Shown here: positions 1 to 64,000 of the stretch, in pieces | Numbering within the stretch: position 1 is the stretch's first letter | How the letters are laid out: every line of letters starts with the position of its first letter | DNA from: Symbiopectobacterium purcellii | Lineage (GTDB): Bacteria; Pseudomonadota; Gammaproteobacteria; Enterobacterales; Enterobacteriaceae | Direction: 5' to 3' | Assembly: GCF_019797845.1 (NCBI RefSeq) | Contig: NZ_CP081864.1 | Coordinates: 3,596,001-3,660,000, forward strand | DNA: 64,000 bases | Made by a program: the position numbers and the translations under genes | The notes under the pieces: model-generated | Databases searched by the model: none | What the model was told of the DNA's origin: nothing | What the model saw: only the letters and a program-made list of their open reading frames with translations

Positions 1-108
1 ATCGTGCCAGACAATATTTTCATCACGGCTACTGTTTTCATCACGACTACTGTTGTCATCATGATGGCCATCAACGGCGTGATGCTTCTCTTCTGAAGGC
101 AACGCCAT
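1..108 (-). CDS. cysC: Adenylylsulfate kinase, N-terminal part only (runs off the window)
   Basis: Only the first 36 codons are in the window. The ATG at 108 lies one base after the cysN stop, the usual cysN-cysC coupling. The first residues (MALPSEEKHH) and the later ENIVWHD stretch match the start of enterobacterial APS kinase, which phosphorylates adenylylsulfate to PAPS. Between them is an insertion absent from the E. coli protein as I remember it. It contains two RDENSS-type units encoded by an 18-bp tandem repeat (21-38 and 39-56) and a His/Asp-rich stretch. The P-loop lies beyond the window edge. Position and start are solid; the rest cannot be judged. Confidence 0.85.
   Translation of the reverse strand, partial: MALPSEEKHHAVDGHHDDNSSRDENSSRDENIVWHD
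21..56. repeat. 18-bp tandem repeat inside the 5' end of cysC
   Basis: Two adjacent 18-base units (21-38 and 39-56) differ at two positions; a third, more degenerate unit may start at 57. Each encodes six residues (NSSRDE in register), so gain or loss of a unit keeps the frame. Confidence 0.8.
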
Positions 109-109
109 G

Positions 110-1537
110 CTACTTCCCTCCCAGCAAATCGCGCGAACCCCAATGTGGGAAGTGGCGGCGCACCAGCGCATTCAACTCCAGCTCAAACGCACTGTAGGCA
201 GACGGTTCCTGCGTCACCTGAGCGATCGCCTCGCGTACCAGCCCGGCACCGACGGTCACGTTGCTCAGTCTGTCGATAAAAATCATACCGCCCGTGGTGG
301 CATTTTGCTGATAGGGCTCCAGCAGCAGCGGCTCATCAAAGGTCACATCCACCAGGCCAATGCCGTTCAACGGCAAACTCTCTGTGACGCGCTGCGTCAG
401 CGAATTGATCTCAACCTGATACTGAATATTGTCCACCCGCGCGCGGGTTTTCTTGCCCGCCACCTTGATGTCATAGCTGTGTCCCGGCACCAAGGGTTGT
501 TCCGCCATCCACACCACATTGATCTGCGCATGCTGCACCGCGCGCAGCTCATCTGCCTCCGGCACCAACAGATCGCCACGGCTGATATCCACTTCATCGG
601 CCAGCACTAGCGTGATCGCCTCCTGCGCATGCGCCTGTTGCAGATCGCCATCAAAGGTCACGATGCGTGCCACGGAAGAGGTCACGCCAGAGGGCAACAC
701 CCTCACGCGCTGCCCGACCTGCACCACGCCGGAGGCCAGCGTTCCGGCATAACCGCGAAAATCCAGGTTGGGCCGATTTACATATTGCACCGGGAAACGC
801 ATCGGCTGCGCATCGCTGTCGCGCGTAACGTCGACCGTTTCCAGCACGTCCAGCAGCGTCGGGCCGCTGTACCACGGCATGGTGGTGCTCGGCGTCGCCA
901 CGTTATCGCCATCCAGCGCAGAGATCGGCACGAAGGTCACTTGCAACGAAGACGGAAGCTGCTGAGCAAAATCGAGGTAATCCTGCTTGAACTGCTCAAA
1001 GACCGTTTGCTGGTAGTCCACCAGATCCATTTTGTTCACCGCCACCACCAGATGGCGGATGCCGAGCAACGTGGCAATAAAGCTATGGCGACGGGTTTGA
1101 TCCAGTACCCCTTTGCGCGCGTCGATCAACAGGATCGCCAGATCACAGTTCGAGGCCCCGGTCGCCATATTGCGGGTGTACTGCTCATGACCGGGGGTAT
1201 CGGCAATAATGAATTTGCGTCTTTCCGTGGAGAAATAGCGGTAAGCGACATCAATGGTAATGCCCTGCTCACGCTCGGCCTGCAAGCCGTCCACCAGCAA
1301 CGCCAGATCCAGCTTCTCCCCTTGTGTGCCTAACCGCTTGCTGTCGTTGTGTAACGTGGAAAGCTGATCTTCGTATATCTGACGCGTGTCATGCAGCAAA
1401 CGGCCAATCAAGGTACTTTTTCCGTCATCCACGCTGCCGCAGGTCAGAAAACGCAGTAAACTTTTATGCTGCTGCGCGTGCAAATAGGCTTCGACGCCAC
1501 CCTGTTCGGCAATCTGTTGTGCAATGCTTTGGTTCAT
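110..1537 (-). CDS. cysN: Sulfate adenylyltransferase large subunit (GTPase)
   Basis: CysN couples GTP hydrolysis to formation of adenylylsulfate from ATP and sulfate, in complex with CysD. At 475 residues it has the normal family length. GTPase motifs are visible in order: P-loop GSVDDGKST near residue 35, DTPGHEQY near residue 113 and NKMD near residue 168, followed by the EF-Tu-like beta-barrel domains. The gene follows cysD by 11 bases and precedes cysC by one base, so cysD-cysN-cysC should be one transcript. No lesion is visible. Confidence 0.97.
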
Positions 1538-1548
1538 TTGACGATTCC

Positions 1549-2433
1549 TTAGAAATACCCTTGACGCTTTTTTAGTTCCATCGAACCGGCCTGATCCCGG
1601 TCAATGACGCGCCCTTGCCGTTCGCTGGTGGTCGAGATCAGCATCTCTTCAATAATTTCCGGTAGCGTCTGCGCGTGTGATTCCACCGCGCCGGTCAACG
1701 GCCAGCAGCCGAGGGTACGGAAGCGCACCATACGTTGCTCAATCACTTCGCCCGGTTGCAGATCGATACGATCGTCATCCACCATCAGCAACATGCCATC
1801 ACGCTCCAGCACCGGACGCGGGGCGGCCAGATAGAGCGGCACAATGTCGATATTTTCCAGATAGATGTATTGCCAGATATCCAGTTCCGTCCAGTTGGAG
1901 AGCGGAAACACGCGAATGCTTTCCCCTTTGTTAATCTGGCCGTTGTAGTTATGCCACAGCTCTGGGCGCTGATTTTTCGGGTCCCAGCGATGAAACCGGT
2001 CACGGAAGGAGTAGATACGCTCTTTGGCGCGGGATTTCTCCTCATCACGCCGCGCACCGCCGAATGCAGCATCAAAGCCGTATTTATCCAGCGCCTGCTT
2101 CAACCCTTCGGTTTTCATGATATCGGTGTGTTTGGCGCTGCCGTGCACAAACGGGTTAATCCCTAACGCTTCGCCCTGGGGGTTACGGTGCACCAGCAGT
2201 TCGCAACCATAGGCTTTCGCGGTGCGATCGCGGAAGGTATACATCTCACGAAACTTCCACCCGGTATCCACATGCAGCAGCGGAAACGGCAACGTGCCGG
2301 GGTAGAATGCCTTGCGCGCCAGATGCAGCATGACGGAAGAATCTTTGCCAATGGAGTACATCATCACCGGATTACTGAATTCTGCCGCCACTTCGCGAAT
2401 GATATGTATGCTTTCCGCTTCAAGCTGTCGCAC
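1549..2433 (-). CDS. cysD: Sulfate adenylyltransferase small subunit, native start frame disrupted
   Basis: This is the ATP-pyrophosphatase-type subunit of ATP sulfurylase and partner of CysN. The body is complete, with the PP-loop [11 protein letters not shown] and the usual C-terminus [10 protein letters not shown] through KRQGYF. The start is odd. A good ribosome site (AGGAAGG) and an ATG at 2446 follow the cysG stop by nine bases and encode MDEKR, the family's normal first residues, but that frame runs into a stop after eight codons. The conserved RQLEAES continues in another frame, where the first usable start is GTG at 2433. Inserting 11 bases would restore MDEKRLTHLRQLEAES, so an 11-bp deletion is the simplest reading. 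Expression from the GTG, which lacks its own clear ribosome site, may be weak. Confidence 0.9.
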
Positions 2434-2455
2434 GTTTCTCGTCCATAACCCTTCC

Positions 2456-3877
2456 TCAAGCCAAATTCACAAGCGCAGAACGTCCGGTTTGCCCGGTCTC
2501 CTGCGCCTGTAGACCAAACCAGGCGAGCTGATGGTGCAGTGCAACCACCTCGCCAATCACCAATAATGCCGGCGTCGGCGCCTGATGCGCCAAGGCCTCC
2601 AACTGTGCCAGCGTGCCGATGTTCACGGACTGATCCGCTCGCGTTCCGCGGCTAATCACCGCCACTGGCGTATCCGGTGCACGCCCATGGGCGATCAATT
2701 GCTGGCTGATTTCCGCCGCTTTCACGGTGCCCATATAGATAGCGAGCGTCTGACGCCCACGCGCCAGCGTGGACCAATCGATCGCTTCGCCGTCGGGACG
2801 GCAGTGCCCGGTAATAAACAGCACGCTTTGTGCGTAATCTCGGTGGGTAAGCGGGATACCGGCATAAGCGGTAACGCCCGCCGCCGCCGTGATCCCCGGT
2901 ACGATTTGGAAGGGAATCCCGGCTTTTGCCAGGTATTGCACTTCCTCACCGCCGCGCCCAAAGATGAACGGATCGCCGCCTTTCAGTCGCACCACACGTT
3001 TACCGCTCGATGCCAACGTAAACAGCAGATGGTTGATCTCCCCCTGGGTCAATGAGTGTGCGGAGGCGCGCTTGCCGACGCAGATTTTCTCCGCATCACG
3101 GCGCACCAACTCCAGCACTTCCGGGCTCACCAGATGGTCATAGAGCACCACATCCGCCAGTTGGATCAGCTGTAAACCACGCAGGGTCAACAAACCGGCG
3201 TCTCCCGGCCCGGCGCCCACCAGCGCGACATCCCCCTGCACCTGCTGCGGTTGATCCAACTGCTGGCGCAGGGTTTCCTCAGCCACCGTCTGTTGCCCGG
3301 CGGCTATCTGGTCAGCAAAAGGGCTATTAAACAGCCGCTCCCAAAACTGACGGCGCGCACGCATCGAATGAAACCGCTCTTTGACGCGATCGCGCCATTC
3401 CCCTGCCACTCGGGCCATATCGCCCAAACTGGCAGGCAGCAATGCTTCCAGCTTCTCGCGCAGTAAACGCGCCAACACCGGCGCTTGTCCGCCCGACGAA
3501 ATCGCCACCACTAATGGCGAACGATCGACAATAGACGGAAAAATAAATGAGCATTTGGGCTGATCGTCCACCACGTTAACCAAGCGATAGCGCTGCTGCG
3601 CCGCTTTAGACACCGCCGCATTTAACGCCACATCATCGGTTGCGGCGATCACCAGAAAGACTTTATCCACCTGTTCTGGGGAGAATTCCTGCGCCAACCA
3701 GTGCACCTGACCGGCCTGGTGCTTGGACAACAGCGGTTCTGCCAGGGATTTGGCGACCACATGCACGTCGGCGCCCGCGCGCAATAACAAATCAATCTTG
3801 CGCGTTGCTACCTCACCACCGCCGACCACCAACACTACACGCTGCTTCACGTCAGCGAACAAAGGGAGATAGTTCAC
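2456..3877 (-). CDS. cysG: Sirohaem synthase (trifunctional)
   Basis: CysG converts uroporphyrinogen III to sirohaem, the cofactor of CysI. The N-terminal half has the Rossmann NAD-binding glycine motif ([11 protein letters not shown] near residue 18) of precorrin-2 dehydrogenase/ferrochelatase. The C-terminal half is the SAM-dependent uroporphyrinogen methyltransferase, with [12 protein letters not shown] near residue 218 and [16 protein letters not shown] near residue 298. Length 473 is close to the E. coli 457. The gene heads the cysG-cysD-cysN-cysC block. The tail cassette upstream separates it from cysH, so the block must use a promoter in 3878-4117. Confidence 0.97.
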
Positions 3878-3952
3878 AATCGCCTTAACAAAGTTAAAAA
3901 TTGGATAAGTAGACTATACGGTGCTGTAGGAAGGGTTATGAAATGCCGAATT

Positions 3953-3976
3953 GGAATGATAAGTTCCGTAATGGAA
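3953..3976. promoter_or_regulatory. Overlapping inverted half-sites upstream of cysG, candidate CysB site
   Basis: GGAA-N7-TTCC (3953-3967) overlaps TTCC-N5-GGAA (3964-3976), about 80 bases before the cysG ATG. A possible -10 element (TATAGT on the minus strand) lies near 3912-3917, with no good -35 element. That arrangement suits an activator-dependent promoter. CysB is the obvious candidate given the regulon, but the assignment is inference from context. Confidence 0.35.
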
Positions 3977-4117
3977 TAACAGCGGAACAGGACGCACAGC
4001 GTAATGCTTATCGATTGATTTTGATGGGATTATAAAAACATCTTTGGGCTCAAACAGCGTGGAGATCACCGCTGTGAGAAAAAATTTCAGGTTGAGGGAT
4101 TATGTGCTCATCCCTGT

Positions 4118-4143
4118 CAGGCCGGCCATTGCTGGCCGGCCTG
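4118..4143. terminator. Perfect 11-bp inverted repeat after the fibre gene
   Basis: CAGGCCGGCCA, a four-base loop and TGGCCGGCCTG form a very stable hairpin ten bases beyond the fibre stop codon. It has no U-tract in either direction, so it is either a Rho-assisted or 3'-end-protecting structure, or a boundary element of the tail cassette. Confidence 0.5.
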
Positions 4144-4152
4144 GGGTATTAC

Positions 4153-6618
4153 TTATGCTTGCGTTGAAGTTTCCAAAACAACGTCGTTTTCGGCCTGATT
4201 GGGCACCGTTTCAACCACATCCTGCTGCACCTCAACCTCTGGCATTTGTACCCGTACCGAGATAAAGGTGTCGTGCGGAATATCGATCGGGTCACCATTG
4301 GCGTAGCCTTCAATCTCATTGCGTGCAAATGCCGGGGCATCCGGGTGTGGCCGATGATAGGTGCGGATAACGATAGAGCCATCCGGGTTTATCTGCTTAC
4401 TGCCCTCATCACCGCCGTAGTCCACCCACAGGCGAGGCAACTTGTTGCGGCACATCGGCACATCGATCCCCCCGTCATCACCGCCCCAGGCACGATCGGC
4501 ATTCAGGCCCAGACAACCGGAAATGCGATACCCCCCTTCGCTCAGGCGTTCAGTGGTGATGCCTTCGGCTTCGCTGGTGAGTTCGCTGGTGCCGTCTGCG
4601 AACAGCTTCACTACGGGTGATGCGGTTTTCCAGAATCCGTTGGAATCCGCAACGGCGTTATAACCGCTTGCTAGCAATGGGTTATTAGCTCCGCTCCCTA
4701 TTTGGACTAACGGGATTGAACTGCCGTGGATTGTTGTCGGAGCGGCACCGTCTCCAAGGTGAACAATGTTGGCTGCATTGATGTGAGCAAGGTTATATAC
4801 GGTGCCGGTCGTTGTTGTGCCACGGAACGCGACAGCATTCGCAGTAACTACAGCGGCTGAGTGCGTTTTTATAGCGCTGATAGTTTGCGCCGTGTTGCTG
4901 GAAACAATTGGTGAACTATTCCACTGGAGAGCCGAAGATAATATATTTAAGGTGCCTTGACCTACCGCAGCCGAACCGCCAGTTGCAATAATTCGTGAAT
5001 CATAATCATGCCCTGAGCCGTTACCAGAAGTGTGAAAGTCAATAAAAGTCGAACTGGCTGCATCTACGCGCCCCAATTCAACGCCGGTATTACCAGAACC
5101 AGCTATGACTGCAATTGACTGAAATGTCTGATTGCCGATAAATGATTGCGATGCAGATGTTGTTGCTGGGCTTGGTAGGTTTTTATCAGTCCAAAAATTA
5201 TGAACCACTTGCGCCGTCTGATTGCCAGCCATAGCGCGAACGCCGAATGATTCACTGCCAATAGATGGGGAAAAACCAATCGATAAAGAGGCGAAAGTAT
5301 CCCCTGAACGCAAAAGGAGTGTTGGAGAATAGCGTTTATCGTATTGGTTTCCGCCTTGCTCGTTTCGATAAATTCTGCTTCCTATTGCCGTGTTCTTATA
5401 CCAGGCTAAAAGCGTTGCCTCATCGTAAGAAACTATCTGACCATTACCGCCCCAACCATATGCGCCATTAAGCATCAATGAACCTGTGGTTTGATCGAAT
5501 TGGGTAGTTTGTTTAACTAAATTTGCGCTAGTCCATAGCGTAGACCAAGGGCTGGCGACACCAGCAGAAATCTGCCGTAACCTGAAATCAATACCGCCAC
5601 CATCGCGTCCGAGCAAATCCCAACCGTAGGTCCCGGCCTCCTGCACATGAAGCCCCGATGCACCTGTGCCTCCAAAGGGGTTGTCTGCATGATTAGCTGT
5701 ATAACTAAAGAACCCACAGCCAGCAGCGCCACCGGTGGCACCCGCAGCCCGAGGGCGAGCATTTGCGCCAAGGCCATGACCGCCATTAAGGACTACGGAG
5801 CCAGCGGTTGTGTCGTCCTGCGATGATTGTTTAACAAGGTTCTTATCTGTCCAAACGTCATAAACAACTGTTTGCACCCCCGACGTTGTACCGGCAGACA
5901 TCCTCACACCATGAGCTGTATTCCCTCCACCACTATGTGGCCCGACAGTAATTAGTGACCACATATCATTGGCTCGGGTATAAATTCCAGCGGCGTTTAG
6001 CTTTCCGTATGCGCTGTTATAATTAAGCCGAAGCACGCTCCCAGGGGTATTTTCGTCACGCAGGAAAGTCAGCAAATCAGCATCGGAAGTTATTCCTGAG
6101 ATTCTACCGCTGCCGCCCCACCCCCAGGCTCCGTTTATCAAAAGTGATCCTGCGGTAACATCGAATGGGCCTGTCTGCTTAACCCCTGTCACCTTCCCAT
6201 CCAGCGCAGCATCCCAAGCCTGCTGAGAGCGAACGGTAACGGTCTGCCAATCAGGCGTAGTGAGTGTAACGTTTCCCGTTCCGGTTAATATCTGCTGCCA
6301 GCCAGATAACTGCTGCTGGTAATAGGCAAGCGTTGATGCAAAGTCATGGGCAAACTGTTCAATGGAAACAGCCGGTGAAGTGGGAATGGCATAAGCTTTA
6401 CCCATTCCCGTTGTGCCAGTAAATGCCGATGCCAACGTTAATTGTGTATCAGATTGCACAGACGCAATTTCATAAATCTGAACAGTGCCAGCAGCGGGCA
6501 ATAATAACATCCGCCCTGCTGATACACCGTTTAATGAATTAGTGAATTGGGTTCCTGTGCCCGTAATGATTTTGCTGCCGTTAGTGGCAGCTATAGTTCC
6601 GGTTTTGTACCAAGACAT
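4153..6618 (-). CDS. Side tail fibre with three pyocin-knob-like repeats
   Basis: Phage-type receptor-binding fibre, 821 residues from the ATG at 6618, which has GGAGG five bases upstream. The N-terminus (MSWYKTGTIAATNGSK) resembles the particle-anchoring start of lambdoid and Mu-like side fibres. Three related modules begin near residues 143, 261 and 366. Each opens with VKQ, then an x-D-x-T-x-GS core and a glycine-rich LNGA-G-GWGG stretch, and ends with WTDKN or WTSAN before the next unit. This is the knob repeat found in pyocin and phage fibres. The C-terminal third is probably the receptor tip. The gene follows J by 83 bases and is the last gene of the tail operon. No separate fibre-assembly chaperone is visible downstream. 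It sets target range if the particle is made. Confidence 0.85.
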   Translation of the reverse strand: MSWYKTGTIAATNGSKIITGTGTQFTNSLNGVSAGRMLLLPAAGTVQIYEIASVQSDTQLTLASAFTGTTGMGKAYAIPTSPAVSIEQFAHDFASTLAYYQQQLSGWQQILTGTGNVTLTTPDWQTVTVRSQQAWDAALDGKVTGVKQTGPFDVTAGSLLINGAWGWGGSGRISGITSDADLLTFLRDENTPGSVLRLNYNSAYGKLNAAGIYTRANDMWSLITVGPHSGGGNTAHGVRMSAGTTSGVQTVVYDVWTDKNLVKQSSQDDTTAGSVVLNGGHGLGANARPRAAGATGGAAGCGFFSYTANHADNPFGGTGASGLHVQEAGTYGWDLLGRDGGGIDFRLRQISAGVASPWSTLWTSANLVKQTTQFDQTTGSLMLNGAYGWGGNGQIVSYDEATLLAWYKNTAIGSRIYRNEQGGNQYDKRYSPTLLLRSGDTFASLSIGFSPSIGSESFGVRAMAGNQTAQVVHNFWTDKNLPSPATTSASQSFIGNQTFQSIAVIAGSGNTGVELGRVDAASSTFIDFHTSGNGSGHDYDSRIIATGGSAAVGQGTLNILSSALQWNSSPIVSSNTAQTISAIKTHSAAVVTANAVAFRGTTTTGTVYNLAHINAANIVHLGDGAAPTTIHGSSIPLVQIGSGANNPLLASGYNAVADSNGFWKTASPVVKLFADGTSELTSEAEGITTERLSEGGYRISGCLGLNADRAWGGDDGGIDVPMCRNKLPRLWVDYGGDEGSKQINPDGSIVIRTYHRPHPDAPAFARNEIEGYANGDPIDIPHDTFISVRVQMPEVEVQQDVVETVPNQAENDVVLETSTQA

Positions 6619-6701
6619 GAGTCCTCCACACATAACAATTATTCATTTAACAAGACACTATATTGTGTTTATGAAAAGCAAATAAAAAACCTGAAAATAA
6701 A

Positions 6702-9700
6702 TCAAGAGTACGATTTATAATTCGCAAATGGTGTCACTGATGACGCTTTAACACCAAATATATACCCACCACTATCATCGTCAGAGACAAGCCCTGCACC
6801 AGCACGCCAGCAATAAACCTGTAGTTTTTGCTTTATTTCAGAAATGTTTGCTGGAATAAAAACAGGAGGGATATATACGCGATTACTTTGCCCCTGGCCA
6901 GCAACCACTCCACAGATTGTTGTTAAATCCCCCGATGGTGATATAAGAGCCAAAGTGGCATTCTGCCCTCCTTTATTACTAACCCCAATCATCAAGCGAA
7001 TATTCATAAACATGAATATTCGATCATAGGAAGCTGGCTCTATCTCGATAATATCCTTCCATCCTTCTGGTGGAACGGTAAGTGGCAATTTAAAACCGCT
7101 CATCCCTACGGTGTTATTTCCATTTCCAGCATTCTGAAGTTTAACAACATCACCCTCTATCTTATCAGCATAAACCGTGCCATTAAATGTGCCATCGGTA
7201 GCATAAACAGCACCTCTAACTGTCACATTGTTAAACTCAGCGCCACCAGAAACAAAGTCTATTTTTAACCCTTCAATACCTTTTAGATAATTATCAGATT
7301 GCAGACCATCTGATATTTTTGCTCTGGTAATCGCTGCATCATTAATTTTAGCATTAGTGATCGTTGCATCCCCAATCACCGCACTATTTAATATCGCTTG
7401 CGTTCCCTGCGTCGTAAACACAGGAGTTGGCGTCCCCCCTGCATTCGTCATGATCGACGTTCTGTCAGCTAACAAAATAATATTTGACTGCATCCCGGCA
7501 GTTGAATTTGAAACATCCAGACCAATACCTGCCAGATATTGTTTCCCATTGGCATCAACACCAACCTTGATCGTTCGTGATGCCGACAATTTATCGTCAA
7601 TATCATTAACAACGCTGCTGATATCACTAATTTCAGTTGAGACACCATTTACCGTTGCCGTTAATTGACTGATTTGCGTTCCCTGGGCTGTAATGGCATT
7701 CCCCTGCTGTGTAGCTGTTGCAGTCACCGCATTCACACTCTGCACCGCACCATTAGCGGTTGATTGCGCAGTATCAGCGGTTTGCTGCGCCGCCCCCACT
7801 GACGCGGTGATCTGCGTGATAGACTGACCTTGCGAAGTGATGGTATTCCCGTGCTGCGTCACAGAGGTGGTGAGCCCATCAATGGCAGTTGTATTGGCTG
7901 AAATGCCTGACTGAGCCTCAGTCATTTGGCTATTTAGCGTGGTAATCTGCAGAGACGTGGTTTCGTTTTGCGTTGCCACCGTCTGCTGCAACTGCGTCAG
8001 ATTGCTGTTAGTTGTGCCAATATTCGATTGCATTTCCAGCATCGCAATCGTTCTGGCCTCAACTTCATTGGCGATTGCAGTACGCGTTTCTGTTATTTCT
8101 GCCACCCTGTCGCCGTTCTGTGTGCGCCAGCGCCGTGTTTCAGCATCGTTAGCCAGGCTGTTACGAATAATCGCTTTCGCCTGTTCAATGCTGTTCAGCA
8201 GACCGTCTGAGATTTGCTGGGTATGATTATCAATCCCACCGACCAGCGATTTCCAAGCATCGGTTTCAGTGATTTCATCCACAATCACATCGGTAATATC
8301 ACTAACGTCAGTACTCGATTCCCCAACAATCCACCCCGTCCACGGCCCCTGATTGCCAGACTTGTCAACGATACGGGCGCGGTAAAAGAACGCCTGACCG
8401 ACGCTGAGCCCCATTTGCTGATACGTGCGAGTGGGGTACACCACATCGGTCAGCAGCAACACGTTCTGGCCGTCGCGGGTCGGGGAATACTGAATCTCGG
8501 TTTTCAGGGTATCGTCGGTGTCGGCAGGGAATTGCCAGTCGAGTTGGACACCGAACACCAGCGAGGTGGTGGTAAAACTGGCCAGTGCCGGCGGATTACC
8601 CACTTTCCCTGTTAGCGTGGTTTCCTGCGCGTTGGCCCACAGGCTGGAGATCTCCGTGGCATTGATGGCGCGCACGCGCGCTTGATAACGCCCGGCGTAA
8701 ATACCCGATACCTCAACGCCCTGTGCCGAGGTGCGCGCCGCGCTGATCCAGTTGCCGTTATCACGCCGCCATTGCACTTCATAGGCAATGGCACTGTCCG
8801 CCTTGTCCCAGGTAATGCGCAGGGTAGTGATATTGATACCTTGCTCGATGCGGTTATCGCTAGTGATCACCACGTTGTCCGGCGCAGGCTGTACCGAAGG
8901 TGGAACCAGACTGATGGGGCGAGATTCAATGCGCGCGCCGGTATCAATTTTGGCGAATTTATCCTGATCGAATTCGATGGCCGTGATATCAAAGGAAGCG
9001 CTGTCCTCGCCCTCTTTCACACCAATGATGCGATACAGTTGCAGCGCCAGGTCGCTAGCATCGACAGCCCATACCGACTCGGGCACCGGCGTTTCGCTAT
9101 ACGCCGTGGTAACGGTGACCACCTCGTCGTTCACCGCCTCAATAGTGCGCCCCTCTGCTTTGCCACTCGGCAGGTTGGGAATCAGGCGTTCACCGATGGC
9201 TGCGGAAGAGACACGGTCAAGCATAATGTTACGTCCGTCTACTGCACTGATACGCCCGCCTAACGGACGCCCAGCCAGCAAAGCATCAGCGATACCGACA
9301 ACCGTGCCGGGGACCGGAATATCCCCGTCCAGCCCCATAGTATAAGAGACGGTGCGATCGGCATCGTTGGTGTGCAATATCCATTTACCGCGCCGAATCG
9401 CTTCGGTCTGGCGCGTACAGCCAATTGCGGTCACATCGGCCTGTTTAATGCCGTAGCGCCGCACCAGTTTGTTATCCGCAACGGCTTCCACCGCGTCCTG
9501 ATAGGCGTTATCGGGATCGGACCAGGCCACCATCGCCGTGCTGTAGTGCGTTTTGCTGCTGGCGTTGCTGTAGGTAAAGCGCCCGTCGCGCACATTGGCA
9601 CGGGTGACCACGTAATCCATCTCGCGCGGCATATCGGACAGCACGTTCATCTGATTATTGGCCCAGAACGAGGAGCCACGAAAGATCGCCGCCAGATCGT

Positions 9701-10748
9701 TGAGCACCGTCCATGCCTCTTCTTGCGATTGGATGTACACATCGCACAAAAAGCGCGGTTCCGTGCCGCTGCCGCCATGACCATCCGGCACGAGCTGATC
9801 GCAGTACTGAGCAATCTGGTACAACGTCCATTTCGACAGCACCAGATGGGTGGCTTTGATACGCTCGCCCAGGCCAAAACGTTCGGAAAGCTGAATGTCG
9901 TAGTACACCCAGGCTGGGTTGTTGGAGAATGCCCACTTGAAGGTGCCATCCCAACTGCCCGAGTAGCGCCGCGTTTGCACATCATAGTTGGTGGGAACGC
10001 GGATAATTCGCCCGTCCGGCTCGCAGGAGACGACCGGAATATTTTGAAACTGCTGCGCGTCAAACTGCATCAGCAGTAGCGCCGTTTCCGGGTAGCGCAG
10101 CTTGGCATCAATCACTTCGGTAATGGCTTCGATCGCCATCTTATCGGCAATACGATTGCTGGTGGAATTGGGCGTGATGCGGCGCACGCGGATCTGCCAA
10201 CCGGTGGATGCTGTGGGCAGATCGATACGGTGGCTGCGTTCATATGACGTGGTGGTTTTGCCATCAATCTCCGTTTTCAGCACTTCACGGTAGCTGCCGC
10301 CGTCCGTGGCGATATCAATGGCATATTCAATACGATAGCCGCCCACGTCACCGTTATCATGCTGCTGTTGCAGTGCCGCCCAGGAGAAGCGTAAGCGCAC
10401 CGCTGAGAGGTTGATATTGGGCAACAAACGCGTCCACGGCGTTTTACTGGTCAGTTCGGTGCTTACCGCGATCTCATTTTCAACGCCGGGAAAACCGGGA
10501 ATATAACTTTGGTCGGGCGTACCGGGACGAAACGCCCACGACACGCCGGAAAAATTGGCGTTGCCGTTGCTGTCGTTAAGCGGCGTACCGTCAAGAAAAA
10601 TACGCGAGCCATCCAGATTCCCGGCAAATTCTCCTTCCCCCAGCGCCAACAGTATTTTGGCGTAGGAGGTGGATTGAATAGAATCTGGCGACTCAACGGG
10701 AACGCGCGCGTTCGCGCTGCCGCCTTTGCTGCCTTTGATCGCTGTCAT
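6702..10748 (-). CDS. Central tail-tip protein J (host specificity)
   Basis: Lambda gpJ homologue, 1348 residues, longer than lambda's 1132. J builds the tail tip and central fibre. The first ~600 residues are the conserved tip-hub region (MTAIKGSKGGSAN start, then IQSTSYAKILLALGEGE). Fibronectin-type-III-like segments follow near 620-800. A Q/T-rich stretch with repeated ITQ-ITAS and TAQSTANG units, predicted coiled coil, lies near 870-1060, and after it come a DUF1983-like region and a variable C-terminus. The start has a GGAGT ribosome site. An intrinsic terminator sits just upstream, so transcription must read through it. Confidence 0.93.
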   Translation of the reverse strand: MTAIKGSKGGSANARVPVESPDSIQSTSYAKILLALGEGEFAGNLDGSRIFLDGTPLNDSNGNANFSGVSWAFRPGTPDQSYIPGFPGVENEIAVSTELTSKTPWTRLLPNINLSAVRLRFSWAALQQQHDNGDVGGYRIEYAIDIATDGGSYREVLKTEIDGKTTTSYERSHRIDLPTASTGWQIRVRRITPNSTSNRIADKMAIEAITEVIDAKLRYPETALLLMQFDAQQFQNIPVVSCEPDGRIIRVPTNYDVQTRRYSGSWDGTFKWAFSNNPAWVYYDIQLSERFGLGERIKATHLVLSKWTLYQIAQYCDQLVPDGHGGSGTEPRFLCDVYIQSQEEAWTVLNDLAAIFRGSSFWANNQMNVLSDMPREMDYVVTRANVRDGRFTYSNASSKTHYSTAMVAWSDPDNAYQDAVEAVADNKLVRRYGIKQADVTAIGCTRQTEAIRRGKWILHTNDADRTVSYTMGLDGDIPVPGTVVGIADALLAGRPLGGRISAVDGRNIMLDRVSSAAIGERLIPNLPSGKAEGRTIEAVNDEVVTVTTAYSETPVPESVWAVDASDLALQLYRIIGVKEGEDSASFDITAIEFDQDKFAKIDTGARIESRPISLVPPSVQPAPDNVVITSDNRIEQGINITTLRITWDKADSAIAYEVQWRRDNGNWISAARTSAQGVEVSGIYAGRYQARVRAINATEISSLWANAQETTLTGKVGNPPALASFTTTSLVFGVQLDWQFPADTDDTLKTEIQYSPTRDGQNVLLLTDVVYPTRTYQQMGLSVGQAFFYRARIVDKSGNQGPWTGWIVGESSTDVSDITDVIVDEITETDAWKSLVGGIDNHTQQISDGLLNSIEQAKAIIRNSLANDAETRRWRTQNGDRVAEITETRTAIANEVEARTIAMLEMQSNIGTTNSNLTQLQQTVATQNETTSLQITTLNSQMTEAQSGISANTTAIDGLTTSVTQHGNTITSQGQSITQITASVGAAQQTADTAQSTANGAVQSVNAVTATATQQGNAITAQGTQISQLTATVNGVSTEISDISSVVNDIDDKLSASRTIKVGVDANGKQYLAGIGLDVSNSTAGMQSNIILLADRTSIMTNAGGTPTPVFTTQGTQAILNSAVIGDATITNAKINDAAITRAKISDGLQSDNYLKGIEGLKIDFVSGGAEFNNVTVRGAVYATDGTFNGTVYADKIEGDVVKLQNAGNGNNTVGMSGFKLPLTVPPEGWKDIIEIEPASYDRIFMFMNIRLMIGVSNKGGQNATLALISPSGDLTTICGVVAGQGQSNRVYIPPVFIPANISEIKQKLQVYCWRAGAGLVSDDDSGGYIFGVKASSVTPFANYKSYS

Positions 10749-10760
10749 GGGTACTCCATT

Positions 10761-10788
10761 AAAAAGAAAACCCGCTCAAGGCGGGTTT
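10761..10788 (-). terminator. Intrinsic terminator between the small exported-protein gene and J
   Basis: On the minus strand AAACCCGC, a five-base loop and GCGGGTTT are followed by a T-rich run. It lies eight bases after the small gene's stop and just before the J ribosome site, so J expression depends on read-through or antitermination. Confidence 0.85.
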
Positions 10789-10795
10789 ATCGGCA

Positions 10796-11110
10796 TCAGG
10801 ATTTGTGTCGTTTCTTCCAGGTATCTATCATCTCTTGCGTCACTTCATTCTTATAACAGATCGGCGAATAGCCCCCAGGTCGGCTCCATGCGCTGCGTTT
10901 TCCACAGCTGCTACCGTTACGTGCGGAATGATAGGGACACGGGCAATTTCCCGAATACGCAGCAATAGACTCATCGATGATGGCTTGTTTTATTTGATCG
11001 TTATTGACGGGCTGCGCTTTGGCGATAGCAACTTCCGGCAATAACAATACGGAGAAAAACAGGGTTGGCAGAAACACTAATTGCAGTGGCAATAATAAGA
11101 GTGCTTTCAT
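10796..11110 (-). CDS. Small exported Cys-rich protein of the tail operon (possible moron)
   Basis: 104 residues: a hydrophobic N-terminal signal segment (LLLLPLQLVFLPTLFF), a predicted cleavage near AIA-KAQ, then a mature domain with four cysteines (NCPCPYH, SSCGKRS, SPICYKN) and a basic C-terminus. Similar small proteins sit between I and J in enterobacterial lambdoid prophages; no function is established that I know of. It has a purine-rich ribosome site (AAGGT) and a terminator immediately downstream, the hallmark of an autonomously expressed moron. It probably acts in the periplasm. I do not recognise a specific family name. Confidence 0.75.
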   Translation of the reverse strand: MKALLLLPLQLVFLPTLFFSVLLLPEVAIAKAQPVNNDQIKQAIIDESIAAYSGNCPCPYHSARNGSSCGKRSAWSRPGGYSPICYKNEVTQEMIDTWKKRHKS

Positions 11111-11204
11111 TTTTTTTTACCTTGGCTGTGTGCAGATGCTTGCTGTGTACAGATAATGGTAAATAAAGCACGACAGCCGCGGTAAAACGGTGATGAAGGC
11201 AAAA

Positions 11205-11825
11205 TTACTGCTGGTCTTCGGCGTAAATTCCGGCAGAAATAATCGCGCCGCCAATACGACGGCGGCCATAAAGAATCGGCACCGGGTTACCCTGCGCAAT
11301 GGAGTTAACCGGCCCACCAAATGCATAGGAAGGATTATTATCGGGGGACTGGCGCATGGAAATGCCGCCTTGAACCGGAGTGAGCATTTGCACCACGCCA
11401 CCTAGCATCAGTACGCCACCCATTTTCATTAACGCGGAACCCCATGCCCCCCCGCCTAACGCTTGTCCCCAAGGGGTGAAGGATCCAAACGCGCCAACAA
11501 CAACCAAAACAGCCCCTAATATCGTTTGTAATATCCCTGCATTTTTACTTCCGACAACAATGGGAGCGATGCGAATCTAATGGCTAACGTTAAAATCCAG
11601 CTCATCTTTAGACAAATTATGCTGACCATCAAAAACCGCATAGGTCAGCCCACGGGATTTACTCGTCAGCAGAAACTTTTCAAAACCGGGAATAATCACC
11701 CCCAGCGCTTTAATGGCTTCCTGCCGGGTTTCCACCGCCAGGCGATGCACGCGGCCAAAGGTTGCACCCAATACGCCGTAAAGCCGAATGGTTTTTAACG
11801 GCTGATACTCAATGGCTAGCGTCAT
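11205..11825 (-). pseudogene. Tail tip assembly protein I, interrupted by an amber codon
   Basis: Lambda gpI homologue. The ATG at 11825 lies inside the end of K, as in lambda. The first 82 codons (LKTIRLYGVLGATFGRVHRL to LDFNVSH) are followed in the same frame by TAG at 11579-11577. The frame then continues without further stops through IRIAPIVVGSKNAG, a glycine-rich hydrophobic segment and NPVPILYGRRRIGGAIISAG, ending at 11205 at the usual family length (206 codons). Everything except that one codon is conserved, so the lesion is recent or is a base-calling error. Unless suppressed, no full-length I is made, and lambda needs I to assemble the tail tip. Confidence 0.9.
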
Positions 11826-12537
11826 GATTTCCTCCGGTATAACGCAGTCGGATAATGGTTCTGTCCAGCCAGTAGCCGCCGTAGGGCACTTTCTGGCTGA
11901 GCTGACCGTACATATGGTGCAACATTTCACCGTTGCCAACGTAGACGCCAGCATGATTCGGCTCGCTGGCGCGCACTTGCATAATGATCACGTCACCCGG
12001 CGCAATATCATCGGTCACCGGCGTAAAGCCTGCGTCACGGTAGTGTGTCATATACAGGTTTTCGCCACGGTTCCACCAGTCGTCCGTGCGCGCAAAATTC
12101 GGCAGTTGGATGTTGCGCTCCAGTTGATACCAGTCGCGCACAATGGCATAGCAATCCCAAATGCCGTGCACAAAAGGGCGCGCCAGCAGGGGTTTAATCC
12201 CCTGCTGCGGCATCAGGGTGCGCACATCACCTTCCGGCCAACTGACGATCACCCAGGGCAGTTGCGATTGATCGCACTGGGCAAGATCGACGGCGCTGGG
12301 CGTGGTGGTGGCATCGGGATGGCTGTGCACGATCGCCACCAGCGTGCCGCTGTCCTCCGCCTGCGCATAGTCCTCGGGGCTCATGATAAAATGATCCTGC
12401 GGTGCCTGTGCCAGATTGCGGCAAGGCAGGTAGCGTTGCCGCCGTTGATTGTGCACGACCACCCCGCACGCTTCGCGCGGATATTCTTGCTCTGCGTGGG
12501 CGAGGATCTCGCTGACGATCAAATTTCCCAGTTTCAC
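11809..12537 (-). CDS. Tail tip assembly protein K (JAB/MPN protease plus NlpC/P60)
   Basis: Lambda gpK homologue of 242 residues with two domains. Residues 1-110 are a JAB/MPN metalloprotease-like domain with Glu in REACGVVV and the zinc motif HSHPDATTTPSAVDLAQCD. Residues ~120-235 are an NlpC/P60 peptidase-like domain with the Cys in WDCYAIVRDW and the His in PNHAGVYVG. K acts in tail-tip assembly and may degrade peptidoglycan. The start is four bases after L and the end overlaps I by 17 bases. Both active-site sets are intact. Confidence 0.93.
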   Translation of the reverse strand: MKLGNLIVSEILAHAEQEYPREACGVVVHNQRRQRYLPCRNLAQAPQDHFIMSPEDYAQAEDSGTLVAIVHSHPDATTTPSAVDLAQCDQSQLPWVIVSWPEGDVRTLMPQQGIKPLLARPFVHGIWDCYAIVRDWYQLERNIQLPNFARTDDWWNRGENLYMTHYRDAGFTPVTDDIAPGDVIIMQVRASEPNHAGVYVGNGEMLHHMYGQLSQKVPYGGYWLDRTIIRLRYTGGNHDASH

Positions 12538-12541
12538 GTTA

Positions 12542-13294
12542 TTACCTCTTAATCAGTGCCGACCCCGGAAAGCCGCCGAACGGCAATTCGGCCGCCTCGC
12601 CAAATCGCGGTTTGCAGCCAGTGGAAAGCAGCCCGGAGCACTCATCCTTTGCCGGATCATCGACCGGATTGCCGTCAATATCGAAATAGCGCGATCCGGT
12701 GTAACCACAGGATGCGCCGCGATACTGTCCGCGAGCGCACCAGGTACACAGGCTGTGAATCTGCCGGGTGGGGATCATGACTCCCTGCAAATCAGCGGGC
12801 GAGGAGAGATTGAACGTCACCGATTCGCTATCCTCGTTTGCCTTGCTGTCGATGTACCAGACCTCCAGCCGCTCTTGCGTCGGGTCAGCGCTGTTGTTGC
12901 CATCAGGGAAATTGCGCGCATCCAGATAGTGGGCAAAGGTGGTATGAATCCGCACCGTGGCCTGCGCCAGATTTTGGTAGACCAGACACAACGCGGTGAT
13001 GGTGCCATCGATATTGCCGACCGCCAGCGTGGGCGTGGGAGCGCTGCCATCGCTGGTCATTTCCAGCCCCTCAATATGCGTCGGCCACGCCTTGTACTCT
13101 TTTCCCTGCCACCAGAGGGATTTTGCCGGAAGTTTACTTTCCTCCCCCGCAGCGGCGGCAATCTCGTCGGCGCTGTGCGGGATAGGATGGTTGTGAAAAT
13201 AGAGTTCCGGGCCATCGAATGCGGTGCAATCCACTTCAAACAAGCGCACGCGATCGCCCGGCGCCAACTGTTGGGCGTCGAGATTGATAGACAT
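12542..13294 (-). CDS. Minor tail protein L
   Basis: Lambda gpL homologue, 250 residues (lambda 232). It attaches the tail tip to the tube end. Several conserved cysteines are visible (FEVDCTAFD near residue 22, SLCTWCARGQ and ASCGYTG near 185-200, and KDECSGLLSTGC near the end). In lambda L, cysteines bind an iron-sulfur cluster. The gene is complete and lies between the broken M gene and K. Confidence 0.92.
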   Translation of the reverse strand: MSINLDAQQLAPGDRVRLFEVDCTAFDGPELYFHNHPIPHSADEIAAAAGEESKLPAKSLWWQGKEYKAWPTHIEGLEMTSDGSAPTPTLAVGNIDGTITALCLVYQNLAQATVRIHTTFAHYLDARNFPDGNNSADPTQERLEVWYIDSKANEDSESVTFNLSSPADLQGVMIPTRQIHSLCTWCARGQYRGASCGYTGSRYFDIDGNPVDDPAKDECSGLLSTGCKPRFGEAAELPFGGFPGSALIKR

Positions 13295-13309
13295 CGGGTC
13301 TCCAGAGAC

Positions 13310-13332
13310 AAAAAAACCAGCGCGCAGGCTGG
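13310..13332 (-). terminator. Intrinsic terminator between M and L
   Basis: On the minus strand CCAGC, a short loop and GCTGG are followed by seven Ts. It lies 25 bases past the M stop and before the L start, inside the tail operon. Confidence 0.8.
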
Positions 13333-13357
13333 GGAAGGATGATGAAAGCGGCGCTAA

Positions 13358-13705
13358 TTACACGCCATACCACTGGACGAAGGTGGCGGTGATCACCCCT
13401 TGAACATTACCGGCCGGAGCAAACTTTATCGAGTCCTCCACCACCCGATAAAGCCCCGGCTTTTCATGCGGGGGAGTCCATTGGAATGATTTCTTGCGAT
13501 GACGCCGCAAGAAATCGCGAATCTCGACAGCGGTGTCGAGCTAGCCGCGAAACGCATAGGGAAAGGTGATGGTTTCCCCGTTTAACCCCGTGCCGGACAG
13601 TTGCGTATAGCCATCGCCAAACTGCACTTTGCGTACCGTTTCGTTGTATTGCACCTCGGGCTGATTGCCGATTTGCAGCGGCCAGTGAAATGTTTCAATT
13701 GCCAT
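13358..13705 (-). pseudogene. Minor tail protein M, interrupted by an amber codon
   Basis: Lambda gpM homologue, 115 codons. The start overlaps the H stop (TAATG). The translation has the family features VRKVQFGDGYTQ near residue 25 and KSFQWTPPHEKPGLYRV near residue 75. Codon 55 is TAG (13543-13541), between PYAFRG and LDTAVEIRDFLRRH. A single G-to-T change in GAG would explain it. No other defect is visible. Confidence 0.88.
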
Positions 13706-15063
13706 TAGCTTCTCCGCCCTTTCATTGCCGTGCTCAACATGCGTCCCTGCCCCATTTCCCGGGTCAGCAGCGATTTAAAGCGTTGATCGACAAAGCTGCC
13801 GATCTCACTGCCAAATTGCGCCAACCCGGCCGATGAGGTCTGAGAGATGCGGCCATCGCTGGCAATATTGATACTGACCTGCGGCGCCGTATTGCCACTC
13901 ACGCCGCCCACGGCTCGTACGCCCAGAACCCCATTGGCGTTGCGTGTCAGCGGCATAATGGCTTCCGGTCCGGCCTCACCCATCAATCCCGCCCCTTTGG
14001 CGAAGGCAAACAGCGTGGGGCGATCGACCACCTGCCCCGAATAGGCCGACAGACTGGATGAGGTATACACCCCCCCTTTGGCATTGGCTTTGGCGGTGAA
14101 ACCAAACGCGCCCATTAACGCATTCATCCCCTGCACCAGCGCCGACTTCACGGCGATTTCCGCCAACATGCCCAATACCGATTCAGCGAAAGAGGAGAAA
14201 TTGAGTTTTCCGGTCCGCACAAAATTCATCACGCTATTATCCAACTGTTGGAATGCCGCGTCGCCTCCGGCCTGAATAATGGAATAGGAGTCCAGCGCGC
14301 TCTCGGAATATTTCCCCCAGGATTCACTCAGGCCATCGACCCAGGTTTTGCCGCTATTTTTATTCGAGGTTCCGTCGTCCTGCCCGTTAATGCTCCTCTG
14401 GACATCGTTACGCTGCGCCGCGGTGGTTGCCGGATTTGAAGAGGCGCTCTGCTTATTTTTACCCTGGTCTTTATCCTTATCGTTATCCTTGGTGGTTGTC
14501 GAAATATCGAAAAAACCAAGAATAGCGTTAACGCCTTCGACCATTGATGCCCTTAACGCTACGTTCGCTAACATACTCAACATGGATTCGGCAAAATTCG
14601 AGAGATTCAGTTTGCCGGTTTTCACAAAGCGCGTTAATCCCGCGTCCAGCGTTTTAAATGCTGCCTCGCCGCCGGTTTTCACCTGGGTATAAGTATCTGA
14701 AGCCACTTTGGCATAGTCGCTCCATGACTCAATCAGGCCCTCCCGCCAGGTTTTCACCTTCGTTTCATCTTTGGATTGATCGGTGCCAATGCCATTCAGC
14801 CCTGCCAGCATATAGCCACTGGTATCGTTAAAATCAGCGCGCCCTTGCGCCATTACCCGTTGTGCCGACCAGGTGCCCGGCTGAGCTCGCACATCGCTCG
14901 CTTTCAACGCCGCACTCTGCTGAGCGACCAATTGAGAAAAACGCTGCGTCGCCTGGGTAACGACACTTCCCAGCGACAGCAAATCCTGCTGCACGCGCAG
15001 CACGCTGCTGTTTAACAACACAGCGTTAAAATTTAATGCCTGTTCATCGATTGTCTGGGCCAT
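13705..15063 (-). CDS. Tail tape-measure protein H, short form with an internal duplication
   Basis: Tape-measure protein that sets tail length; 452 residues from the ATG at 15063, far below lambda H (853). A TTG five codons upstream is an alternative start with GGAGG overlapping it. Residues ~105-185 and ~240-322 are two copies of one module. Each contains W-x-GL-ESW, a GG-AAF step, FV-TGKLN and FAES-L-ML. They are joined by a charged linker rich in Lys, Asp and Ser. The conserved C-terminus has GLMGEAGPEAIMPLTR. The reading frame is open throughout. The gene overlaps T by 20 bases. Its length predicts a short tail. Confidence 0.88.
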   Translation of the reverse strand: MAQTIDEQALNFNAVLLNSSVLRVQQDLLSLGSVVTQATQRFSQLVAQQSAALKASDVRAQPGTWSAQRVMAQGRADFNDTSGYMLAGLNGIGTDQSKDETKVKTWREGLIESWSDYAKVASDTYTQVKTGGEAAFKTLDAGLTRFVKTGKLNLSNFAESMLSMLANVALRASMVEGVNAILGFFDISTTTKDNDKDKDQGKNKQSASSNPATTAAQRNDVQRSINGQDDGTSNKNSGKTWVDGLSESWGKYSESALDSYSIIQAGGDAAFQQLDNSVMNFVRTGKLNFSSFAESVLGMLAEIAVKSALVQGMNALMGAFGFTAKANAKGGVYTSSSLSAYSGQVVDRPTLFAFAKGAGLMGEAGPEAIMPLTRNANGVLGVRAVGGVSGNTAPQVSINIASDGRISQTSSAGLAQFGSEIGSFVDQRFKSLLTREMGQGRMLSTAMKGRRS

Positions 15064-15379
15064 AACGAACCCCTCCAAATAATCCTTCGCCTATTACCAT
15101 CAGTTCATCATCACTCATCGTTTCAGGCTCAACCGTTGGCTGTAACAGGCTGAGTTGCTGTAACGGGATGTCTTGATGACCCGTTAACGCCAGCATGGTG
15201 GCACGCAGAGCGCAGCACTCCGCATCCAGCAGCACATCGGAAAAGTAGTGCTCCTGATAGAACGCAAACCATTCGGATAACTCGCTGGAAGAGAGCTCAG
15301 ACAGCATCGTGCGCCAGTCATGACGCCGGAACTACCGAGCCAGACGCATCGCAAAACGCACCTGTGCGGCTAAGACTTT
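15044..15379 (-). pseudogene. T portion of the G-T tail assembly chaperone, with an amber codon
   Basis: In lambda, T is made only as a G-T fusion by -1 frameshifting at the end of G. The -1 frame entered at 15376 reads VLAAQVRFAMRLAR, then TAG (15334-15332), then FRRHDWRTMLSELSSSELSEWF and on to 15044. Family members as I remember them have Glu at that position, so GAG-to-TAG is the likely event. An ATG at 15307 could re-initiate but would not make the fusion. Residues after the stop look conserved, so decay is recent. Confidence 0.85.
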
Positions 15380-15756
15380 CCCGGCGTACTGGAAGTACTC
15401 TCATCGGCGGGTTCCTCACTGGCACTTTCAGGCACGATGCCGCTGAGTTGCTGAACCAGCAAAGCGGCCTCATTGATCAAGCGCGGTGGCCAGTCGTTGA
15501 GCACCTGATTGAAAATGTCATCCAGGGCGCGTTCCCGATCCTGTTGCCACAGCGAGCGGGATACCAGCCAGGCGTGCAGTTTGATGGTCAGACTGCCAAA
15601 AATGGCCATTTTATTGGCCTCAGGGATAGCGTCAGGAATGTTCTCCAACGCACTCATGTGTTCAACAATCGCTTCGAGATACTCGATGCGCTGCAACCCT
15701 GACAGCTCAGACAGCACCACCTGATTGGGGCCAAAAGGCTCGGTTTTCAGGTACAT
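15370..15756 (-). CDS. Tail assembly chaperone G
   Basis: Lambda gpG-like chaperone that coats the tape-measure protein during tail assembly. 128 residues, beginning MYLKTEPFGPNQVVLSELSG and ending STSSTPGKS. The last codons contain the -1 slippery heptamer. Position between V and the T frame matches lambda exactly. Confidence 0.9.
   Translation of the reverse strand: MYLKTEPFGPNQVVLSELSGLQRIEYLEAIVEHMSALENIPDAIPEANKMAIFGSLTIKLHAWLVSRSLWQQDRERALDDIFNQVLNDWPPRLINEAALLVQQLSGIVPESASEEPADESTSSTPGKS
15376..15382 (-). promoter_or_regulatory. Programmed -1 ribosomal frameshift site (GGGAAAG) of the G/T chaperone
   Basis: The heptamer G-GGA-AAG, identical to the slippery sequence of lambda G, occurs three codons before the G stop in the correct phase. 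A -1 slip enters the T frame. The element is intact even though T itself has an amber codon 14 codons later. Confidence 0.88.
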
Positions 15757-15788
15757 GTGTTCTCCTTGATAGGATGTTTACCGATTAA

Positions 15789-15829
15789 GCCCCGCGTGCG
15801 CGGGGCATAAAAAAAGCAGCATCGGCTGC
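15789..15829 (-). terminator. Two hairpins between V and G, the first a strong intrinsic terminator
   Basis: Read on the minus strand, GCAGC-CGAT-GCTGC followed by seven Ts (15829-15809) starts right after the V stop. A perfect 8-bp-arm hairpin (15806-15789) with a two-base apex follows. Together they should end most transcripts after V unless the polymerase is antiterminated; terminating here also favours high production of the tube protein. Confidence 0.85.
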
Positions 15830-15830
15830 C

Positions 15831-16307
15831 TTAAGGCGTTACCGCCGCCGGTGCGTCTTCCGCCAGCACCGGCTTACCGGTATTGGTGACCTTCGCGGTG
15901 CGGGTGATCACTTCCTTAACAGGAATCGATTTCCCTAACGCACTGACCCAGCCCTTAAACACATCAACCACGCCGTTGGCATACTTGATCTTGTAGCCGC
16001 GCACGGCACCGGAGGTAAACCAATCCACCAGTTCCTGTTGCCCCAGATCGCCGGCTTTCCATGCCAGGGTGAAACTGGTGTCTCCGGCGGATTTGATACC
16101 CTGCGCGGTATCGCTCCATCCGGCGTTTTCACCGTCCAGATAGGTGTTATCGAAGGATTCCGCCGTCATCTCGCCCGGCGTCAACTCTTTGACCTGCGCC
16201 AGACGGGTCCAACCGCTGTCGCCCGTTGGGTTGGCATACGGGTCACCGGTGCCGGTAAAAACCCAAAGCGTGGTTCCTGCACCTTTAATGGCTTCTGTTG
16301 TAGACAT
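15831..16307 (-). CDS. Major tail tube protein V
   Basis: Lambda gpV-type tube protein, 158 residues. It begins [17 protein letters not shown] and has [18 protein letters not shown] near residue 45, typical of siphovirus tube proteins. The sequence ends shortly after the tube domain ([19 protein letters not shown]), so the Ig-like decorating domain of lambda V is absent. A strong terminator follows at once. Confidence 0.92.
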
Positions 16308-16338
16308 AATGGCCTCACTGATAATAAGTTATTGAAAA

Positions 16339-16725
16339 TTAGAGGTCTGCAGACCTCCAAATGCTCCCTTCTTCATCGAGTCGATAGTCATATCGCTGCG
16401 TTGAGAAGGTTTCCGTGCTCTCCTTAAGCGCTGATACTGACATCAGCACAGGGGAAATTTTCTGCGCCATCTTTTCATCCAGCGTCGAATCCGGGCTTCC
16501 CGCCTGTTCGAAAAGCGCAACGTGCAGATTGGCTTGCCACAGCGCCTCATCCAGTGCGTTTTCCACCGGTTGTGCATCACTGATGTAGACCGCGATGGCG
16601 GGCAAGCTGTCTGACGCTAAGGCGACGGGACGTCCGTCAAGAAAAGTGGTGTGTTCGGTGATGGCGGCGCGCAGCGCAGCCAAAACGGCAGCACGTAGCT
16701 GCATGTGCTTGATCATGATTGGCAT
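16339..16725 (-). CDS. Tail terminator protein U
   Basis: Lambda gpU-like minor tail protein, 128 residues, which caps the finished tube. Recognisable by AVLAALRAAITEH near the start, LPAIAVYISDAQPVE near residue 45 and the C-terminal TFSTQRYDYRLDEEGS. It is the first structural gene after the lysis genes. The head-tail joining genes (Z, FII) that would precede it in lambda are absent. Confidence 0.88.
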   Translation of the reverse strand: MPIMIKHMQLRAAVLAALRAAITEHTTFLDGRPVALASDSLPAIAVYISDAQPVENALDEALWQANLHVALFEQAGSPDSTLDEKMAQKISPVLMSVSALKESTETFSTQRYDYRLDEEGSIWRSADL

Positions 16726-16780
16726 GTCATCCGTAGTTGTTTGTCAGGGAGAGACGTACTGGCACTCAGCGGACAGCGAA

Positions 16781-17308
16781 TTACTTTCTGTCGGCCTGTG
16801 CCGTACGTATTGCATCAAGCTGGTTGTTGGCCTGTTCCAATGCCGCCAACAGTGGCTCAATCCAGTAAACGGCCTGGGCATAGGTCAATCGGCAATCGGC
16901 GGTAGCGGCACCACGACCGGCTGCGTTAGCGTCTGGGGCAACGCTGTGCACGACGCTGGCACGTAAACGGTGCGCGTCGTCGAGCAACCGCCCAGACACA
17001 GCATCAGGCACGCACTGACGCCCCACGGGATCGCGCTTGACTGTCGTGCGGTAAATAATCTGTTTTTCATCCGAGTCGGCCTTGATAGAGAGACTGTGCT
17101 GATAAGCATCGGCAGCTATCTGGTTCACGCGCTGAAACGTAAACGCCTGCTGCGCGATAATCGATTGTTGCTGCGTCTGGCGCAGCTCGCTGGATTGTTT
17201 GTCACGAGCGGCAATATCAGCCTCCCAACGAATCCCTTGTAGAGACCAACCGGCACCAAAGGCAGCCACGAGGGCCCCCGCGATCAGTAATACGTAGATT
17301 TTCATCAT
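16781..17308 (-). CDS. Inner-membrane spanin subunit Rz
   Basis: i-spanin: an N-terminal membrane anchor (IYVLLIAGALVAAFGAGW) followed by a periplasmic helical region rich in Gln (ELRQTQQQSIIAQQAF). The likely start is one of two ATGs at 17308/17305, just after the endolysin stop. With Rz1 it fuses inner and outer membranes at the last step of lysis. Length 174-175 residues is slightly longer than lambda Rz (153). Confidence 0.88.
   Translation of the reverse strand: MMKIYVLLIAGALVAAFGAGWSLQGIRWEADIAARDKQSSELRQTQQQSIIAQQAFTFQRVNQIAADAYQHSLSIKADSDEKQIIYRTTVKRDPVGRQCVPDAVSGRLLDDAHRLRASVVHSVAPDANAAGRGAATADCRLTYAQAVYWIEPLLAALEQANNQLDAIRTAQADRK
16885..17070 (-). CDS. Outer-membrane spanin lipoprotein Rz1, nested in Rz
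   Basis: 61-codon gene wholly inside Rz in another frame. It has a basic start (MKNRLFTAR), a hydrophobic core, the lipobox LCLGGC and then a proline-rich mature part (QPVVVPLPPIAD). This is the classical embedded o-spanin layout. Its survival in two frames argues that the lysis module was under selection until recently. Confidence 0.88.
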   Translation of the reverse strand: MKNRLFTARQSSAIPWGVSACLMLCLGGCSTTRTVYVPASCTALPQTLTQPVVVPLPPIAD

Positions 17309-17318
17309 CGGGCTATTT

Positions 17319-17868
17319 CTACTCAGCCAGGCACAGCGCCTGCTCTTTAGCGCGTCGCGCCACCAACCCCGGAAGCACCTCCTGCCCGACATAGACCCAA
17401 CGGCTAAGTTGATGACAGGCAGCAAGGTAAGATCCCGTCGTCAAATAGCGGTACAACGTGGAGGCCAGAAAATTCGAACAGCCAACGTTGAACACGAAGC
17501 TGCCGACACCATCAAAAACATTCTGCGGCAAGCGCGCGCCCAATTTGCGCTCAACGTTCTGCTCAAGGCAGTTTTGCGCATCCAGCTGATCTTCCGCGAA
17601 CCAGCGGGCAATCTGTCGATCATCGGCCAGCGTGTCCCCCCCCTGTAACACGTCGCGTATGGCCAATGCCCTGAGTGCTGATGCGGGCTGGGCACTGGTA
17701 AACATCCCGTCGGCATCCCTCAGCATTCCCCATCACCTCCATCGCAGCCTGGCTGAAGCGCAAGGTATTGCCCTGTTGGGAGTGATAGCTATCGCTATTA
17801 TTCAGCACCATGGCGATGATCACGCTAACAGAGCAAAACGCAGCAGTGACTATCTTGCGTCTACTCAT
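17319..17868 (-). pseudogene. SAR-type endolysin (lysozyme) with a one-base frameshift
   Basis: Phage lysozyme with an N-terminal signal-anchor (VTAAFCSVSVIIAMVL) and the catalytic region NAEGCRRDVYQCPA to TQGIGHT. The first frame runs to residue ~60; the family sequence then continues one base out of phase (GDTLADDRQIARWF, then NVFDGVGSFVFNVGC) to a stop at 17319. The two frames meet at a run of eight Gs on the coding strand (17635-17643 region). Seven Gs would give a continuous ~182-residue enzyme. The lesion is therefore either a homopolymer slip, a sequencing error, or rarely slippage-corrected. The start overlaps the holin stop. Confidence 0.9.
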
Positions 17869-18079
17869 TATGCATTCCCTCTTCTCTGCGCCGGTCTTCC
17901 CTGATTTTGAAAAACAAATTCACCAGAAAAGTCAGCAGACCAAACAACAAACTCCCCATCACACCAATGGCTGTCCACTGGTTAGGAGAAACGGCATCCA
18001 GTAACTGAAGCATCCAGTAGCTGCCGGTAGCCCCCGAAGCACCATAGGAGATGCCCGTCGTCAATTTATACATACGCAT
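17861..18079 (-). CDS. Holin (HP1-type)
   Basis: 72 residues from the ATG at 18079, with GAGG four bases upstream. Two hydrophobic segments ([11 protein letters not shown] and [21 protein letters not shown]) and a charged tail ([11 protein letters not shown]) match small HP1-family phage holins, which open the inner membrane or release SAR endolysin. It overlaps the endolysin gene by eight bases, so the two are translationally coupled. Confidence 0.85.
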
Positions 18080-18271
18080 AACCTCACCGCCGTCGTACGG
18101 GGTGCCTACAGTGATAAGAATAAAAAGCGGAAAGTGGTTATTAATAACGCTCCGGCATCTCAATTGCCGTGATGTCGAAGTAATGAGAGAGGCGCTACAC
18201 CGGTATGCAGAATAAATTTAAAAAAAGTTAAACAAGCCACACGACTATTAACATCATACATTCGTAAAAAC

Positions 18272-18303
18272 AAAAAGGCCTCGCGCAAGCGAAGCCTTTT
18301 TTA
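18272..18303. terminator. Bidirectional intrinsic terminator upstream of the holin
   Basis: AAAAAGGC and GCCTTTTTT flank an inner TCGC-GCAA-GCGA hairpin. It terminates in both directions and lies upstream of the lysis genes, where a Q-modified polymerase would have to pass it. Confidence 0.88.
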
Positions 18304-18345
18304 TGGTTTCTGTAAATTAACGATTTTTAACAGACTAACTTGTCA

Positions 18346-18475
18346 TTTGGAATTCCACAACATTTTTAATATCTGTTTTAATCAGAGGATGGCTTTTTAT
18401 GATATCGAACCAAATAAGCATTTTTTGTAGAATAAATGTCTTTTTGGAATTCCACAACCATTTTCTAAACGCACA
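18346..18475. repeat. Two copies of a TTTGGAATTCCACAAC element; a third is in the end of the Q gene
   Basis: The near-identical 16-base sequence occurs at about 18348-18363 and 18454-18469, and with one change at about 19252-19267 within the last codons of Q. The core TGGAATTCCA is a perfect 10-bp palindrome. On the minus strand each copy can encode VVEFQ, as the Q C-terminus does, so the copies may be remnants of Q 3' ends or a protein-binding site. The rest of 18080-18533 contains no gene I can support. Confidence 0.65.
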
Positions 18476-18533
18476 CGATAAAAAATGATATCGCCATTCT
18501 GTTTATACGTGGCAATACATTCACGCCCGGTAA

Positions 18534-18914
18534 TTATTTCGCAGGCCCCGTATATTGCAGCGTAATGGGTGTTCTATCCCACTCCCAATTTGATTTAGTT
18601 TGTTGCTGCCAGCCATTGTCCCACATGCAGTCGTGATAGGAACTGTTACGACTGCCGTCGTTAACATCCGTGACATAGCTCTGTAATTCCTCAACGTCAT
18701 AAGTTCTATACTTTTTCCCACCGCACCACCGTTTATAATTACAAGGCTCAGTGACAGTGCGGTAGTTGGTGCGGTTGATCACTTCATTGCGAACCGGGAA
18801 TCGCTGTTCAGCGCTAACCCGGCATAGGGATCTTGAAGTAACATGATCAGTCGGGTTATCGCGAATTTTCACCCACCGCGTCGAACACCCAGAAAGCAAC
18901 ACAGGAACCAACAT
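18534..18914 (-). CDS. Predicted phage-associated lipoprotein, native start possibly lost
   Basis: From the ATG at 18914: MLVPVLLSGCSTRW, a lipobox followed by a ~115-residue Cys-, Trp- and Asn-rich domain (EPCNYKRWCGGKKYRTYDV; SSYHDCMWDNGW). I do not recognise the family. In the same frame just upstream lie ATG-ATG, TAG (18932-18930), TLLLFM. With a sense codon in place of TAG the protein would have a textbook lipoprotein signal and a GAGG ribosome site. So the native start may be cut off by an amber codon, leaving an internal ATG without a good ribosome site. Confidence 0.55.
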   Translation of the reverse strand: MLVPVLLSGCSTRWVKIRDNPTDHVTSRSLCRVSAEQRFPVRNEVINRTNYRTVTEPCNYKRWCGGKKYRTYDVEELQSYVTDVNDGSRNSSYHDCMWDNGWQQQTKSNWEWDRTPITLQYTGPAK

Positions 18915-18938
18915 GAATAACAGCAGCGTCTACATCAT

Positions 18939-19240
18939 AGGCCTCGTTAAAGGACGAAGTGGCAACATGACTTTCAATTTTTGCGATAAGACTAATCTGG
19001 AATATTCCTGATTTACTGTTTGGGTTGGTGATTACGAAGGCAATGCACTCCTCTGTCATGCGTTCAATAGTGAACGATACTACACGCACAAATACACCTT
19101 TCTTTGCGAAAAATCAAAATATATATGTACATCCCTTCCCCTATCCGTTAATGAGGACAATGAGCCATTCGAAAAAAAATGCTTGTCATAAGGAATGAAT
19201 TTCGCATTAGGAATAGGATGAAATAATCATTTTTATCAGA
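18939..19240. other. Gap between the lipoprotein gene and Q, no supported gene
   Basis: About 300 bases, AT-rich. A minus-strand open frame (18856-19089) can be read here but it has no ribosome site and no recognisable domain, and it overlaps the lipoprotein gene. Confidence 0.5.
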
Positions 19241-19675
19241 CTACATTGCCTTTTGGAATTCCACCACCTTTTTTATTTTCGGCGTATAAACCAGCTCTTT
19301 CTGACATTCAAGATCGATATCCAGTTTGATATCCATCATGCTCAGACAGCCATCAATAAATCCTTCTGCCATTTGTAACTGTTTTAGCACCAACGTATGT
19401 GAAATGCCCAATTTGGTACCAATTACCCTCACTGGCAGGCCGAGCACATAGTGCCATTCCAATAGCACATGCAGGTACGGGTCGCGTTTTTTCAGACACG
19501 CCATCGCCCCATTGACAATCAACCCATCGTCATCGCAACACGACGGGCGCGAGCGCTGGCTGGAGGGCAGCAACCCGCGGAAGCCCGCCGCCACCGAAGA
19601 GTAATACAGTCCGTGTTCGGTATGAGAGGCCCATGCGCCATAGCGCTCGAGCACCTTTTGGATATCACGAATCAT
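19241..19675 (-). CDS. Phage antitermination protein Q
   Basis: 144 residues from the ATG at 19675 (ribosome site GGTGGCGAG). The sequence RDIQKVLERYGAWAS, SSVAAGFRGLLP, then SCCDDDGLIVNGAMACLKK and the helix-turn-helix-like VRVIGTKLGISHTLVLKQL match the Phage_antitermQ family, which lets RNA polymerase read through terminators into the lysis and tail genes. The open frame extends upstream into an ERIC element, so I place the start at 19675. It is the first gene of the minus-strand cassette; the ERIC lies between it and the repressor-operator region. Confidence 0.88.
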   Translation of the reverse strand: MIRDIQKVLERYGAWASHTEHGLYYSSVAAGFRGLLPSSQRSRPSCCDDDGLIVNGAMACLKKRDPYLHVLLEWHYVLGLPVRVIGTKLGISHTLVLKQLQMAEGFIDGCLSMMDIKLDIDLECQKELVYTPKIKKVVEFQKAM

Positions 19676-19695
19676 CTCGCCACCTTTGTTGTTTG

Positions 19696-19896
<201 letters not shown>

Positions 19897-19960
19897 TACC
19901 GTTATCTGGCAAGACCAGTAGGTTCTTGCCGCACCATCCCCCCTGGAGTAACAAAAGAGC

Positions 19961-19977
19961 GGCAGTCATAGACTGCC
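19961..19977 (-). terminator. Perfect hairpin GGCAGTC-ATA-GACTGCC before the Q gene
   Basis: A seven-base-arm inverted repeat. On the minus strand it is followed by a short T-run (TCTTTTG), so it may act as a weak early terminator or attenuator of leftward transcription. Confidence 0.45.
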
Positions 19978-20058
19978 ACCGAAAAGCAATTGATTTAATT
20001 AAGCACTAACGTCCATTACTCACGCGTAGTCGGTGTTGTTAGTGTAACAATACCTTTA

Positions 20059-20121
20059 GCTATCGATAATAGCAAAAGGCATTGCCTTTTCACTTGAAAA
20101 GCAATAGCGAGTGCTATAAAG
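20059..20121. promoter_or_regulatory. Repressor promoter and operator-like palindromes
   Basis: AAAAGGCA-T-TGCCTTTT (20074-20090) is a perfect 8-bp-arm palindrome. GCTAT-N5-ATAGC (20059-20073) abuts it. A TTGAAA (about 20095) and a TATAAA (20116-20121) lie just downstream; transcription from that -10 would begin at or near the ATG at 20130. The layout suggests autorepression by the CI-like protein and a leaderless repressor mRNA. Protein binding is inferred. Confidence 0.6.
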
Positions 20122-20129
20122 TTACTGAC

Positions 20130-20864
20130 ATGAAAACGATGAACACTTTGGCAGAACGGCTTAACCATGCGATGTCGCTGACGGGAACGACTCAGGGGCA
20201 ACTGGCACGCGCCGTTAACATGGCTCAGCCGACCATCTGGCGCTTGACCTCCGGTCAGGCGAAAGGAACATCGCGTATGATTGATATCGCCAATGCGCTG
20301 GGAGTCCGTCCTGAATGGCTGGCAAATGGTGATGAACCCATGCGTGCGCCAGTGGTAGCACCTTACGATTCTCGCTCCAACATTCCGCCGGAATCCCAGT
20401 GGGGAACGGTTGACGTGTGGGACAGCCACACCCCCTTGCGGGATGATGAAGTGGAAGTGCCGTTTCTGAAAGATATTGAATTCGCCTGCGGAACTGGGCG
20501 CATCATGAATGAAGATCATAACGGGTTTAAGCTGCGGTTTTCCAAATCGACCCTACGCCGCGTCGGTGCGAATTCGGATGGCTCCGGCGTACTCTGTTTC
20601 CCGGCCAAGGGCGACAGCATGGAGCCGTTTATTCCTGATGGCACCACCGTCGCCGTCAACACCAACGATAAGCGCATTATTGATGGCAAGATTTACGCCA
20701 TCAGCCAAAACGGGTGGAACCGCATCAAACTGCTGTATCAGGTCGGACCGGACACGGTAAGCATCCGCAGCTATAACAGTGCAGAACACCCTGTCGAAGA
20801 GAAATCGCTCAGCGACGTCGATATTATTGGCCGCGTGTTCTGGTGGGCGGTGCTGGACTACTGA
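20130..20864 (+). CDS. CI/LexA-like phage repressor (HTH plus S24 peptidase)
   Basis: 244 residues. An N-terminal helix-turn-helix (NTLAERLNHAMSLTGTTQGQ, then AQPTIWRLTSGQ) is followed by an S24 autopeptidase domain. The likely cleavage site is Cys-Gly in EFACGTG, the catalytic Ser is in KGDSMEP and the catalytic Lys in DGKIYAIS. Such repressors self-cleave on RecA filaments, so the cassette should be SOS-inducible. It is the only plus-strand gene of the cassette and diverges from Q. I chose the ATG at 20130; an upstream in-frame ATG at 20082 lies within the operator palindrome. No cro-like gene is seen. Confidence 0.9.
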   Translation: MKTMNTLAERLNHAMSLTGTTQGQLARAVNMAQPTIWRLTSGQAKGTSRMIDIANALGVRPEWLANGDEPMRAPVVAPYDSRSNIPPESQWGTVDVWDSHTPLRDDEVEVPFLKDIEFACGTGRIMNEDHNGFKLRFSKSTLRRVGANSDGSGVLCFPAKGDSMEPFIPDGTTVAVNTNDKRIIDGKIYAISQNGWNRIKLLYQVGPDTVSIRSYNSAEHPVEEKSLSDVDIIGRVFWWAVLDY

Positions 20865-20886
20865 TGACTGAGCCAGCCCAGTGCAC

Positions 20887-20914
20887 AAAAAAGGCCGTTT
20901 ACCAACGGCCTTTT
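20887..20914. terminator. Bidirectional terminator between the repressor and cysH
   Basis: GGCCGTT-TACC-AACGGCC with an A-run on one side and TTTT on the other. It serves the convergent ends of the repressor (stop at 20864) and cysH (stop at 20935), and marks the right boundary of the inserted cassette. Confidence 0.9.
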
Positions 20915-20934
20915 CCCTTCCAGTACGATGTCAC

Positions 20935-21672
20935 TTACCCCTCATGCAACCCACATTCCCGTTTTAAACCAAAGAAGCGCGTTTCTTCTTCGCTCATTCC
21001 CGGTTCCCATTTACGTGTGGTATGCGTATCCCCGACCGACAGGTAACCCTGCTCCCACAGCGGATGATAGGACAAGCCGTGCTGCTTGAGGTATTGATAC
21101 ACCTGCTTGTTATCCCAATCAATGATCGGCAACACTTTGAAGACGCCGCGTTGGATAGCCAGTACCGGCAAATGTCCACGACTGCCGGACTGCTCGCGCC
21201 GTAATCCGGCAAACCAGGTCTGAGCCCGTAACTCACTCAGCCCACGGTTCATCGGTTCCACTTTATTTAGCTGGTTGTAATGCTCAATGCCTTCAACGCC
21301 CTGTTCCCACAGCTTGCCATAGCGTGCCTCCTGCCAGGCCGGGGAGTGCTCGGCGCGATACACCTTGAGATTAAGTTTCAACTGCTCGACCAGCGCATCG
21401 ATAAACTGGTAGGTTTCTGGGAACAGGTAGCCGGTATCGGTCAGGATCACCGGAATATCAGGGCGCAGTTGCGTGACCAGATGCAGGCTTACCGCCGCCT
21501 GAATGCCGAAACTTGAAGAGAGCACATACTCTCCCGGCAAGTGCTCCAGCGCCCAGGCTACGCGCGCCTCGGCGGAGAGCGTTTCCAACTGGGCGTTGGT
21601 TTCTGCCAGCGCTTGCGCCTGCTCCGGTTTGGGTAGCGCATTGAGCGCTTCAAGAGAGAATACCGACATCAT
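20935..21672 (-). CDS. cysH: PAPS reductase
   Basis: Reduces 3'-phosphoadenylylsulfate to sulfite using thioredoxin. 245 residues with the PP-loop-type [14 protein letters not shown] near residue 55, [14 protein letters not shown] near 80, and the C-terminal catalytic ECGLHEG. Last gene of cysJ-cysI-cysH; ten bases separate it from cysI. In related genomes cysG follows; here the tail cassette intervenes. Confidence 0.97.
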
Positions 21673-21681
21673 GCCTCCCGG

Positions 21682-23415
21682 TTAATCGTAAAAATCGCGC
21701 GCCGGATCCAGTACCGGCTTGATAATGCCGCTACGGATGGCGAAGTCACCGAACCCTTCACTCTGCTGGCGTTCCAGCGCCCAACGACCAATCAAACCGT
21801 CCAGTTCGCTCAGGATCTCCGCCTGCGTGATATTTTCGCGGTACATGCGCGGAATGCGTGTGCCTTCACGGTTACCGCCCAGATGCAGGTTATAGCGCCC
21901 AATGGCTTTCCCGACCAGACCAATTTCCGCCAGCATGGCGCGCCCACAGCCGTTCGGACAGCCGGTTACCCGCAGAACGATATGCTCGTCGCCCACACCG
22001 TGGCGCTGCATAATGCCTTCCACCTCGGTGACAAACTCCGGCAGAAAACGCTCGGCTTCGGCCATCGCCAGCGGACAGGTTGGGAAGGATACGCAAGCCA
22101 TCGAGTTTTTACGCTGCTCGCTGACACTGTCGTCAATCAAACCGTGCTCGCGTGCCAGCGCGTCAATCTTCGCTTTATTGCGTGTACTCACGCCTGCCAC
22201 AATCAGGTTCTGGTTCGCCGTCAGACGGAAATCCCCTTTGTGGATTTTGGCTATTTCGGCCAACCCGGTTTTTAGCGGACGGCCTGGGTAATCGAGAATA
22301 CGGCCATTTTCGATAAACAGCGTCAGGTGCCATTTGCTATCGATGCCTTTCACCCAGCCAATGCGATCGCCACGGCCCGTGAATTCATACGGGCGCACCG
22401 ATTCAAAAGTCACACCTGCGCGCTTTTCCACTTCGCGTTTGAAAGTGTCAACGCCAACGCGTTCCAGCGTATATTTGGTTTTGGCATTTTTGCGGTTGGT
22501 GTGATTACCCCAATCACGTTGCGTAGTCACCACCGCTTCGGCCACGGCCAGCGTATGCTCAATCGGAATATAGCCCAGCTCACTGGCAGTGCGCGGATAG
22601 GTTGCCTTATCGCCGTGGGCGATAGAAAGCCCCCCGCCTACCAGCACGTTGAAGCCGACCAGACGGCCATTATCAGCAATGGCAATAAAATTAAGGTCGT
22701 TGGCGTGCAGATCCACATCGTTTTGCGGCGGGATCACCACCGTAGTTTTGAACTTGCGCGGTAGATAGGTCGCCCCGAGGATCGGCTCTTCATCGGTCGT
22801 AACGACTTTCTCCTGATCCAGCCAGATCTCGGCGTAGGCGCGAGTACGCGGCAGCAGGTGCTCGGAAATCTTCTTCGCCCAGTCATAGGCCTGCTGATGT
22901 AACTCGGATTCCACCGGGTTAGAGGTACAAAGCACGTTACGGTTCACATCGTTGGCAGTCGCCAGCGCATCCAGCCCCAGGTGGTTCAGCAGTTGGTGTG
23001 CAGGTTTCACGTTCGGCTTGAGGATACCGTGAAACTGGAAGGTTTGGCGGTTGGTAATACGGATGCTGCCATAGAGCGTGCTCTCGGCGGCAAATTTATC
23101 GATTCCTAACCACTGCTCCGGCGTCATCACGCCGCCGGGCAAGCGGCAGCGCAGCATCATGGCATGACGTGGCCCCAGCTTTTGCTCGGCACGCTCAGCG
23201 CGAATATCGCGGTCATCCTGCTGATACATGCCGTGAAAACGGATCAGCAAAAAGTTGTCGCCGTTAAAACCGCCCGTCAGCCCTTCCTGCAAATCTTCAG
23301 CGATGGTGCCGCGCAGGTAGTTACTCTCCCGCTTCAGGCGCTCCGCATCAGCGAGTTTCCCCTCTACCACTAACGGGCCGGGATAGCGTTCATCGATTGG
23401 TAATTTTTCGCTCAT
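21682..23415 (-). CDS. cysI: Sulfite reductase haemoprotein subunit
   Basis: Beta subunit of NADPH-sulfite reductase, reducing sulfite to sulfide with a sirohaem-4Fe4S centre. 577 residues (E. coli 570). The cluster cysteines are visible in [13 protein letters not shown] near residue 440 and TGCPNGC near 485. Conserved N-terminus [11 protein letters not shown]. It lies 14 bases after cysJ. It needs sirohaem from CysG, which is why the two blocks are usually adjacent. Confidence 0.97.
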
Positions 23416-23429
23416 GGATAGTGATCTCG

Positions 23430-25247
23430 CTAGTACACATCGCGCTGATAACGGCGCTCAAGGCGCAGTTCGCTTAAAAATTCATCGGCCTGTTCTGCAT
23501 CCAGACCGCCGTGAGTAACGATGATGTCCAGCAGCGCCTGCTCCACATCTTTCGCCATACGGTTGGCATCGCCACACACGTAAAGATGGGCGCCATCCTG
23601 GATCCAGCGCCACACCTGTTCACCCTTCTCGCGCAGTTTGTCCTGCACATAGATCTTGTGTGCCTGATCGCGCGACCAGGCCAGATCGATATGCGTCAGC
23701 AGCCCGTCTTTCACGTAGCGCTGCCATTCCACCTGATAGAGAAAATCTTCGGTAAAGTGCGGGTTGCCGAAAAACAGCCAGTTTTTGCCTTCGGCACCGT
23801 CCGCTTCGCGCTGTTGCATAAAGGCACGGAACGGGGCAATACCGGTACCCGGTCCGATCATGATGACGGACGTCGAAGGATCGGCAGGCAGGCGGAAGTG
23901 ATCGTTATGTTCGATAAAGACCTGGATCTCATCGTCTTCCTGCAAACGATCCGCCAGATAACCTGATGCACCGCCCGTTCGCGCACGTCCCTCATAGTCG
24001 TAGCGCACCACACCAACGGTAATATGCACCTCGCTTTCAGCGTCAGCCTGAGAAGAGGCAATGGAATAGAGGCGCGGCGTCAACGGGCGCAACCAGCCAA
24101 TCAGCTGCTCCGGCGTCAGTTCCGTCGGTGCCTGGCGCACCATATCCACCAGCGGCGTGCGCTGGGCAAACTGTTGCAGCGCAGGTTTTTCGGCCACCAA
24201 CCCCAACAATGTCTCATTACGTGACAACGCGGCGTACTTCTCCACCAGCGGCGCCGTGTTTTGCGTCAGTTCAAAATGCCGTTGCAGCGCCTGTGACAAA
24301 GGTTGTGTATCACCCGCTACGGTCACAGGTTCATCCCCTTTCAGCCACAGCAGTTCCAGCAACTCTTGCACCAGCGCCGGATCGTTGTGATACCACACGC
24401 CGAGCGAATCACCCGGCTGATAGCGCAACCCGGAATCCCCGAGGTCGATCTCAATATGGCGTACATCTTTGTCGGACGCACGCCCCGTAATTTTCTGATT
24501 CACGGCGAAACTTGCCGTGTAAGGGGCGGTTTTACTGTACGGACTGCTGGAAATTTCATCCCGCGCGCCGCTGGCGCTCGCCTGAACTGTTGCTGCGCCT
24601 TGTGCCGGTACGCGCGCCTGAAGGATATCAACAATCTGCCGACGCCACTGCTCAGCGGCCGCCTGATAGTCAACATCGGCATCCACGCGATCGAGCAGGC
24701 GCTCTGCGCCCAGTTCGGCCAATCGACCATCAACATCTTTACCGGCTTTGCAGAAGAATTCGTAAGAAGTATCCCCCAATCCGAACACCGCAAACGACGT
24801 GGTTTTTAGCGCGGGGGCTTTCTTGGAGAACAGGAACTTATGCAGCGCCACGGCCTCTTCCGGCGGTTCCCCCTCCCCTTGCGTGGAGGTCACCAGCAGC
24901 AGCAGCAGCGTTTCCTGCGCGATTTGCTTAAATTTATAATCGCCTGCATTCACCAGCGTGACCGCAAGCTTGGCAGCCAACAAATCGTCGCGTAATTGTT
25001 CCGCGACACGGCGGGCATTGCCCGTTTGCGACGCGGAGATAAGGGTGATGCTTTGGGCTGGCGCAGCGGCACTGACCGGGAGCGACACGGCCGACACGGC
25101 ACCGCTCTGAGCCCCATTGCCCTGCGCGACGCCCCAAAAATAGCCTGACAGCCAGGCCAACTGCGCTGGAGAGAAATCCCCCGTGGCGCTTTGCAAACGC
25201 GCGAGCTGCTCGGCACTAAGCGGCAGCAACGAAACCGGAGTGGTCAT
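23430..25247 (-). CDS. cysJ: Sulfite reductase flavoprotein subunit
   Basis: Alpha subunit of NADPH-sulfite reductase, passing electrons through FAD and FMN to CysI. 605 residues. An N-terminal flavodoxin domain has [15 protein letters not shown] near residue 72 and [12 protein letters not shown]. The C-terminal ferredoxin-NADP reductase domain has RLYSIASSQ near 390, [12 protein letters not shown] and the closing ERRYQRDVY. First gene of cysJIH. An ERIC element begins 37 bases upstream of the ATG. Confidence 0.97.
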
Positions 25248-25283
25248 CGTGATTTCAGTGTCCTTTTAAGTCGTCCCGCCAGA

Positions 25284-25479
25284 TATACCCGTCATACTTC
25301 ACGTTGCTGGTGCGTTGGCTGCACTCGTTCACCCGAATCACTTACTTATGTAAGCTCATTGGGATTCTCTCCCTTGCCGCGTTACGAGACGCATAAATGA
25401 GCCTCGCCCTAAAGGGCCAGCGCAAGCGCTGTTCAAAACGTAAACGTTTTGTCCTGCAACTCGAATTATTTAAGGTATA
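25284..25479 (-). repeat. ERIC element 2
   Basis: Same element as 19696-19896 in opposite orientation, bounded by TATACC and GGTATA, with AAGCTCATTGGGATT and the GTCATACTTCACGTTG end. It lies in the cysJ leader, so it will be transcribed if the cysJ promoter is upstream of it. Confidence 0.9.
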
Positions 25480-25601
25480 GCGATATTTCTACAATACAAA
25501 GTTGTATGAAATATAAGGTTACCTATCTAGCGCGCAACAATTAAAGACGCGATGGCAATATTTAATAACCAAAATGCCTAAATGGTTTTTCTGATAACCC
25601 T

Positions 25602-25618
25602 TAACGCTTAAAGCGTTA
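25602..25618. promoter_or_regulatory. Perfect palindrome TAACGCTT-A-AAGCGTTA between cysJ and queD
   Basis: An eight-base-arm palindrome in the divergent cysJ/queD region. It may be an operator for either gene. CysB regulation of cysJ is expected, but I cannot tie this site to CysB from sequence alone. The rest of 25480-25746 is AT-rich with no gene. Confidence 0.4.
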
Positions 25619-25746
25619 TAGGTCGCCCGATCAGGTACCCCCCGATCATTCAGATTATTCTTCGACCAAACGTGCTTCAAGGACGACTTTCCGGTAGTAT
25701 GCGACGGCTTTTGTTTACGCTCGGTTATCCCTTCAGGAACGTTGTT

Positions 25747-26109
25747 ATGGTCACTACCCTATTTAAAGATTTTCAGTTTGAAGCCGCCCACCACCTGCCG
25801 CACGTGCCGGAAGGGCACAAATGCGGTCGTTTGCACGGGCATTCCTTTATGGTGAGACTGGAGATCACCGGTGAAGTCGACCCGCATACCGGCTGGGTGA
25901 TGGATTTCGCAGACTTGAAAGCGGTATTCAATCCGGTCTGGCAGCAGTTGGATCACCACTACCTCAATGAAATCCCCGGCTTGGAAAATCCCACCAGCGA
26001 GGTGCTGGCACATTGGATCTGGCAGCAGTTAAAACCCACATTGCCTCTGCTGAGCGCCGTGATGGTGAAAGAAACCTGCACGGCGGGCTGCGTTTATCGC
26101 GGGGAGTAA
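25747..26109 (+). CDS. queD: 6-carboxytetrahydropterin synthase QueD
   Basis: Converts dihydroneopterin triphosphate to 6-carboxy-tetrahydropterin in queuosine synthesis. 120 residues. Zinc-binding histidines are in FEAAHHLP and LHGHSF, and the catalytic Cys in HKCGRLHGH; the C-terminus VKETCTAGC is typical. I chose the ATG at 25747 (AGGAA upstream; matches the family length); the frame is open further upstream without similarity. Convergent with queE, with 16 bases between the stops. Confidence 0.96.
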
Positions 26110-26125
26110 AAGGATCGGCCTGCTA

Positions 26126-26797
26126 TCAGGCGATATTCAGATACTTGTGCGTCTGCATCGACAGACGCCAGTTACGCGCGATACAGGTTTCGATGCAGAG
26201 TTTGGTCGCCGCATCTTTCTGGCTAATGGGCTGCAAAGCGATAATCCGTGCTTTGTCATCGTGTAAACGCGCCAGCAGGGTATCCAACGCCTCAATATCT
26301 TTCTCTCGCGCCACCGGATGCTTGATTTCATCAGCGCGCACTAATGCCTGATCGAGCACCACCATGCCGCCGCGCATATTCACTTTGGGTGAGACCGTGA
26401 CCCAGGTTTGCGGCGAACAGCGCACCTCATGGGTGCCGCTGGTTTCTATCTGGCAGCGATAGCCGTTGTGCTCGAGATAGGCGGTCAACGGCGTCAAGTC
26501 GTGGATACAAGGCTCCCCCCCGGTGATAACGATATGCCTGGCGCTATACCCCTCTTGCTGGATGCGCGCCAGAATCGCTGGCGGGCTGGCGGGTGCCCAG
26601 GCATCGCTCTCCTGCGTCTTTACCAGAATATGCTCCAGCGTAGTTTCACGCTCAGCAAACTTATCCCAGGTGTGTTTGGTATCGCACCAACTGCAACCCA
26701 CCGGACACCCTTGCAGGCGTACAAAAATCGCCGGAACACCGGTAAAAAAGCCTTCGCCTTGCAGGGTTTGAAACATCTCATTTATCGGGTACAGCAT
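26126..26797 (-). CDS. queE: 7-carboxy-7-deazaguanine synthase QueE (radical SAM)
   Basis: Radical-SAM enzyme forming the 7-deazaguanine core from the QueD product. 223 residues. The cluster motif CPVGCSWC (C-x3-C-x2-C) near residue 31 and GGEP near residue 93 are intact. Its neighbour queD performs the preceding step. Confidence 0.96.
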   Translation of the reverse strand: MLYPINEMFQTLQGEGFFTGVPAIFVRLQGCPVGCSWCDTKHTWDKFAERETTLEHILVKTQESDAWAPASPPAILARIQQEGYSARHIVITGGEPCIHDLTPLTAYLEHNGYRCQIETSGTHEVRCSPQTWVTVSPKVNMRGGMVVLDQALVRADEIKHPVAREKDIEALDTLLARLHDDKARIIALQPISQKDAATKLCIETCIARNWRLSMQTHKYLNIA

Positions 26798-27028
26798 AAC
26801 ATCCTATCACTTAACTATCGGGTGCCAGCCCGGTCAGGCTGGTAAACCCCCATTATCGCAGATTGCCTGCGGTGCGCCAAACCCCACATTGCGCGACAGC
26901 GCCAGATAACAGATGCACGACAACGTTACGATAGGGGGTGATAACATTTGAGGAATGTTGCAGTTCGGTTAATAATCAAAGGGATTGCCCATTTATTTTT
27001 CACGGTGTTTACGACAAGGAACGATACG

Positions 27029-27970
27029 ATGAAACCTCTGAAAGCGGCGTGCCTGATAGCGATGACAGCCTTCGGCCTCCCCGATGTCGCCGTGGCCGAA
27101 GCCACGACGCAAGTCAAAACCCAACCCGGCCACTACCGGCAGTTACTGGGTCAATATGAAATCACCGCGCTTTCAGATGGCACCAACGCCATGCCGATGG
27201 ATAAGCTGCTCACGCGCACCGATCCCAACACCATTCGCCAGTTGCTGGCCGAGAAATCCTTGACCCCCACCGTTGAAACCTCCATCAATGCATTTCTGGT
27301 CAACACGGGGAAAAATCTGGTGTTGATTGATACCGGCAACGGCACCCAAGCCAACAGCAACGTCGGAAAAGTGCAGAAAAACCTATTGGCGGCGGGCTAT
27401 CGCCCCGAACAGGTCGATACCATCCTGATGACCCACCTGCACGGTGACCATTTTGGCGGTCTGGTGCAAAACGGTAAGCTCGCCTACCCGAATGCGACCG
27501 TTTACGTTTCGCAAAAAGAGTATGATTTCTGGTTGGATCCGCAGCACCTGGCGCAAGCGGCCCCTGAACGCAAGCCCGCCTTCCAACGGGTTCAGGATGT
27601 CTTTAAGATCCTGGCAGCGGCAAATAAAGTAAAAACATTCACCGGAGATGCTGCGCTGCTGCCGGGTATTACGCCGGTGTTTGCACCCGGCCACACGCCG
27701 GAGCATACCGCCTATAGCATCGTCAGTGACGGCCATAAATTGCTGGCATGGGGCGATATCGTACACGCCGAAGCAGTGCAAATGCCGATACCGGAAACGA
27801 CCATCAGCTTCGATTCAGATATGGATCAGGCCACCAAAACGCGTGAAACCCTGTTTGCTCAGGCTGCCAGTGAAGGTTATCTGGTGGCGGGCACCCACCT
27901 GCCGTTCCCAGGTAAAGAAATAGACCAGCGTCAACACCGCGGCGCAAATCACCGAGAACACCAGGCTTGA
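27029..27970 (+). pseudogene. Periplasmic metallo-beta-lactamase-fold hydrolase, 3' end lost
   Basis: Starts MKPLKAACLIAMTAFG with a signal peptide (cleavage near VAEA). The zinc motif THLHGDHFGG, the PGHTPEH step and AWGDIVH are all present, so the fold is a class-B-like hydrolase (lactonase or quorum-quenching-type relatives exist). The family-like sequence stops at GTHLPFPG (about 27912), where paralogues continue some 25-30 residues. The remaining codons are antisense to the transporter gene. The end was therefore replaced by a deletion junction. Zinc residues are retained, so activity is possible but unlikely to be normal. An alternative frame start 81 bases upstream lacks a ribosome site. 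Confidence 0.8.
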
Positions 27971-28516
27971 ATAGAAGAAAGAAATCGAGTTGTCTTTGCC
28001 AAAGTGGCTGAGCAGAATACCCGGCAGGAACGCCGCCAGAATGGCAGAAAGCTGCGCCAGCGCGATACGCGCGCCGGAGAATTTGGTTTTCTGTTTAAAA
28101 TCATCGGTCATTTCCGGTACCAGCGTTTCATACGGTACCAGAATCATGGTGTAGACGACGTCAAATACCAGATAGGTCAGCAGATAGTACCAGTACCCCA
28201 TATCGCCCACCCACATAAAGCTGTAGCTGAACACACAGGGAATACCCAGCAAAATAAAGAATTTACGGCGACCAAAGCGTTTACCCAATCGGGTAGAACC
28301 AAAGTTGTCCGTCAGGAACCCCATCAGTGGGCTGACGACAGCATCCAGTACTCTGGCCATCGCGAAAATAAACGTGGCTTCAATGGGCGTCAGACCACAA
28401 AACGTGGTGTAAAAATAGAGCAACCACGCCGCCGTTAGCGCCGTGGTGCCCGCACCGAGAAAATCACCTGAGCCGTAAGCCAAATAGTTGGCCAGCCCAA
28501 TTTTACGCGTTTTCAT
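27815..28516 (-). pseudogene. Oligogalacturonide/sugar GPH-family transporter, C-terminal half deleted
   Basis: From the ATG at 28516 (MKTRKIGLANYLAYGSGDF) the protein resembles GPH-family transporters, closest in my recall to TogT, the oligogalacturonide importer of soft-rot bacteria. About six membrane segments can be read (WLLYFYTTF, VVSPLMGFL, FFILLGIPCVFSY and others). Similarity ends at VYFFTWER near 27905, roughly residue 204 of ~480. The tail is antisense to the hydrolase gene. Half the helices are missing, so it cannot work. It hints at a pectinolytic ancestor. Confidence 0.75.
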
Positions 28517-28802
28517 TTGCCATCCTTCCTGTGTCATTGTTTTTATGAAGGTAATGCGGCAGGGTACAACCCCTTTACTGCCGTGATAGCTAAACTACTG
28601 CCGGGACGTTGGGAAAACCTTTGCACCGTTGCCACGCCCCGAACGGGATTGGCATCCCAGGGAAGAACGCGACGATCGACCTCAAGGTTTTTATAAAAAG
28701 ATATTTTAAACCAATGAAACCGGCGGTTCGTTTATGGCGATCACAGGGTGGTAAGCACAGGAGTGGAGGGGGATACGGACGTGGAAGGGATAATCAGGGA
28801 AC
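28517..28802. other. Non-coding stretch upstream of the transporter remnant
   Basis: No gene seen. AATGAAAC at 28713-28720 resembles one arm of a KdgR operator, but no matching second arm is present. Confidence 0.3.
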
Positions 28803-28869
28803 AAAAATAAAAAAACCCAGAGACGCTTACGCGTTTCCGGGCTTCGGTAGCCGGGCGAAAAGGCCCGGC
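28803..28869 (-). terminator. Enolase terminator and adjacent hairpin
   Basis: Minus-strand hairpin 28841-28816 (CCC.GA.ACGC-GTAA-GCGT.TC.GGG) ends in a seven-T run: the eno terminator. A second hairpin, GCCGGGC-N6-GCCCGGC (28850-28869), lies between it and the stop codon. Confidence 0.85.
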
Positions 28870-28882
28870 AGCAGACAGGCGA

Positions 28883-30217
<1,335 letters not shown>

Positions 30218-30264
30218 TTAGACGAACAACGCGCGGTACTGGACCGCGCGTTGCTGAAAAACCC

Positions 30265-31917
<1,653 letters not shown>

Positions 31918-32128
31918 TTAGGTTTAAAACGATGTGGAGTACCAGGACGGGAAAGTAGTATACCTGAACCTGATGAAGGCTACAAATGTTGCTTTTCATC
32001 ATTGTGGCGATCGTAAGGGTGCGACTAAACCGATGTATCACGCACAAATGGCATGAAACATCGTATTAAAAATCATAAAGATAAATAACGAAACAGATAG
32101 AAAAGTGCAGCAGTACGATTAAAATCGC

Positions 32129-32926
32129 TTAATCGTCCTTTTCTTGACGTTTTACCTGTTCCCAGGCCGCGTCCATTTCCTCAAGCGTCGCCTGTTCGAC
32201 TGTTTTTCCCGAGGCGATAACAATCTGTTCTACCTGACGGAAACGGCGGCTGAATTTGCGGTTTGCTGCCTGAAGCGCGTTTTCGGCTTTCTGGCCAAGG
32301 TGGCGCGAAAGATTGACCGTAGCGAATAATAAATCGCCCACTTCTTCAGCCAGCTTCTCTTCATCCACCACCGCCTGTCGGGCTTCGTGCATCACTTCAT
32401 CAATCTCTTCATACACTTTATCAACGACAGGTCCCAGGCTGTTCCAGTCGAAACCTACCGACGCGCAGCGCTGCTGGATTTTGTGCGCTTTCATTAAGGC
32501 GGGCAAGGCATCAGGGATATCATCCAACGCCGAATAATGGGCTTTTTCAGCGCGCTCCTGGGCTTTAGTTTGCTCCCAGTTGGCAAGCACCGCGTCACTG
32601 TCGGTGAGCGTTGCATCGCCAAAGATATGCGGATGTCGCCGTTCAAGCTTGTCGCTTATCGCATCGCACACCGCAGAAAAATCAAACAATCCCTGCTCTT
32701 GCGCCATCTGGGCGTAAAACACCACCTGAAACAGCAGATCGCCCAATTCGCTGCGCAGATCGTCGAAATCCTGGCGTGCAATCGCATCCAGCACTTCGTA
32801 GGTCTCTTCCAACGTGTAGGGCGCGATGGTGTCAAAGGTTTGCTTGCGATCCCACGGGCAACCGTTTTCCGGATCGCGCAGTGTGTTCATAATGGAAAGA
32901 AGACGTTCAATAGCCGCTGCTGTCAT
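32129..32926 (-). CDS. mazG: Nucleoside triphosphate pyrophosphohydrolase MazG
   Basis: Hydrolyses NTPs to NMPs; in E. coli it lowers ppGpp and removes aberrant nucleotides. 265 residues with two MazG repeats, each with an EExxE-type metal site (LEETYEVLDAI and LRSELGDLLFQ near residue 35-65; VYEEIDEVMHEA and EEVGDLLFATVN near 170-205). It follows relA; mazE and mazF, which separate the two in E. coli, are absent. Confidence 0.96.
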   Translation of the reverse strand: MTAAAIERLLSIMNTLRDPENGCPWDRKQTFDTIAPYTLEETYEVLDAIARQDFDDLRSELGDLLFQVVFYAQMAQEQGLFDFSAVCDAISDKLERRHPHIFGDATLTDSDAVLANWEQTKAQERAEKAHYSALDDIPDALPALMKAHKIQQRCASVGFDWNSLGPVVDKVYEEIDEVMHEARQAVVDEEKLAEEVGDLLFATVNLSRHLGQKAENALQAANRKFSRRFRQVEQIVIASGKTVEQATLEEMDAAWEQVKRQEKDD

Positions 32927-32950
32927 GCCTGATTCCTAAAGTAGATGATA

Positions 32951-32993
32951 AAAAAGCGCCGCTCCCTGCGCTGACCGGAAACGACGCCTTTTT
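32951..32993 (-). terminator. relA terminator
   Basis: An AAAAAGCG / CGCCTTTTT-type inverted repeat with a long loop lies between relA and mazG, T-run on the minus strand. The stem has a bulge. Confidence 0.5.
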
Positions 32994-32998
32994 CGCGA

Positions 32999-35230
32999 TT
33001 ACGCCCCTTGCTGGCGACGTGCGTCAATGACATCCGGCAGTTGGTTAAGCTTCGCCAGCACCCGTCCTAATACCTGAAGGTTGTAGATCTCGATCTCCAT
33101 GTCGATCACCGCGATCTGCTGCTTGGTATCACTGCGGCTGGACACGCCCAGCACGTTCACCTTTTCGTTCGCCAGAATGGTGGTAATATCGCGCAGCAAC
33201 CCACTGCGATCGTTGGCGGTTACGCGCACCGTCAGCGAGTAGCCGCTGGAATAGCTTTCGCCCCAGACGGCATCGACAATCCGCTCCGGCGCATGGCTGC
33301 GCAGATCGTCTAACTGCTCACAGTCGGCGCGATGGATAGAGATACCGCGTCCGCGCGTGATGAAACCGATGATCTCATCGCCCGGGATCGGCAGGCAGCA
33401 CCGCGCGATATGATGCATCAGATTGCCAACCCCTTCTACCACAATGCGGCCGCTGTCTTTGCGGCTGTTCTGCGGCGGCGCTTTCTGCTGGGTGAGCTGA
33501 CGCAGCGCTTCGCGATCCTGCTCCTCAGCACTGGGCTGATTGAGCTGGGCCTGAAGGAAGTTCACCATCTGGTTAAGGCGGATATCCCCGCCGCCAATAC
33601 CGGCCAGCAGTTCATCAAGCGAGTTGATGTTATAGCGCGGCAGCAGCAGCTTCTCTGCAGCTTTGAGGCTGATCCCCAAATGTTCCAGCTCGTTATCCAG
33701 AATCTGGCGCCCGGCCAGAATATTCTTGTCACGATCTTGCTTGCGGAACCAGTTATGGATCTTGGAGCGGCCACGGCTGGTGGTGATATAGCCCAGGTTC
33801 GGGTTTAGCCAATCACGACTCGGGTTCGGCTGCTTCTGCGTGATGATTTCAATCTGATCGCCCATCTGCAACTGGTAGGTAAAGGGCACAATGCGCCCGC
33901 CAATTTTGGCCCCGATGCAACGATGCCCGATATCGCTGTGAATGTGGTAGGCGAAATCCAGCGGCGTGGAGCCGGTCGGCAGATCGACCACGTCGCCTTT
34001 TGGTGTAAACACATAGACGCGATCGTCGAAGACCTGGCTGCGCACTTCGTCCAGCATTTCGTCTGAATCGGCCATTTCCTCTTGCCAGGTGAGCAACTTA
34101 CGCAGCCAGGCAATGCGCCCTTCGTAACCGGAACGCCCCCCGGCGACAGCACCCTCCTTGTATTTCCAGTGCGCTGCCACACCCAGTTCGGCATCTTCAT
34201 GCATCTGTTTGGTGCGAATCTGGATTTCAAGGGTTTTGCCCCTCGGCCCCAACACCACCGTGTGGATGGACTGATAGCCGTTGGGTTTGGGGTTCGCCAC
34301 GTAGTCGTCGAACTCGTCAGGCAGATGACGATAGTGCGTGTGAACGATACCGAGCGCCGCATAGCAATCCTGCAAGCGTTCAACCACGATGCGCACGGCG
34401 CGCACATCAAACAGCTCATCGAACGACAGGGATTTTTTCTGCATCTTGCGCCAGATGCTGTAGATATGCTTGGGCCGGCCATAGATATCGGCCTTAACGC
34501 CCTCGCCCGCCATCGCGGTGCGCAGCGTTTTGACAAAATCGTCAATGTACTGTTCACGATCAATACGGCGCTCGTGCAACAGTTTGGCGATTTTTTTGTA
34601 TTCATCCGGGTGCAGATACCGGAAGCAGAAATCTTCCAGCTCCCATTTGAGCTGGCCGATGCCGAGGCGGTTCGCTAAGGGCGCGTAGATATTGGTACAC
34701 TCTTTGGCCGCCAGCACGCGCTCTTCTTCCGGCGCGTCTTTCACTTCACGCAGGTGTGCAATGCGCTCCGCCAGTTTGATCACCACGCAGCGGAAATCTT
34801 CCACCATCGCCAACAGCATACGGCGAATATTGTCCACCTGCTCGGAGGCGACAGAATCGTGTTGCGTCGCCTTCAGTTGACGAATCGCATCCATATCGCG
34901 CACGCCGTGCACCAAATCGACGATATTCTTGCCAAAGGCTTCGCGCAGCGTGTCTTCATCCACCACACCGGAGTCTGCCAGCGGGAACAGCATCGCCGCG
35001 CGCATGCTGTCGTTATCCATGCTGAGGGTGGAGAGGATCTCCACCATTTCAATACCGCGCCATAACAGCAACATCGCATCGGGATGGCCCTGCGTATGCT
35101 GTTCACAATAGCGCCAGGTCTCGGCTAAGCGTTCACACGACTGCTGATTATTGATGCCCAACGATGCAATCCAGGCATCTGGCACAAACTCGCCGTCCGT
35201 ATTCAAATGCGCACTTCTTACCGCAACCAT
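32999..35230 (-). CDS. relA: (p)ppGpp synthetase RelA
   Basis: Ribosome-associated alarmone synthetase of the stringent response. 743 residues (E. coli 744). The N-terminal hydrolase-like domain is inactive: FPLADSG replaces the catalytic His-Asp, as in other RelA proteins. The synthetase domain has YGRPKHIYSIWRKM and DVRAVRI; TGS (VFTPKGDVVDLPTGST) and a C-terminal ACT domain (ITTILANEKVNV) follow. It lies nine bases after the broken rlmD. Confidence 0.97.
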   Translation of the reverse strand: MVAVRSAHLNTDGEFVPDAWIASLGINNQQSCERLAETWRYCEQHTQGHPDAMLLLWRGIEMVEILSTLSMDNDSMRAAMLFPLADSGVVDEDTLREAFGKNIVDLVHGVRDMDAIRQLKATQHDSVASEQVDNIRRMLLAMVEDFRCVVIKLAERIAHLREVKDAPEEERVLAAKECTNIYAPLANRLGIGQLKWELEDFCFRYLHPDEYKKIAKLLHERRIDREQYIDDFVKTLRTAMAGEGVKADIYGRPKHIYSIWRKMQKKSLSFDELFDVRAVRIVVERLQDCYAALGIVHTHYRHLPDEFDDYVANPKPNGYQSIHTVVLGPRGKTLEIQIRTKQMHEDAELGVAAHWKYKEGAVAGGRSGYEGRIAWLRKLLTWQEEMADSDEMLDEVRSQVFDDRVYVFTPKGDVVDLPTGSTPLDFAYHIHSDIGHRCIGAKIGGRIVPFTYQLQMGDQIEIITQKQPNPSRDWLNPNLGYITTSRGRSKIHNWFRKQDRDKNILAGRQILDNELEHLGISLKAAEKLLLPRYNINSLDELLAGIGGGDIRLNQMVNFLQAQLNQPSAEEQDREALRQLTQQKAPPQNSRKDSGRIVVEGVGNLMHHIARCCLPIPGDEIIGFITRGRGISIHRADCEQLDDLRSHAPERIVDAVWGESYSSGYSLTVRVTANDRSGLLRDITTILANEKVNVLGVSSRSDTKQQIAVIDMEIEIYNLQVLGRVLAKLNQLPDVIDARRQQGA

Positions 35231-35239
35231 AAATTCTCC

Positions 35240-36635
35240 CTACAATGCCGCTTTGCCAGAGCGTGCCGCCTTACCAGAACGCTGCAAAAACAGTGCCATC
35301 GATTCAAGGTGGCCGGTGTGAGGAAACATATCCAACATGGCGACCTGCGCCAACGTGTAACCTGCGGCCAACAGCACTTTACTGTCCCGCGCCAATGTCG
35401 TGGGGTTACACGAAACATAGACCACACGCTGTGGTGCAAGTTTAACAATTTGAGGCATCACTTCCGCCGCCCCGGCGCGTGCCGGGTCTAGCAGTATCTT
35501 ATCAAATCCCTGGGCGCTCCAGGACTGTTGCGCAACATCCTCGTCGAGATTTTGGTGAGAAAATGTGACGTTAGACAAGCCGTTACGGCGCGCATTCTCT
35601 CGCCCCTTCTCCACCAACGCCGACCACCTCTGCCGCACGCGTGGCCAGCGGCAGCGTGAAATTGCCCATGCCGCAAAACAGATCGAGAATGCGGTCTTGC
35701 GGCTGCACATCCAGCCACGCCAACGCCTGTGCCACCATCAGCTGATTTACCGCATCATTGACCTGAATAAAGTCGCGCGGGCTGAAGGCAAGCGTCATGT
35801 CGCTCACGCGATAAACCGGCGTATCGCCCGTCAGGGAGGTGACGACATCGGCCTCCGGTGCCAGATAGATAGCCACCTGCTGCGCGACGGAAAACGCGCG
35901 CAACGCATCGGTGTCCGCGGCACTCAGGGCATCAAGATGGCGCAACACCAGCAGCGGACCGTTATCCGCCAGCACCAGTTCCACATGACCAAGCCGTTTC
36001 ACCCCTTGCAACTGGCTGAGGCACTGACGCAACGGCGCTAACAGGGCATCCAGTTCCGGCACCAACACCGGGCAGGTCGCGATATCCACCACATCGTGCG
36101 ATTGCCCCTGGCGGTATCCCATGCGTAAACCCGGCGCAGGTTGAAGCTCTGATTTAGCGTGGGCTGACGCCTTCCCGCCCACCGAGGCAGGTTTGTCTCC
36201 CGTCAAAAAGTATAACGCAAGACGCGCACGCCGACGGTAACCATAGGCCGGTCCCGCAATCAGTCCGATATCCGTCAGCGTTTGTCCGGTTTCTCGCGTC
36301 ATCAGCTTTTGCAGCGCGGCCGATTTACTGCGCTGTTGCAACGCAACATCGGCATGCTGCTGCTGGCAACCGCCGCACACGCCAAAGTGCGGACAGCGCG
36401 GTTCCACACGCTGCGCACTGCGCGTCAGCAGCCGTTTAAGTTCAGCACGCGCATACTGGCGTTTATCCTCGGTCAGCCGGACTTCCGCCTGCTCCTCCGG
36501 CAGCACGCCGGGCACGAAAACGGTTTTGCCTTGATGACGCGCGACACCCTGCCCGAAGGGATCGAGATCGGTCACGTTCACGTTAATGGTTTGCCGGGTC
36601 GTCACACGCCGGTTTGGAGAGTAGAATTGCGCCAT
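35240..36635 (-). pseudogene. rlmD: 23S rRNA m5U1939 methyltransferase, frameshifted by a short deletion
   Basis: The first frame (36635 to about 35600) carries the TRAM domain, the iron-sulfur cysteines ([14 protein letters not shown]) and the SAM motif [15 protein letters not shown], then goes out of phase after AAEVVGV. The second frame resumes with [22 protein letters not shown] and the catalytic-cysteine region [10 protein letters not shown] to the normal end. About 17 bases are missing near 35605-35625 compared with the family (VVGVEGVPALVEKG). The junction reads as a collapse of two CGGCGTTG copies. Neither fragment carries a whole catalytic domain, so the enzyme should be inactive. 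Confidence 0.88.
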
Positions 36636-36695
36636 AGTTTGCTATTGTGTCTTTAAGCTGAACGTCTGGGCCTAATTCTCCCACATTGGAACCTC

Positions 36696-39425
36696 ATGAC
36701 CAAATACAGTCTGCGTGCTCGCATGATGATACTGATTCTGGCCCCGACATTGATTATCGGATTGCTGCTCAGTACGTTCTTCGTTATTCACCGCAGCAAT
36801 CAGTTGCAAGACCAGCTTGCCAGCGCGGGGGCCAGTATTATTGAGCCGCTTTCCGCCGTTTCCGCCTTTTCGATGGTATCGAACCAGCAGGAGATGATTC
36901 AGCCGCTGATCAATATGCTGCATCGGCGTCATTCCGACATTGTACGCGCCATTATCATCACTAACGCACAACATCAGGTGTTGTTCAGCACCGATTCGCG
37001 CCATATCACCCAACTGATTGATGCGGTAAAACAGCAGCAGATGCCGTCAGGGCTTCATTCTCACCAGGTTGATAACATGCTGTTATTGCATATGCCTATC
37101 ACCATCGGCCCGGAATTTACCCGTCATGCGGGCAAGGTCGATCGTCCCGGCGCGACCATAGGGTATGTGTTGCTGGAGCTGGATACCGACTCCGTCATGC
37201 TGCAACAGCTTTATCGCCACGCTGTTGATGCTGCTGTGTATGGGGATTGCTGGTCTGTTCGCCTATCGTCTGGTGCGCGATGTCACCATGCCGATACGCA
37301 ATATGGTGGATACCGTCGATCGTATCCGGCGCGGTCAATTGGACAGCCGTGCGGAAGGGTGCATGCTGGGCGAACTGGATATGCTGAAAAACGGCATCAA
37401 CGCCATGGCGATGTCCCTGACGGCCTACCACGAAGAGATGCAGCAAAATATCGATCAGGCCACTTACGATCTCAGAGAAACGCTGGAACAAATGGAGATC
37501 CAGAACGTCGAGTTGGATTTGGCGAAAAAGCGGGCGCAAGAGGCCGCGCGCATCAAATCCGAGTTTTTGGCCAACATGTCGCATGAGCTGCGCACCCCGC
37601 TTAACGGCGTGATCGGTTTCACCCGTCAAACGCTGAAAACCACACTAACCGCCACCCAGACCGACTATTTGCGCACCATCGAGCGTTCTGCCAACAACTT
37701 GCTGACCATCATCAATGACGTGCTGGATTTCTCCAAGCTCGAAGCGGGCAAGCTGGTGTTGGAAAACATCCCGTTCTCACTGCATAACACGCTGGATGAT
37801 GTCATCACGCTGTTAGCGCACACCGCCCATGAGAAAGGGTTAGAGCTGACGCTCAACATTCAACCCGGCGTGCCCGAGCGTTTTATCGGCGACCCGATGC
37901 GTCTGCAACAGGTGATCACCAACCTGCTGGGCAATGCCATCAAATTCACCGAAAAGGGCAATATTGATATCCGCGTTGAACGTCACCGCCAGAGCCATAA
38001 ACGGCTGGAGTTGGAAATTCAGATCCGAGATACCGGTATTGGCATCGCCGAAGGGCAGCAGGCACAGTTGTTCCAAGCATTTCGGCAGGCGGATAACAGC
38101 ATCTCCCGCCGCCACGGCGGCACCGGGAGATGGGCGGCGATATTCGCTTCCAAAGCACGGTAAACCAAGGCTCCACCTTTTGGTTCCACATCGCGCTAAC
38201 CTGCGATCCGCACAGCAGTGTGGCAGAGAGTAATCCCGCCGTACTGCAAGGACACAGCATTGCCTATGTGGAAGCCAACGCCTCCGCCGCACAGGCCGGG
38301 CTCGATATTCTGGGGCAAACACCGTTGCAGGTGCACTTTAGCCCTACCCTTGAACAGCTACCGCCGCAACATTTTGATATTTTGCTGCTCGGCGTCCCGG
38401 TCCGGCATCGTAATACCTTGCAGGATTACACCTCGCAGTTGCGCGATATGGGCCGTAAAGCAGACTGTGTAATTTTAGCTTTGCCCAGTCTGGCGCAAAT
38501 GGATGCAGAACAGTTGAAATCCTTCGGTATCCACGCTTGTCTGAGCAAACCCCTGTCCTCGGTACGCCTGCTGCCCTTAATACAGGAAGGGTTGTTGATT
38601 CAGCAGTTATCCCTACTGCCAGTGACGCACGCGACAACGCAGCCCACACCGCGCTTGCCGCTGTGTGTAATGGCGGTGGATGACAATCCGGCCAACCTGA
38701 AACTGATCGGCACCTTGCTGGAAGAGCAGGTGGAAAACACCCTACTGTGCGACAGCGGTGAAGACGCTATCGGGCAGGCGGCCATGCAGGATATCGACGT
38801 CATCCTGATGGATATCCAGATGCCCGGCATGGATGGCATTCGCGCCAGCGAGCACATCCGCCAGCTTTCCCGCCACGCCACCACGCCGATTATAGCGGTC
38901 AGTGCCCATTCACTGAGTGACGAGCGCAAATCATTGCTGCAAGCGGGAATGGATGGTTATCTGGCCAAGCCTATTGATGAGCAGATGCTGGCATCGGTAT
39001 TGGCGCGTTATACCCAACAACCGGTGATACAGGCTGAGCACGAGAACGGCAGCATAGTGCAGTTGCTGGCGGAACATGACGACAGCCAGCTCTCACTCGA
39101 CTGGTCGCTGGCAACGCGTCAGGCAGCGAATAAACCCGATCTGGCGCGCGACTTGCTGCAAATGCTGCTGGACTCCCTGCCGGACGTACAGCAACACATC
39201 GAAAGGCTGTTAGCGGGCCACCCCGTGGCAGACACACTGTCACTGATTCATAAACTGCACGGCAGTTGCGGCTACAGCGGCGTGCCACTCTTAAAGCAAC
39301 TGTGTTACACGCTGGAAACCGCACTGCGTAAGGGAACGGACGAGCTGGAACTGGAGCCGGAATGGCTGGAACTGCTCGACGAAATCGCCAATGTACGACG
39401 GGCGGCACAGGCGCACTTGCAGTGA
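36696..39425 (+). pseudogene. barA: Hybrid sensor kinase BarA, two frame-disrupting deletions
   Basis: BarA (GacS-type) phosphorylates UvrY/SirA/GacA, which activates CsrB-class RNAs. All domains can be recognised: N-terminal membrane helix (MMILILAPTLIIGLLL), second helix ([13 protein letters not shown]), HAMP (IRRGQLDSR), H-box [11 protein letters not shown]-box [11 protein letters not shown], receiver Asp in LMDIQMPGMDG and HPt His in IHKLHGS. Two lesions split it. Near 37210 about 11 bases are missing just before the second helix. At 38127-38131 the coding jumps from RRHGGTG to MGGDIRF, losing about 34 bases and the ATP-binding GLGL box. The kinase cannot work as a single protein. Confidence 0.9.
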
Positions 39426-39469
39426 TCCGTTTGCGGTGTGGCGACCGGCGCTTTGCTGACGCTAGCGAC

Positions 39470-40120
39470 TCACCGCCCTGATACGGCGATGGCCTTTTGT
39501 AGCTCGGCCAGCACCAGAGGGAATTCGGTGAAGCCGTCACTTGCCAGAAAGTGGTTACCCTGCTCAACCGTAATGAACCTGGCGTCGAGGGATTTCGCCA
39601 ACGCCTGACTGAATCGGTAAGGAACCACCGCATCATCAGGCGCAGCAATGACAACGCGGGAGCTTGCCCTCTGCGCCAGTTTGCCATAATCAATATCAGG
39701 TTTTATGAAGCGGTCGAGCTGCGGAAGCGTCGGCAGACGCTCATTGAAACCGGAAACCAGAATATAGCCACCGATGGGCGCGTTGGTCAGGTGTTTCTCA
39801 AGAAATCTCAACAACGTAATGCTGCCCAGACTGTGCGCAACAAAATAGGTGCGGTTATCTAGCGATGTTACCTGTGTCTCGAGGGCTCGCTGCCACGCCT
39901 GCGGTTGGGGATCGTCAGGGGTGGGTAAATTAATGATCGATACCGTGGCTCCCGTTTTCTCCATCTCGCTTTTCAACCACGCGAACCAATGCTCTGACGG
40001 TGAAGCGCCGTAACCGTGAACAATGTAGAGGTGCGTAGTGGGTTGCTGTGTGTTTACCGGGGAGGCACAGCCCGACAAGGCGGCAGCCATCGAAAGGAGT
40101 AGTGCGACGAAGTTATTCAT
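39470..40120 (-). CDS. Lipoprotein alpha/beta hydrolase (RBBP9/YdeN-like)
   Basis: 216 residues with a lipoprotein signal (LLLSMAAALSGC). The RBBP9/YdeN serine-hydrolase fold shows an early IVHGYGASPSEHWFAWL, the nucleophile Ser in VAHSLGSIT, Asp in AAPDDAVVPY and His in EQGNHFLASDGFTEFP. The substrate is unknown. It is convergent with barA and starts ~200 bases after garK. The catalytic triad is complete. Confidence 0.8.
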   Translation of the reverse strand: MNNFVALLLSMAAALSGCASPVNTQQPTTHLYIVHGYGASPSEHWFAWLKSEMEKTGATVSIINLPTPDDPQPQAWQRALETQVTSLDNRTYFVAHSLGSITLLRFLEKHLTNAPIGGYILVSGFNERLPTLPQLDRFIKPDIDYGKLAQRASSRVVIAAPDDAVVPYRFSQALAKSLDARFITVEQGNHFLASDGFTEFPLVLAELQKAIAVSGR

Positions 40121-40321
40121 ATACCCTCACTGAACGGACGGTAACGTCAGATATTGTCGATAGACCTGAATCTTAGTGCTTCGAGTCCAATAGCGCCGTG
40201 GGGGTTAGCGTCAGTGATAGCAAAATGAATGGATTTTGGATCTTTGATGGCGCGTCGCCCCCGGCACCGGCGCGGGGACGACGAAGAAAGGAGCCGCCAG
40301 AAAAAATCGGCAAAGAGAGCA

Positions 40322-41464
40322 TTATTGGAGCGTTTGCGCCAGCTTGATGGTTGCCGCAACGTTACGTGCCGTCATGCGCACGTTGGCTGCCGCGTTGTCC
40401 AACGCTTCCTCCAGAGAACAGATGTTGTAAAGCACGCTGAATACTGCATCCAGGCCGTGTTGGTGCACCACGCCGACATCCGCTGTCAGGCTGCCTGCAA
40501 TCCCGATCACCGGTTTGTTGTAACGCTTCGCCACACGCGCCACGCCAATCGGCACTTTACCGTGCACGGTCTGGCTATCGATACGCCCTTCACCGGTGAT
40601 CACCAGCGATGCGTCCCGCACCAGCTCATCCAATCCCAGCGCTTCGGTGACAATCTCAATGCCCTGACGCAATTCCGCGCCGCAAAACGCCAATAACGCG
40701 GCGCCCATGCCACCGGCCGCCCCGGAGCCCGGCACCTGATCCACATCGATATCCAGGCTGTGACGGATCACTTCTGCGTACTGCTTGAGCGCATTGTCTA
40801 ACTGCACAATCATCGCCGGCGTCGCGCCTTTTTGCGGTCCGAACACAGCAGAAGCCCCCAGCTTACCAGTCAGCGGGTTCGTCACATCGCACGCCACCTC
40901 AAAACGGCAGGTCTTGATACGATGATCCAGTTCGCTGACATCAACATGTTTAAGTGCATCCAGCGCGCCGCCGCCAAAACCGATCGATTCGCCTTGCGCA
41001 TCCAGCAGTTTTGCCCCTAACGCCTGCGCCATGCCCGCGCCGCCGTCATTGGTGGCGCTGCCGCCGATACCGATAATGCAGTGTTTTACGCCATGGTCCA
41101 GGGCGCTACGAATCAGCTCTCCTGTGCCATAGCTGGTGGTCAGCAGCGGATTACGCTGCGCGGGAGGCACTCGCTCCAACCCGCTGGCCGCCGCCATTTC
41201 GATAAAAGCGGTTTTTTCATCACCCGACAGACCGAAAAAGGCGTCGATCTTGTCTCCCAACGGGCCGGTAACCTGAACCTCGACAATACGCCCTTGCGTG
41301 GCCGCCACCATGGCTTCAACCGTACCTTCGCCGCCATCCGCCACGGGCAGCTTGACGTAGCTGGCGTCAGGAAAAATTTCCCGAAAACCGGCTTCAATCT
41401 GTGTAGCTACTTCCTGTGCTGACAGGCTTTCTTTATAAGAATCCGGTGCGATAACTATTTTCAT
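40322..41464 (-). CDS. garK: Glycerate 2-kinase
   Basis: Phosphorylates D-glycerate, the last step of glucarate/galactarate breakdown. 380 residues, full length. Conserved start MKIVIAPDSYKESLSA, glycine-rich IGIGGSATNDGGAGM near residue 125 and VITGEGRIDSQT near 285. It is the last gene of the minus-strand gar block. It is intact although its two upstream partners (garR, garL) are broken, so glycerate could still be used if supplied otherwise. Confidence 0.95.
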   Translation of the reverse strand: MKIVIAPDSYKESLSAQEVATQIEAGFREIFPDASYVKLPVADGGEGTVEAMVAATQGRIVEVQVTGPLGDKIDAFFGLSGDEKTAFIEMAAASGLERVPPAQRNPLLTTSYGTGELIRSALDHGVKHCIIGIGGSATNDGGAGMAQALGAKLLDAQGESIGFGGGALDALKHVDVSELDHRIKTCRFEVACDVTNPLTGKLGASAVFGPQKGATPAMIVQLDNALKQYAEVIRHSLDIDVDQVPGSGAAGGMGAALLAFCGAELRQGIEIVTEALGLDELVRDASLVITGEGRIDSQTVHGKVPIGVARVAKRYNKPVIGIAGSLTADVGVVHQHGLDAVFSVLYNICSLEEALDNAAANVRMTARNVAATIKLAQTLQ

Positions 41465-41571
41465 AAACGATCCGATTTCATAAACGATCCACCAGTATCA
41501 ACGGGCCGCGGAGTCGTTACGGGTCAGTATGTCAGGTCGGTATCGAATAGTCGTCGTACCGACCTGTTGCC

Positions 41572-42203
41572 TTAGCGCGTCACTTCAACTTTGGCCAGCT
41601 TTTCGTAGTACCGTGCTAATGCACAGTGATCTGCCGTTCCCAGTTCGTCCGCTTTCAGCGCCTGCATCATTTCCATCACCGCCGCCGTTAACGGCAACTG
41701 CGCGCCAACGCCGTGTGACGTATCCAGCGCATTCGCCAGATCCTTGATGTGCAGATCGATACGGAAGCCCGGTTTGAAATTACGATCCATCACCATCGGG
41801 GCTTTGGCATCCAGCACCGTGCTGCCCGCCAACCCGCCGCGGATTGCCTGATAGACCAGATCCGGGTTTACGCCTGCTTTGGTTGCCAGCACCAGCGCTT
41901 CAGACATAGCGGCGATATTCAACGCCACGATCACCTGATTCGCCAGTTTGGTCACGTTGCCCGCACCGATGTCGCCGGTGTGTACCACCGAACCCGCCAT
42001 CGCTTTCATCACGTCGTAACAGCGATCGAATACCGCCTTATCACCGCCCACCATCACGGACAGGGTACCGTCGATGGCTTTCGGCTCACTTCCGCTACCA
42101 CTGCGCTGTTTCTGTCGGAAACCACCAATGAGTAACCTGCTTTAATCAGGTTTTTACTCATCGGTTTACCCATAATGCCCAGCCCAATAAAACCAATTTT
42201 CAT
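41572..42203 (-). pseudogene. garR: Tartronate semialdehyde reductase with a large internal deletion
   Basis: Starts MKIGFIGLGIMGKPMSKNL (Rossmann motif) at 42203 and runs 39 codons to VVAEV, then goes out of frame. The family sequence resumes as EPKAIDGTLSVMVGG and continues to the normal C-terminus KLAKVEVTR, with the catalytic Lys in GAGNVTKLANQ. About 84 codons plus a frameshift are missing at about 42082-42092, including the substrate-binding DAPVSGG motif. The enzyme is lost. Confidence 0.9.
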
Positions 42204-42259
42204 TACGTTAACCCCGTAGTCCGATCGTTAAATGCGGTAATGGCCTGACTGGCCCGGAT

Positions 42260-43039
42260 TTATTCAAATGACTTTTTGAATTTGTCACACAGTGCCGCTG
42301 TGGCACCGCGGAACACGCCCAGATCGCTGCCGACGGCAACAAAGCTGGCACCCCACTCCAGATAACGACGCGCATCCGCTTCAACCGGTGCCAAAATGCC
42401 GCTCGGTTTGCCGTGCGCGGCGGCACGCTCAAAAATATGACGGATGACTTTCTGCACTTCCGGGTGATTCGGTTGCCCCAGATAGCCCAGTGCCGCAGAG
42501 AGATCGCCCGGTCCAACAAAAATACCGTCCACACCGTCAACCGCCGCGATAGCATCCAGGTTGTCGACGCCTTCCTGGGTTTCGATCTGCACCAACACCG
42601 TGATGTTGTCGTTGATGGTGGCGAAATAGTTAGGTTCGGTACCGAACGCATTGCTGCGATGACCGACAGAGACACCGCGAATACCGGCAGGGGGATAACG
42701 TGTAGACGCCACTGCGCGCACCGCTTCTTCTTCGGTTTCCACAAACGGGATCAGGAAGTTATAGAAACCGATATCCAGCAGACGTTTGATGATGACGGGT
42801 TCATTGCAGGGCGGGCGCACCACCGGCGCGCTGTGGCTGCCTTTAAGCGCCATCAGCTGAGGAATAAAGGTGCTGATGTCGTTCGGTGCATGCTCTCAGT
42901 CCAGCACCAACCAGTCAAACCCGGCCAGTCCCAGCACTTCGGTAGAAATGGGGTTAGCCAACGCACACCAGCAACCGATCAGGTTTTTTCCCTCAGTCAA
43001 CTCCTGGCGAAACTGATTTGGCAACAATGGCGTCTTCAT
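42260..43039 (-). pseudogene. garL: 5-keto-4-deoxy-D-glucarate aldolase, in-frame TGA
   Basis: HpcH-type aldolase that cleaves 5-keto-4-deoxyglucarate to pyruvate and tartronate semialdehyde. The ATG at 43039 begins [10 protein letters not shown]. Codon 48 (42898-42896) is TGA in LVLD-stop-EHAPND, where the family has Gly (DGEHAPND). The frame stays open after it through [23 protein letters not shown] and [14 protein letters not shown] to the usual end. A GGA-to-TGA change explains it. The loop hit is at the active site, and the stop removes 80% of the protein. Confidence 0.9.
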
Positions 43040-43094
43040 GTTTTATCCTTACTCTTTATCGCGCCGCCCCGGATGAGGCGGCGTACAGCGTGAA

Positions 43095-44300
43095 TTAACG
43101 AACCAGGCAGGGGCGTTTGTTATCGAACGTCCAGCCAGGAATGAGATACTGCATGCCAACCGCATCATCACGTGCGCCCAGCCCCATATTTTTGTACAGC
43201 TCGTGCGCTTTCATCACCTGATCCATATCAAGCTCAATGCCCAGACCCGGTTTCTTCGGCACTTCAACCATACCACCGACAATTTTCAGCGGCTCTTTGG
43301 TAATGCGTTGGTTGCCTTCCTGCCAAATCCAGTGCGTATCAAGCGCGGCAATTTTGCCCGGCGCCGCAGCACCAACGTGGGTAAACATGGCGAGCGACAC
43401 GTCGAAATGGTTGTTGGAGTGTGAACCCCAGGTTAAGCCCCACTCGTGGCACATCTGCGCCACGCGCACCGAGCCCTGCATGGTCCAGAAGTGCGGGTCG
43501 GCCAGCGGGATATCGACCGATTGTAGCGAAATGGTGTGGCCCATCTGACGCCAGTCAGTGGCGATCATGTTGGTGGCGGTCGGCAAGCCCGTCGCACGAC
43601 GGAACTCTGCCATCACTTCGCGGCCCGAGAATCCTTGTTCTGCGCCGCACGGATCTTCGGCATACGCCAGCACGCCGCCCTTCAGTTTGAAATCGTTAAA
43701 ACCGTATTTTTCATAGGCGGCTTCTGCCAAACGCACTACCGATTCGGACGTCAGTGCCTCTTCATGACGCAGACGATACCAGTCGCATTTCTCATCCGGT
43801 TGGCTCTGATACGGCAGGTCCGTTTTGGTACGATCGCCGACATAGAACAGATAACCGAGCATTTCCACGGCGTCACGCTGTTGACCATCACCCAGCAGGG
43901 CAGCAACCGGCACGTTGAGGAACTGGCCCAGCAGGTCCAGCATCGCGGCTTAGATGCCCGTCACTACGTGGATGGTGGTACGCAGATCGAAGGTTTGCAG
44001 CCCACGCCCGGAGGCATCGCGATCGGCAAACTGGTTACGCACGGCATTCATCACGTTCTTATATTCGCCCAGCGTTTTACCGATCACCAACACCGATGCA
44101 TCTTCCAGCGTTTGGCGAATTTTCTCGCCACCAGGGATTTCACCCACACCGGTATGACCTGAGTTATCTTTCAGAATCACGATATTACGTGTGAAGTAAG
44201 GCGCATGCGCCCCGCTCAGGTTCAACAGCATGCTGTCGTATCCCGCGACGGGAATGACTTGCATGTGGGTAATAACCGGTGTGGATTGTTGTAGGGTCAT
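43095..44300 (-). pseudogene. gudX: Glucarate dehydratase-related protein GudX, stop plus internal deletion
   Basis: Paralogue of the gudD gene next to it. The first 116 codons ([20 protein letters not shown] to TIHVVTGI) end at TAA (43952-43950); gudD has Glu (GAA) in the same place (ALEAALLDL against I-stop-AAMLDL). Further on, KLKGGVL jumps straight to [11 protein letters not shown]. gudD has 45 residues between these points, including the DPNGAW metal/substrate segment. The missing 135 bases are a multiple of three. Even without the stop the protein would be inactive. Confidence 0.9.
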
Positions 44301-44375
44301 GTTGTTATCCTTTTAGTCTGTCTTTCGGTAGCTGTCGTTATGACGCTTGCTTTACTAAAGCGTTTGCCTGCCCGT

Positions 44376-45719
44376 TTATTGACGACCGAAAACGGGACGC
44401 TTGCGATCGAATGTCCAGCCGGGAATCAGGTACTGCATGGCCGCGGCGTCATTACGCGCGCCGCTGGGCAGTTTTTTGTGTAACTCATGGGCCTTCATCA
44501 CTTGCGCCATGTCCAGCTCAACCCCCAACCCCGGACGATCGGGTACGGCAATCTTGCCGTTGACGATCTGTAACGGTTCTTTGGTCAGGTGCTGCCCTTC
44601 CTGCCAGATCCAGTGGGTATCAATCGCAGTAGGATTGCCCGGCGCCGCCGCGCCCACATGGGTGAACATGGCCAGTGACACATCAAAATGGTTATTGGAG
44701 TGGCAGCCCCAGGTCAGGCCCCAGTCGTTGCACAGTTGTGCGACGCGCACCGCGCCGTGCATGGTCCAAAAATGTGGGTCCGCCAACGGGATATCGACGG
44801 ATTGCAACATCACGGCATGGTTCATTTCACGCCAGTTGGTAGCGATCATATTGGTTGCCACCGGCAGGCCCGTGGCACGACGGAACTCCGCCATGACCTC
44901 ACGACCCGAGAAGCCTTGTTCTGCCCCACAGGGGTCTTCGGCATAGGTCAGAATGCCGTTCATGCCTTTGCACAAACGGATGGCCTCATCCAGCAACCAG
45001 GCCCCGTTGGGATCGACGGTGATGCGGGCATCCGGAAAACGTTTCTTCAACGCTTTCACCGATTCAATCTCTTGTTCGCCCGGCAGTACCCCACCTTTCA
45101 GTTTGAAATCTTTGAAACCGTAACGATCGGCAGAGGCTTCAGCCAACCGCACGACGGCGTCGCTGTCCATGGCTGCCTGATGACGCAGGTGATACCACTC
45201 GTGCTTGCCGGTTTCCCCCGGCAGATACGGCAGATCCGTTTTGGTGCGATCGCCGATGTAAAACAGGTAGCCCAGCACCGTGACTTCATCACGCTGTTTG
45301 CCCGGCCCGAGCAGTTCGGCAACCGGTACGCCCAGGAACTGGCCCTGTAAATCCAGCAACGCGGCTTCCAGCGCCGCCACGGCGTTAACCCGCAGTTCAA
45401 ACGTCCAGGCCCCTTTGCCGAAGGCGTCAAAATCGGAGGATTGGTTACCGGTATGCACGTCATGCACCAGACGGTTCATTCGCGCAATCTGTTCACCTTT
45501 CACACGGGGGATCGCATCGACCAGCGTGCGATAAATCACCTCGCCACCCGGGGCTTCGCCCACACCGGTGTGGCCTGCGCTGTCGGTTAACACCACCAGA
45601 TTGCGCGTGAAGTAGGCGCCGTGTGCACCGCCAATGTTCAACAGCATACTGTCATAGCCGGCAACCGGGATAACCTTCATGTCGGTAATGACCGGGGTAC
45701 TCTGGGTATTATTTATCAT
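44376..45719 (-). CDS. gudD: Glucarate dehydratase
   Basis: Enolase-superfamily enzyme dehydrating D-glucarate (and L-idarate) to 5-keto-4-deoxy-D-glucarate. 447 residues, intact. Catalytic lysines in [29 protein letters not shown] and the His of [13 protein letters not shown] are present. It lies downstream of gudP across a 500-base gap and upstream of the broken gudX. Its product can no longer be cleaved by GarL in this strain. Confidence 0.96.
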
Positions 45720-46188
45720 CGTATATTCCAGCCGAGGTCAGTGTCAGCGCGGAAGAGACAGATTCTTACTACAGGGCAACGTATCTCCGCGTACCTTCGT
45801 TGCTCTACTGCATCAAATTATAATGACTGACATGCGCTGGCTCATTGGGCGAGTGCACAACATTTTGTCTCAGGATAATGATTAAATGGTAACTCGGCAC
45901 AACGTATTGCGAAGTCATTCACGAAATTAGCGTTTATGTGAAGTGGAAATGAAAAATGGCACGCAGCCGATGATCAACGCGCATAAAAAATAGCGCGAGT
46001 GAATATATCAATGGCTGCCATCGTTATTATTTCATTTTTTCTAAAACAAAAAACAGTGAAACCAGAGGAAACAAAAGCGAGGCGTGAAAATAACAAAAAT
46101 GATAACAGGAATAGGGGAATGTACATGACCCTGCCGAGCATACGACGCGTGATAAAAGTGCGGGGAGTGGGCATTGCGCCTGAACGGG
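45720..46188. other. Non-coding stretch between gudP and gudD
   Basis: About 500 bases, AT-rich. Short open frames here have no ribosome site or recognisable motif. It presumably holds the gudD promoter; I see no convincing operator. Confidence 0.4.
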
Positions 46189-46217
46189 TACAGGTCAGGC
46201 GTTATCCGCCTGACCTG
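46189..46217 (-). terminator. Hairpin after gudP
   Basis: CAGGTCAGGCG and CGCCTGACCTG arms pair around a short loop about ten bases past the gudP stop. It has no clear T-run; probably an mRNA 3'-end structure. Confidence 0.5.
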
Positions 46218-46226
46218 TTGATGCTA

Positions 46227-47576
46227 TTACCCTTTGAAAGGTTTTAATTCGATACGTTTGATATCTTGTACAATAAACAGGTAGCTGATAATAGCCACTG
46301 CCGCATGGATACCCACATAAATCAAGCCAGCGTTAAAGGAACCGGTCATGCCAATAATATAGCCAATGGCAATCGGGGTAACGATACCGGAAATATTACC
46401 AAACATATTAAACAGACCGCCGCTCAAACCGCTGATCTCTTTCGGTGCCGTATCCGCCATCACTGCCCAACCCAGCGCACCGATGCCTTTACCGAAGAAC
46501 GCCAACGCCATCACCGCGATAACCACCCATTCCGTCGACACGTAGTTACAGATAACCATCGACATAGAGAGCAACATCCCCAATACGATAGGCGTTTTAC
46601 GCGCCAGCGTCAGGTTTTGGGTACGACGCATCAGGTAGTCGGAAATCACACCGCCTAATACCCCGCCGATGAAACCACAAATGGCTGGCACCGAGGCAAC
46701 AAAACCGGCTTTGAGGATGGACATGCCCCTGGCCTGTACCAAATACACTGGGAACCAGGTGATAAAGAAGTAGGTCAATGCGTTAATGCAGTATTGGCCG
46801 AGATAGACCCCCATCATCATACGCGAAGTCAGCAACTGTTTGATCTGGAACCACTTCTCTTTACCTGGCACTTTAGCTTTGTTGGCCGCCGCATCCATAT
46901 TGATCAGCGCACCACCGGCTTCGATGTAATCCAGTTCGGCCTGATTCATACTGGGGTGATCTTTCGGATCGTGGATCACTTTCAGCCACAGGAAGCTTAT
47001 CAGAATACCGAAACCGCCCATGAACCAGAACACGTGCGCCCAGCCCACCGCATGCACCAGCCAGCCCATAATGGGGGCGAAGATCACGGTTGCAAAGTAC
47101 TGCGCAGAGTTAAAGATCGCCACGGCAGTGCCACGCTCTTGCGCCGGGAACCAGGCAGCAACGATACGACTGTTACCGGGGAAAGAGGGCGATTCGCACA
47201 GACCAACCATAAAGCGCAGTGCAAACAAGGACACCACGATGGCCGAGCCCTGGAACAAGTCAACAAAGCCTTGCAGCAAGGTGAACAATGACCAGGTGAA
47301 AATACTCCAGAAGTAAACGCGTTTGGAACCAAAACGGTCAAGCAGCCAACAGCCCGGGATCTGGCCGATCACATAGGCCCAAGAGAATGCAGAGAAAATA
47401 TACCCCATCCCCACGGCGTCCAGGCCAATTTCCTTTGACATGGCGGAGCCAGCAATCGAGATGGTGGCGCGGTCGCCATAGTTAAATGACGTGACTATAA
47501 ATAACATCACGACAATCCAGTAGCGGGCGTTTGTTCTCTTTTGTATAGCGCCAGCTGCTGAGCTTACTGTATTCAT
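46227..47576 (-). CDS. gudP: Glucarate/galactarate MFS transporter
   Basis: MFS importer of the anion:cation symporter group, 449 residues, twelve predicted helices. Family marks: RYWIVVMLFIVTSFNYGDRA start, ALRFMVGLCESPSFPGN near residue 130, and the NMFGNISGIVTPIAIGYIIG segment near 385. It is the first gene of the minus-strand gud/gar block, divergent from garD across a shared control region. Intact. GudP as the exact paralogue (versus GarP) rests on its position with gudD. Confidence 0.9.
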   Translation of the reverse strand: MNTVSSAAGAIQKRTNARYWIVVMLFIVTSFNYGDRATISIAGSAMSKEIGLDAVGMGYIFSAFSWAYVIGQIPGCWLLDRFGSKRVYFWSIFTWSLFTLLQGFVDLFQGSAIVVSLFALRFMVGLCESPSFPGNSRIVAAWFPAQERGTAVAIFNSAQYFATVIFAPIMGWLVHAVGWAHVFWFMGGFGILISFLWLKVIHDPKDHPSMNQAELDYIEAGGALINMDAAANKAKVPGKEKWFQIKQLLTSRMMMGVYLGQYCINALTYFFITWFPVYLVQARGMSILKAGFVASVPAICGFIGGVLGGVISDYLMRRTQNLTLARKTPIVLGMLLSMSMVICNYVSTEWVVIAVMALAFFGKGIGALGWAVMADTAPKEISGLSGGLFNMFGNISGIVTPIAIGYIIGMTGSFNAGLIYVGIHAAVAIISYLFIVQDIKRIELKPFKG

Positions 47577-48137
47577 GATGAACTCCTGCTGTCGATCACG
47601 GTTAGTTCATTCATTCTCAATAACACATTCCTGGAAACAGAATGCCGTAGGGTTATCAGAATGAAAGTGTGGTAAATCACTAATTGTTTAGCTATTAAGC
47701 TTTATATTGCGAACGCTTCAGTGTTGTCACTTTGAAATAGTTACCCGAATCATTCACTCGCCAGAAGATTATAAATTCCGTCAATTGCGGGCTCACTAGC
47801 GAAAGGCACAACATTGAAAATCGATTTTTAAATATGTTGGTGCAGTTGCCCTATCGACTGGGAGGTATTTCACGAAAATCAGCGATTCGCGCGGTGCGTC
47901 ACATCGCTGATAACCCCCTCGCGCCCCCCCGATAACCCACACCGGGCGATGTGTGATAGCACTCACCTCTCATTGTCCTAACGCCACAGAAAAAACGGGA
48001 TTAACAGCAAAAAATAGGTCACTTGCATAATGCACCCACAGAGTCTGGGCTTTATACTCGTCCACGAGCAATGAAGAATTAGCCGACAACGATAGTAACG
48101 AACGTTATTTTACAGATCGAGAATAAAGGCTTACATC
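47577..48137. promoter_or_regulatory. Divergent gudP-garD control region with a CRP site
   Basis: The 560-base gap between the divergent genes holds TGTGA-TAGCAC-TCACC at 47952-47967, which matches the CRP consensus (TGTGA-N6-TCACA) at nine of ten positions. It lies about 170-185 bases before garD. A CATAAT at 48026-48031 could be the garD -10. CdaR/SdaR control is known for E. coli homologues; I cannot point to its site. Confidence 0.65.
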
Positions 48138-49712
48138 ATGTCAGAAAAAAAAGTGACAGATTCCACACTGGAAAAACCGCTTTATATTAAAGTCCACGAA
48201 TCCGATAATGTTGCTATTGTCGTCAATAATAATGGATTGCGTGCTGGCACCCGTTTTTCGGACGGGCTTGAATTAATTGAACATGTCCCTCAAGGGCATA
48301 AAGTTGCGCTGAGTGACATTAATGTCGCAGAGGCCATTATTCGTTACGGCGAAATTATTGGTTATGCGGTAAGACCGATTGCCCGTGGCAGTTGGATCGA
48401 TGAGTCTCTGGTTGAATTACCGGATGCGCCACCGCTGGACACCCTGCCGCTGGCAACCAAAGTGCCCGCGCCGTTACCCCCGCTGGAAGGCTATACCTTC
48501 GAAGGCTATCGCAATCCAGACGGCAGCGTGGGCAGCAAAAACCTGCTCGGTATTACTACCAGCGTGCACTGTGTTGCAGGCGTGGTGGATTACGTGGTGA
48601 AACTGATCGAACGCGATCTGCTGCCCCGTTATCCGAATGTCGATGGCGTGGTGGCGCTGAACCACCTCTACGGCTGCGGCGTTGCTATTAACGCGCCTGC
48701 TGCCGTGGTTCCCATTCGTACCATTCACAACCTGGCATTGAACCCCAATTTTGGTGGAGAAGTGCTGGTTGTCGGCCTGGGTTGTGAAAAACTGCAACCT
48801 GAACGCCTGCTGGAAGGTACCCCTGATGTACACGCCATCTCGCTGGACGACACTAGCATTGTGCGTTTGCAAGATGAGCACCATGTGGGGTTCCAATCGA
48901 TGGTCGATGACATTCTCACCATGGCGGATCGCCACCTGCAACGTCTTAACCTACGCCGTCGCGAAACCTGCCCGGCTTCTGAGTTGGTGGTAGGGATGCA
49001 ATGCGGGGGCAGCGATGCTTTCTCCGGGGTGACGGCCAACCCGGCAGTGGGGTATGCCTCAGATTTGCTGGTGCGCTGCGGCGCAACCGTGATGTTCTCG
49101 GAGGTCACCGAAGTGCGTGATGCCATCCATCTTCTCACGCCGCGCGCCGCGACCGAAGAAGTGGGTCGCCGCCTGCTCGAAGAGATGGCCTGGTATGACA
49201 ACTATCTGGATACCGGAAAAACCGATCGCAGCGCTAACCCGTCTCCCGGCAATAAAAAGGGTGGGCTGGCGAACGTGGTAGAAAAGGCGCTCGGCTCGAT
49301 TGCCAAATCAGGCCAAAGCGCCATTTCCGAAGTGCTCTCTCCGGGGCAGCGTCCGACCAAACGTGGGTTGATTTATGCGGCAACGCCCGCCAGCGATTTT
49401 GTGTGTGGCACCCAGCAGTTAGCCTCGGGGATTACCGTACAGGTCTTCACTACCGGTCGCGGCACCCCTTATGGTCTGTTAGCCGTGCCCGTGATCAAAA
49501 TGGCGACCCGCACCGCATTAGCAGAAAGATGGCACGATTTGATGGACATCAATGCTGGCACAATTGCCACCGGCGATGCCACCATCGAACAGGTAGGCTG
49601 GGAGCTGTTCCATTTTATCCTTGATATTGCCAGCGGAAGGAAGAAAACCTGGTCAGATCAATGGGGCCTGCATAACGCACTGGCGGTATTCAACCCTGCG
49701 CCTGTAACTTGA
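48138..49712 (+). CDS. garD: Galactarate dehydratase
   Basis: Dehydrates galactarate (meso-galactaric acid) to 5-keto-4-deoxy-D-glucarate, iron dependent. 524 residues (E. coli 523). N-terminal SAF-like domain ([18 protein letters not shown]), then [19 protein letters not shown] near residue 135, HLYGCGVAI, and [20 protein letters not shown] near 290. Divergent from gudP. Intact, but its product meets a broken aldolase. Confidence 0.96.
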
Positions 49713-49734
49713 TAAATAAACCTTTTTTATATTT

Positions 49735-49772
49735 CGCCAGCCAACGTCTCGTTGGCTGGCGTTTATTTTTTT
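49735..49772 (+). terminator. garD intrinsic terminator
   Basis: A 12-bp perfect stem (CGCCAGCCAACG / CGTTGGCTGGCG) with a TCT loop, followed by TTTATTTTTTT, 22 bases after the garD stop. Confidence 0.95.
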
Positions 49773-50253
49773 ATTCTATTACCGATTAATATTTTCTGTT
49801 TATCCCGTAACCCTTTGTTGGGATTATAAGATTTTTCCCACGAATAACGCCCCTCATTTTATTTACAAATTTGAACAAACTTGCAAACCGCAGTAACAAT
49901 TGAGCGTTTCATTCCATCCTGTAGTTTCACATGAAATTATTATAACTGGATGTTTTAACTCATTATATTCACTGGGTTTTATATTTTAAAAAGTGCTATT
50001 TAAAAACGAATTAATTGACAGCATCCTTAGCAACATCATAAATTTACACGCTCTGATGTCTGCGTGTTCAAATTCGAACGCGGGATTGTTGCACCCCGTG
50101 CCCACAGTGACGTGGCAAACGTCATCAGTGTGAAGTTATTACATTTTTATGCTCATTAGAGCAGTGACATAAATTAATAACCTTTAATTTTGCATGCCTT
50201 TAACCGGGCATGAATTTATTAACACCGCACCATAATTGCACCAGGGGTTACAA
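49773..50253. other. Non-coding AT-rich stretch before the chemoreceptor gene
   Basis: About 480 bases with no gene. It must contain the promoter for the chemoreceptor; I find no clear sigma-28 site in it. Confidence 0.4.
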
Positions 50254-51789
50254 ATGAGGGTCAATACGCCTGTTACGCAACAGGAGTATCTGTTGGACGT
50301 GGACACAACCTTGATGTCCACCACCGATACTCAAAGTTACATTACCTACGCCAACTCCGCTTTCATCCGCGTCAGCGGCTACGCCGAAGATGAACTTATC
50401 ACTCAGCCCCACAACGTGGTGCGCCATCCTGATATGCCCGTCGAAGCGTTTGCAGATATGTGGTACACCCTGCAACAAGGTGATAGCTGGACAGGGCTGG
50501 TAAAAAATCGACGTAAAAATGGCGACCATTACTGGGTCCGCGCCAACGTCACGCCGGTTTATCATAACGATCAGTTGAGCGGCTATATTTCCGTGCGCAA
50601 TACGCCGAGTGCGGAAGAGATCAAATTTGTCGAACCCCTGTACGAAGCCGTACAACAAAAACAGGCAGGCAGCCGCGCTTTCTATAAAGGATTGGTGGTT
50701 CGCACCGGGTTATTTGCACCGCTTTCTGTGCTGCAAAAAATCTCCGTGCGCTGGCGTATCCGTTGTCCGCTGTTTATCGCTGCGCTGGCCCCCGTTCTGC
50801 TTACCTATTTCGGCCTCGATCCGGTCTGGTCAGCTCTGGCAGCGGTCATCCTGTTTCTTTTGCTGGATACCTTTTTGCAAAGCCAAATCAGTCGCCCGCT
50901 GAAAACCATGCAAAAACACGCACAGAGCGTGGTTTCAGGACGCAAAACGTCACATGTTCACTTTAACCGTGTGGATGAGATAGGCTTGCTGATGCGCTCC
51001 ATCAACCAGTTTGGCCTGAATCTCCACTCGTTGGTGGATGACGTCGGCGCTCAGGTGCAAGGCATGACTGACGTGAGTCAGCGTCTGACGGAGAACAATA
51101 CGTCGCTCAATGCCCGTACTGAAGAAACCTCAGCCAACCTGCAACAAACTGCCGCCGCCATCGAAGAAATCACCGTTGCGGTACAGCAAAGTTCTGAAAC
51201 CGCGATTCAGGCCACCAGCACGGCGGAAGCCGCCAGCCAGACGGCGCAAAAAGGTGGAGATATCATGGGGGAGACCATTGGTATGATGGAATCCATCTCC
51301 AAGGCGAGCGATAAGATCGTCGATATTATCGGCGTGATCGATAGCATTGCGTTTCAAACCAACATCCTCGCACTCAACGCTGCGGTAGAAGCCGCCAGAG
51401 CGGGTTTGCAAGGGCGCGGTTTTGCCGTGGTCGCTGCTGAAGTACGTAACCTGGCCCAGCACTCGGCCTCTGCCGCCAAAGAGATTAAAACGCTGATCGA
51501 CGCCAACGTCGCAAGCGTGGAGTCAGGCGGTAAAATGGTGGAAAATGCGGGTAAACACATCGCGGATATCGTCAGCGAAGTGCTGCAAGTCTCGACCATG
51601 ATCAAAGAGATCAGCAACGCCACACAAGAGCAGACGCAGGCATTGGGATTGATTAACCAATCCATCGCCCAAATCGAGATCATGACCCAAAGCAATACCG
51701 AAATGGTGGTGCAATCAACCGATACGGCTGAAAGTTTAAACCGGCAGGCTCAACGACTCACGAGTGCCATCAACGTGTATGGCAGTTGA
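50254..51789 (+). CDS. Aer-like methyl-accepting chemotaxis protein (PAS)
   Basis: 511 residues from the ATG at 50254 (GGGG ribosome site). The N-terminal PAS domain (residues ~20-110) has the Aer-type [12 protein letters not shown] and [10 protein letters not shown], so an FAD/redox sensor is likely. Two membrane-embedded stretches ([29 protein letters not shown]) lie near 175-205, with no periplasmic domain. A HAMP region follows and then the signalling hairpin [20 protein letters not shown]. The receptor hairpin is complete. The protein lacks a C-terminal CheR/CheB tether pentapeptide, as does Aer. Confidence 0.9.
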
Positions 51790-51956
51790 TTAACCCCCCT
51801 TTCAACGCACGATACGGCTGGGAATAAGGATAATTCCCTCGCCGTGTGCCCCGCGAAATTTCCTCTGTTTTCTCCTCGCATTGGCAAATGACACATATTG
51901 TTACATCTACTGTAAGAAACCTGATTCTATCGTTCTGTATCCCAACAAAATCCCTG

Positions 51957-51984
51957 TCAAGCGAGAGGGAATAAACGTCGATAC
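51957..51984 (+). promoter_or_regulatory. Candidate flagellar (sigma-28) promoter of the FlxA-like gene
   Basis: TCAA (51957-51960), a 16-base spacer and GTCGATAC (51977-51984) approximate the FliA consensus TAAA-N15-GCCGATAA. It lies 40 bases before the start of the FlxA-like gene, whose E. coli relative is FliA-dependent. Confidence 0.5.
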
Positions 51985-52024
51985 TCTATAAGCACAACCA
52001 GTGCCGTAATGAAAAGGAGAAAAA

Positions 52025-52372
52025 ATGACCAGCATCAGCGCAGTGACGTCTTCTTCAGGCAGCAGCGCGAGCTCAGGGACCAGCAATGAGCAGCAAATTG
52101 CTCGTCTTAATCAGCAGATTAAAACGCTAACGCAACAGAACAAATCGCTCACCTCCTCTCTGGAGAAAGCCACCACGGATGAAGAAAAGGCCAGTATTCA
52201 GGAGCAACAGCAGTTAATTCAGGCGCAGATTCAAGCGCTTCAGGCCCAAATCGCCCGGTTGCAGAACGAGTCATCGGAGAGTAAACAGCAGCAGGCGGCA
52301 TCCACGTCTACTGCACAAGAGGAAGGCGTTAACAAGCCAACTGAAGAGAATAAAATTAACATCTACGTGTAG
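52025..52372 (+). CDS. FlxA-like coiled-coil protein
   Basis: 115 residues: a Ser/Thr-rich start, a long coiled coil (NEQQIARLNQQIKTLTQQNK through QAQIQALQAQIARLQ) and a low-complexity acidic tail. This matches the FlxA family, a flagellar-regulon protein of unknown function. Strong ribosome site (AAGGAG). Next to a chemoreceptor gene, so probably part of the motility regulon. Length and composition suggest a cytoplasmic oligomer. Confidence 0.75.
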   Translation: MTSISAVTSSSGSSASSGTSNEQQIARLNQQIKTLTQQNKSLTSSLEKATTDEEKASIQEQQQLIQAQIQALQAQIARLQNESSESKQQQAASTSTAQEEGVNKPTEENKINIYV

Positions 52373-52388
52373 CCGTTGAGTCACACGC

Positions 52389-52412
52389 GCAGCACCGCAA
52401 ACGCGGTGCTGC
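52389..52412. terminator. Hairpin between the convergent FlxA-like gene and ypeB
   Basis: GCAGCACCGC-AAAC-GCGGTGCTGC, followed on the plus strand by TTCT; a shared terminator for convergent genes. Confidence 0.7.
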
Positions 52413-52414
52413 TT

Positions 52415-52630
52415 CTAACGCTGCTTGAGCGGCGTCACCAACCCTTGCAGCCCTTCTATCTTGATGGTCAGCGTCAGTTGCATCAAATCACCCAGTCGCC
52501 CTTTGGGAAATGAATCCTTGCGGGCAAACCACAGCAAATACTCCTCGGGCAAATCGATCAGCACACGACCCTGATACTTGCCAAACGGCATCTGCTGGGT
52601 AGCGATGGCGATCAAATCCTCTTTTTCCAT
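52415..52630 (-). CDS. ypeB: DUF3820 family protein YpeB
   Basis: 71 residues. The DUF3820 core MPFGKYQGRVLIDLPEEYLL and WFARKDSFPKG are nearly identical to E. coli YpeB. Function unknown. The gene starts three bases after the ligA stop, as in E. coli. Confidence 0.92.
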   Translation of the reverse strand: MEKEDLIAIATQQMPFGKYQGRVLIDLPEEYLLWFARKDSFPKGRLGDLMQLTLTIKIEGLQGLVTPLKQR

Positions 52631-52633
52631 CGA

Positions 52634-54670
<2,037 letters not shown>

Positions 54671-54689
54671 TTACCCGTACTCTTTTGGT

Positions 54690-56123
54690 TTATCGCGGCG
54701 TATTCGCTTTGATGGCATTAATAATGTTAGTGGTAGAACAGCCATCTTCAAAGTTCAGCACCTGTACGTCACCGCCGTTGGCCCACACCTCTTTACTGCC
54801 TGCGATATCTTCCGGCTTGTAGTCACCGCCTTTGACCAGAATATCCGGCAGAATGCCAGCAATCAGGCGCTGCGGCGTGTCTTCTTCAAACGGTACCACC
54901 CAGTCCACCGCGCCGAGAGCGCTTAACACCGCCATACGTTGTGCCAGAGCATTGACCGGACGCGTAGGGCCCTTTAAGCGGCTGGTGGAATCATCGCTGT
55001 TCACCGCTACAATCAAGCGATCGCCCAGCTTGCGCGCGTTCGCCAGATAAGAAACGTGACCGGCGTGCAAAATATCGAACACCCCGTTGGTCATAACAAT
55101 TTTTTCACCGCGCAGACGCGCCTGCGCCACGGCCGCTTTCAGTTGCGCTTCATCCATCGCGCCAAAACAGCTGTCAGCGCGACCGCGAATGGCATTTTCC
55201 AGTTCGATAGGCGTGACGGTCGAGGTTCCCAGCTTGCCCACCACCACACCGGCTGCGGCGTTCGCTAAGAAACAGGCATCTTCCAGTGAGTTTCCCGCCG
55301 CCAGTGCTGCTGCCAATACGCCAATCACGGTATCGCCCGCGCCGGTCACATCGTAGACTTCCTGCGCCTGTGTCGGCAGATTCAGCGGCGCTTTGCCCGG
55401 CTGAAGCAGCGTCATGCCCTGCTCGGAACGGGTGATCAGCAGAGCGGACAGGTCAAAATCGGCAATCATTTTCTCACCGCGCGCGACCAGCTCCTCTTCG
55501 GTTTTGCTGCGCCCGGCAACCGCTTCGAACTCAGACAGGTTCGGGGTCAGCAAGGTGGCACCGCGATAGCGAGCGAAATCGGTCCCTTTCGGATCAATCA
55601 GCACCGGCACCCCCGCCGCATTGGCGGTTTGGATCATCGCCTGCACATGCGCCAGAGCACCTTTCGCGTAGTCTGACAGCACCAATGCGCCGATTTTCGG
55701 CAGCGCCTGCGCGATGCGCTCCAACATAGGCTGCGGATCAACCCCGTCAAAACCTTCTTCAAAATCCAGGCGAATCAACTGCTGGTTGCGCGACAACACG
55801 CGCAGCTTGGTGATAGTGGGGTGCGTCGGGACGGAAACAAAATCGCACTTGACGTTCACATCGCTCAGTTTGGCGCTCAGCGCACGCGCAGCGTCATCGA
55901 TGCCCGTCAGCCCGACCAGGCGGGAGTTGGCACCCAGCGCCGCAATGTTCATGGCCACGTTGGCTGCACCGCCGGGACGTTCTTCAATGGTATCGACTGT
56001 GACGACCGGCACAGGCGCTTCTGGCGAAATACGGCTGGTAGGACCGTACCAGTAGCGATCCAGCATCACATCCCCTACCACCAGCACGCCAGCCTGACGA
56101 AAATCAGGTAATGAAACTTTCAT
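54690..56123 (-). CDS. hldE: Bifunctional heptose-7-P kinase / heptose-1-P adenylyltransferase
   Basis: Makes ADP-heptose for LPS inner core. 477 residues. The N-terminal ribokinase-like domain has [14 protein letters not shown] near residue 52 and the anion-hole [11 protein letters not shown] near 260. The C-terminal nucleotidyltransferase has [16 protein letters not shown] (HxGH) near 350 and the closing TTNIINAIK. Downstream of glnE, as in E. coli. Confidence 0.97.
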
Positions 56124-56208
56124 GCACCCACTCCAAGATGTTTTTTGTCATACAGTTGGCCGCGATAATAGCACAGCCTCCGCAGCCCTTCGAAACAACA
56201 TTCTTTGC

Positions 56209-59076
56209 CTACTGCGCCCCGGCCCCCAGCCATTTTTCCCAGCTGGTTTTCACCTGTTGGCGCTCGGTCAAAAAGCGTTCAGCATTGACACGTGCCGACT
56301 GTTCCTGCAACGCCAAATGATGCAACTCATCGCGCAGGGTGATGTAAGCGAGCGTCAGCGCCCGCGCTTCGTCCTCGTCCATCACGCCACATTGGGCCAT
56401 CAGTTCCAGAATGCGCACGTTATCAGACCAGCGCGTCAGGCGCGGTTCCTGTGCCGCATAACGCAGCACCAGATATTGCACGATAAATTCGATATCGGTG
56501 ATACCGCCCTCATCGGTTTTGAGATCGAACAGCGCAGGGTCTTTATTGGCCAGATGCTGGCGCATTTTCTCGCGCATTTCGCGCACTTGTGCACGCAGCG
56601 TCTCAGGCTCGCGTTCCTGACATAAAATCTGACGCCGTATCGCCTCAAACTGCGACTGCACGCCTTGCTCACCGTAGACCATGCGCGCACGCACCAGCGC
56701 CTGATGTTCCCAGGTCCAGGCTTCATGTTGTTGATAGTCGCCAAAAGCCCCGACGGTACTGACCAGCATTCCCGCCGCCCCGGACGGGCGCAGGCGGGCA
56801 TCGACCTCGTAAAGGATGCCCGATGAGGTACGCGTGCTGAACAGGTGCATCACACGCTGCGCCAGACGGAGATAGAACTGGCGACCATCAATACTGCGCT
56901 CACCGTCGGTTACTACTTCATCCGGGCAGTCCAGCAGGAACACCAGATCGAGATCCGAACTGTAGCCCAGTTCCCAGCCGCCCAGCTTGCCATAACCAAT
57001 TACCGCAAAGCCGCGTCCTTCGCGCTGTTGCAGGTGTGTCGGTTGCCCATAGCGCGCCGCCATTTGCGTCCAGGCCTGCTGCACTACGGCCGAGATAATG
57101 GCTTCCGCCAGATAGGTTAAGTGATCGCTCACTTTCATTACCGGTAGCACGCCCGCGATGTCACCTGCGGCAATGCGCAACTGCTGCGCCTGTTTGAACT
57201 GCCGCACCGCTTCCAGTTGCTGCTCTTCATCGTCCTCAGGCACGCGCATCAGGTATTGGCGCAGTTCATCGTGATAGGCTTCCGGTGCCAGCGGATGATA
57301 GAGCGTCGCCGGATCGAGCAGTTCATCCAACAGCAGCGGATAACGCGCCAACTGACTTGCCACCATCGGCGAGGCTGCGCACAGTCGCACCAGTTGAATC
57401 AACGCCGGGCGCGATTCCAGCAGCAGTTCCAGATAGGTGGTGCGCGTCACGATACCGAGCAATAACGGCGTCAGGCGCGGCAAAATAAGCTCAGCCTGCT
57501 GGTGAGCACACACTTCGGCCAGCAGCAGTGGCATAAGGTGATCGAGCACGTCACGCCCGCGGGGACCAATGGTGCGTTTGACCAAATCATGACGAAAATC
57601 GGTGATGGCGCGCAGCAATGCGTTACGTGCGTCTTCGCTGAGGTGGGGCATCAACGCCCCCATATCCACTTCGTCGGGCGCATCCAGCCATACGCTGTTG
57701 TAACCGCTGCACTCCGGCGCATCCTGCCCGTCTTGCGCATCATCGCCAATCAGGTCATTAAACACCCGGCGCACCGCCAGCATATGGTTTTGTAAGGCGT
57801 CATTCAACGCCTCCCAGCCGTCAAACCCCATGCCCCACGCCAGACGCTGCTGATTCAACGCCTCTTGCGGCAGAGTTTGCGTCTGCTCATCAGCAATCGC
57901 CTGCAACAGGTTTTCCAGCCGCCGCAAAAACAGATAGGCATTGCTCAGTTCGTCCACTTGCTGCGGCGAGAGCAGGCCCAGGCTACCGGTGTGCTGCAAC
58001 GTCGGCAGCAGTTCCCGGCCTTGTAACCCCGGTTCACGTCCACCGCGAATCAGTTGAAAAACCTGGGTGATAAACTCAATTTCGCGAATACCGCCTGCGC
58101 CCAGCTTGATGTTGTTACGCAGATCGCGCCGCCGTACTTCACGGGCAATCATGCCCTTCATGTTACGCAGCGATTGGATCACACTGAAATCGATATAGCG
58201 GCGGAACACAAACGGACGCAACAGCGCGCGCAGTTCCTGACTGTAGGCATCCTCCATACCGCCCATCAGACGCGCTTTCACCATCGCGTAGCGTTCCCAA
58301 TCGCGCCCCTGCTCCTGATAATACTCTTCCATCGCAGCAAAGCTGAGCACCAACGGACCGCTATCACCAAACGGGCGTAAACGCATATCGACACGGTAGA
58401 CAAAGCCGTCCACCGTCATCTGATCCAGCGCTTTAATCAGGCGCTGCCCCAGTCGGGTAAAGAATTGCGCATTATCCAATTCGCGCCGTCCCCCGCGGGT
58501 TTGGCCGTTTTCCGGATAGACGAAAATCAGGTCGATATCAGAGGAGAAATTCAGTTCTCCACCCCCCAGTTTGCCCATGCCCAATATCAGCAATGGCTGC
58601 GGCTCCCCTTGCGCATTACTCGGCGTGCCCCACTCGCGGCAGCAGGCGTCATACAGCCAGCCGCGCGCCGCCACAATCAGTGTCTCAGCCAATTCGCTGA
58701 GTTGACGCAACGTTTGCGGCGTAGTGCTGGTGGCAAGTGATTGCGACCAGGCAATACGCACCAGCATCCGACGGCGAAACTCACGCAGCACGCGCATCAG
58801 CGCCGCCTCATCGCTTACCGCTTCCAGCGCCTGCGCCAACCAGATCCCGTAGTGCTGCCACTCCTCCGGCTGAGGTGGCTGCTGATGCAATGTCTCCCAC
58901 CACTCGGGATAGCGCGCCAGCGCCTCACTGACAAAGTCACTGGAGGCCAGCACCGCCAGATCCTCGGGTGCGATGGACGCAGGGAGCGTCATGCTCTCTT
59001 GCAAGCGGGATAACACACGCTGCGCCTGCTCCGCCAGCAGCGGCGGCAACGCAGTGGAGAATGGCGAATTCGACAT
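56209..59076 (-). CDS. glnE: Glutamine synthetase adenylyltransferase/deadenylase
   Basis: Adds and removes AMP on glutamine synthetase under PII control. 955 residues from the ATG at 59076, matching E. coli (946). Two nucleotidyltransferase domains are seen: [20 protein letters not shown] near residue 170 (deadenylase) and [20 protein letters not shown] near 695 (adenylylase). The frame is open upstream of 59076 but without similarity. Intact; follows the broken ygiF. Confidence 0.96.
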
Positions 59077-59120
59077 GGCAACTCCCTGAGAATCCCGGCG
59101 CGCCGGGGAACAATAATACG

Positions 59121-59706
59121 TTACACGCTGGCGCTGCTTAACCAGTACGGCGTTTGATCTACTGCCTGGCGGCGCGCACTTTCCACCACGCTGTCCACGC
59201 CCGAAGCGGGAAGGTGTTTGATAGCGTGCTCTACTGCACGCCACTGCGCGATAAAGGACTCGACGGCAGCTTCTGGATAGGCACTGGAGAGCAGCAGGAA
59301 CGCATTGATGTTACGTTGCAAACGCGCCAACTGTTGTTGATAGTGATCCGCATCCAGCGGGTGACTGAATACGGAGCGCAATTCCGCCCCACTCCGCCAG
59401 TTCTTGCGACAGTGCCAGCAAATCATCGGTTTGCCCGGCTTTCAGTTCCATCTCCAATTCCAGAATAGGCTCGCTCAATTCACCGGCAGCCACCTCTCCC
59501 TGATCGAAAGCAATTTCAATCAAGCTTTGGTGATAAGCGATAACCCATTGCTCACGCTGAAAATGAGTGCTAAACAGCGGATGTAGCGCCTGCGCAAGCG
59601 CGTCGACATCGCACTCTGGCGGCCAGACGTCTGCGGGTAGCAAGCGGATATCCAAAGTGGCATTCGCCAGCGGCACATTGTATTCAGGATGCTGACAGCC
59701 ATTCAT
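59121..59706 (-). pseudogene. ygiF: Inorganic triphosphatase YgiF (CYTH-CHAD), two deletions
   Basis: Remnant of the ~430-residue CYTH-CHAD protein. The first visible part, HPEYNVPLANATLDIRLLPA to LALSQELAEWGG, covers the second half of the CYTH domain. The N-terminal ~70 residues, with the triphosphate-binding E-x-E-x-K motif, are missing, so the ATG at 59706 is accidental. After AEWGG the frame shifts (near 59390) and sequence resumes at ELRSVFSHPL and [16 protein letters not shown]; roughly 100 residues are missing between. It runs to 59121 just before glnE. It should have no activity. Confidence 0.82.
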
Positions 59707-59902
59707 CAGCGACGAAAAATAGGGATGTTTGCTATATTACACCACCTTACCCCTAACATCTGCGGTAGAAAAACACCGAACGGGTGGCAATAACAGGTCA
59801 CGCGGCGTGGGTAATAGGAGTGTTCTCATTTCGGTTTACCCATTGCCTCGTCAGACTTATGCCTCTACTATCACCCAACCATTCGCGCAACATGATGAAA
59901 TT

Positions 59903-60523
59903 ATGAAGAAATTAGGCCTCGTTTGTTTCACCTTTGTCAGCCTCACACTGAGTTGGGCGAGTCATGCAGAAGATAAACGCTACATCTCCGATGAGCTGTC
60001 GACCTATATTCATACCGGCCCTGGCACCCAATATCGAATCATTGGCACGCTCAATGCGGGTGAGGAAGTCACCGTACTCAGCGTGAATGAAAATGCCGGC
60101 TATGCCCAAATTCGCGATAGCAAAGATCGCACCAGTTGGTTGCCGCTCAATCAACTGAGCCAAACGCCGAGCCTGCGCCTGCGCGTGCCGGAACTGGAAA
60201 AGCAGGTTTCCGATCTCACCGCGCGATTAGGCAATATCGATCAGGAATGGAACCAGCGTACCGCCGATATGCAGCAAAAAGTGTCTGCCAGCGACAATAT
60301 CATCACCGCGCTGCGTAACGAAAATCAGGATTTAAAAAATCAGCTGATTGTCGCGCAAAAGAAGGTCGATGCAGCCAATGTGCAACTGGATGACAAGCAA
60401 CGGGAAATCATTTTGCAATGGTTCCTGTACGGCGGCGGCGTGGCGGGTATCGGCTTGCTGATCGGTTTGCTGCTACCGCACCTGATACCCAGCAGAAAGA
60501 AAAACGATCGCTGGATGCGTTGA
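59903..60523 (+). CDS. ygiM: SH3 domain protein YgiM (TIGR04211)
   Basis: 206 residues from the ATG at 59903: signal peptide (LGLVCFTFVSLTLSWASHA), a bacterial SH3 domain (ISDELSTYIHTGPGTQYRII), a coiled coil (LRVPELEKQVSDLTARLG) and a C-terminal membrane anchor (WFLYGGGVAGIGLLIGLLL) with a basic tail. Periplasmic role, probably with peptidoglycan; function otherwise unclear. Lies divergent from ygiF and upstream of cca, as in E. coli. The open frame upstream to 59729 lacks a ribosome site. Confidence 0.9.
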   Translation: MKKLGLVCFTFVSLTLSWASHAEDKRYISDELSTYIHTGPGTQYRIIGTLNAGEEVTVLSVNENAGYAQIRDSKDRTSWLPLNQLSQTPSLRLRVPELEKQVSDLTARLGNIDQEWNQRTADMQQKVSASDNIITALRNENQDLKNQLIVAQKKVDAANVQLDDKQREIILQWFLYGGGVAGIGLLIGLLLPHLIPSRKKNDRWMR

Positions 60524-60749
60524 GGCGTAGGCCACATAACGCATCACATTGGCCTGCAGCATAGATTGCGGCAGGCCGATAGGTATGTAACTATTAACCT
60601 TATGTTAACGTCGTGTTTCCACCATCCTCGACGCAGGCAGAGGATCTCTTGCCAAAGGCATGCATTTGACCGGTAAGCGATCCCCGTCGACGCAGGAATG
60701 GTTGGATGAGTAAAGAATGTCAGTCATCTTTGACGGCCTGGAGTTTGTA

Positions 60750-61991
60750 TTGAAGAGTTATCTGGTTGGCGGCGCAGTGCGGGACTCCTTACTCGATCTT
60801 CCGGTGTCAGAGCGTGACTGGGTAGTGGTGGGGGCCACGCCGGGACAAATGTTAGCGCTTGGCTACCAGCAGGTCGGGCGGGATTTCCCCGTCTTTTTGC
60901 ACCCGGAAAGCAAAGAAGAGTATGCGCTGACGCGTACTGAACGCAAATCCGGAAACGGCTACACCGGCTTTATTTGCCATGCGGCACCCGATGTTACGCT
61001 GGAAGCGGATCTGCTGCGGCGCGATCTGACCATCAACGCCATCGCCCAAACCGCAGAGGGTGAGCTGGTTGATCCCTACCACGGTCGGTACGATCTGCAA
61101 CAGCGTTTGCTGCGCCACGTTTCTCCGGCCTTTCAGGAAGATCCGCTACGCGTACTGCGCGTGGCGCGCTTTGCCGCGCGTTTTGCCCATCTCGGTTTTC
61201 ACATCGCGGAGGAAACGCTGGCGCTGATGCAATTTATGACGCGCGAGGGCGAGTTGGCTTTTCTGACGCCCGAACGGGTGTGGAAAGAGACGGAAAAGGC
61301 GCTGGCAACCCGCTCACCTCACGTCTATTTTCAGGTACTGCGCGACTGCGGTGCGCTGGCGGTGCTGTTTCCTGAAATCGACAATCTGTACGGCGTACCC
61401 GCCCCGGCACAGTGGCACCCAGAAATCGACAGCGGCGTTCACACGCTGATGACACTGATGATTGCCGCTCGCCTCACCCCCGAGATTGATGTGCGTTTTG
61501 CCACGCTGTGCCACGATGTGGGAAAAGCGCTGACGCCGCCGGCGCTCTGGCCGCGCCACCACGGACACGGCCCGGCGGGGGTGAAACTGGTGGAGCAACT
61601 GTGCCAGCGCTTGCACGTGCCTAATGCGCTGCGCGACCTGGCTAAGCTGGTGGCGGAATATCATGACCTGGCGCATACCGTAACGGTTTTGCAGCCCAAA
61701 ACGTTGATGAAACTGTTTGATGCGCTGGACGTATGGCGCAAGCCGGAACGACTGGAGAAGCTGGTGCTCACCAGTGAAGCGGATGCCCGTGGCCGCACCG
61801 GTTTCGAGGAATCGCCCTATCCGCAAGGCGACTACCTGCGCGAGGCATTTACCGTTGCCAGTGCGGTCACCAGTAGCGCCGTCGTGGCCGACGGTTTTCA
61901 GGGTATTGGCGTGCGCGATGAGCTGCACCAGCGACGTATTGCTGCGCTTACCGCGTGGAAAGCGCAGAAAATTCCCGCCTCAACCCTGTAA
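60750..61991 (+). CDS. cca: CCA tRNA nucleotidyltransferase (multifunctional)
   Basis: Adds CCA to tRNA 3' ends, with HD phosphohydrolase activity. Similarity starts at [17 protein letters not shown], so the natural start is the TTG at 60750 (GGAG seven bases upstream); an in-frame ATG at 60717 would add 11 residues. 413 residues from the TTG. Catalytic DWVVVGATP, the [10 protein letters not shown] motif and the HD pair ([10 protein letters not shown]) are intact. Ends six bases before the methyltransferase stop (convergent). Confidence 0.95.
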
Positions 61992-61996
61992 GCCGC

Positions 61997-62752
61997 TTAT
62001 TTAGTACTACAAACCGCAATATAGTTAAGCTGGTGCCGGTAGCGGCGGAAAGTGCGAAACAGCTGAAGGAAGGTTGCGCGGTTTTCCGCCTTCAACGCAT
62101 TGCGCACAATCTTTGCCGCGCCGCCCCAGCCTTCATCGTAAATCATGCCAGACGGCGTCATCAACGTCATTGCCCCTTGGGCGTTCTCCACCTGGCTGAA
62201 ACCGCTGTCAAGAAACAGGCTGCGCCATCCCGCCAGCGTTAACGGCTGAACGTTGACATTGATGGCCGCGCGCATCTGCGCCGTGACGTCATCCGACGCC
62301 TGCGGCAACAGCATAATGTCATGGGTCAGCAGCCGCCCTCCGGGTTTTAGCACGCGCAAGTATTCCTGAATCAGTGGACGCTTGGCTTTGTCGGCGTACA
62401 TGGTGAGCATCGCTTCGTTAATCACCACATCGAAGTGATTATCGGGAAACGGTAACGCCAATGCGTTCGCTTCCATCACCGTCACCCGCCCCTCAACACC
62501 CGCAGCCAGAATGTTGTGCCGTGCTTGCTGTAATGCCACCTTGTCCATATCCACCCCGACGATGGCGCATCCGTAACGCTGCGCCATCTCAATGGCGGTG
62601 GTGCCCATATTGCACGCCACCTCCAGAACACGGGTCGATGGCGTCAACGCGCCCTGCTGTATCAACCACTCGGTAGCCGCACGCCCACCCGGGCGCAGGC
62701 GTTTTTTTCCCAACCGCGCCAGAAATTTATGTCCCGCCAGTTTCTCTGACAT
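61997..62752 (-). CDS. SAM-dependent methyltransferase
   Basis: 251 residues, class I Rossmann fold. Motif I VLEVACNMGTTAIEMA near residue 40, acidic motif II VGVDMDKVALQQAR near 65, motif IV VVINEAMLTMY near 112 and GGRLLTHDIML near 140. The substrate cannot be told from sequence. The N-terminus is basic (KFLARLGKKRLRPGGR). It diverges from the Crp/Fnr-type gene, which may control it. Confidence 0.85.
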   Translation of the reverse strand: MSEKLAGHKFLARLGKKRLRPGGRAATEWLIQQGALTPSTRVLEVACNMGTTAIEMAQRYGCAIVGVDMDKVALQQARHNILAAGVEGRVTVMEANALALPFPDNHFDVVINEAMLTMYADKAKRPLIQEYLRVLKPGGRLLTHDIMLLPQASDDVTAQMRAAINVNVQPLTLAGWRSLFLDSGFSQVENAQGAMTLMTPSGMIYDEGWGGAAKIVRNALKAENRATFLQLFRTFRRYRHQLNYIAVCSTK

Positions 62753-62863
62753 GCTTGCATCCTCTTCGCGATTACCGTGCTCAGGTGCTTGCCGAAAACA
62801 AGCAAATGATTATTATTTCTTTTTGATTGCCACACACTGTAGAACCCCGTGAGTGAGACGCCA

Positions 62864-63592
62864 ATGACGTTTGTCAAAATACCCCTACCGACAGAGGAAC
62901 ATTGCGAGGTGCTGTTTTCCCATCAGTGGCTACGCAACGAGCCTGAAAACGTGGTGCTCGCCTTACAGCGAGCATGCTGTCGTATCCGCTTTCAGGCAGG
63001 GGAAACGCTGTTTCGCGAAGGGGATAAGATGCGTTACTGTCCGCTGGTGGAACAGGGTGAACTACAGGCGTTTCGTCACACCTATCAGGGGGATGACAAG
63101 GTCTTCGGGCAGTTTGTACGCGGCGAATGGGTAGCACTCGCCGCCGTGTTTATGGAGCACGGCCGCTTCCCGATGAACATTCGGGCACTCAGCGCAGGAC
63201 AAGCAATGTTGATCCCACGGGAGACACTGCACCAATTTTGTCTGCAACGCCCGACGCTGGCGCTGCAACTGCTGGGCAACCTCAGTCAAAAGCTTTACGC
63301 CACCATCAACCAGATCGACTGGCTCACCTCCAGTTTGGCGGGGGAACGGCTGGCGGATTACCTGCTGCGCCTGCACCGCTCCCAGCAAGACACCCAGCCA
63401 AACGCGCAGGTTCGGCTACCGCTCAATCGCGGACAGTTGGCCACACAGTTGGGTATTCGCCCAGAGACCTTGAGCCGTCTGATGGCGGAGTGGCAGCGGC
63501 AGGGTTACATCACCTGCCGTGCCAGTTACATCACGTTATGCCATCTGGACTACCTGCGCGCGCTGGCCGCGCAGGCACAGCGCCCCTTCTGA
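62864..63592 (+). CDS. Crp/Fnr-family transcriptional regulator
   Basis: 242 residues from the ATG at 62864 (a GTG five codons upstream is possible). The cyclic-nucleotide-binding-type barrel is visible from FQAGETLFREGDKM through GELQAFRH to GEWVALAAVF. The C-terminal winged helix has RGQLATQLGIRPETLSRLM and WQRQGYIT. No N-terminal Cys cluster as in FNR, so not an oxygen sensor of that kind. It diverges from the methyltransferase gene, its likely target. Ends one base before uppP. Confidence 0.87.
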   Translation: MTFVKIPLPTEEHCEVLFSHQWLRNEPENVVLALQRACCRIRFQAGETLFREGDKMRYCPLVEQGELQAFRHTYQGDDKVFGQFVRGEWVALAAVFMEHGRFPMNIRALSAGQAMLIPRETLHQFCLQRPTLALQLLGNLSQKLYATINQIDWLTSSLAGERLADYLLRLHRSQQDTQPNAQVRLPLNRGQLATQLGIRPETLSRLMAEWQRQGYITCRASYITLCHLDYLRALAAQAQRPF

Positions 63593-63593
63593 G

Positions 63594-64000
63594 TTAGAAG
63601 AATACCAGATAGACGACGCCCGCCACGAAGAAGCGGTAAATCGCAAACGGGACAAACGAAATGCGTTTGATCAGTTTCAGGAAGGTTTTGATAGCGACCA
63701 GCGCAACCAGAAACGCGGTGATAAAGCCCACGGCGAACATCGGTACATCGGCCAGCGACAGAAAATGCCAGCTTTTATACAGGTCCAGCACCGTTGCGCC
63801 CATCATCATCGGCACCGCCAAAATAAAGGAGAACTCAGAGGCGGCGTAGCGGCTGACGCCCATCAGCATCCCGCCGGAAATGGTCGCGCCCGAACGGGAG
63901 AACCCCGGCCACAGCGCCAGACATTGAAAACAGCCAATCATAAATGCCTGGCGATAAGTGATATCATCCAGCCCGTTGGCACGCGGCGTCTTCGGCTTCA
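63594..64000 (-). CDS. uppP: Undecaprenyl-diphosphatase, C-terminal part (runs off the window)
   Basis: The reading frame stays open to the window edge and reads [20 protein letters not shown], then [19 protein letters not shown], the catalytic motif of UppP/BacA, followed by helices ending at [10 protein letters not shown]. It dephosphorylates undecaprenyl diphosphate for lipid carrier recycling. The N-terminal half lies beyond position 64000. Confidence 0.95.

Follow-up and report, generated by a model that had tools for sequence, protein, structure and literature searches.

Why should a bacterial chromosome carry, between cysG and cysH, a lambda-type tail with its own regulators and lysis genes and no head? 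In the window, the 64,000-nucleotide stretch of Symbiopectobacterium purcellii DNA that was analysed (NZ_CP081864.1, positions 3,596,001 to 3,660,000), such a cassette occupies positions 4153-20864. It is best read as a fixed headless tail cassette that quite probably evolved as an F-type tailocin. The features are as follows.

2456-3877: cysG, flanking gene
4153-6633, minus strand: side tail fibre (phrog_1591, 1.7e-94; Pfam Phage_tail_C_2)
6702-10748, minus: J, tail tip and host specificity, 1348 aa (phrog_2589 and phrog_31, E=0)
10796-11110, minus: small secreted-looking protein between I and J (phrog_27544, 1.7e-26, unknown function)
11205-11954, minus: I, tail assembly, in two pieces (phrog_32 on both)
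11809-12537, minus: K, tail-tip protein with JAB and NlpC/P60 domains (phrog_30, 1.6e-125; Pfam Prok-JAB, NLPC_P60)
12542-13294, minus: L, tail-tip protein (phrog_18, 5.5e-120; PF05100)
about 13358-13702, minus: M, tail-tip protein, from reading frames, one in-frame stop
13705-15078, minus: H, tape measure (phrog_1716, 1.8e-77)
15044-15307 plus upstream frame, minus: T (phrog_39, PF06223)
15370-15756, minus: G, tail assembly chaperone (phrog_42, PF06894)
15831-16307, minus: V, tail tube (phrog_41 positions 7-159 of 245; PF16461)
16339-16725, minus: U, tail terminator (phrog_37, PF06141)
16781-17425, minus: Rz spanin (phrog_214, 1.2e-37)
16885-17109, minus: Rz1-like lipoprotein ORF nested in Rz, from the ORF list
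17319-17868, minus: endolysin (phage lysozyme) in two frames (PF00959 on both pieces)
17861-18163, minus: holin, P21 type (PF04971, 2.3e-30)
18534-18914, minus: lipoprotein-like ORF of unknown function, from reading frames
19241-19732 (mechanical ORF), minus: Q antiterminator (phrog_79; PF06530, 8.9e-43)
19696-19897, ends approximate: MITE-like repeat in the Q leader, from alignment with sister species
20082-20864, plus: CI-like repressor with HTH and S24 domains, divergent from Q (phrog_4, 3.3e-51; PF00717, PF01381)
20935-21672: cysH, flanking gene

ORFs, PHROGs and Pfam matches place the genes in lambda order, from repressor, Q, holin, endolysin and Rz through U-V-G-T-H-M-L-K-I-J to the fibre, and all of the regulator, lysis and U-to-fibre genes that an earlier note on this DNA had put between cysH and cysG are present. 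The U, V, G, T, H, M, L, K, I and J families (PHROGs, Pfam) make up a non-contractile, siphophage-type tail, and none of the 20 cassette ORFs scanned matched a sheath or baseplate family of the contractile or P2 type, as an R-type tailocin would. As in F-type tailocins, the regulator and lysis genes (S24 repressor, Q, holin, endolysin, Rz) lie within the cluster. V is without the C-terminal part of its family profile. T is predicted to be made by a -1 frameshift from G; the slippery heptamer GGGAAAG lies at the 3' end of G in three of four copies (G000, G003, G004) and was not found there in G001, and T has a dN/dS of 0.04-0.14 in its own frame. The earlier note had overlooked the short tape measure, the Q-leader repeat, the lipoprotein-like ORF and the small ORF at 10796-11110.

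The lack of terminase, portal, capsid, joining, integrase and replication genes, as the earlier note had claimed, holds up. Compared with PHROGs, the 20 ORFs, two of them without assigned function, matched no family for heads, packaging, head joining, replication or integration, nor did Pfam scans recover one, and the PHROG "connector" matches in the cassette are to the tail terminator U. Searching window positions 2001-22000 by tblastn with the head proteins of lambda, HK97, N15, ES18, D3 and OS31 gave no match, and the same sets matched TerL and portal in a sister species' second prophage. Nor was the head-joining gene Z matched in the cassette by tblastn, though U is kept. This test does not reach far: 35 of the 79 tail loci surveyed gave no head match, and heads there may be missing or of other types. 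The absence of a head in the cassette therefore rests mainly on the family scans. Elsewhere in the S. purcellii genome, terminase-family matches fall at 0.54, 0.61, 2.38 and 2.57 Mb and, weakly, at 4.16 Mb; the window, at 3.596-3.660 Mb, contains none. The genome is a single contig, so head genes were not simply lost from the assembly, a possibility that had been raised at the outset.

The same slot is occupied throughout the genus. All five Symbiopectobacterium species examined carry the cassette between cysH and cysG, four of them complete and tail-only and one, the poor draft G002, in pieces. In G004 (labelled Serratia marcescens 1001295B and placed in Symbiopectobacterium) every cassette gene is open; the G003 copy has a late frameshift in L as its only lesion, and the S. 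endolongispinus copy is heavily decayed, so that one of the four complete copies is free of lesions. Of 27 further genomes of the family that were checked, 26 lack the cassette in the cysH-cysG interval and one did not resolve; where cysG had no cysH nearby, at 15 loci, all but that of G317 were covered. The earlier note had named intact tail-only cassettes in relatives as support for a domesticated tailocin and a complete prophage at the same slot as its refutation. The former were found, and the latter was seen neither in the genus, where no head, packaging or integration genes lie at the slot (G002 being partly assembled), nor in those 26 genomes.

Substitution rates speak to how the unit was kept. 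Between the window copy and three relatives, pooled dN/dS for the tail body is 0.080-0.116 (1446-1467 codons; stop codons and gaps skipped), and between G003 and G004 it is 0.079, beside 0.037-0.076 for cysH and cysG. Synonymous divergence of the tail body is like that of the cys flanks (0.249/0.252, 0.448/0.494 and 0.234/0.286), which indicates vertical descent of the cassette at this one locus and, with the low dN/dS, inheritance of a headless unit under selection. As for the two ORFs added here to the earlier inventory, the small ORF at 10796-11110 is kept in the genus (dN/dS 0.20-0.26), and the ORF at 18534-18914, which matched no PHROG, Pfam or NCBIfam entry, has a dN/dS of 0.04-0.08. On this conserved body the receptor-binding parts are diversified: across three species the fibre middle is 12-59% identical, against 78-93% at its ends, and identity at the distal end of J falls to 23-63%. 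J and fibre vary in prophages too, which counts against taking this as a tailocin signature.

The window copy itself is probably dead: in-frame stops interrupt T, M and I, a frameshift breaks the endolysin, and the leader of Q has a repeat inserted in it. The lesions in T, M, I and the endolysin had been claimed before, and the suspicion that this copy is inactive is strengthened by the insertion. The T stop lies upstream of the 15044-15307 stretch; one stop splits I, whose mechanical ORF start overlaps K and which is uninterrupted in G003 and G004; M is open and 94-96% identical in those two genomes; the endolysin is a single frame in G001, G003 and G004; and the signal-peptide start of the ORF at 18534-18914 is interrupted. 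The Q-leader repeat, which has 72 matching stretches across the genome, is specific to S. purcellii and absent from four sister species by alignment; the start of Q that the genus shares is internal to the mechanical ORF, near 19673. All stops in T, M, I and the start of 18534-18914 are TAG, and a reassigned amber codon was considered and rejected: the window has no general sign of recoding, its open frames of more than 250 codons ending 20 times in TAA, 13 in TGA and four in TAG, and the longest remaining pair of frames split by a TAG consists of distinct host genes, which by eye we take to be rlmD and relA. The TAG stops are taken as ordinary lesions.

What is new here is a tape measure of about 455 aa (457 from TTG, 452 from ATG) in which the N-terminal Pfam domain is missing and the C-terminal one is doubled. 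H gave no match to the usual TMP_2 or TMP_3, and Tape_meas_lam_C (PF09718) matches it in two stretches, whose halves align with 47 of 102 positions identical (score 247, against a maximum of 64 in 500 shuffles); between species, the identity of H stays at 81-100% in each 100 columns. The lambda tail is 135 nm long, and scaling by tape-measure length suggests a tail about half as long here, some 70 nm. The doubled domain would be the pore-making part. Some of the short tape-measure ORFs found elsewhere were fetched, and three of these were rejected as counterparts: that of G265 (L143/L166) looks like a deletion fusing a holin to the tape-measure end, that of G131 (L144/L232) belongs to a broken head-bearing phage, and that of G260 (L145) is a split tape measure, since a 752-aa ORF lies just upstream. 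Those of G232 (L146), G109 (L148) and G016 contig 70 (L149) were examined by tblastn only.

The several lesions in the window copy and the heavy decay in S. endolongispinus would also fit a lambdoid prophage whose head and integration genes disappeared in the ancestor of the genus and which has been decaying ever since. S. endolongispinus houses a second lambda-type prophage that does have a head and whose tail is related, which shows that phages of this sort reach the genus. We nevertheless regard simple decay as unlikely, since the tail-body dN/dS of 0.08-0.12 at a dS of 0.23-0.45 is well away from the neutral value, all genes are open in one copy, and what has been kept is what a tail particle needs, regulator, lysis genes and U to fibre, with no match to Z. 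Retention of U and the terminase genes elsewhere in the genome might instead point to a module that makes tails for a prophage in the same cell or for a satellite that forms capsids, and the association of the genus with insects and nematodes, as published descriptions have it, to a target in the insect host in place of bacteria. Such other uses strike us as improbable: no head-joining protein was matched, the fibre and tip belong to the receptor-binding proteins of phages, and no effector domain was recognised when the cassette was scanned with PHROGs and Pfam, although two of its ORFs have no assigned function. A transcript carrying tape measure-M-L-K-I-J (MW965290), reported as expressed in a leafhopper that hosts Symbiopectobacterium (PMC8156552), could come from the cassette or from a head-bearing prophage.

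The domesticated-tailocin reading is supported by the fixed slot in the genus and the all-open copy. Under it, DNA damage would lead to self-cleavage of the repressor, as its S24 domain suggests for an SOS-induced switch; Q would then turn on one late operon, the products of the lysis genes would set flexible tails free, and these would be expected to attach to related bacteria and kill them. The working form would be that of the sister species, the window copy being most likely inactive.

Similar cassettes exist beyond the genus. Of 85 places outside it at E<=1.3e-64, the survey took in all but four, namely a duplicate and three stretches that were short or at the edge of a contig; ORFs were listed for eight of the 35 no-head loci, G265 included, and two of these were confirmed as tail-only. 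Tail-only lambda cassettes occur in at least four more genera (G097, G105, G028, G006), a lower bound because the remaining no-head loci may carry other head types. Their plan is a repressor and/or antiterminator followed by the tail, and lysis genes may or may not be present. No repressor could be made out in G105, whose Q was called from tblastn. One of the four has a similarly short, doubled tape measure. It is conceivable, though we offer the idea tentatively, that these belong to an overlooked enterobacterial class of miniature F-type tailocins, with the ruler domain lost, the membrane domain doubled, short tails, possibly larger or paired pores and genus-specific slots, used by insect symbionts against kin. 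F-type tailocins are few, and a genus-fixed one in insect symbionts together with tail-only cassettes in four more enterobacterial genera would be a broad, testable class; the half-length tape measure with its doubled domain would be a natural experiment on tail length and on pore making without DNA to inject, and the lesions would show a kin weapon decaying while its owners turn symbiont.

Among known systems, carotovoricin is a contractile R-type tailocin. It occupies a conserved locus in Pectobacterium with an exchanged fibre locus (PMC13195805), and the Dickeya dadantii tailocin P2D1 is P2-like (PMC10719855, PMC12904277). Both belong to related soft-rot bacteria, and neither build matches a cassette without a sheath family among the ORFs scanned. 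Serratia phage vB_SspS_OS31 has the best-scoring L among the phage records listed (69.6%) and an M-L-K-(extra ORF)-I-J order, and phage N15 has the same U-V-G-T-H layout, its two genes after J bearing the product names of the PHROGs matched by two ORFs after J in G004; unlike the cassette, both are complete phages with heads and tape measures of 1120 and 838 aa, respectively. In F-type pyocins, regulator and lysis genes occupy a fixed place in the chromosome. The F-type pyocin of Pseudomonas aeruginosa is named lambda-related (PMC10811719, PMC12090994), and rhizoviticin of Allorhizobium vitis is described as an antagonistic F-type tailocin from a chimeric prophage and a rare F-type example by its authors, who in the available part of their article name just F-pyocin and monocin besides their own (PMC10811719). 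Rhizoviticin is alphaproteobacterial and its antagonism has been seen, whereas antagonism by the Symbiopectobacterium cassette is a prediction from its genes. From F-type pyocin the cassette differs in its bacteria and slot, in having its own repressor plus Q and probably in its tape measure of about 455 aa, whose C-terminal domain is doubled; what the two have in common is a lambda-type tail without a head, encoded along with regulators and lysis functions at a fixed site.

The cassette is a complete tail, lysis and regulator set in which nothing for a head was recognised, and it occupies the slot between two sulfate-assimilation genes:

2456–3877, minus strand: cysG, flanking gene
20082–20864, plus strand: CI-like S24 repressor, divergent, the first cassette gene from cysH
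20935–21672, minus strand: cysH, flanking gene

Read from cysH, the repressor is followed by Q, a lipoprotein-like ORF, holin, endolysin and Rz, and then by the tail genes U, V, G, T, H, M, L, K, I, a small secreted-looking ORF, J and the side fibre. Families for head, packaging, replication and integration had no match among the 20 cassette ORFs scanned, two of which have no assigned function. tblastn with head proteins of lambda, HK97, N15, ES18, D3 and Serratia phage OS31 likewise found nothing in the cassette, and in a sister species the same queries matched the terminase and portal of a further lambda-type prophage, which served as a positive control. The tail terminator U is present, and Z, its immediate upstream neighbour in lambda and N15, has no tblastn match in the cassette. 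No tRNA was found in the 64-kb window.

Two smaller features accompany this set. The secreted-looking protein between I and J (10796–11110) contains cysteine and is kept in the genus. A 56-base repeat, its copies 68–80% identical to the reference copy, occurs three times: at 19221–19276, where Q has its 3' end, and at 18315–18370 and 18412–18467, in the gap that separates the lipoprotein-like ORF from holin. It looks as if the lipoprotein-like ORF were a moron inserted through duplication of the end of Q.

The repressor is present in all five genus genomes, the fifth being the window genome itself, a single contig of 4,942,431 bases. S. endolongispinus and Candidatus Symbiopectobacterium NZEC151 carry the entire cassette between cysH and cysG. 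In the genome labelled Serratia marcescens 1001295B, a contig that stops just beyond the repressor has the cassette with its fibre end towards cysG, and a second contig stops 256 bases beyond cysH; in the fragmented 'North America' genome, Q and the repressor adjoin cysH, and I and J lie on a separate contig. The 1001295B genome groups in Symbiopectobacterium by kinship and cassette identity (locus L072), and its species label is likely wrong. Elsewhere in the family, cysG lies 185–519 bases after cysH in 13 genomes. Fourteen of a further 15 cysG loci with no cysH within 1.5 kb were examined; in 13 of the 14 the two genes are 1.4–4.4 kb apart with no match to any cassette gene. In G075, a family genome outside the genus, the contig begins 8.8 kb before cysG, and that stretch holds neither cysH nor tail genes.

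We compared pooled tail-body genes (U, V, G, H, M, L and K; 1446–1467 codons) of the window with those of NZEC151, 1001295B and S. endolongispinus, in that order throughout. dS was 0.234, 0.448 and 0.249 for the tail body and 0.286, 0.494 and 0.252 for the flanking cys genes, a similarity that points to vertical descent of the cassette in place at the cysH–cysG slot. dN/dS was 0.095, 0.080 and 0.116 for the tail body, 0.056, 0.045 and 0.076 for the cys flanks, and 0.041, 0.037 and 0.071 for repressor, Q and holin together; the highest single-gene ratios, with T left out, were those of U, I and the small secreted-looking ORF (0.09–0.36). Such low ratios mean that selection acted on the proteins at a stage when the head genes were already gone. 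At the end of G, the heptamer GGGAAAG is kept in the window, NZEC151 and 1001295B, and was not found in S. endolongispinus, whose G is broken.

Individual copies differ in condition. Every gene is open in 1001295B, L alone is frameshifted, late in the gene, in NZEC151, and lesions are numerous in the S. endolongispinus copy. The window copy has one in-frame stop apiece in T, M and I, a frameshifted endolysin and an interrupted signal start in the ORF at 18534–18914, and its Q leader carries a MITE-like repeat of ~200 bases (19696–19897) that is found at this place in this species only and has 72 matched stretches genome-wide. It is most probably dead.

Whichever start is chosen, the tape measure H is short: 452–457 aa in the window and 451–455 aa in three relatives. 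Residues 95–196 (from ATG) align to a second stretch of H with 47 of 102 identities, and the internal repeat scores 247, where 500 shuffles gave at most 64. Pfam Tape_meas_lam_C matches two stretches of H in the window and NZEC151, one in the tape measures of lambda, HK97, N15 and D3, and none at threshold in OS31 and ES18. Cassette H has no TMP_2 or TMP_3 match, and lambda, HK97, N15, OS31 and ES18 have one at the N terminus; because D3 also has none, the missing match is not diagnostic by itself. Among 498 phage records that match H, not one covers 80% of it. Taking the longest ORF upstream of L as the tape measure, 43 of 44 head-bearing survey loci have one of 806–1195 aa, the exception (372 aa) coming from a broken phage. 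Lambda has an 853-aa tape measure and a 135-nm tail; by that ratio, the cassette tail would be ~70 nm long.

Of 295 family genomes, those of the genus among them, 91 have a match to L at E ≤ 1e-20. Among the 81 of 85 places outside the genus examined (E ≤ 1.3e-64), at least four carry a tail-only cassette that includes a repressor and/or an antiterminator (neighbour genes named by eye):

G097: adjoins an amn-like gene; repressor, N-like, holin, U through fibre; tape measure 393 aa, one C-terminal domain
G105: near an smrA-like gene; Q by tblastn only, no repressor recognised, no lysis gene seen; tape measure 479 aa, doubled domain
G028: near an smrA-like gene, in a slot neighbouring that of G105; no lysis gene seen; tape measure 814 aa with TMP_2
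G006: repressor, N-like, endolysin, Rz, U onward; tape measure 695 aa with TMP_2

Not every member of the tail-only class has a short tape measure. At L141 and L235, tail-only cassettes of two genera flank a similar DoxX-like gene on opposite sides (by eye), which suggests a hot spot common to both. Contig 5 of S. endolongispinus (L147, L069) carries a decaying head-bearing lambda-type prophage with a J 81% identical to that of the cassette, possibly a relative of the cassette's donor.

From known family roles, DNA damage would trigger the predicted self-cleavage of the S24 repressor and free Q for antitermination of the late operon. Tail assembly would use the short ruler, U would cap the finished tails, and holin, endolysin and spanins would lyse the cell to let them out. 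Target choice would fall to J and the fibre, and the C-terminal domain of the tape measure, with neither head nor DNA behind it, would open the membrane of the target cell. By title and opening lines of the abstract, none of the literature matches listed, in a search with subscription journals and preprints mostly outside its scope, describes a lambda-type tailocin from Symbiopectobacterium or any other enterobacterium.

Variation is concentrated at the distal end of J and in the middle of the fibre. Counted per 100 alignment columns among the window, NZEC151 and 1001295B, H is 81–100% identical, and J is 86–100% identical in its first 800 columns, then 54–89%, and 23–63% at its distal end; the fibre is 87–93% identical at the start, 12–59% in the middle and 78–91% at the end. 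These are parts in which a weapon would vary, and the pattern is similar to that of carotovoricin, whose locus is conserved while its fibre locus is exchanged (PMC13195805).
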